Positions 1-36,619 of a stretch of DNA of 36,619 nt are shown one piece after another. Numbering within the stretch: the first letter of the stretch is position 1; the number at the start of each line of letters is the position of its first letter. Under the pieces are notes generated by a model. That model worked only from the letters and a program-made list of their open reading frames with translations, searched no databases and was not told the origin of the DNA. Source of the DNA: Candidatus Sumerlaeia bacterium (GTDB taxonomy: Bacteria > Sumerlaeota > Sumerlaeia > SLMS01); contig JAFIGB010000090.1 in assembly GCA_020831705.1 (NCBI GenBank), positions 1 to 36,619 of the forward strand, given 5' to 3'. A program made the position numbers and the translations under genes.

Positions 1-2
1 CC

Positions 3-1274
<1,272 letters not shown>

Positions 1275-1309
1275 GGAGCCGGATAAGCCTCCTCCCCGCA
1301 AGGTGATCC

Positions 1310-1831
1310 ATGCCCCACTGGCTGGAAAATCCCAAGGTAAGAATCATTGGAGCAGGGCTGCTGCTGGCATGTCTCATCGCCGTGGCAGCCAATCTCCTCC
1401 GCATGGAACCCACGGCGGAGGATCGGGTTCGCGACACCGTCATCCATGCGATCCAGTCCTTTGAGGCGGGTGACAGGGACCGTTTCCTGGATCAGTTTGC
1501 CGCTACTGTCAACGTCGACACGGGGCAATACGGAAGGTTTTCCAGTCGCGACGACGTGGGTGCTGCCGCCGCCCGCGCCTTCGACCAATTGAGCTATATA
1601 AATATACGCCCCCAGAATATTGACGTTCGCCTCGACGAGGAAGAGCAGAACGCCTTCGTCATGCTCGAATTCCACTGGACGGTTTCGGGGACGATGTACC
1701 CCAACCAGCGGAATCGCTCCGAGTCACGCAACGAGGATGGAGCAACGGAAAGAGCCACCATCGGTCTTGTCCAAACAGACGGACGCTGGGTGATTCAGGA
1801 AGCCATCTGGCAACCGGGAGGACACCGATGA
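1310..1831 (+). CDS. Membrane-anchored hypothetical protein, NTF2-like fold suspected
   Basis: N-terminal hydrophobic segment (IIGAGLLLACLIAVAANLL), then an NTF2/SnoaL-like pattern (AIQSFEAGDRDRFLDQF … DGRWVIQEAIW). Stop overlaps the next start (ATGA). Confidence 0.7.
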   Translation: MPHWLENPKVRIIGAGLLLACLIAVAANLLRMEPTAEDRVRDTVIHAIQSFEAGDRDRFLDQFAATVNVDTGQYGRFSSRDDVGAAAARAFDQLSYINIRPQNIDVRLDEEEQNAFVMLEFHWTVSGTMYPNQRNRSESRNEDGATERATIGLVQTDGRWVIQEAIWQPGGHR

Positions 1832-2784
1832 TACGGACATCCCTCCTGGTGGGAGCGGTCGCCCTCCTCGCTGGTGGATGCGCGAAACCGCGTGTCCAAG
1901 AGGAACCGGTGGTCCCATCGACCGCGCCGGACCGCGTCAATGTCACATGGATTCATGTTCCGGGGGACGATCCGGCCACGGCCCTTCGCAATCGCCTCCG
2001 CGAGGACAAATCCTTTCATGGCCTCCTGCTGATAGACACTGGGGAGAACCTCCTTGATCCCCGGTCCGTCCGGCTAACATGGGAGGGGGAACCCATCGAC
2101 CATTTTGTCTACTACAAGTCACCGGGTAGCGCCCTTCTCTTTGTCCTCCCCGACCAGGAACCCTTTCGCCAGCAGACGGTCGGGTACCTGAAAATTCATG
2201 GAGCAATGCTGGGCGAGAATCGAACCGCGGTGATTCAGGAATTCCCCCTTCTATTCAGTGACGATGACTTCGAGGAGCAGGAAACAGCGCGGAAGAACCG
2301 TGGCGGTGAGAGAATCCAGGTGGTCAACCCGGAGCGCCGACCCATTGAGGGCGCCTGGCTTTTTGGGCAACGCCGGGAGGACCTGGTGACACGGTCTGAC
2401 GAGGGCGGCATGTTTCAACTCGACGCTCCCAGCCGCAGCAGCTCCCCCATTCATTACGCCTGGGCAGATGGTTTCTGGACCCATGCCTTTGACCCCGTCC
2501 ACGAGCGCCGGGTTACGCTTCTCCCCCGACTGGATGCCACGAATGTGGAATTGGACTTCACCCTGACGTCCCCTGACGGTGAACGTATAGACAGCGCCCT
2601 TCTACTTGTTGCCGATGACACCTACCTTCACTGGCGCGGGTCGGCAATGAACACCTCCATCCCCGCTGATCGGGATGCGAAGGTGCTCATCATGGCACCG
2701 GGGCATTCGCAAAGACTTCTGGATATCAATGAGCTGACAGACGGTAACAAAGTGGAACTGATCCGGTCGTCCGGATCCAATTAA
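1828..2784 (+). CDS. Putative lipoprotein, unknown function
   Basis: N-terminal lipobox LLAGGCAK; ATGA overlap with upstream ORF; coding-like composition. Confidence 0.7.
   Translation: MIRTSLLVGAVALLAGGCAKPRVQEEPVVPSTAPDRVNVTWIHVPGDDPATALRNRLREDKSFHGLLLIDTGENLLDPRSVRLTWEGEPIDHFVYYKSPGSALLFVLPDQEPFRQQTVGYLKIHGAMLGENRTAVIQEFPLLFSDDDFEEQETARKNRGGERIQVVNPERRPIEGAWLFGQRREDLVTRSDEGGMFQLDAPSRSSSPIHYAWADGFWTHAFDPVHERRVTLLPRLDATNVELDFTLTSPDGERIDSALLLVADDTYLHWRGSAMNTSIPADRDAKVLIMAPGHSQRLLDINELTDGNKVELIRSSGSN
2760..2777. terminator. Possible weak terminator hairpin overlapping the 3' end of the 1828..2784 CDS
   Basis: Perfect inverted repeat GATCCGG-TCGT-CCGGATC, followed by caattaacTTTTActt at a convergent gene junction with a 3-nt gap. 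Confidence 0.4.
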
Positions 2785-2787
2785 CTT

Positions 2788-4302
2788 TTACTTCTGGTCG
2801 CGCTTGGGATCGAGAGCATCGCGTATTCCCTCGCCAACGAGGTTGAAGCTCGTCACGGTGAAAAAGATGGCGAGGCCGGGGAAGATCGTCAGCCACCACA
2901 ACCCCTGTATATCATTACGCCCGTTGTTCAACAGGTCGCCCCAGCTTGCCATCGGTTGTGGAACTCCAAAACCGAGGAAGCTCAATGCGCTTTCCACGAC
3001 AATGGAACCGGCAATACCAAAGCTGACGACAACAAGGATTGGCCCGAGCCCGTTGGGCAGGATGTGCATGAAGATGATGCGCAGATGGCCGCCACCAAGA
3101 GCACGGACCGAGTGAACATAATCAAGGTCCCGGAGGCGCAGGAACTCCGCACGCTGAAGCCGGGCCACGGCTGTCCAGCCAAGAAACGCCAGGGCAAGGA
3201 TGATGTTGAGCAGGGAGGCCTGGAGGAAAGCCTGAACCGCGAGGATCAACACGAGGGCCGGAAAGCAAATCACAATCTCCATCAACCGGGATAGAAGTAT
3301 ATCCGTTATTTTGCCGAAGTAACCGGCCATGGCCCCAAGAACGATCCCAATGAAGGTGTACAGGGATACGGCAAAAATTCCGATGAGCATCGACACACGG
3401 GCGCCATACACCATCCGGGCAAGGACGTCGCGACCGTTGGTATCCGTGCCCAGCCAGTGCCAGTTCTGGTTTTCGGCGCGCTCCTCGACGGGAATCAGCC
3501 ACGTTGGAGCCTGGCGGGCATCACCCACAATGTTCTCATTTTCACCGTAGGGAACGATGGTGCGTATGACCCGGGAATTGGTTTCGCGGAATAGATCATC
3601 AGCAATCATGCGGCGGTAGGGACGTGCGTCGGATATGGTGGGATATATCTGCTTGATTGCAGCCGTTCCGCCGAGGGCCGCAAGGGGCACGAGAACCCAA
3701 TAGAAACGCCTGACGACAGGGATGCGGCGAAGTGGCCATGAGAGGACGAGTCCCCCCGCAAGAAGCAATGTATATACCTCCCAGAACCGCAGGGCACGAA
3801 ACGCGGGGAACCGGGACACCAATGCCATTTCGGCATCGTATAGCCCCTCAATTTCATCCAACAGGTCCCAAAATCCATCAGGATCCACTTCCGGATCATT
3901 CGCCATGGAACGGAACCGGGCTGCCAGATCGAGGAGGACTTCGGTTGGCTCCTCCGCGAGATAAACAGCAGCCTCGGCAACACGTCGATCAAAGCCTGCG
4001 AGCTTTTCTGGAACTTCCGACGGGGGTACGGACTCCTCGGCGAAGTCCATGATTGTTTCCTCGCAAAGCCCCAGGGAGTTGTCCAAATCCAGGGGAAAAA
4101 CCGTCTTGATGTATAGAGGCCGCGAATTGGCGAGGAGGGGACACAGAACGGCCACAAGGAGCACGAAAAGAATGGCAAGGAGGGCGGCAACAGCAAGGCG
4201 GTTGCGGGCGAAATCACGGCGGGTCTGCTCCCAGTAGGATGCCTGATCCCCCGATTGCTGGGTCTGCATGGGATTGGAAATGTTGGAATTCAGCATCGTC
4301 AT
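2788..4302 (-). CDS. Oligo/dipeptide ABC transporter permease, OppC/DppC-like, with expanded N-terminal region
   Basis: HWLGTDTNGRDVLARMVYGARVSMLIG…, DILLSRLMEIVICFPALVLILAV, VRALGGGHLRIIFMHILPN, ALSFLGFGVPQPMASWGDLL are typical of BPD_transp_1 OppC permeases. About 200 extra residues between TM1 and the core. Confidence 0.93.
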   Translation of the reverse strand: MTMLNSNISNPMQTQQSGDQASYWEQTRRDFARNRLAVAALLAILFVLLVAVLCPLLANSRPLYIKTVFPLDLDNSLGLCEETIMDFAEESVPPSEVPEKLAGFDRRVAEAAVYLAEEPTEVLLDLAARFRSMANDPEVDPDGFWDLLDEIEGLYDAEMALVSRFPAFRALRFWEVYTLLLAGGLVLSWPLRRIPVVRRFYWVLVPLAALGGTAAIKQIYPTISDARPYRRMIADDLFRETNSRVIRTIVPYGENENIVGDARQAPTWLIPVEERAENQNWHWLGTDTNGRDVLARMVYGARVSMLIGIFAVSLYTFIGIVLGAMAGYFGKITDILLSRLMEIVICFPALVLILAVQAFLQASLLNIILALAFLGWTAVARLQRAEFLRLRDLDYVHSVRALGGGHLRIIFMHILPNGLGPILVVVSFGIAGSIVVESALSFLGFGVPQPMASWGDLLNNGRNDIQGLWWLTIFPGLAIFFTVTSFNLVGEGIRDALDPKRDQK

Positions 4303-5996
4303 TGCCCCTCATACGAAATGCGGGGATCGACGACTGCGTAAAGAAGATCGGCGATGAGAATGCCGAGGAGCGTCAAAAATGCGGAAAGAAAAAGCAGGGC
4401 GTTCACAACAGGGTAATCACGCTGGACGATGGCATCAAGGGTCAGGACACCCATGCCGGGAATGGTGAAGATCGATTCGATGATGATGGCCCCGGCGATG
4501 AGTTCGGGAAGAATGCTGGCACTGATGGTAATGAGGGGGATCAGCGAATTCCTGAAGGCATGGCGGAAGACCACGCTTCGCCAGGAGACGCCCTTCGCCT
4601 TGGCGGTGCGTATATAATCCTGGGAAATCACCTCCAGCATGGCGCTGCGAACCTGGCGGGAAAGAAAGGCAAGACTCCCGTAGGTAAGACAAAGAACTGG
4701 AAGGACAAGATGCCAAAGGCGGTCGAAGAACCATTGTGAGAAGGCAACACCGTCAGCACCAAGATGAATCCCCTCGCTATTGATACCCCGGGCGGGAAAG
4801 AGATTGAGGAACGGTGGACCGGTCATCGTGAGCAACAGCAGCCCCGCCACCCAGAAACTCGGCAGGGAATAGAGGATGAACAGCATCAGCGTGACGATCT
4901 TGTCACCGGTGGAGTTCTTGTTGATTGCGGAAAGTATCCCGAGGGGGATGGCGATGATATAACTTAGAAGGACTGAAAGGAGGGAGATCACCAGCGAAAT
5001 CGGGAGGGCATCCCGAATGAGGGACATCACGGGACGTCTATATGTATAGGAGTCGCCAAAGTCGAGCCTGAATGCCTGCCCCGCCCACATCCCGAACTGG
5101 GTATTGCTGATAATATTCCAGCCATGGCGGGCAATTCCGGGGTCCTGATAGGAGATCATTTCCCGGCGCCACCAGCTTCTCCATCTGGCCATGATCTCAT
5201 CAGAGTTGGTTGCAAATTCCAGGTCATCCGCTGCAAAGCGAAATCCCGTCTGCCCCTGGAGCGCCCTGTTCACGCGGGCACGGGTCACCGGGTCGATGGC
5301 GTTGAGATTTCGCACCAGATGGGGAACGCTGTAGGCACCGATCTGGCGGACTTCCTGATAGAGTTCCTCCTCCATGTCCGTTCCCGGGGCCGTCGCCAGC
5401 CATTGCTCCACCGCATGACGCCCTGCTTCATCTGTATAGCGCTCCCTGTTTTCCTCAAACCACTGCCGATAATGGGCATGGATCTCATCACGGGACGCCC
5501 CGGCCGGCGGTGACGGCGCACCGGGCGCCAGTCGGGGCAGGAGTTCGGCAAGCATTCGACGCCGCGCATCCTCCGACACCGTCTCGACGGCCTCTCCCGC
5601 GGAGCCTGTGGGAAGGCGCTCGCCAGGGGTGCCGATCATTTCATATCGTTCCAGAACCGGTTCCAGAGCGATGGTATTGACGCGGACGAGACGGCGGCGG
5701 GCCTCGTCCTGCCAGAAGGAAGCGGTCCTGTATAGATCATCAATGGCGCGATGGGCCTGGGTGGTGCGTGAATCAAAGCGCAGGTTCAGCACCATCGGCC
5801 TGTCGAGGCCAAGGTTCCGGCGGTTGCGTTCCACCAGGTCCTGGTAGGCCACATTGCTGGTTCCCCCACCGCCGGGCTGGATGCTCATGGTTGCGGGATC
5901 ACCGGGAGTCAACCGGGTGACGACAAAGGTAATGACCGTGATCCCAAAGAGGGTCACAAAGAGCAGGAAAATCCGCTTGATGATATATTCAAACAC
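4299..5996 (-). CDS. Oligo/dipeptide ABC transporter permease, OppB/DppB-like, with large periplasmic insertion
   Basis: MFEYIIKRIFLLFVTLFGITVITFVVTRLTPGDP N-terminus and C-terminal core (LDFGDSYTYRRPVMSLI…, YIRTAKAKGVSWRSVVFRHAFRNSLIPLIT, IFTIPGMGVLTLDAI). ATGA overlap with the OppC-like gene. Confidence 0.93.
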   Translation of the reverse strand: MFEYIIKRIFLLFVTLFGITVITFVVTRLTPGDPATMSIQPGGGGTSNVAYQDLVERNRRNLGLDRPMVLNLRFDSRTTQAHRAIDDLYRTASFWQDEARRRLVRVNTIALEPVLERYEMIGTPGERLPTGSAGEAVETVSEDARRRMLAELLPRLAPGAPSPPAGASRDEIHAHYRQWFEENRERYTDEAGRHAVEQWLATAPGTDMEEELYQEVRQIGAYSVPHLVRNLNAIDPVTRARVNRALQGQTGFRFAADDLEFATNSDEIMARWRSWWRREMISYQDPGIARHGWNIISNTQFGMWAGQAFRLDFGDSYTYRRPVMSLIRDALPISLVISLLSVLLSYIIAIPLGILSAINKNSTGDKIVTLMLFILYSLPSFWVAGLLLLTMTGPPFLNLFPARGINSEGIHLGADGVAFSQWFFDRLWHLVLPVLCLTYGSLAFLSRQVRSAMLEVISQDYIRTAKAKGVSWRSVVFRHAFRNSLIPLITISASILPELIAGAIIIESIFTIPGMGVLTLDAIVQRDYPVVNALLFLSAFLTLLGILIADLLYAVVDPRISYEGQ

Positions 5997-6021
5997 GGTT
6001 TGCGGGCGTGTGCTCCGTGGT

Positions 6022-8139
6022 TCAGTTGCCGCGATCGGCCGGGTTGGCCCACCACCACTCGCTGAAGTTCATTGGGTATCCACTGGGGTACAGCTTCACT
6101 CCCCGAAGGTTGCGGTTCAGAAAATATGTCTGCTCAAACCCGAATAGAAAGCTATACGGTTGTTCATCGGCGATGATCTGGTGAATTTCCCGGGAGATGG
6201 CCCAGCGCTCCTCCTGGTCCATCGTGCGGCGCAGGCGGACGGTCAACTCGTCCACACGGTCATTGTGGAAGGACACGGTGTTGTTCCCCCCAGATTCACT
6301 TTGGGAGCTGTGCCATGTCACAAAGGGATCGGGGTCCATGCTGGCCATCCATGCAAGGCGGATCGCATCAAAGTTTTTCTCCCGGGCCTTGCGCAGGAAG
6401 ATGGCCCATTCCGACCTGCTGATGTTAACGCGGATACCCGCCTGCTCAAGGGACTCCTTGATAATGTCTGCAATCTTCTGATGGTAATCCCGGGCATTGT
6501 GAATGGCGTATTCAAACTCCAACTGGACCATGCGGCCGTTGATTTCCTTCTCGCGAATGCCGTCCCCGGTGCGGTCACGCCACCCGGCCCGCCCAAGAAG
6601 CCGAATCGCAGCGCGGGGATCGTAGGGAATCGGTTCCACATCGTGGTTGTAGGCGGGGCTGTTGTAGTAGAAGGGGCCATCAACGGGAAAGGCGAGACCG
6701 TAGTGGACATTCTCGGCGATTTCCTCGCGGGGAATCAACATGGCCAGTGCCCGGCGGACATCCTTGTCCTGGAAGATTTCCCTCTCCAGGTTCCAGCCAA
6801 TATAGGTGTATAGAAACCCGGTGCTTCTTGCGCGGACGACCCGCTCCAGGAATTCCGCCGTGTTGGTTTCCCGCTGGGCCCAGGTGGAAGGCTCGACTTC
6901 AAGGTCGGCATCGACACGCCCGGCGACCAGGTCACGAATGACCGTGGATGCCTCCCTGTATAGCACCCAGCTGATCTCATCCATCCAGGGCTGGCCCTTT
7001 TTCCAGCGTGGGATTGCCCCATCGGGCAGATCATTTTTCCAGTAATCGGGATTGCGCTCGATGGTGAGCGACTCCCCGCGGCGGTGCTCCCGGAAGCGAT
7101 ACGGGCCTGTATAGACAGGGTTGTCCTTGAACGGATGGTCATTGAAGGCCTCGCCGAAGGCAACCTCGTCACCGCCATATTGGTCGGGATTAAAGACGGA
7201 CCTGGGCAGGAAGTACGCACCGCCATTCTGGGCAAGCTCACCACCAACAAGCGCCAATGCCTCGTAGTAGGGCTGGCGGTAATGAAACCGAACCCGCGAG
7301 CCGTCCTCGCTTGCCTCCACCATCTCCACTTCCGAAAAGAGGCTCCGGTAGGGCTGGGCATCGACGGTGGGATTCATGATCGTCTCCACGCTGAAGACAA
7401 CATCATGCCCGGTGAAGGGTTCCCCGTTGTGCCACTTGATGTTTGGCCGGATGAAAAATTCGAACCCGCAGTTGATCTTGGCGAAGGGAAGTGTCTCTTC
7501 GGTACTTCCATAAGTGACGGTGTATGTGGCGAGATCCTCCGTCTTGATCGTCACCGGTTCTTCGCGTTCGGAGGCATAAGCGGTATCGATGGTTACCGTA
7601 TGGGTCTGGCGGGTTACCCGACCCTCAAAACGGTCACCGCCCCAATTCTCTGTGAGAACAACATAATCCTCGCCAACTTCGGCAAGATCGAACTTGTTCC
7701 ACGTTCCCTGCCAGGCTCCCGGGACGAACGTGAAGGAATCTCCTTCAGGGTCACCGAGGATGCGGCCTTCCTGAACCTCCCCGCCGTCCAACTGGACGAG
7801 GTCGAACTCGCGCCAGTGCCAGGCCATCTCGGCGTAAAACTCCATCGTTTCCGCATCACGGTTCACCAACGAGTCGGTCATGTGATTCAGCACCACACGG
7901 GAAGGGGCTGCGGTGGTGGTGATGGCATTGAGATGATCGAACTCCGCGGCGTTGCGCAGACGAAGCCTTCCTCCCCGCCGGGGTGTTGCCGACTCCCTGA
8001 TTTCATCCGTGACATCGGGATTGAAGGTATCGGCGACGACCGGTTCGAGAACCGGGGATGCTGCCGGGGCTGGATGGGGAGCCACGATGGCAAGTGCAAG
8101 AATCAGAGTGGAAAGGGTGATGTCTTTTCTGGGAATCAT
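6022..8139 (-). CDS. Extracellular solute-binding protein family 5 (OppA/DppA-like)
   Basis: Signal-peptide-like N-terminus; SBP_bac_5 motifs (FFIRPNIKWHNGEPFTGHDVVFSVE, YTGPYRFREHRRGESLTIERNPDYWK, DVRRALAMLIPREEIAENV). First gene of an operon with the two permeases. Confidence 0.92.
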   Translation of the reverse strand: MIPRKDITLSTLILALAIVAPHPAPAASPVLEPVVADTFNPDVTDEIRESATPRRGGRLRLRNAAEFDHLNAITTTAAPSRVVLNHMTDSLVNRDAETMEFYAEMAWHWREFDLVQLDGGEVQEGRILGDPEGDSFTFVPGAWQGTWNKFDLAEVGEDYVVLTENWGGDRFEGRVTRQTHTVTIDTAYASEREEPVTIKTEDLATYTVTYGSTEETLPFAKINCGFEFFIRPNIKWHNGEPFTGHDVVFSVETIMNPTVDAQPYRSLFSEVEMVEASEDGSRVRFHYRQPYYEALALVGGELAQNGGAYFLPRSVFNPDQYGGDEVAFGEAFNDHPFKDNPVYTGPYRFREHRRGESLTIERNPDYWKNDLPDGAIPRWKKGQPWMDEISWVLYREASTVIRDLVAGRVDADLEVEPSTWAQRETNTAEFLERVVRARSTGFLYTYIGWNLEREIFQDKDVRRALAMLIPREEIAENVHYGLAFPVDGPFYYNSPAYNHDVEPIPYDPRAAIRLLGRAGWRDRTGDGIREKEINGRMVQLEFEYAIHNARDYHQKIADIIKESLEQAGIRVNISRSEWAIFLRKAREKNFDAIRLAWMASMDPDPFVTWHSSQSESGGNNTVSFHNDRVDELTVRLRRTMDQEERWAISREIHQIIADEQPYSFLFGFEQTYFLNRNLRGVKLYPSGYPMNFSEWWWANPADRGN

Positions 8140-8231
8140 GGATGGAGCCTCTATCAGATTTGACGATTATTTCGTCCCGTTTTGAATTTTCCTATGCCGA
8201 AGGGTCTGGCCTGTTCCATACTTGTTTTCAG

Positions 8232-8375
8232 GACCGGGTCGTCCCGGTCGAGGGGACTCCATTCTGGGAGCCCCTGCACACCAATGCAAGGAACAATCCG
8301 ATCACCGAATAATCTGCATTTTCTTCTCGACCCGCCTCCCGCACCACTAAACGATCCCTTACTGAAAGGGCGGGT
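8232..8375. other. Cluster of three strong intergenic stem-loops
   Basis: GACCGGG-TCGT-CCCGGTC (8232-8249); GGGG(A)CTCC-attctg-GGAGCCCC (8252-8274); ACCCGCC (8330-8336) with GGCGGGT (8369-8375), which overlaps by two G an alternative inner CCCTT-actga-AAGGG hairpin (8356-8370). Confidence 0.5.
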
Positions 8376-8413
8376 TTGGTTACCTCCCCAACCACGATAT
8401 TCAGGGAGGCCTG

Positions 8414-9127
8414 ATGTTCACCCAGAGGTCCACCATGACATCCCCTGCATCTTCCGGGCACCAAACAAGCAGCCCCCTTCGCGAAGGGCTCCTCGCTTCG
8501 GATTTGGGTGCCAGCGAGGTGAGCACGCCACGATCGCTCACCGGTCGTAACCCCGATGGGATCTCCACGGAAACCCAGCGTGTCCTCATCCTTCTGGGTG
8601 GTGGCGTCATTGGGCTGGTTTTCCTGCTTCTGCTGGCCCAAAGCATGAATCCCTCCGATGATGATCTAATTTCCCGCGACATTGTGGCGGCCTTTGCCCC
8701 CCTTGACGGTGTCTGGGTCGGCCAGGTCACAGAACTCGATGCCAATGGGAAGGCCGTCCAGACCTTCCGGGAGCACCGGGAATTTCACCCCGCCACCACG
8801 CTGATCCTGAATTCCAATGTCACCAGAATTCACAAGGATGGGCGCACCGAGACTTCCGTCTGGGTCATGCGGGAGCATTCCGATGGATCTTTCACCTCCT
8901 CCCTTAATCAGGACACGGGGTCCACGGTGGCACCCTTCAGGGGCTCCATCGACAACGGGCATTATTTCTGGCAGCGAAGGCACGAAGACGTGTTGGAAAT
9001 TCACCGGATGACGGTGATGGGAAATTCCCTTCATATTGAGGAAATCCGCCTGCCTGCCGATGGCAACGGGGACAAACTTTCCATCCTTTCCGGACGGCTC
9101 CAACGCATGGAGATGGTTGACCACTAG
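8414..9127 (+). CDS. Single-pass membrane protein of unknown function
   Basis: One TM segment (VLILLGGGVIGLVFLLLLAQ), then a β-rich soluble domain; AGGGAGG SD-like sequence just upstream of the ATG. Confidence 0.65.
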   Translation: MFTQRSTMTSPASSGHQTSSPLREGLLASDLGASEVSTPRSLTGRNPDGISTETQRVLILLGGGVIGLVFLLLLAQSMNPSDDDLISRDIVAAFAPLDGVWVGQVTELDANGKAVQTFREHREFHPATTLILNSNVTRIHKDGRTETSVWVMREHSDGSFTSSLNQDTGSTVAPFRGSIDNGHYFWQRRHEDVLEIHRMTVMGNSLHIEEIRLPADGNGDKLSILSGRLQRMEMVDH

Positions 9128-9186
9128 GATGCCTTGGGGTTTATCTCAGCGCGGTTTGAAAATTCCGTGCAAAGGTTCCCCAACAA

Positions 9187-10740
9187 GTGACAAAAAAAAG
9201 AGCCCTTCTCTCCGTAAGTGACAAATCAGGACTGGTGGACTTCGCCAGATTCCTTGTCGGCAAAGGTGTTCAGCTCCTTTCAACAGGCGGTACCGCACGC
9301 CATCTTCGCGACGCGGGCCTTGAGGTGACTGATGTTTCCGAAGTCACCGGATTCCCCGAGATCCTTGACGGGCGGGTCAAGACCCTCCACCCCGCTATTC
9401 ATGGGGGATTGCTGGCGCGCCGCGATGTCCCCGAGCACCTCGCCACGGCGAAGGAACACGGCATCGGGATGATTGATTTTGTGATCGTGAATCTTTACCC
9501 CTTCGCCGAAACGGCAGCCGACACCTCCAAATCCTTCCAGGAAGTGATCGAGCAAATCGACATTGGCGGCCCCTCGATGTTGCGGTCGGCCGCGAAAAAC
9601 CATGCCGCCGTTACCGTGGTTTGCGATCCCACGGATTACCCCCGTGTCACCAGTGAAATGGAAGCCAAAGGCGAGACCTCCGAGGCCCTGCGCCGTGGAT
9701 TGGCCGCCAAGGTCTTCACGCATACCTCCGGCTACGACGCCATGATCGCCAATTATCTCGGGGGAAAAGAGGAGGAGAATGCCGGATGGCCCGGTGTTTA
9801 CAATCTGTCCCTCCCCCTCGCCCAGGCGATGCGTTACGGCGAGAACCCCCACCAGGCGGCTGCATTCTACCGTGATCCGTCGGTAACGGAAACATCCATC
9901 GCCGGCGCCCGGCAACTTCATGGCAAGGAATTGAGCTACAACAACATCCTCGACGCCGAGGGAGCGCTGGAGATGGTGCGCGATTTTGTCGACCCCGAAA
10001 TGGCTGCGGCGGTGATCGTCAAACACAGCAACCCCTGCGGCATCGCGATTTCCCACTCCCTGGCAAAGGCCTACACCAAGGCACGGGCTACCGACCCCGA
10101 TTCCGCCTTCGGAGGCATTGTTGCCCTTTCAAAAACCGTGGATGGGGAAACAGCGAAAATCATTGCCGAGACTTTCAACGAAATCATCATCGCCCCCGGC
10201 TTCGATGCCGAGGCCCTCGAAATCCTCACGGCGAAGAAGAACCTGCGCCTTCTGGAAACAGGTGAATTCACCCCGAAACAACAGATCAAGCTCGTTCGCG
10301 GGGTCGTTGGTGGCATGCTGGTTACCGACCGTGACCTTGGGACCATTGACGAGGATGGCCTGAAGGTGGTCTCGCGCAAGAAGCCCGATGAGGAGGACAT
10401 TCCCGGTCTGCTGTTTGCCTGGCGTTGTGTGAAGTGGGTGAAGTCCAATGCCATTGTCTATACATCCTCGAGCGCAACGATTGGAATTGGAGCCGGGCAG
10501 ATGTCGCGGGTGGACTCCGCGAACTTCGGTGCCAGGAAGGCCAAGTCGACATTGAAGGGCTCGATCATGGCCAGCGACGCCTTCTTCCCGTTCCGCGATT
10601 GCGTCGACATTGCCGCCAAACATGACGTTCGGGCGATCATCCAGCCGGGCGGATCCGTCCGCGATGATGAAGTCATCCATGCTGCCGACGAGCTGGGCAT
10701 CATTATGGTCTTTACCGGTAACAGGCATTTCCGGCATTAA
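9187..10740 (+). CDS. purH: Bifunctional AICAR formyltransferase/IMP cyclohydrolase
   Basis: KKRALLSVSDKSGLVDFARFLVGKGVQLLSTGGTARHLRDAG…, GGRVKTLHPAIHGGLLARR-type motif, RYGENPHQAAAFY, KHSNPCGIA, FPFRDCVDIAAKHDVRAIIQPGGSVRDDEVI. GTG start at 9187. Confidence 0.97.
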   Translation: MTKKRALLSVSDKSGLVDFARFLVGKGVQLLSTGGTARHLRDAGLEVTDVSEVTGFPEILDGRVKTLHPAIHGGLLARRDVPEHLATAKEHGIGMIDFVIVNLYPFAETAADTSKSFQEVIEQIDIGGPSMLRSAAKNHAAVTVVCDPTDYPRVTSEMEAKGETSEALRRGLAAKVFTHTSGYDAMIANYLGGKEEENAGWPGVYNLSLPLAQAMRYGENPHQAAAFYRDPSVTETSIAGARQLHGKELSYNNILDAEGALEMVRDFVDPEMAAAVIVKHSNPCGIAISHSLAKAYTKARATDPDSAFGGIVALSKTVDGETAKIIAETFNEIIIAPGFDAEALEILTAKKNLRLLETGEFTPKQQIKLVRGVVGGMLVTDRDLGTIDEDGLKVVSRKKPDEEDIPGLLFAWRCVKWVKSNAIVYTSSSATIGIGAGQMSRVDSANFGARKAKSTLKGSIMASDAFFPFRDCVDIAAKHDVRAIIQPGGSVRDDEVIHAADELGIIMVFTGNRHFRH

Positions 10741-10866
10741 GTTGGGCGGTGCCGCCCCCCGGCACAAACATCGGGTTGGGGATCGGGGTCGTCTGAATGG
10801 GCACCCCGCCCCTGGCCCATGAATCGAGCTTCCGGTGCCCTGGCTTTCGAAATGAACCTCCATATA

Positions 10867-12147
10867 ATGGTACGCGCCATCCGACTTGCAGGGCTTTTTC
10901 CACTCCTCTTCCTTCTGGTGGCCGGGTGTTCCTCCAAAACCCCGCCGGGGCTTCCCCCGGCCCTTCAAACACACGAATTTCCCGAATATCTTTCCAATTA
11001 CGCCTATCAGCTCCACGCCGATGGGGAACGGAACTGGGTCCTGCATCTCAACGAAATGGCCCTTCATGCCATGCGTCGTGGAGATCGCGAATATGCCAAG
11101 CTGTATCTCGACGAGGCCCTGCTTCAAATTTCCGATGTCTTCGGGAACGACCCGGCAGCATCCCGGGCGCGGCAGGTCTGGTTTGGAGAAGATGCCAAGC
11201 TGTTCAAGGGCGATCCCTATGAACGGTCGATGACGTTCTTTTACCGAGGCATTCTGTACATGCAGGACGGCGACTGGAGCAATGCACGGGCAGCCTTTCG
11301 CGGCGCGAATTTCCAGGATCAATTCGCCGAGGAGGAGCAACATCGCTCGGACTGGACGATCTTCGATTACCTCATCGCGGCCTGCGAGGTCCAACTTGGA
11401 GAAGGGCTCAACGCTCGGGAAACCTGGCGCCTTGGTGAGCGGAATTATCACCAGACCATGGAGACCTACCAGGAAGCGGGGATTCGATATTTCCCCTTTC
11501 GCCCGGATGAGCTGCGACCGGTCAGCCGTGATGACAACCTGCTGGTAATTGTTCAGACGGGAACCCACCCGAGGAAGGTTGCCACCAGTGCTTACGGGTC
11601 CCTGCTTTCCTACCGCCGTGGACCCTCGCCGGTCCCGGCGGCATCAGTCCGTATCGGAAATGATAATTGGCAGCAGGCAATATTCACTGATTCCGTTTAT
11701 TTTCAGGCAACAACCCGTGGCGGGCGGTACTTCGATCATATCGCGGGGCGTAAGGTTTTCTTCAAGGATACAGCCGGATATGCCAGCACGGCAGCGATGA
11801 TTGCCGGTTTTGGCTCGCTGTTGTTCGGCGCCAATGATGAGGCCATGATTCTCGGTGTTGCCCTGATTGGGCTGGCCTACGGCCTTGCACTTGTCAGCGA
11901 AATGATCAACCCCGCCGCCGACACCCGGACCTGGCGCGGATTGCCGGATGCATTGGGTATATTCCCCGCCAGTGTGGAGGATGAAAAAGCCACGATCAGC
12001 GTTCGCCATGCTGGAGGAAGAATGGCCCAGGCCGAAGTACCCCTGCCCCCTCCCGGGACCGGATTGAGCGTGGTTCTCCAATTCCAGGGGAATAATTCCT
12101 TCCTTCTGGCCCCAGATTCCGCCCCCCGCCGGTCATTGGTGCCATGA
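10867..12147 (+). CDS. Putative lipoprotein with TPR-like N-terminal region, unknown function
   Basis: Lipobox LLFLLVAGCSSK near the N-terminus; the listed ORF start at 10819 is likely too far upstream. Helical repeat-like region (REYAKLYLDEALLQISDVF, MQDGDWSNARAAFRGANF) and hydrophobic segments. Confidence 0.65.
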   Translation: MVRAIRLAGLFPLLFLLVAGCSSKTPPGLPPALQTHEFPEYLSNYAYQLHADGERNWVLHLNEMALHAMRRGDREYAKLYLDEALLQISDVFGNDPAASRARQVWFGEDAKLFKGDPYERSMTFFYRGILYMQDGDWSNARAAFRGANFQDQFAEEEQHRSDWTIFDYLIAACEVQLGEGLNARETWRLGERNYHQTMETYQEAGIRYFPFRPDELRPVSRDDNLLVIVQTGTHPRKVATSAYGSLLSYRRGPSPVPAASVRIGNDNWQQAIFTDSVYFQATTRGGRYFDHIAGRKVFFKDTAGYASTAAMIAGFGSLLFGANDEAMILGVALIGLAYGLALVSEMINPAADTRTWRGLPDALGIFPASVEDEKATISVRHAGGRMAQAEVPLPPPGTGLSVVLQFQGNNSFLLAPDSAPRRSLVP

Positions 12148-12234
12148 CACGAAATGCTCTCACCCCTTGCGTTGGTTCGGCGAATTTAACATGCTTTCCC
12201 AAGGTTTGATCACCCCCCGAGGTAACCGGCATCC

Positions 12235-13344
12235 ATGGCTCCTGATTCGTTCACCGTTTCCCTGACAGGCAACGAGGTTTCCCTCTCTCCGGAGGAAATC
12301 GAGCGGGAGCTTTCCTCGATGTGGAAGCCACTCGACGAGGCGGAGGGGGCCAGTATCGCCCGGATGGTCCTCGCCAATGTCATTTGGCTGGGTTCGAGTG
12401 CGGACCTGCCCCGTGCGCAGCGAATCATTCAAAAAGTGGTTCCCCGCTACCCATGCCGTCTGTTCCTTCTTGAATTTAACGAGAAGGAGGAGGGCACCAC
12501 TCCCCGGGCCAATGTGAGCGCCCAATGCTTCCGGCCCCGGGTCGGCGAAGTGCCCGTCTGTTGCGAGTTGATTCACCTGACCTTCGGTCCGAAATCGGCC
12601 CGCCATATACGGGGATCGGTTTCCCCGCTCCTTCTTGGGGACATCCAGACAATTCTGTGGCTTTCGCTGGCGGACGAAAACTTCTCCCATTTGGGGGATC
12701 TTCAGGGGATGGTGGACCGCACCATCGCCATGGAAATGCGGTCACCCTCCCCCGCCGAGCATCTCCGGCGCTGTGTGTCCGGGGAGCATCCCACGTTTGA
12801 TCTTTCATGGTTTCGCATTATGCCGCTGCGGGAGCAAATCGCGGCGTTCTTCGATGATTCCGCAAACAACTTTGACCTTCAGGGCATCAAGTCGGTGCGT
12901 CTCACCGTAACGAGCCAATGCACCTTCCCCCAGCTTCCCCTCTTTGTGGCCGGATTGCTGACGGGTTGGTTTGGATCACGGCTTGGGTGGGTTCCCAAGG
13001 GGGGGAACATCAAGGGGTACCGCTATGAGGCGGGCGACCGGGTGCTGACGGTGTCCCTGGCGGAGTGCGACGAAAAGGTGTCCAAAGGCCTGAGCGGTTT
13101 TCGGGGTCTTGAAATGGAGGACACTGAGGGGCGGGTGTTTCACCTTACACTGAGTCCGGAGGACTCCCAGCTGACGCTTCGCATCCTCCGTGACGACGTG
13201 GTGGAGGCTTCACGAATCACCAATGTGCGGGAGATGCGGGGATGGGAATCACTGGGACGTGCCCTCAATGCCCCGCCACCGGCGCAATACTTCCGCCGGG
13301 CTGCCAATCTGGCGATTCCGCTCCTTGAGCATTACTGCCCCTGA
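12235..13344 (+). CDS. OpcA-like (glucose-6-phosphate dehydrogenase assembly protein family)
   Basis: Layout resembles OpcA: ARMVLANVIW…PRYPCRLFLLEF…ANVSAQCFRP…VPVCCELIHLTF…SVSPLLLGDIQTILWLS…; C-terminal domain also compatible. Confidence 0.7.
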   Translation: MAPDSFTVSLTGNEVSLSPEEIERELSSMWKPLDEAEGASIARMVLANVIWLGSSADLPRAQRIIQKVVPRYPCRLFLLEFNEKEEGTTPRANVSAQCFRPRVGEVPVCCELIHLTFGPKSARHIRGSVSPLLLGDIQTILWLSLADENFSHLGDLQGMVDRTIAMEMRSPSPAEHLRRCVSGEHPTFDLSWFRIMPLREQIAAFFDDSANNFDLQGIKSVRLTVTSQCTFPQLPLFVAGLLTGWFGSRLGWVPKGGNIKGYRYEAGDRVLTVSLAECDEKVSKGLSGFRGLEMEDTEGRVFHLTLSPEDSQLTLRILRDDVVEASRITNVREMRGWESLGRALNAPPPAQYFRRAANLAIPLLEHYCP

Positions 13345-13375
13345 TAAATTGTGTGTTGAAATTCGGGCGACCAAT

Positions 13376-14425
13376 TCAGTCGCTGGTACTGACCATCTCG
13401 ATGGTGGCGCTGGATCCGTCGCGACGGCCCATCTCCTTGCCCTTCTTGACCGAGCTTTCCTTGTCCAAAAGGCGCCCGAAAGCGAGACGGCCGGAATTCG
13501 TCTGCATCATGCTGATAATCGTGATGGTAACTGCATTCCCGATGTAGCTCCGGGCATCGTCGACGACGACCATGGTGCCATCCTCCAGATACCCGACGCC
13601 CTGATCGGCGTCCTTCCCCTCGCGGGTAATGTTGATGACGAGTTGATCCCCAACACTGAGGTTGGGTCGCAGGGCCGCCGAGAGGGTGTTGATATTGAGG
13701 GCACGCACCTGATGGAGAATGGCGACCTTGGCCAGATTGTAGTCCGTCGTCAGGATGGTGGCGCCGATTTCCTTGGCCAGGGCGATGAGCTTGCTGTCGA
13801 CCCCCTGAATTTCAGGATAATCCTTATCAAAGAGCTGATAGGGAATTGAGTCCCGGTAATTTTCGAGGTTTTCCAGCCCCCGTCGCCCCACATGGCGGCG
13901 CTGGGGATCGCTTGAATCGGAAAGAATCTGCAGCTCCTCCACGACGAAATTGGGAACGAGCGGATTGCGTGTGATGAAACCGAGTTCATACAGTTCCTTG
14001 ATCCGGCCATCAATGATGACAGATGTATCAAGAAGGACGGAATCCTCCTTGGGCGAGGTGATGAAAAACCTAAGGCGGGAAAGGGAAACACGGTCGGCAT
14101 TTCGGAGGGCGAGGATGATACCGAAATACATGAAGAAGAGATTGAAGGCAGCGCGGGCAGCATCCTGACCGCCAAGCATGTTTGGAGGGAATGTATCGTA
14201 GAAAAGCCGGGAAAACGCGAGGCCGGCGAAGGCACCAAGACCCGTCAAGAGGATCACCTTGCCGGAAAGAACCCGGGTGGCGTATTCAAGGGCCACAATG
14301 AAGAGGGAAAGCAGTAACGCAATTGCGGAGAATTCCAGTCCCTTGCCGTCAAACTTACCGACCCAATAACCGCAAAGGGTCAGGGTCAAAACAAATAGGA
14401 CACGGATCATCCAGATGGGTTGCAT
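13376..14425 (-). CDS. PIN/TRAM domain integral membrane protein (YacL family)
   Basis: N-terminal TM helices, PIN motif VLLDTSVIIDGRIKELYELGF, ATILTTDYNLAKVA, C-terminal TRAM region (LVINITREGKDADQGVGYLEDGTMVVVDDARSYIG). Confidence 0.93.
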   Translation of the reverse strand: MQPIWMIRVLFVLTLTLCGYWVGKFDGKGLEFSAIALLLSLFIVALEYATRVLSGKVILLTGLGAFAGLAFSRLFYDTFPPNMLGGQDAARAAFNLFFMYFGIILALRNADRVSLSRLRFFITSPKEDSVLLDTSVIIDGRIKELYELGFITRNPLVPNFVVEELQILSDSSDPQRRHVGRRGLENLENYRDSIPYQLFDKDYPEIQGVDSKLIALAKEIGATILTTDYNLAKVAILHQVRALNINTLSAALRPNLSVGDQLVINITREGKDADQGVGYLEDGTMVVVDDARSYIGNAVTITIISMMQTNSGRLAFGRLLDKESSVKKGKEMGRRDGSSATIEMVSTSD

Positions 14426-14448
14426 TATCCCGCTTTCACTCGAAGGGA

Positions 14449-14467
14449 GGGCCTGAGAATCAGGCCC
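14449..14467. promoter_or_regulatory. GC-rich hairpin upstream of the PIN-TRAM gene
   Basis: Perfect inverted repeat GGGCCTGA-gaa-TCAGGCCC, 24 nt upstream of the minus-strand ATG. Confidence 0.45.
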
Positions 14468-14734
14468 GGAGGCCGCATTCCTGACCCCCAGTCCAAAAAC
14501 CGCCCGTACCCTATGAAATGACCCGTCCGAAATGCAATCAGTTTGATTGATTTGACCAATTCGATGTTTCAGTTTCTTCGGGGGCGCTTTATCGGGGTTT
14601 CCCCGTCAGGATTGAGTGCGGTTTCCTGAATCTTCGCCACCAGCTGAGGAGTGCCCTTGCGCGGGGGCCGTTCCTTGGGAAACGCTGGGGTAACCGGCAT
14701 GCCCGGAACATTCCACCGGTCACCTCCAACAACC

Positions 14735-17224
14735 ATGGATCCCAAAACCCGCGACGTCCTTGAATTCAATCTGGTCATTGACCGCATTGCGGGTTGGGCC
14801 ACCTCGTCGTTGGGGCGGGAATATCTCCTTGCCATGGAGCCCGCCACTTCCGCGGTGACGATCGAGGAACGAACGGCGCCCCTGCGCGACCTGATGCTCA
14901 TCGCCACGTCCAGCCAATCCCGGGTCCCGCTCGGTGGATTGTTCGATCCCCGGGAACTGCTCAAAGCGGCACGGGTTGAGGGAAGCTCCCTTGAGGAGGA
15001 ACATTGGCCCCGGCTGGGACGTGTCATGCGCCTCATTTCGGATTTGGTGCGTTTCCGGGAACACAGCCGGGAGAAGTACCCCGCGCTGGCGCGGATGCTT
15101 CTCGATCTGGAGGTTCCCGAGGATCTCCTTCGCCGCATTGAGCGGTCCTTCGACAACGACGGGAAATTACGTGATGATGCGTCCCCGGGTCTTGCTGCTG
15201 CCCGCCGGCAACTTCGCTCCGGGGAGCAGCGGTTGCTTCGCACCGTCAACCGGATGACGAGTGAATTGAATCAGCGCGGCCTGCTTCAGGATAACTTTTC
15301 CACGGTGCGCTCCGGTCGCCATGTGGTTCCGGTCAAGGCTGGTTCAAAGGGGCGGGTTGCGGGAATTGTTCATGGTGGCTCGGCAAGTGGGGAAACCTTC
15401 TACGTGGAGCCGCTGGAGATCATCGAGGCCACCAACGAGGTGGAGCTCCATCGGGAGGAGGAGCGCCGCCAGGTTTTCCTGTTCCTCCGGGAACTGACCA
15501 CCGACCTGCGGCCATGGATTCCGATGCTGGAGGCGATGACCGCCATTCTCGCCCGCCTGGATGGGTTGGAGGCGATGGCACGCCTTTCCGCCGCGAAGGG
15601 ATGGAATCTGCCGCTGGTGGAAGAAAAGGGCACCCTGCGTCTGTTCAAAGCCCATCACCCGCTGTTGCAGCTCCAGCCCGAGAAAAACAGCGTTCCGGTG
15701 ACGATCCTGCTGGATCGCAATGACCGCTGCATAGTCCTTTCCGGCCCCAACGCGGGGGGAAAAACGACCATGATGAAAACGGTCGGGCTGCTGGCGGCCC
15801 TCGCCCTGTGCGGTTGCCCCGTACCTGCCGCGCCCGGCTCGACACTTCCCGTTTTCTCCACCGTCCTCGCCGACATTGGCGACCAGCAGGATATTGAGCA
15901 GGGAATCTCCACCTTCTCAGGCCACATGCGGCGCATTCGTGAAATATGGAGCAAGGCCCCCGGAGGAGCGTTGGTCCTCCTCGATGAACTGGGTACCGGC
16001 ACCGACCCCCATGAGGGAGGCGCCCTGGCCCTTGCCCTCCTTGAGGGATTTGCAGATCGCGCCCGCCTGACGCTGACCACCAGCCATCTCGATCCCGTCA
16101 AAACGTGGGCCGAGGAAACCACCGGGATCAGAAATGCCTCGTTTTCCCTGGACGGTTCCACGGGCGAGCCAACCTTCCGCCTGCGTCTTGATGTGCCCGG
16201 CGCCAGCGAGGCCCTGGAGCTTGCGCGGCGTGAACGTCTCCCCGCCACCTTGCTGGATCGTGCGCGGGAATTGGTGGGTGAACGCCATCTGCGCATGGGG
16301 GAGATGCTCCGGCGAATTGAGGAGCGCGAGCAGCAGTTGGCCGCGCTGACCCGCGAAGCCGAGGCCCGGGCAAAAGCCCTGGAGGAGCAGGAGCAACTCG
16401 TCCGCGCCCGGGCGGACCTCCTGCGCGATGAACGGCGGGAAATGCGGGAAAAACGGCTGGTGGAGGAGGAACGCGCCATTGAGACCGTCCGCGAGCGCAT
16501 TGAAAAACTGATCTCCGACCTTCCGAGCGTGGAGGATCTAAATCGCCGGAAGGAAATGCTCATCCGGGCCAGGGAGGAGGCCCTGCGCGAACGGGAATTA
16601 CGGGGGGGCGAGCGCCGCCGCCTGGCGGAACAACTTCAGTCAGCGGGGGAATTTTGCACGGGGCAGAAGGTCTTTGTCGCCTCCTTCGGACAATGGGGGG
16701 AAATCCTCGAAATCGACACCCCCCGCGACCGCGCCCGGGTGCTTGTCGGCAGGCTGGAGGCATGGGCGGCCACGGGTGACCTCCTGGACCACGATCCCGG
16801 CGAGCGCCGCAGCGCCCAGCGGCAGCTTTCCCGCGACATCGAGGAATCGATCACCCGCAAGGGGAAGCGAAAGAAGAAGTTCAAGGACATCAAGGGCGCC
16901 CTCCGTTCGGCAAATGTGGAGGAATCGGAGGCCCGGGAACGCAAGCATTCCGGAGCAGTCATCACGAAGTCCGTCGTCCGGTTGAATACCATGGAACTGG
17001 ACCTCCATGGGCACCGCGTCGAGGAGGCGCTTGAGAAACTCGACCGCTTTCTGGACAAGGCCCTTCTGTCGGATTATCCATGGGTGAGAATTTGCCACGG
17101 CACGGGGACGGGCCGCCTTTATCGCGCCGTTCATGAATTCCTGAAAAAACACCCGAGCGTCAAAAAATATCGATTCGGCACCCCCGAGGAGGGCGGTGGA
17201 GGCATGACGATTGTCGAATTGTAG
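14735..17224 (+). CDS. mutS2: Endonuclease MutS2
   Basis: Start at MDPKTRDVLEFNLVIDRI; Walker A LSGPNAGGKTTMMKTVG; STFSGHMRRI; LVLLDELGTGTDPHEGGALA; C-terminal Smr domain LDLHGHRVEEALEKLDRFLDKAL…ICHGTGTGRLYRAVHEFL. Confidence 0.96.
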   Translation: MDPKTRDVLEFNLVIDRIAGWATSSLGREYLLAMEPATSAVTIEERTAPLRDLMLIATSSQSRVPLGGLFDPRELLKAARVEGSSLEEEHWPRLGRVMRLISDLVRFREHSREKYPALARMLLDLEVPEDLLRRIERSFDNDGKLRDDASPGLAAARRQLRSGEQRLLRTVNRMTSELNQRGLLQDNFSTVRSGRHVVPVKAGSKGRVAGIVHGGSASGETFYVEPLEIIEATNEVELHREEERRQVFLFLRELTTDLRPWIPMLEAMTAILARLDGLEAMARLSAAKGWNLPLVEEKGTLRLFKAHHPLLQLQPEKNSVPVTILLDRNDRCIVLSGPNAGGKTTMMKTVGLLAALALCGCPVPAAPGSTLPVFSTVLADIGDQQDIEQGISTFSGHMRRIREIWSKAPGGALVLLDELGTGTDPHEGGALALALLEGFADRARLTLTTSHLDPVKTWAEETTGIRNASFSLDGSTGEPTFRLRLDVPGASEALELARRERLPATLLDRARELVGERHLRMGEMLRRIEEREQQLAALTREAEARAKALEEQEQLVRARADLLRDERREMREKRLVEEERAIETVRERIEKLISDLPSVEDLNRRKEMLIRAREEALRERELRGGERRRLAEQLQSAGEFCTGQKVFVASFGQWGEILEIDTPRDRARVLVGRLEAWAATGDLLDHDPGERRSAQRQLSRDIEESITRKGKRKKKFKDIKGALRSANVEESEARERKHSGAVITKSVVRLNTMELDLHGHRVEEALEKLDRFLDKALLSDYPWVRICHGTGTGRLYRAVHEFLKKHPSVKKYRFGTPEEGGGGMTIVEL

Positions 17225-17341
17225 GGGCATGGTGCAGTCACGCCCGCATGATTGTCGGAAGTCTTTTTCCCCTCGACCCCAGCAACCAGCCCCTGCGACC
17301 CTTTCCTTTGAAGTGGAAATCTACTGGCAGAATCCTCCAGC

Positions 17342-18178
17342 ATGATCAATATCGGGACAAAATCAAAACTCCAGCTTCCCCCCCTGCCCACCGACCGTGA
17401 AATCACCCTTTCCATCGTGATCCCTGTCTATAACGAGGCCTCCACCATTGCGGAGTTGCTTCGCTATGTTGCCGATGCACCGGCAGCGGGCCTGCGCAAG
17501 GAGATGATCATCGTCAATGACTGCTCCACCGACGGCACCCGCGAGGCCCTGGAAGAGGCCCTTCCCGCATTGGAAAAGGAGTACCCGCGCATCGGCTTCC
17601 GGGCGTTCCACCACCCCGTGAACCGGGGGAAGGGGGCGGCCCTGCGCACGGGATTCTCCCATGTGGCCGGGGACATCGTCATCATTCAGGACGCAGACCA
17701 CGAATACGACCCCAACGAGTACGACAAGCTCCTCCAACCGATCCTTGCCGGGCGCGCCGATGCCTGCTTTGGATCGCGCTTTCTCGGGGGCGACACCCAC
17801 CGAGTCCTCTATTTTTATCATTACCTCGGGAATCGATTCCTGACCCTTTTCAGCAACGTCTTTACCGACCTGAACCTGACGGACATGGAGACCTGCTACA
17901 AGATGTTCCGCGCCGAGGTGCTCGACAACATCACGCTGGTGGAGGACCGATTTGGATTCGAACCGGAATTCACCCAGAAGCTCGCCCGCCTCAACATTCG
18001 TATATACGAAACAGGGATTTCCTATTACGGCAGGAGCTACGACGAGGGGAAGAAGATCGGCTGGAAGGATGGGGTGCGGGCGATCTACTGCATTCTCAAG
18101 TACGGCCTGACAAACAAGCAGGGCCGCCCGGTGCGCGGAAAAAAACGGCGCAGGGCCCGGATTTCCAACGACGGCTGA
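17342..18178 (+). CDS. Glycosyltransferase family 2 (dolichyl-phosphate mannose synthase-like)
   Basis: LSIVIPVYNEASTIAELL, IIVNDCSTDGT, NRGKGAALRTGF, IQDADHEYDPNEY, TDMETCYKMFR, YYGRSYDEGKKIGWKDG. Confidence 0.94.
   Translation: MINIGTKSKLQLPPLPTDREITLSIVIPVYNEASTIAELLRYVADAPAAGLRKEMIIVNDCSTDGTREALEEALPALEKEYPRIGFRAFHHPVNRGKGAALRTGFSHVAGDIVIIQDADHEYDPNEYDKLLQPILAGRADACFGSRFLGGDTHRVLYFYHYLGNRFLTLFSNVFTDLNLTDMETCYKMFRAEVLDNITLVEDRFGFEPEFTQKLARLNIRIYETGISYYGRSYDEGKKIGWKDGVRAIYCILKYGLTNKQGRPVRGKKRRRARISNDG
17997..18010. repeat. 14-bp perfect palindrome TTCGTATATACGAA
   Basis: Self-complementary; contains GTATATAC; lies within the GT2 gene. Confidence 0.7.
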
Positions 18179-18187
18179 TAGACATTC

Positions 18188-20647
18188 CTACCATCGCGTG
18201 GCGGACACGGTCCATCCTCCCCGGCGATGTATATCCACCCGGATGGTCCCATCGAGATCGGTGCGGCGAACTTCCGCGCCAACGGCGTCCAATCGGTCCA
18301 GAACCTCCTGATGCGGATGCCCGTAGGTATTGTTCCTCCCACAACTGATAAGTGCCAGGCTGGGTTGCACGTGTTCCAGAAAGAGCATGGTGGAGGATCC
18401 CCGCGATCCATGATGGGCCGCCAGGGCGATGTCACTTCGAAGGGCCTCCCCGTATTCGTCGACCATGTCGCGCTCGGCAGCGGACTCCGCATCCCCGGTC
18501 AGCAGGATCGTGGTGCCTCCGAAGGTTGTCTGTACAACGATGGAGGCGTCGTTTCTTGACAAGTCCCCCTCAATGAAGGGACCGGTGGGATGAAGAACGT
18601 CGAAGACGAGGCTGTTCCCGAGGGGAATGCGGGCGCCACGCCGTATGGTTGCCACCGGTTGATCCAACTGGGCGACAACATCACCGAGGGACTCAAAGAT
18701 ACGGGTTCCCGCAAGCCCTCCGTTCACAAGTAATTTATGCGTGGGTATTTCCCGCAGGACCGAGGGGAGCCCCGCGATGTGGTCCGCATCAGCGTGGGTG
18801 GCGATCACCCAGTCCAACTCCTTCACCCCCCGCGAGCGCAACATGTCGGGCAGCAGCCACGACGTTCCCGCCGGGCCGCCGTCTATCAGGGCGAATCTTC
18901 CATCGGGGGAGCGCACCAGAATGGCGTCGCCCTGGCCGACATCGAGAACCCAGATTCGCATCGATCCCGGAAGTTGGCCCCAAAGGGGAATCCAGATAAA
19001 GACCAACAGCAATACCAGCCCCCCCGGCATGAAGGCCCACGCCGACCGCCGTGGCTGGCTGAAATGATGATGGCGGTTCCATTCGGAGAACCAGACCGTC
19101 CCATAAAAGAGGAAAACAAGAAACAGGGGCCATGGTGGCGTGGAAAGGGCCGCGAAGGGAAGGCCCGCCAGGACATCCGCTCCCCACGCCAGAAGCTCCA
19201 GGGGAGCGACGAGGACCTTCATCGCCGCGGTTGCTCCCCATGGAAAAGCAAGGCCGAGAAGGAAGAGGAGGAACGTCGCCTTGATGCAAATGGCCGCGAG
19301 GGAAAGGAGAAAAAGATTCGCAATGGGGGCGACGAGGGAGACCTCGCCAAAGCGTCCCGCAAGGACGGGTGACAGCAGCAATTGAATCACGGCACTGATG
19401 GCCAAAATCTGGGTGGAGCGAATGACAATCTCCCCCCGCCACCCCCAACCAACACGTTTCCCCAGCGACTTGCGCAATTCGTTGAGCCAGGGAGCGGAAA
19501 GAAAGATGGCCACCATGCAAAGGAAGGTCATCTGAAAGTCGACCTGCCAAAGGGAACGGGGCCAAAGAAGGAGCAACCCCATGCCCGCCGCACCAAGGGC
19601 TCCGAGGGGATCCAGGGGGCGGCGCAAGACCTCGCGAAAGTCGAAAAGAAACAAGAGAAGGGCCGCCCGCAGGACGCTCGCCTTCCAACCCACAAGGGTG
19701 GCGAACATGATTAAAAACAGGGACAGCAATATAAGACGCCACCAAACCGGCACCCCCATCAACCGCATTGCGCCAAGAAACAACCCACCCACAAGGGCCG
19801 TGTGTATTCCGGAAACGGCAAAGATATGCATCAAGCCCGCCCGGCGAAATGACACGCGCTGATCGGCGGTCAGGTTGCCCGTCCTCCCAAGGGTCATTGC
19901 GGACAACAAGCCGGCCTGTTGATTTGGAAGTGCGAAGAACATCCAGGCCTCGGCCCTGTTACCCAGATTCCAGGAAAACCGGGCGAGGCGACCGGGCGAC
20001 AGAACGGAATGGTCCTTCGCCATCGATTGTATATCCCGCGCACGAAGCAGCAGTACCGCACCACGGTCGGAATACCACCCCCACTGCTCGCTCCCGATGC
20101 CACCCCGCGGGAGCTCCAGCACCTCCCCCACCGCCCGGATTTCATCGCCGGGAATCAGGGGTCGCAACTCCCTGTCATGGGTTGCATCCCCGGCAACACG
20201 CACGATCACCGGAGCGGGAATCGTTGCCGTCATGCCCCGTGTATCCAATTGGGATCCGGCTGCGAGGGTGAACGTCCAGTGGGTCGCCGACCGGGCAGGC
20301 ATGCGCGCGAGGGTTCCGCGGATCTCCCCGAGAGGAGTCCCCCCGTCAGCGAGATAAGTCACGATCCCCGCAGCGACACCATCACGGGCAATCAGGCGGG
20401 AAGTTTGCCACCCACCAACCGCAGCTACAAGAACACAAAAGACCATCGGGAAGATGGGGGAACGGACCCTGAACAGGAGCATCAATGCCGTGGAAAGGGC
20501 AATCAGCGCGAGCCATACAACCTCGGGCACGCCGAGGGTTTTTGACATCAGATGCCCGGCAACAAGGGCCAACAACCCCACCATCCCCGGCCTTGCCAGG
20601 GAGACATGCACGGCTTTCACATCCAATGACTTCCTCTGCTCGCTCAT
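18188..20647 (-). CDS. comEC: ComEC/Rec2 family DNA-uptake channel protein
   Basis: N-terminal membrane/OB region, Competence domain (HIFAVSGIHTALVGGLFL), C-terminal metallo-β-lactamase-like domain (LDVGQGDAILVRSPDGRFALIDGG, THADADHIAGLPSVL, LTGDAES, AAHHGSRGSS). Confidence 0.95.
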   Translation of the reverse strand: MSEQRKSLDVKAVHVSLARPGMVGLLALVAGHLMSKTLGVPEVVWLALIALSTALMLLFRVRSPIFPMVFCVLVAAVGGWQTSRLIARDGVAAGIVTYLADGGTPLGEIRGTLARMPARSATHWTFTLAAGSQLDTRGMTATIPAPVIVRVAGDATHDRELRPLIPGDEIRAVGEVLELPRGGIGSEQWGWYSDRGAVLLLRARDIQSMAKDHSVLSPGRLARFSWNLGNRAEAWMFFALPNQQAGLLSAMTLGRTGNLTADQRVSFRRAGLMHIFAVSGIHTALVGGLFLGAMRLMGVPVWWRLILLSLFLIMFATLVGWKASVLRAALLLFLFDFREVLRRPLDPLGALGAAGMGLLLLWPRSLWQVDFQMTFLCMVAIFLSAPWLNELRKSLGKRVGWGWRGEIVIRSTQILAISAVIQLLLSPVLAGRFGEVSLVAPIANLFLLSLAAICIKATFLLFLLGLAFPWGATAAMKVLVAPLELLAWGADVLAGLPFAALSTPPWPLFLVFLFYGTVWFSEWNRHHHFSQPRRSAWAFMPGGLVLLLVFIWIPLWGQLPGSMRIWVLDVGQGDAILVRSPDGRFALIDGGPAGTSWLLPDMLRSRGVKELDWVIATHADADHIAGLPSVLREIPTHKLLVNGGLAGTRIFESLGDVVAQLDQPVATIRRGARIPLGNSLVFDVLHPTGPFIEGDLSRNDASIVVQTTFGGTTILLTGDAESAAERDMVDEYGEALRSDIALAAHHGSRGSSTMLFLEHVQPSLALISCGRNNTYGHPHQEVLDRLDAVGAEVRRTDLDGTIRVDIHRRGGWTVSATRW

Positions 20648-20977
20648 GAAGCACCCAAGAAATCAACTTTGCTTCGTTCATGTTCGACCAGTTCCATGGG
20701 ATGCTCAAGGGGAGAAGTGCCTCCCCGAATTTCAATGATCACTGAGACCGCTTTACCATCAGGAAGTGATGGCGAACGCCTTGTGCATGAATTACGATAA
20801 TGATGAGTGAATTGCGGGGGATCCTGAAATCCACAGGGAACATTCCGGGAGGATGGTCCGCCGGGGAATATTCCAAATCACCGGGACCGATTCGTGATTC
20901 TTCAATGGTATATTGCCCCTGAACAACCTTCGAGTGTTAACTTTTTTTGTAGTAATACCATATAAGGAGCCGGGAAA

Positions 20978-21466
20978 ATGAAAGGTCAGGTTATGGATTT
21001 CTCAACAGTGGCCCAGTCGGGCATCATTTCCGGCGAAGATGGGAAGCAGTACTCCTTCCTTGTGGCGGAATGGAAGGGCGCCCAGCCTCCCACCCAGGGA
21101 CAAAGCGTGGATTTCAATGCAAGCGAAGGCAATGCGGCCGGCATTTACTTTTCCGCCTCCCCCGGACCGAACCCTACCTCCACCACACCTGGCGGCGATG
21201 GTGGAGACCGCGTGGTGTCGTCAAGTACACCCAAGGACCCCATCCTGATGGCTGTCCTGAGTGGATGCTGTATTGCCGGGTTGGGGCAGATGCTTCTTGG
21301 CCAGCTTGGCAAGGGCTTCGCCTTCCTTGGCGCTGCCATCGTCCTTGGTGTGCTTACCGGGGGATTGAGCTTTCTTGCCACCGGCCCGGCATTCGCCATT
21401 GATGCCTACCTCATCGCCAAGAAGTTGAAAGAAGGAAAGTCAGTCGGCAAGTGGGAGTGCTTCTGA
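20978..21466 (+). CDS. Membrane protein with N-terminal CSD/OB-like domain and C-terminal TM2-like domain
   Basis: KGQVMDFSTVAQSGIISGEDGKQYSFLVAEWKG…QSVDFNA resembles the small OB/cold-shock-like module found on some membrane proteins; then SGCCIAGLGQMLLGQLGKGFAFLG… IDAYLIAKKLKEGKSVGKWECF (TM2-like). Confidence 0.7.
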   Translation: MKGQVMDFSTVAQSGIISGEDGKQYSFLVAEWKGAQPPTQGQSVDFNASEGNAAGIYFSASPGPNPTSTTPGGDGGDRVVSSSTPKDPILMAVLSGCCIAGLGQMLLGQLGKGFAFLGAAIVLGVLTGGLSFLATGPAFAIDAYLIAKKLKEGKSVGKWECF

Positions 21467-21873
21467 GGTTTCGCGAGACATTCACCAGGGTCTTCACCTC
21501 CCCAACCACCGAGTTGGTCGTGATTATTCTGGTGCTCGCCTTCTTCGCCTTTTCCAGGAATTTGGTGGATCTGCCCCTTTGTCCCAGCGCTTTTCTCGTG
21601 GATAAGCCATGCCCCCTTTGCGGCACGACAAGGTCCGTCGCTTCGATCTTCAACGGCAATTTCCTCAGCGCCTGGTCCCTCAATCCCATCGGGTATCTGG
21701 TTGTGTTCCTCCTGGTGAGGCGGGTGATTGTCCTTTGTTTCACGGATTATTCCTTCACGCGTCACCTGGAAGGGAAGATCATCAACACCGCTCTGCTGGT
21801 GTTTTTTTTCCTCTTTCTTGCCGTGAGAACGGTCCATCTCCTTCTCGACCATTGGATTTTTGTCCCGGTGTGA
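21451..21873 (+). CDS. DUF2752 family membrane protein
   Basis: Signature KPCPLCGTTRSVASIFNGNFLSAWSLNPIG; GTG start overlaps the upstream gene by 16 nt, with SD-like aagaaggaaag upstream. Confidence 0.85.
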   Translation: MGVLLRFRETFTRVFTSPTTELVVIILVLAFFAFSRNLVDLPLCPSAFLVDKPCPLCGTTRSVASIFNGNFLSAWSLNPIGYLVVFLLVRRVIVLCFTDYSFTRHLEGKIINTALLVFFFLFLAVRTVHLLLDHWIFVPV

Positions 21874-22006
21874 GCTTCACGCTTGCCGGGCACCCAAACC
21901 CGGATCACCCACCAATCCTCATAAACATTGCGTTCACGGCGTTGGTCGCCAATGATCGCGGTGACACTAATGTGGCCCCCAGGGTGGGCCGGGCAGGCAA
22001 TCGCAG

Positions 22007-23536
22007 ATGGAAAAACCTAAGGTTCCCCTTGATGAAATCTTGAAGGAAGCAGCCGAGGTGCAGGCTTCCGATGTCTATCTGGTCACCGGAGCCGTCCCGT
22101 GCATGAACTGCGAAGGGGTGTATCTCCCGCTTGACGTCATGAAAGGGGCGCGAATTTCCCCCGAGGAGATGAAGGCATACGCACGGGAGGTCATGACGGA
22201 TAAGCAATGGGGTCAATTTGAGGAAGAAATGGAGATGAACCTGGCCTACATGGCCGAGGGCGCCGGGCGCTTTCGTGTTAACGCCTACGTTCAGCGTGGT
22301 TCGATCGGGATGGTACTTCGCCGAGTGGTGATGGACATACCGACCATGCGCGAGTTGAGTATGCCCCTTGCCATGCGCGATGTGGCCCTTGCCGACCGGG
22401 GAATCGTTCTGGTCACCGGATCCACGGGAAGTGGCAAGTCAACCTCCCTTGCCTCGCTGATTGATTACCGCAACCACATCCGCAGCGGCCACATTATCAC
22501 CATCGAGGACCCGGTGGAATTTGTCTATCGCCATCGCCGCTCGATTGTCACCCAGCGCGAGGTCGGCATCGACACCCAAAGTTTCCATTCCGCGCTCAAG
22601 AACACCCTGCGTCAGGCACCCCAGGTGATCTGTATTGGGGAGATTCGCGACGCCGACACCGTCCAGTTTGCCCTCCATGCATCGGAGACCGGGCACCTCG
22701 TATTTGCCACCCTCCATGCGACAAACTCAACGCTCGCCCTCGAACGCATCCTCCACTTTTACCCGGGCGAAATGAAGGAGCAGGTGTTGGCGCAATTGTC
22801 CCTCAACATGACCGCCATCCTTTCCCAGCGTCTCATTCCGAGAATTGATGGCGGGCGGGTTGCCGCCCACGAGGTGATGATCAGCACACCGCGCATTCGT
22901 GACCTCATCGAACGGGGTGAACTCCATGAGATCCGGGTATCCCTTTCGGCGGAAAACCAATACGGCCTGCAGACCTTCGACAAGTCCCTCTACGGTCTGG
23001 TGAAGCGGGGACTGATCACCGAGGAGGACGCCATGCAATGCGCCGAATCCGCCAACGATCTTCAATTGAAATTCAAGGGCATCGGAGTCACACCGGGTTC
23101 CTCGTGGGATGATGTAACCGACCCATGGGATGACATTGAGGGTGATTACGATCCCCCGGTGGGCAGCATCTTTTCCCATCGGCGGAATGACCCCTCGATG
23201 ACTTCCTACAACAACGAGTCGGCGCCCCCCCTTCCCACAACCAGCCAGAACATGGTGCCCAAGCCGCGCCAGCCACGCGTTCCCCCCCAGGAACCGGAAT
23301 CGAGGGAGCCACATTCCCCGTTGGAACCGGACCCCATCTCGGAGCCAACGCCGCAAATTACAAAGCGACCTGCACCACCACCACCGCCGCCGCCGCTCCA
23401 AATTTCTCGGCCGATGCCGGGTTCGCCGCCTCCCCCGCAGCGCCCCGGAGTCCCCCCCCAACCGCAACGATTCAAGGTATTTCAAAAACCGCCACCGGGA
23501 GCCGTTCCCGAGGTCAGGCCAAAGGACGACCAGTAA
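22007..23536 (+). CDS. pilT: PilT/PilU-like type IV pilus retraction ATPase with Pro-rich C-terminal extension
   Basis: Walker A VTGSTGSGKSTSLASLIDYRN, Asp box TIEDPVEFVY, Walker B/AIRAEL-like QVICIGEIRDADTVQFALHASETGHLVFATLHATNS. About 120 aa Pro-rich tail. Confidence 0.92.
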   Translation: MEKPKVPLDEILKEAAEVQASDVYLVTGAVPCMNCEGVYLPLDVMKGARISPEEMKAYAREVMTDKQWGQFEEEMEMNLAYMAEGAGRFRVNAYVQRGSIGMVLRRVVMDIPTMRELSMPLAMRDVALADRGIVLVTGSTGSGKSTSLASLIDYRNHIRSGHIITIEDPVEFVYRHRRSIVTQREVGIDTQSFHSALKNTLRQAPQVICIGEIRDADTVQFALHASETGHLVFATLHATNSTLALERILHFYPGEMKEQVLAQLSLNMTAILSQRLIPRIDGGRVAAHEVMISTPRIRDLIERGELHEIRVSLSAENQYGLQTFDKSLYGLVKRGLITEEDAMQCAESANDLQLKFKGIGVTPGSSWDDVTDPWDDIEGDYDPPVGSIFSHRRNDPSMTSYNNESAPPLPTTSQNMVPKPRQPRVPPQEPESREPHSPLEPDPISEPTPQITKRPAPPPPPPPLQISRPMPGSPPPPQRPGVPPQPQRFKVFQKPPPGAVPEVRPKDDQ

Positions 23537-23598
23537 GATTCCCACCCAACTGATTGGTGTGGAGTAAACCCACTCCACGAAAACAGCGACACGACCCC

Positions 23599-24816
23599 AT
23601 GCGCATCCTCCTGCTACTGGACACATTCGAGGATCATCTTTCCGGGAAAATGCTTCACCTGCTTTGTCAGCGGTGGGCGCCGATTCGCGAGCTTCGCCTT
23701 TCCGTTCTCTCGCTTGGACCGGATGGTCCCCTGCGGGAGCGGTTCCGGGCGCTGGGCGTGCGCACGGCCATGGTGGATGCATCGGGACCGGTGGCCATCC
23801 GCAGGGAGGGAAAAAAGGAGCTGTTCAGCAAGCTCCGGCCGGATCTCCTTCACTCCCATTGTTCCTGGCCCGCCATGGGCGCCCGTCTTTACCATTCCGG
23901 GAATCAGTGGGTTCCGTACATCGAAAGCGTCCATGATCTCCAACCACCGCCTCGTGACATGATGAACAAGGTGGTTCAATTCGGGCTTGAGCGCCACACC
24001 CGGAAATACATCTCCGCCGTGACCGCCTCCTGCAGGCACGTCCGCACCCACCTTAAAAATGCCGGGATTGAGCCGGGGAAGATCAAGCTCATCCCCATGG
24101 GCGTGGACGGGGTCCAGTGCTTCCCCCTTTCCCCACAAAGCCTTTCCCGATATAGAAAACTATTCGGCGTTCACGATGACGAGCCGCTGGTGGTGACTGC
24201 CGGGCAGATTGAGAAGGGTCACCTGAGCCTGCTGGATGCCTGGCCCGCGGTGCGTGAAAAGGTTCCCGACGCAAGGCTGTTTTTCATCGGCGATGGACCC
24301 GCGCGGGAGGAATTGGAGGCACGATTGCGGGAATACAACCACGACAATTCCCTACGGAAGATCGGGCCACTGGACGAGATCGGCCCGAAGGTTTACGGCG
24401 CCGCGGACGTGGTGGTCCACCCCGGTGGGGAGAACATCCTTCCCCACGAAATCGCCCAGGCCGGTGCCGCACGGGCCGCCGTCGTGGCGTGGGACCATGG
24501 CGCCAATGTCGAGTATATACGCCACGACGTCACCGGGAAGCTGGTCAGGCCGGGGAACATCGAATCCCTCGCTGGAACCATTGTCGAGCTCCTCAACAAC
24601 CGGGAAAAACGGGAGGAACTTGGCAACGAGGCGCGGGAGTACATCCTGGAGGAGCTGGAGGTCAGCCAGACGGCGCGTCTATACATTGACCTTTGGAGGG
24701 ACCTGGCGCCGGACTCCCTTTGGGACCAGACAAACAATCTCACCGCCGGCGAGGTGGATCCCTTCCCGCTGGAGTTCAACCAGCTGAAGGATCCCCAGCT
24801 TCATCGCGACGGATGA
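23599..24816 (+). CDS. Glycosyltransferase, GT4/group 1 family
   Basis: MRILLLLDTFEDHLSGKMLHLL…, LLHSHCSWPAMGARLY, KIKLIPMGVDGVQC, LFFIGDGPAREELEARL, C-terminal GT-B pattern (EYIRHDVTGKLVRPGNIESLAGTIVELLNN). Confidence 0.88.
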   Translation: MRILLLLDTFEDHLSGKMLHLLCQRWAPIRELRLSVLSLGPDGPLRERFRALGVRTAMVDASGPVAIRREGKKELFSKLRPDLLHSHCSWPAMGARLYHSGNQWVPYIESVHDLQPPPRDMMNKVVQFGLERHTRKYISAVTASCRHVRTHLKNAGIEPGKIKLIPMGVDGVQCFPLSPQSLSRYRKLFGVHDDEPLVVTAGQIEKGHLSLLDAWPAVREKVPDARLFFIGDGPAREELEARLREYNHDNSLRKIGPLDEIGPKVYGAADVVVHPGGENILPHEIAQAGAARAAVVAWDHGANVEYIRHDVTGKLVRPGNIESLAGTIVELLNNREKREELGNEAREYILEELEVSQTARLYIDLWRDLAPDSLWDQTNNLTAGEVDPFPLEFNQLKDPQLHRDG

Positions 24817-25408
24817 TGGACACCGATCCCGCCGTCAACTCGCGAAGTTGCTCCCCGAAATCACCAAGACCCTCGACCGGGAAAAGGGCGTCCACCGAAA
24901 CCACATCAGAGAAGTCCTCCCCCTCGATGATGGCACCTCCGGTTTCGAGGAGGATCTTCACGCGATCGTAGAAGGTGTAGGGAATGGAAAAGGAAATGGG
25001 GACGCGGTCGACCTTGAGTTCCGTCTCCACGGCGGCGAGGGCAAGGCGGGCTGCCTCGCTATACGCCTGGACGAGTCCCCCCGTCCCGAGTTTCGTCCCG
25101 CCAAAATAACGTGTGACGACAAGTATGGCGTCGCCAATATCAGAACCCCGCAAAACAGCAAGCATGGGAGGGCCGGACGTTCCAGCCGGCTCGCCATCGT
25201 CGCTTGTTCCCTCGATGACCGAGGCCCCATGGCCAACCTTCATGGCATGGACATGGTGGGACGCATCGGGCATTTCCTCGCGGACATGACGAAGCTGCTC
25301 CCGGGCCTCCTCCACCGTCGAGGCCCGGTCAAGCGTTGCTATGAATCTGGAGTTGGATTGACGGTGCTCCACGCGCACACGTCGCCGTGGTACAGGGTAA
25401 CCACTCAT
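24776..25408 (-). CDS. YigZ/IMPACT family protein
   Basis: SNSRFIATLDRASTVEEAREQLRHVREEMPDASHHVHAMKVG…EGTSDDGEPAGTSGPPMLAVLRGSDIGDAILVVTRYFGGTKLGTGGLVQAYSEAARLAL. Confidence 0.94.
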   Translation of the reverse strand: MSGYPVPRRRVRVEHRQSNSRFIATLDRASTVEEAREQLRHVREEMPDASHHVHAMKVGHGASVIEGTSDDGEPAGTSGPPMLAVLRGSDIGDAILVVTRYFGGTKLGTGGLVQAYSEAARLALAAVETELKVDRVPISFSIPYTFYDRVKILLETGGAIIEGEDFSDVVSVDALFPVEGLGDFGEQLRELTAGSVSIIRRDEAGDPSAG

Positions 25409-25456
25409 GGGGAGGCATTCACATCCGGCAGGCCATGATGACCCGCGAAATGTGGG

Positions 25457-25969
25457 TTACCCCTGGCCACTGAGCTGGCGGGCAATCCGTGTCGCCGGGC
25501 AGGTGACCAGGTCACCGCCTTCACCGGAAAAACCCATCTTGCATTCGAAATTTCCAGGTGCGGGACCGGGGCGGGCCACGAGATCGGCAAGCGTCCAACG
25601 GGTGAGAACGCTGACGACGGCATGGTGGGCCTCCTTCATGGCACGATGGAAGGCGCAAACGGGCTCGCTGTGTTCCACGATCTCATCGCAGTAGTTGCCG
25701 ACAAGTAGGCCCTGGGAGGCCTCCATGATGGAAAGGAGCGTGATCTTTTCCGGGTCACGGGCGAGATTGACGCCGCCTGCGGCGCCCCGTTGGGAGCGCA
25801 GGATGTTCGCCTTCACCAGCTGGCGGGTGATCTTGGCCATGTAAGTGGGCGAAGTTCCCAGATGCTCGGCGATATGCCGGGGCGTGAGGGGTTCGGCGCT
25901 CTTGACCAGGGCCAGATAGATGAGGGCTCGAATTGCGGTTTCAGAGGTTTGTGTAAGCATGGTTGCCAT
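25457..25969 (-). CDS. Rrf2 family transcriptional regulator with a Cys-containing C-terminal region
   Basis: MLTQTSETAIRALIYLALVKSAEPLTPRHIAEHLGTSPTYMAKITRQLVKANILRSQRGAAGGVNLARDPEKITLLSIMEA; cysteines at GNYCDE, EPVCAF, NFECKM, VTCPA. Confidence 0.93.
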   Translation of the reverse strand: MATMLTQTSETAIRALIYLALVKSAEPLTPRHIAEHLGTSPTYMAKITRQLVKANILRSQRGAAGGVNLARDPEKITLLSIMEASQGLLVGNYCDEIVEHSEPVCAFHRAMKEAHHAVVSVLTRWTLADLVARPGPAPGNFECKMGFSGEGGDLVTCPATRIARQLSGQG

Positions 25970-26079
25970 CCCCGATAATTAAGATACTGAATGTCCCACA
26001 TGGTGCTCAGGTCAAGAGTAATATTCCAAATCGTAAAAAGAAAGTGGAGTTGTGGGGTCCGCCCTCTCTTTTTTATCCC

Positions 26080-28404
26080 TTATTCAGGAATGGTGAGCGA
26101 GTAAACCGCATCAAGGCGGATCATTCCGTCCCCCTTCGCGGAGCGATTCGGCTCCACGAGGTAGACTTTGTCGAGGGTGTAGGGGGGCATTGGCGGTTGG
26201 TCGACGATGCCGATGGAGGTGAGCCGCAAAAAATTCGTCCACACATGTCGCCACTCCCCCTTCCAGGAGACCCCTTCGCCGGGTGTGGTAAAATCGATGA
26301 CAAAGCGGTTTTCATTGGCATCAAGGAGTTCCCCGCGCAACCAGTGGCCACTGCCATCGCCCCAGACACGCACCCCAACCCCCAGGGCATCCTCGGGCAG
26401 CTGGACACGAACGGGAACATCGACGCGGGAAGCCCCTCCCGTACGGTGCATGGAATAATCCAGTGCCCACGACGCATTACCTTCCTGATAAATCTCCGTG
26501 TCGTGGGAGACGCGCGTGGCCGTCGTATTCATATTGATGAGGCTGAGAAATTCGGTGGAGTCGCCGTCCGGTGGGGTGTCGAATGCCTTCACCAGTTTCT
26601 TGGACACCGTGTCGACTGCCACGTTTGCCGTAATTGTGACATCACCGTGTTGGGCCTGGATTTTTCCCACACCGGGGGCAAGCGCCTGAATGATATTCCG
26701 GGAGGCATCGTGTTCGAGGAAATCGGGGACGTCCATCCCGGATGGCTGGAAGGCAGCGTAGAAGGGGGTTCCTTCCGCGTGGGTGGCCTCGACCCGAAAT
26801 GGCGCGGCATCCCCGCTTTGGAGAAGTAGATTCCGTGGTTGGAAGTCGACTGATTGCGCATCCGCAACACGGATGATGGCCCGCCCATGGATATTTGTGC
26901 CGACCAACCGGACATTGACGACCTTGTCGCCGGGGGTTTCTGCGCGAAAGTCCAGGGAGTCGGTGAAGGCATGCTGGGCGTATTCCTCCTCGCCAACGCG
27001 GTGTACAACCTGCCACTGGGGATTCCAGGGAACCATCTCCCCCGAGGCATCATGGGCTACCAGGTTGAGCTTGAGACCGCTCCCTGTAGGGAGAAAGACA
27101 TCACGGGGAAGGATCGTCAGGGAATTGGGGCGACCAAGGGGCGCATTCCGCATGAGGAACAACCCGGTGCTCACGGTTCGTGCCCCGGATGTATCGGAGG
27201 GAAAATTGGCAAGCTGGCCGTTGACCACCATGGTGGTGGAGCCCCCGCCATCACAGTTCAGGGCGTCTATACAACCGAGGGAGATCATGTATTCCGCCAG
27301 GTCGAAGAGATCAATGCCGACGGATCGCCCGGGCTGCCTGCCATCGACGGTGACCATGACAATCTCGCCTCCGGGGCGGATGCCGATGGCAGTCCGCGGA
27401 TGGCTGGTGGTGAGGAAATCCGTGCGGATGGCGGCCCGTTCGTCAGCACCGTCGACATGGGGTTTGCCGTTCTTGACGATCTGGGGAAGTCCCCCGGTGA
27501 CACCCACAATCCTGCCCGGGAGGTTGCCGAGGCGTGCATCGAGGGTGACCGACCTGCCGGTGGCAACCTGCGGGGGGAGGGGAAGCTCGGTATAGACAAC
27601 GGCCTCGTCCCTTCGGATTGGCCTGTCAGGAACCTTGTCCACGTCCACAATGACACCCTGGACGGGTACATTGGGAAGCCACTCGGGGCGATCAAGGCGA
27701 ACGACAAAGCTGCGAAATCCGTCAGGGACCGGAGGTGGATGACCAACGGGCCAGGTGTTCACAATGGTCCGCGTTTCATCCTTCTGGTAATTCACCTCGT
27801 CTATACGAAGGCGGGTGCCATTTTCCAGGACGATGTTGGCCGTCCACTGGGGTGGCCCGATGAAGGTGTTCATGTTCTCGTCGAAACCGAAGACCGCCCG
27901 CTGGCGCGTGCCGGTAACGTCCATCCATGGCGCCTTCCAGATCATCCCCTCATCGACGAACATGTTCACGGGGACACTCATCCCCATCCAGAAGTCGGCG
28001 TTGATGCCGACAAGGGGGCGCTCGCCGAGGGTGGCAAGTCGGGCCGCCATTGCGGGGATCGACTCACGGCCGTCTATACGACGTTGTCCCTTCTCGGCTT
28101 CAAGGCGCAAGTCCGGGCGGGAAAGCTCGGCAATGACGGTGTTGATTGTCAGCGGGCCGGTGGAGGTCGATTCAAACCGGTGAACGACACCGGGCGCCAG
28201 TTGTTGTTCGAAGTGGAAGTCCGTCCCGTCAACATGACCGACGGAGGCGGGGAACGGTGGCAACTCGGAATAGACAAGGGGGGTGCGGCGGGATTCAAGC
28301 TCCTCGGCCTTCCTGGCGTTGGTCGCGCAGGCCCCCACGAGCAACAAGGCAATGATCCCACTGCCAAGTGCCTTCCCTCCAATTCGATAAACCATGGACA
28401 TCAT
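26080..28404 (-). CDS. Phosphodiester glycosidase (NAGPA-domain) lipoprotein with Ig-like and C-terminal β-sandwich domains
   Basis: Lipobox LLLVGACATN; NAGPA features (GINADFW, HPRTAIGIRPGGEIVMVTVDGRQPGRSVGIDLFDLAEYMISLGCIDALNCDGGGSTTMVVNGQLANFPSD). β-rich C-terminal half. Confidence 0.88.
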   Translation of the reverse strand: MMSMVYRIGGKALGSGIIALLLVGACATNARKAEELESRRTPLVYSELPPFPASVGHVDGTDFHFEQQLAPGVVHRFESTSTGPLTINTVIAELSRPDLRLEAEKGQRRIDGRESIPAMAARLATLGERPLVGINADFWMGMSVPVNMFVDEGMIWKAPWMDVTGTRQRAVFGFDENMNTFIGPPQWTANIVLENGTRLRIDEVNYQKDETRTIVNTWPVGHPPPVPDGFRSFVVRLDRPEWLPNVPVQGVIVDVDKVPDRPIRRDEAVVYTELPLPPQVATGRSVTLDARLGNLPGRIVGVTGGLPQIVKNGKPHVDGADERAAIRTDFLTTSHPRTAIGIRPGGEIVMVTVDGRQPGRSVGIDLFDLAEYMISLGCIDALNCDGGGSTTMVVNGQLANFPSDTSGARTVSTGLFLMRNAPLGRPNSLTILPRDVFLPTGSGLKLNLVAHDASGEMVPWNPQWQVVHRVGEEEYAQHAFTDSLDFRAETPGDKVVNVRLVGTNIHGRAIIRVADAQSVDFQPRNLLLQSGDAAPFRVEATHAEGTPFYAAFQPSGMDVPDFLEHDASRNIIQALAPGVGKIQAQHGDVTITANVAVDTVSKKLVKAFDTPPDGDSTEFLSLINMNTTATRVSHDTEIYQEGNASWALDYSMHRTGGASRVDVPVRVQLPEDALGVGVRVWGDGSGHWLRGELLDANENRFVIDFTTPGEGVSWKGEWRHVWTNFLRLTSIGIVDQPPMPPYTLDKVYLVEPNRSAKGDGMIRLDAVYSLTIPE
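27265..28079. repeat. Cluster of four copies of octamer GTCTATAC/GTATAGAC
   Basis: Copies at 27265-27272 (+), 27590-27597 (−), 27799-27806 (+), 28072-28079 (+), all inside the phosphodiester glycosidase gene. Confidence 0.75.
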
Positions 28405-28579
28405 CCCCGGATCTTAGTCGCACGCTGAGTGACAGTGTTCCGCTCGCCCAATGCATGGTCAAGGGGGTCCCGTTGAATTAAGAAGGAAATTTTGAGGGGC
28501 GGCACTTTCGCCTTGCTTTCGCCATGCCGACCACCTACGCTTTTCCTTCGTAGGGCGCGGTTTACCCGGAGGCATCGCC

Positions 28580-30283
28580 ATGTTACGCTTTCTGCACATT
28601 CGTAATTTTGCCCTCATCGAGGAGGCGCGGATCGATTTCCAACGGGGCCTGACCGTCCTGACCGGGGAGACCGGCGCAGGCAAGTCACTCGTTTTGGATG
28701 CCCTTGGGTTATTGGCCGGCATGCGGGCTTCACCGTCAATCGTTCGCTCGGGAGCAAATCGAGCGACGGTGGAGGCCGTCTTTGAAGTTTCCCCCGATTC
28801 AAGCCTCCTCCCCCTCCTTGAGGAAAGCGGTCTCGAATCGGAGGAGCCCGGGGAGGTGATCCTTCGCCGTGAAGTGCTCGCGAGCGGCCGGGGGCGGGCA
28901 AGCGCCAATGGACGCCTCATTCCCCTGACACTCCTTGAAAAAATTTCCCACCACCTCCTCGAAATCGGAACCCAGCATGAGCAGTTCGCCCTTCTGCAGC
29001 GCGACGCCCAGCAGGAGGTGTTCGACACGTTTTCGAACCTGCTTCCCCTTCGTACCCAGTACACGAAGGCGTGGAGCCGGGTCACGGAGTTGAGGCAGGA
29101 ACTCGCCCGCCGCCAGGGTGATGATCGCGAACGGGAACAACGGCGCGATTTTCTCGCCTATCAGGTCGAGGAACTGGAAGCGGCAGGCCTGCGGGATGGG
29201 GAACTGGAGGAACTCCAGATTGAAGCAAGGCGGCTGGGGAACGTGGAAGTCCTCGCCGCCCTGGCCAGCGAGGTGGATGGGCACCTCAACGGGGATGACA
29301 TCGAAGCGTCGGGCGTGCGTGATCTACTTTCGCGGGCGATCCGGACCGTGGAACAGATGGCATCCCACGATGCCAGTCTCGACAAAATCCTGACCCCCCT
29401 GGAGCAGGCGGCTGAAGGATTGTCCGAGGCGGCGTTTGCCCTCATGGGATACGCGGAGAAGTTGGAGGTTGATCCCAAGCGATTGATGGAAGTGGAGGAA
29501 CGCATTACCACCGTGCGGGGTCTGCTGCGCAAGCACGGCCCCTCCGTTATCGACGCCATCAACCGGTTGGAGGAAATGCGCGCTGAACTGGCCGAATTGA
29601 ACCAGTGGGAGGACGCCGGTGCTGCGTTGATGAAGGAACTGGCAGCGGCGGAGGAAACGGCCATGAGGTTGGCGCGGGATCTGACGGCAGCCCGCAAGAA
29701 GGCAGTCGTGCGATTCACCCGTCCCCTGGTGGCGATCCTTCGTGACTTTTCCCTCCCGAAGGTGCGCATCGCCCTGGAGATGGCCCCTCCTGCCAACGGC
29801 ATCGACCTTGGGGGGAAAATGAAATGCGACAGCAGGGGCGCCGAGACGGTCGAAATTCTTTTCAGCGCCAATGATGGCGAGCCACCCCAGCCCCTGAGAC
29901 GCATTGGCTCCGGGGGGGAATTGAGCCGCGTTATGCTGGCCCTGCGCACCCTTGCTGGCGAGGCATCACGGATTCCCTTGATGGTTTTCGACGAGGTGGA
30001 TGCGGGGATCTCGGGTCAGGCAGCGCGCCATGTCGCGGAGCGCCTCGCGGCGCTTTCCCGGCAAACGCAGATTCTCGCGGTGACCCACAATCCCACCGTG
30101 GCGGCCCAGGCCGACCATCAACTGCTGGTGGAAAAATCAATGGAGGGGGGAAGAACGTCCACCCATGTTCTTACCCTCGACAACCGGCAACGGCAGGAGG
30201 AACTGGCCCGGCTTCTCGATGGCGGCAAGTTGTCGGTGAAAAGCCTGGCGCTGGCCGAGGAACTTCTCGCTCAAACGGCCTGA
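28580..30283 (+). CDS. recN: DNA repair protein RecN
   Basis: MLRFLHIRNFALIEEARIDFQRGLTVLTGETGAGKSLVLDALGLL…, IGTQHEQFALLQ, RIGSGGELSRVMLALRTL, PLMVFDEVDAGISGQAARHVAERLAAL. Confidence 0.97.
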   Translation: MLRFLHIRNFALIEEARIDFQRGLTVLTGETGAGKSLVLDALGLLAGMRASPSIVRSGANRATVEAVFEVSPDSSLLPLLEESGLESEEPGEVILRREVLASGRGRASANGRLIPLTLLEKISHHLLEIGTQHEQFALLQRDAQQEVFDTFSNLLPLRTQYTKAWSRVTELRQELARRQGDDREREQRRDFLAYQVEELEAAGLRDGELEELQIEARRLGNVEVLAALASEVDGHLNGDDIEASGVRDLLSRAIRTVEQMASHDASLDKILTPLEQAAEGLSEAAFALMGYAEKLEVDPKRLMEVEERITTVRGLLRKHGPSVIDAINRLEEMRAELAELNQWEDAGAALMKELAAAEETAMRLARDLTAARKKAVVRFTRPLVAILRDFSLPKVRIALEMAPPANGIDLGGKMKCDSRGAETVEILFSANDGEPPQPLRRIGSGGELSRVMLALRTLAGEASRIPLMVFDEVDAGISGQAARHVAERLAALSRQTQILAVTHNPTVAAQADHQLLVEKSMEGGRTSTHVLTLDNRQRQEELARLLDGGKLSVKSLALAEELLAQTA

Positions 30284-30324
30284 GACCCCATCCCATATCA
30301 TCCCCATGTTGGCGGGCACAATTT

Positions 30325-30354
30325 TTGACCTTCCGGATGGCCCGGGGGGATATT
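30325..30354 (+). promoter_or_regulatory. Candidate σ70-type promoter for korAB
   Basis: TTGACC (30325-30330), 18-nt spacer, GATATT (30349-30354) in the recN-korA intergenic region. Weak match. Confidence 0.3.
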
Positions 30355-30400
30355 TGGAGTTGCTGGGACACCCTCTTCTGAAGCAGCATTCCCCCTTATG

Positions 30401-30474
30401 CACCGCAGGCAACCTTCCCTCTTGCCCGGGGAGGGCAGTGCGGTGACTTTCAGCCGGGGTCAATGTCACCCCGG
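30401..30474 (+). ncRNA. Candidate structured 5' leader RNA of korAB
   Basis: P1 CACCGCA(30401-30407):TGCGGTG(30439-30445); P2 GGCAA(30408-30412):TTGCC(30422-30426) or alternative P2' TGCCC(30423-30427):GGGCA(30433-30437); P2 loop CCCTC(30417-30421) complementary to GAGGG(30431-30435); P4 CCGGGGT(30454-30460):ACCCCGG(30468-30474). Confidence 0.45.
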
Positions 30475-30502
30475 TTACTGCGCAAAAAGGAGCGACCACG
30501 CA

Positions 30503-32398
30503 ATGCCATTGGAAACGCCCGTGGATCCAAGCGGGAAACCCATAACTGATGTACCCAATGCCACCATTCGGTTTGCCGGCGATTCCGGCGACGGAATGCA
30601 GCTGACAGGGGTGCAATTCACCAATAGCTCGGCCATTTTCGGAAACGACGTGTCCACCATGCCGGATTTCCCGGCGGAAATCAGGGCGCCAGCCGGCACG
30701 GTCTACGGCGTTTCAGGCTTCCAGCTCCAATTCAGCTCCTCGGATATTTACACCCCCGGCGACGAGGTCGACACCCTGGTGGCGATGAACCCCGCCGCCC
30801 TGAAGGTCAATCTCAGTGACCTGCGCCCCGGTGGCATCATCATCGCCAACGAGGACGGCTTCACCCCCCAGAACCTCAAGCTGGCCGGTTATGAGGAGAA
30901 CCCCCTGACCGACGGCTCCCTCGATAAATACCGCGTGCATCCAATCCCCATGACACAGGCCTCGCTCCGAGCAGTCGAGGAGCTTGGTGTCATTGGCAAG
31001 GATGCCGCCCGCTGCAAGAACTTCTTCGCCCTCGGCGTTGTCTGCTGGCTATACGGACGTCCCCTGACGCCGATCCTGACCTTCATCCAGAACAAGTTCG
31101 CCAAGAACGAGACTATCCGCGAGGCCAACACCAAAGTCCTCAAGGCAGGCTTCTATCTCGGCGAAACACAGGAACTCTTCGATCGCAGCTACCGTGTTCC
31201 CAAGGCAAAGCTCCCGCCGGGCACCTACCGGGAGATCCACGGCAATGAAGCCATTGCCCTTGGTCTTGTCGCTGCCTCCGAACTTTCCAACAAGTCGCTC
31301 TTTTACGGAAGTTACCCCATCACCCCGGCCAGTGACATTCTTCACGAGTTGGCCAAGCACAAGGCCTTCGGCGTGCAGACCTTCCAGGCCGAGGATGAAA
31401 TTGCCGCCATCTGCGCCGCCCTTGGCGCTTCCTTCGGTGGTGCCATCGGCATGACCGCTTCCGCAGGCCCGGGCATCGCCCTGAAATCGGAAGCCATGGG
31501 CCTCGCCGTCATGATGGAACTTCCCCTGATCGTGGTGAACGTCCAGCGCGGCGGCCCCTCAACGGGTCTTCCCACCAAGGTGGAACAGGCCGACCTGATG
31601 CAGGTCATGTATGGACGCAACGGCGAATGCCCCATCCCGGTGCTCGCTCCCCGTTCAGCGGCCGACTGCTTTGACATGGCCATCATGGCCACCCGCATTG
31701 CCCTTCGCTACATGACACCGGTGGTCATCCTCAGCGATGGCTTCATTGCCAACAGCGCCGAGCCCTGGCTGATCCCGTCGGTGAGCGACATGGAACCGAT
31801 CAAGGTGGAACACCCCCAGGAGCCGAACGGTGAGGATGACGAGTTCCTCCCCTACCTTCGCGACGAGAACCTTTCCCGCCCCTGGGCGCTTCCCGGCACC
31901 CCCAAGCTGATGCACCGTCTTGGTGGTCTCGAAAAGAAGGATGTCACCGGGGCAGTCAATTACGAGCCTGCCAACCACCAGAAGATGGTGAACATGCGCC
32001 AGGCCAAGGTGAACAAAATCGCCGAGTTCGTCCCCGAGCAGACCATCTATAACGAAACCGATGAGGCCGCCGATGTCCTGCTCATTGGATGGGGCGGAAC
32101 ATACGGTGCCATCCGCGAGGCCAACCGCCTCCTCATTGAGATGGGGCACAAGGTTTCCAACATCCACATTCGGTATATACACCCCTTCCCGCGGAACCTC
32201 GGCGAGATTCTGGAACGCTACCGTGGCAAGCACATCATCGTTCCCGAGCTGAACAACGGCCAGTTGCTCCGTCTCATCCGCGCGGAATATCTGGTAAATG
32301 CCCGTGGCCTGAACAAGGTCCAGGGCAAGCCATTCATGGTGAGTGAAATCGTTGAATTCGTCGACAACCTTCTGACCAAGGAGAAGAAGAACGCATGA
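30503..32398 (+). CDS. korA: 2-oxoacid:ferredoxin oxidoreductase, fused gamma-alpha subunit (KorA-like)
   Basis: NATIRFAGDSGDGMQLTGVQFTNSSA…PAEIRAPAGTVYGVSGFQLQFSS (gamma domain) fused to alpha (GNEAIALGLVAASELSNKSLFYGSYPITPASDILHELAKHKAFGVQTFQAEDEIAAICAALGASFGGAIGMTASAGPG). Start at 30503 preceded by AAAGGAG. Confidence 0.94.
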   Translation: MPLETPVDPSGKPITDVPNATIRFAGDSGDGMQLTGVQFTNSSAIFGNDVSTMPDFPAEIRAPAGTVYGVSGFQLQFSSSDIYTPGDEVDTLVAMNPAALKVNLSDLRPGGIIIANEDGFTPQNLKLAGYEENPLTDGSLDKYRVHPIPMTQASLRAVEELGVIGKDAARCKNFFALGVVCWLYGRPLTPILTFIQNKFAKNETIREANTKVLKAGFYLGETQELFDRSYRVPKAKLPPGTYREIHGNEAIALGLVAASELSNKSLFYGSYPITPASDILHELAKHKAFGVQTFQAEDEIAAICAALGASFGGAIGMTASAGPGIALKSEAMGLAVMMELPLIVVNVQRGGPSTGLPTKVEQADLMQVMYGRNGECPIPVLAPRSAADCFDMAIMATRIALRYMTPVVILSDGFIANSAEPWLIPSVSDMEPIKVEHPQEPNGEDDEFLPYLRDENLSRPWALPGTPKLMHRLGGLEKKDVTGAVNYEPANHQKMVNMRQAKVNKIAEFVPEQTIYNETDEAADVLLIGWGGTYGAIREANRLLIEMGHKVSNIHIRYIHPFPRNLGEILERYRGKHIIVPELNNGQLLRLIRAEYLVNARGLNKVQGKPFMVSEIVEFVDNLLTKEKKNA

Positions 32399-33441
32399 GT
32401 GCAACCGAAAGCCCAAAATATACAGTCAAGGACTTCGCCAGTGATCAGGACGTGCGCTGGTGCCCGGGCTGCGGCGACTACTCCGTTCTTGCCGCGGTGA
32501 AGAAGGTCCTCGTCAACCTGGGCATCGCCCCCGAGCAATACGCCTTCATCTCGGGCATTGGCTGCTCCAGTCGGTTTCCGTATTACATGAACACCTACGG
32601 CATGCACAGCATCCATGGTCGCGCCCTTGCCGTCGCCACCGGCTTCAAGGTCGCCCCCCCCGACATGCAGACCGTTGTCATCACCGGTGACGGCGACGCC
32701 CTTTCCATCGGCGGCAACCACACGATCCACGCCCTGCGCCGCAACGTGGACTTCACCGTGCTGCTGTTCAACAACGAGATATACGGCCTCACCAAGGGGC
32801 AGTATTCGCCCACCTCGCCGATTGGAAAGAAGACCAAGTCGAGCCCCTACGGATCCCTCGACCAGCCGCTCAACCCGCTGGCGATTGCACTGGCTGCGGA
32901 GGCCTCCTTTGTTGCCCGCACCGTCGACATGCACCCCAAGCACCTGCAGGAAACGATCGAGCGGGCCATGCGCCACAAGGGTTCCTCGTTCGTCGAGATC
33001 TACCAGAACTGCAACATCTTCAACGACGGTGCCATGGCCCACGCCCAGGACCGGAAGGTGCGCGCCGACAATGTGGTGGAGATCAAGCATGGCGAGCCGA
33101 TGGTCTACGGCAAGGAACTCAACAAGGGTCTCATGCGCAAGGGCCGTGATGTGATTCCCGTCACGATCGGCGAAAACGGCGTCACGATGGATGACATCGT
33201 TCGCCACGACGAGCATGCACCCGTCGGCATTCATGCCCAGCTTGCCCGTCTCAAGTACCCCGCCTTCCCCGAGCCCATCGGCGTCATCCGCGCCGTGGAA
33301 CGCCCGACCTACAATGACCTCGTCAACGATCAGGTTGCAGATGCCATCGAAGCCCGTGGTGGCAGGCCGGACCTCCAGCAGCTCCTCAACGGGAACTCCA
33401 CCTGGGAAGTCAACGAACAGGGCGAGACAATCGGCAGGTAA
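32395..33441 (+). CDS. korB: 2-oxoacid:ferredoxin oxidoreductase beta subunit (KorB-like)
   Basis: RWCPGCGDYSVLAAVKKVL, FISGIGCSSRFPYYMNTYGMHSIHGRALAVATGFK, VITGDGDALSIGGNHTIHALRRNVDFTVLLFNNEIYGLTKGQYSPTS. ATGA overlap with korA. Confidence 0.95.
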   Translation: MSATESPKYTVKDFASDQDVRWCPGCGDYSVLAAVKKVLVNLGIAPEQYAFISGIGCSSRFPYYMNTYGMHSIHGRALAVATGFKVAPPDMQTVVITGDGDALSIGGNHTIHALRRNVDFTVLLFNNEIYGLTKGQYSPTSPIGKKTKSSPYGSLDQPLNPLAIALAAEASFVARTVDMHPKHLQETIERAMRHKGSSFVEIYQNCNIFNDGAMAHAQDRKVRADNVVEIKHGEPMVYGKELNKGLMRKGRDVIPVTIGENGVTMDDIVRHDEHAPVGIHAQLARLKYPAFPEPIGVIRAVERPTYNDLVNDQVADAIEARGGRPDLQQLLNGNSTWEVNEQGETIGR

Positions 33442-33463
33442 ACCCGCCAACCTCCCAACCCCC

Positions 33464-33471
33464 GTATAGAC
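33464..33471 (-). repeat. Intergenic copy of the recurrent octamer GTCTATAC
   Basis: GTATAGAC on +, directly abutting the terminator hairpin at 33474. Confidence 0.7.
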
Positions 33472-33473
33472 AA

Positions 33474-33517
33474 AAGCCCGGCGCGGAGATTTCTCTCCAT
33501 GCCGGGCTTCCTTTTTG
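33474..33517 (+). terminator. Rho-independent terminator between korB and the convergent repeat-protein gene
   Basis: AAGCCCGGC…GCCGGGCTT stem with inner GGAGA/TCTCC stem, then cTTTTTgt; A-tract on the 5' side suggests bidirectional function. Confidence 0.85.
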
Positions 33518-33552
33518 TCCTCCCAAACTGCGGGGGCCGTTCCGAAAACCGG

Positions 33553-36500
33553 TTACAGGTTCTCGGGAATCAGCGTGAGAATGTTTTCCCGGTCGGCACC
33601 AAGGACCGTCCAGTCGGAATCAAACCGGATGCCGCCGTTGGTTGTAAAGACGGCGCGTGACTCGCCGGTGGGAAGGTTGTCCACATAGAAAAGGGAGTCC
33701 GAGACATCCATTTCCAGCGTCCACGGCCCGGGACCGTTGTCCTCCTGACGACCGACGGGGCGGTGCTCAAGCCTCATCGTCCCCGGGGAAAACTCGTCGC
33801 CATTGGCGTCCACAATGACGATGCCCACGTTGACCAGCTCAAGATCAATGTCTATACGCTGTTCGTAGGGGCGTTCCTCCACGGTGAATGTCTCCCCGGT
33901 GATCGCCCGGGTGCTGCTTCCCGTCACCGGGATTTCCACCGAGTAGACACCGGGGGCGAGGAAATGCTCGAACTGGCCGTTGCCGACCGTCAGGGTGGTG
34001 CGGCTGGCCTGGGCGCCACGGAGGGGAGCAAGTTCCAGCTGGAAGAACCGGGAGCGGTCGCGCTGGCCATTGCGTCGCAGCGTTCCCTCGACCTGGATCA
34101 ATCCCTCAAGGCTGAAGTCCACTTCCTGGCTTTCCATGTTAATGGTGACGTTTTGCCGCTCGATGACTGCGTTGGTTCCTGACAGCAGCGTCACCGCGTA
34201 GCGGCCCGGCGAGACGTTGGCGAAGACGTACTCCCCACTGGAGTCCGTCGTTTCCGTTGGATCACGGAACCCGGTGCCGAGGCGAACGGTCATGCCGCTG
34301 GCAGGCCGACCATCCGGACCCGTCACGACGCCATGAACCCTTGCGCCCTGGTGCATTCTGATCTCCACCAATTCGGGGCGCTGGCCTGATTCGAGGACGA
34401 CTTCCACCTCGTCGGACATGACATAATCCTCCAGTTCGGCCTCAAATCGAAGGGTACCGGGCGTTGTATAGGCGAATTCAAAATTCCCCCGGGTGTCCGA
34501 CGTGACGGTCCTGCGATTTCCACCCTCAACCCGGCGCCACTGGTTGCCACGGGGGCGGGCTTCATCCTGAACCGTCATCCGAACTTCGACGCCTTCCAGA
34601 CCACGTCCATCGGCATCAACGACCTGACCACGAAGGGTCACGGAGTCGCCAATTTCCACCCGTACCTCCGCGGTCTCACCGCCATCGGTGACTTCGAAAT
34701 TTTCGAACCCGTAGGCACCGGTACGTTCACCACTTTCTGAAAGTGGATAGACATGGACGCGGTATGTACCCGGGGAAAGGGTCTCTGTCACGGCGGCGGT
34801 CTGGTTGATGACACGCCCCTCCACGTTCGTCCTCCGGTCGCGACCACGGGTGCTTGAATCAAGAGCGAATTGATACTCAAAGCTGGTGACCTGATTGCCA
34901 CCCGGTTCCGATGCGGTCAGGGAGACCGAGGCCCGGGCGCGCATTTCAACGGTTACCGGGGAATCCTCGACATTGATGTTCCCCATATTGACATCGTCAT
35001 AACCGGGATGTCTCGCCTCCAGAGTGAAGGTCCGTGCATCCTCATCCATATCGTTGAAGGTAAATCGTCCCTGCGCGTCGCTTTCCACGGAGGGAGCATC
35101 TGGCGCCCGCCAGCGGCCAACGCGGCGTGAAAGAAGGGCCCCCTCAATGGGATTGCCTTCCTCGTCCACCACCACACCTTCAAAAAGGGCTGCTGCCAGT
35201 AATTCAAAGTCCTGACCTTCCAGATCCTCGCCCTCTGAAAGATTGATCATGCGGGGATCGGGAGACACCATCGCCATGTCTTCCGGCGGGGAGACCGCGA
35301 GGAAACCGCGGGTGCCGTATATTTCCTCGATGATGTAGGTGCCATCGGCGCCCGTGGTCGCGGAATCCGCCGTGCCACGCCGTCCTGCTGCCTGGCGAAG
35401 GGTCACTTCTGCGCCGTAAACGGGCTCACCATCAGGCCCGGACACGGTACCTGAAACGGAGGAGAAACCGGAAAGCGTCAATTCGACAGGTTCGAGGGGA
35501 CCTTCGGCGGCGACCTCGTATTGGCTGGAATGATATCCGTCGGTGCTGCGTGCGAGGAGGAAACCGCGGGCCTCGGGAGGAACGCTGATCTTGAAGCGGC
35601 CATCAGGGCCGGTCTGTGACTGGGCATTGGCGATGTCGGGATCTGGCATGAGTTGAAGCCCCCGGGCACGACCAATTTCCGGGCGGAAGTCCACGCCCAC
35701 ACCCGCCACGGGAGTCACCCCGTCTGCAAGGAAGACGGTGCCTTCGAGAAGCAGTGTCGGAGTCACGGTGATGCGCACTTCCTCGCCGGATTGGAGGCGG
35801 TCGATGCGCACGTTATGTGTCTGCCATTCCGCTGCATCGTGGCCGTAATGGGAAGGAAGTTTGTAGTGAAGACCGGGAACGCGGAAGACTCCACCGCGGA
35901 CTTGTGAATACGTTTCCAGGGTGAAGCGACCATCAAAGCCGGTCACAATGGAATCCACGGGAGCATTTCCCGCGGGAGCGCCAAAAGAACCGTCAGGCTT
36001 GGCAATCTGGACGCCCTGGATGGGCTCCTCCGTTGCGGCATCAACGACAACTCCGTTGATCGTCAACGCAGGGTCAAACTTGAGTGTCACCGTCTTTGAT
36101 TCGCCAACATTTAGCAGGGTGCTGTTTCCGGTGGACTGGATGGCGGGGTTGTCGCTGGTTGCCACCAGGGTCTGCCATCCGGCACGGACGGCCGGGAATT
36201 CGAAGTAGCCCTCCTCATCGGTGCGGACGAACTGGGTATCCAAGTCGGGAAATGGGGGCTGGGTCCGCCAGCCGGGGCCACCCGGACGGAAGATGGTTTC
36301 CACCGCGGCGTTGTTCATGGGGCGACCTTGAGCGTCCAGAACACGCCCGCGAACGCTTGCCTCCCCCTTGCGAAGGACAATCTTCGATTCACTTTCCGAT
36401 GGCGCTGCAACTTCAAGGACATTGGGGAGGTACTCGCGGTGCTTGGCGTGAATCATGACCAGCTTGCCCCGGGGTGCGGCCTCAAATTCAAAGATTCCGT

Positions 36501-36619
36501 TTTCGTCGGTCTCGACAATGGGGAAGGCATCGTAGGGGTCCTGCAAGGGGCTGCTTGGATTGGAGGAACCCACGAGAATCCCCACCTTCCCTCCGGGGCC
36601 CGGATGCTCCATACGGTTC
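33553..36619 (-). CDS. Large multi-domain protein of tandem carboxypeptidase-regulatory-like/Ig-like repeats (5' partial)
   Basis: Many repeats of the type VxGxVxDxxGxPxxGAxVxxxxxxx…(T)DxxGxFxF (e.g. SVRGRVLDAQGRPMNNAAVE, TINGVVVDAATEEPIQGVQI, SVSGTVSGPDGEPVYGAEVTL, TLRGQVVDADGRGLEGVEVRM, RVHGVVTGPDGRPASGMTVRL). Frame remains open past the ATG at 36612 to the window edge. Confidence 0.85.
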   Translation of the reverse strand, partial: NRMEHPGPGGKVGILVGSSNPSSPLQDPYDAFPIVETDENGIFEFEAAPRGKLVMIHAKHREYLPNVLEVAAPSESESKIVLRKGEASVRGRVLDAQGRPMNNAAVETIFRPGGPGWRTQPPFPDLDTQFVRTDEEGYFEFPAVRAGWQTLVATSDNPAIQSTGNSTLLNVGESKTVTLKFDPALTINGVVVDAATEEPIQGVQIAKPDGSFGAPAGNAPVDSIVTGFDGRFTLETYSQVRGGVFRVPGLHYKLPSHYGHDAAEWQTHNVRIDRLQSGEEVRITVTPTLLLEGTVFLADGVTPVAGVGVDFRPEIGRARGLQLMPDPDIANAQSQTGPDGRFKISVPPEARGFLLARSTDGYHSSQYEVAAEGPLEPVELTLSGFSSVSGTVSGPDGEPVYGAEVTLRQAAGRRGTADSATTGADGTYIIEEIYGTRGFLAVSPPEDMAMVSPDPRMINLSEGEDLEGQDFELLAAALFEGVVVDEEGNPIEGALLSRRVGRWRAPDAPSVESDAQGRFTFNDMDEDARTFTLEARHPGYDDVNMGNINVEDSPVTVEMRARASVSLTASEPGGNQVTSFEYQFALDSSTRGRDRRTNVEGRVINQTAAVTETLSPGTYRVHVYPLSESGERTGAYGFENFEVTDGGETAEVRVEIGDSVTLRGQVVDADGRGLEGVEVRMTVQDEARPRGNQWRRVEGGNRRTVTSDTRGNFEFAYTTPGTLRFEAELEDYVMSDEVEVVLESGQRPELVEIRMHQGARVHGVVTGPDGRPASGMTVRLGTGFRDPTETTDSSGEYVFANVSPGRYAVTLLSGTNAVIERQNVTINMESQEVDFSLEGLIQVEGTLRRNGQRDRSRFFQLELAPLRGAQASRTTLTVGNGQFEHFLAPGVYSVEIPVTGSSTRAITGETFTVEERPYEQRIDIDLELVNVGIVIVDANGDEFSPGTMRLEHRPVGRQEDNGPGPWTLEMDVSDSLFYVDNLPTGESRAVFTTNGGIRFDSDWTVLGADRENILTLIPENL

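Follow-up and report, generated by a model that had tools for sequence, protein, structure and literature searches.

The octamer GTCTATAC lies at the centre of a longer, family-specific recognition word, an element at the level of DNA that is symmetric between the two strands and independent of reading frame. The word has accumulated in one bacterial family, in the aligned cases by substitution, and has done so strongly enough to change amino acids. The reading that we tentatively favour is that of an uptake-signal-like motif, which may have been spread by drive coupled to transformation. The whole stretch of DNA analysed here (the window) is one contig of 36,619 bases from a draft genome, G000, of 4.65 Mb in 502 contigs (84.6% complete). 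By KorA the window falls on a long branch close to Phycisphaerae/Planctomycetota, which suggests a deep relative of the Phycisphaerae.

A sequence-only reading of the window had listed ten copies of the octamer, all of which we found at the coordinates and on the strands that it gave (Table 1), compared with 0.05 expected from dinucleotide shuffles. Its zero-order estimate of about 0.6 copies was arithmetically correct (the second-order Markov value is 0.08), and the GC content that it assumed, about 60%, was measured at 59.3%. A pyrimidine precedes the octamer in 10 of 10 copies, as claimed, and a purine, claimed for most, follows it in 9 of 10. The several codon phases described were likewise present, with five copies read as R/C-I-D, three as V-Y-T and one as R-L-Y, and one copy intergenic; the host proteins are unrelated to one another. 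The terminator said to adjoin the intergenic copy at 33464 was seen by eye on the minus strand (AAGCCCGGC...GCCGGGCTTTT, then GTCTATAC); a consensus scan did not list it. Partial forms were also frequent, YGTCTAT occurring 19 times in the window versus 2.5 expected. Elsewhere in the window, the protein encoded at 33553-36612(-), 1019 aa long, contains five or more carboxypeptidase-regulatory-like domains and weakly matches the anammox S-layer family, and the oligopeptide permease genes at 2788-5996(-) are unusually long, with permease domains from about residues 300-320 of 504-565 aa.

Table 1. Copies of the word, its variants and a competence gene in the window
Feature	Position	Strand	Context
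GTCTATAC copy	2585..2592	-	antisense phase 1 (R-I-D), gene 1909-2784(+)
GTCTATAC copy	7109..7116	-	sense phase 0 (V-Y-T), SBP_bac_5 solute-binding protein 6022-8139(-)
GTCTATAC copy	10456..10463	+	sense phase 0 (V-Y-T), PurH 9187-10740(+)
GTCTATAC copy	24677..24684	+	sense phase 1 (R-L-Y), glycosyltransferase 23599-24816(+)
GTCTATAC copy	27265..27272	+	antisense phase 1 (C-I-D), NAGPA-domain gene 26080-28401(-)
GTCTATAC copy	27590..27597	-	sense phase 0 (V-Y-T), NAGPA-domain gene 26080-28401(-)
GTCTATAC copy	27799..27806	+	antisense phase 1 (R-I-D), NAGPA-domain gene 26080-28401(-)
GTCTATAC copy	28072..28079	+	antisense phase 1 (R-I-D), NAGPA-domain gene 26080-28401(-)
GTCTATAC copy	33464..33471	-	intergenic; immediately 3' of terminator-like hairpin and T run, minus strand
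GTCTATAC copy	33850..33857	+	antisense phase 1 (R-I-D), carboxypeptidase-regulatory-like repeat protein 33553-36612(-)
GTATATAC palindromic motif variant	3770..3777	.	4 in window vs 0 in shuffles
GTATATAC variant	18000..18007	.	window count
GTATATAC variant	24513..24520	.	window count
GTATATAC variant	32173..32180	.	window count
TGTCTAT partial motif form	2032..2038	-	YGTCTAT count
Other partial forms without full octamer	5035+, 17425+, 18178-, 18880+, 22072+, 22522+, 28270-, 34747-		YGTCTAT count
ComEC, DNA-channel protein of natural transformation	18188..20584	-	Pfam Competence and Lactamase_B

Counting the word genome-wide and against Markov models, and checking its strand symmetry, had been proposed by the sequence-only reading, and all three bore out an excess on both strands. 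The G000 draft holds 969 perfect copies, or 1 per 4.8 kb, divided 490:479 between the strands, while the reversed word, used as a control, occurs 33 times (20 + 13). In 225 kb of unbiased G000 contigs plus the window, 50 copies were found versus 0.7 expected under a second-order and 3.4 under a third-order model. The most enriched octamers there were GTCTATAC and its overlapping neighbours, and likewise in samples of G003 and G006. Each of the three main genomes was sampled over 217-454 kb, and G001, G002 and G005 less extensively. Literature searches found no paper describing the octamer.

The wider word is YGTCTATACR, with a looser form, YGTMTAKACR, that has an asymmetric centre. The variant GTATATAC was enriched in the G000 sample (18 sites versus 1.5 expected), as were the softer forms ATCTATAC, GTCTATAA/T and YGTCTATC, and GTCTAT occurred 330 times in 454 kb of G000, about once per 1.4 kb. 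The excess of near-variants was graded, and most of it involved position 3 or the outer positions; in the octamer variant counts, most core transitions (for example, GTTTATAC) showed no enrichment, and neither did the palindrome GTCTAGAC (1 site versus 0.35). Fold enrichment in G000 was about 78 for the mixed C/A form, compared with 12 for A/A and 3 for C/C (the last from a single site), so a model of two independent half-sites fails; the centre of the word is asymmetric although its ends mirror each other (YGT..ACR). Flank preferences varied by genus, being T...A in G003, C...G in G006 and GTCTATC in G002, and resemble dialects. In the G002 samples (L196-L202), YGTCTATC was the commoner form (27 GTCTATC versus 14 GTCTATA), possibly a dialect of its own.

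Within genes, which were called in the samples by a simple script, the octamer occurred on both strands and in all five phases that avoid the TAG stop of GTATAGAC, with its position along genes uniform; it also occurred between genes. Four copies lie at gene ends, where the TAG of GTATAGAC is able to supply the stop (L111:909, L120:8643, L109:15974 and L157:14322). The commonest phase, V-Y-T, is built of common codons, as would suit an artefact of codon-pair, amino-acid or composition bias or a repeated protein domain. We consider this explanation refuted, with next to no probability remaining to it. Synonymous shuffling within genes left 9.4 of the 107 coding copies in the G000 sample (79 fell to 9.5 in G003, and 50 to 2.9 in G006). 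The phases that require the rare codons CTA, ATA or AGA (the first two had looked rare to the sequence-only reading as well) were used 23 to 373 times as often as codon usage predicts given the amino acids, and 30-40% of [RGSC]-L-Y strings carried the rare CTA within the motif. The contexts are unrelated proteins, and intergenic copies were enriched too (13 versus about 0.24 expected in intergenic stretches of up to 500 bp). Furthermore, V-Y-T had the highest z score among common tripeptides (106 versus 31 expected across three genomes), whereas the remaining VYX tripeptides were close to expectation. Since 98 of the 106 cases were spelled GTC-TAT-AC, the V-Y-T excess indicates that a DNA-level force altered proteins. 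The sequence-only reading had argued for a DNA-level signal rather than codon-pair bias, and the shuffles, the enrichment in all phases and on both strands, the intergenic excess and the amino-acid replacement strongly support it, with uptake, methylation and protein binding all candidate roles. None of the checks that it proposed and we ran (genome-wide count, Markov models, synonymous shuffles and related genomes) spoke against the observation.

Comparison with related genomes, also suggested at the outset, placed the excess in one family. Six of its seven members carried between 247 and 1078 copies (G003, 1078; G000, 969; G006, 930; G002, 477; G005, 274; G001, 247), while the seventh, G004, showed no excess (26 copies versus 39 for the control). 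The five genomes of the sister family and 27 others of the class differed from the control by small amounts at most, and none of 22 + 19 genomes outside the class had a comparable excess. The PurH sequences of the six positive genomes cluster in a tree (94/98 support), with the G004 copy as a long branch outside them; on this single gene, the simplest reading would be that the six inherited the word from one gain in their common ancestor. Four of the positive genomes showed, in the sampled loci, strong, lineage-specific avoidance of palindromic hexamers, which looks like restriction avoidance: CATATG in the G000 sample (8 versus 211), GGATCC and CAGCTG in that of G006 (14 versus 257 and 6 versus 142), CGTACG in G003 (22 versus 159) and GGATCC in G005 (6 versus 61). 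In the sister-family genome G008, L216-L222 contained about 46 copies of a CRISPR-repeat-like repeat with GGATTGAAAC.

Intergenic density was broadly like that of coding DNA: G000 and G003 had similar or lower values, and any increase in G006 was not significant. A seemingly strong intergenic depletion mostly disappeared when contigs lacking sites, together with long uncovered stretches, were left out. Enrichment at terminators, which the sequence-only reading had proposed to examine, was not general, intergenic copies being few and inverted pairs less than 30 bp apart numbering 2 in 257 sites. The octamer showed no polarity relative to GC skew (P value = 0.07-0.37, with skew on contigs as the proxy); the looser GTCTAT was weakly biased towards the C-rich strand in G003 (P value = 0.012). 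Sites were not evenly spaced (CV, 1.0-1.5) and in G003 were clumped, some 20-kb contigs holding 12-16 copies and six contigs none. Five of these six (L132, L133, L140, L145 and L147, of 12-20 kb) were tetranucleotide outliers, and L148 was compositionally typical; foreign or misbinned DNA would explain the site-free contigs.

At the few orthologous places that could be aligned, sites differed from their homologues by substitution at one to several positions, and insertion of a mobile octamer is ruled out for these cases. Of seven copies aligned between the same-genus genomes G006 and G002, three were conserved, compared with 11 of 98 control octamers (Fisher test, P value = 0.048), a difference that is no more than suggestive. 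The PurH octamer at window position 10456 was also present in G002, G003, G006 and the sister-family genome G011. We dropped the interpretation of this site as a clean A-to-T replacement, because VYT or the octamer stands there too in G010 and G011, sister genomes classed as motif-free.

The force that we favour, tentatively, would be a molecular drive acting through natural transformation: an uptake step that binds DNA would prefer fragments with the word, recombination would install them, and near-matches would be drawn over time to the full word, as for the DNA uptake sequence (DUS) of the Neisseriaceae and the uptake signal sequence (USS) of the Pasteurellaceae. Drive of this kind, by biased uptake, is consistent with a word that is found family-wide and has dialects by lineage, a graded series of near-matches and copies inside genes. 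The DUS are themselves family-level words (PMC3630211), reported without polarity, and the drive model predicts a graded excess of near-matches (PMC1939737), as observed here. The excess over the reversed word, the strand balance, the restriction to six of seven family members with the sister family and the rest of the class negative, the rank of V-Y-T, the motif-borne CTA, the density of GTCTAT-type sites, the genus-specific flanks and the substitutions at aligned sites all point the same way. The compositionally outlying site-free contigs of G003 would also be expected if recently acquired DNA lacks the word. ComEC was found in every genome compared (one copy in 12 of 12), but positive and negative genomes alike carry it, so it does not discriminate. 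Caution about uptake comes from the lack of an intergenic or terminator excess and from the fact that no receptor was found; the quasi-palindromic outer half-sites are also unlike known uptake words. Known DUS and USS favour non-coding DNA and are frequently arranged as inverted pairs in terminators (PMC3630211, PMC1939737). The word resembles the DUS as a family-restricted, asymmetric word of 8-12 bp with about a thousand or more copies on both strands, but differs in sequence, in its unrelated lineage and in lacking both a clear intergenic excess and inverted-pair terminators. With the USS it shares frame-independent build-up in coding DNA and the absence of orientation bias; its sequence is different, its perfect copies are sparser, and the USS are over-represented in non-coding DNA.

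Three other explanations invoke different proteins. A solitary DNA methyltransferase could recognize the word, its copies being made and kept either by mismatch repair that methylation directs or by selection for the mark, as has been proposed for the HIP1 octamer of cyanobacteria. HIP1 is similar in size, density, restriction to a lineage and degree of excess, and its variants, like those seen here, are reported mostly at the first and last bases (PMC4390886); methyltransferase genes occur in most of these genomes. We nevertheless find this account doubtful. The cyanobacterial HIPs (HIP1 and the alternate HIPs) are true palindromes, rich in GC, whose cognate methyltransferases are known, whereas GTCTATAC is not a GC-rich perfect palindrome and has an AT-rich middle; precursors in the alignments frequently show several differences rather than one repairable mismatch; and none of three methyltransferase families tested in the incomplete drafts was common to all six positives. 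PF00145, and with it a shared m5C methyltransferase, was not found in the drafts of G001, G002, G003 and G005, PF02384 in those of G001 and G005, or PF01555 in G005, which is 75% complete. It seems unlikely that the word is a site where a protein of chromosome architecture, segregation or recombination (nucleoid-associated, Chi-like or KOPS-like) binds inside the cell, with selection maintaining dense chromosomal coverage. The Chi octamer of E. coli has a comparable copy number, about a thousand, and the quasi-symmetric YGT..ACR ends (suggestive of protein contacts), the intragenic placement and the conservation between G006 and G002 would suit such a protein. However, the word is not G-rich, and its orientation does not track GC skew, a proxy for replication direction, for which reason Chi and KOPS were set aside; spacing is uneven, contigs of one genome range from 0 to 16 sites per 20 kb, and the very many amino-acid replacements would need substantial selection at each site. 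Finally, the motif GTMTAKAC matches the published operator consensus of GntR/HutC-type transcription regulators, NyGTMTAKACNy (PMC4494728), almost identically, and GTATATAC is enriched as well. Operators of such a regulator are nonetheless a very improbable source of about a thousand mostly intragenic sites spread evenly along genes. The UTRA domain that defines HutC regulators was found once in G003 and not in G000, G001, G002, G005 or G006, and a symmetric dimer with independent half-sites predicts that the mixed C/A enrichment squared should approximate the product of A/A and C/C, contrary to the values and the asymmetric centre observed.

To our knowledge, the established classes of genome-wide iterated words are few: uptake sequences, HIP1 and Chi. 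A further, new class, in a family unrelated to those and with both one member and the sister family lacking the motif, offers a natural comparison for how such a word starts and spreads. V-Y-T as the top tripeptide shows with unusual clarity a drive at the level of DNA prevailing over protein sequence. It is not far short of an even chance that the word is an independently evolved uptake signal outside the Neisseriaceae and Pasteurellaceae, with genus-level dialects, in an uncultured family near the Planctomycetota or, failing that, an undescribed kind of iterated, protein-rewriting signal. If it is an uptake signal, it would mean sequence-selective natural transformation in a lineage for which we found no paper reporting it.
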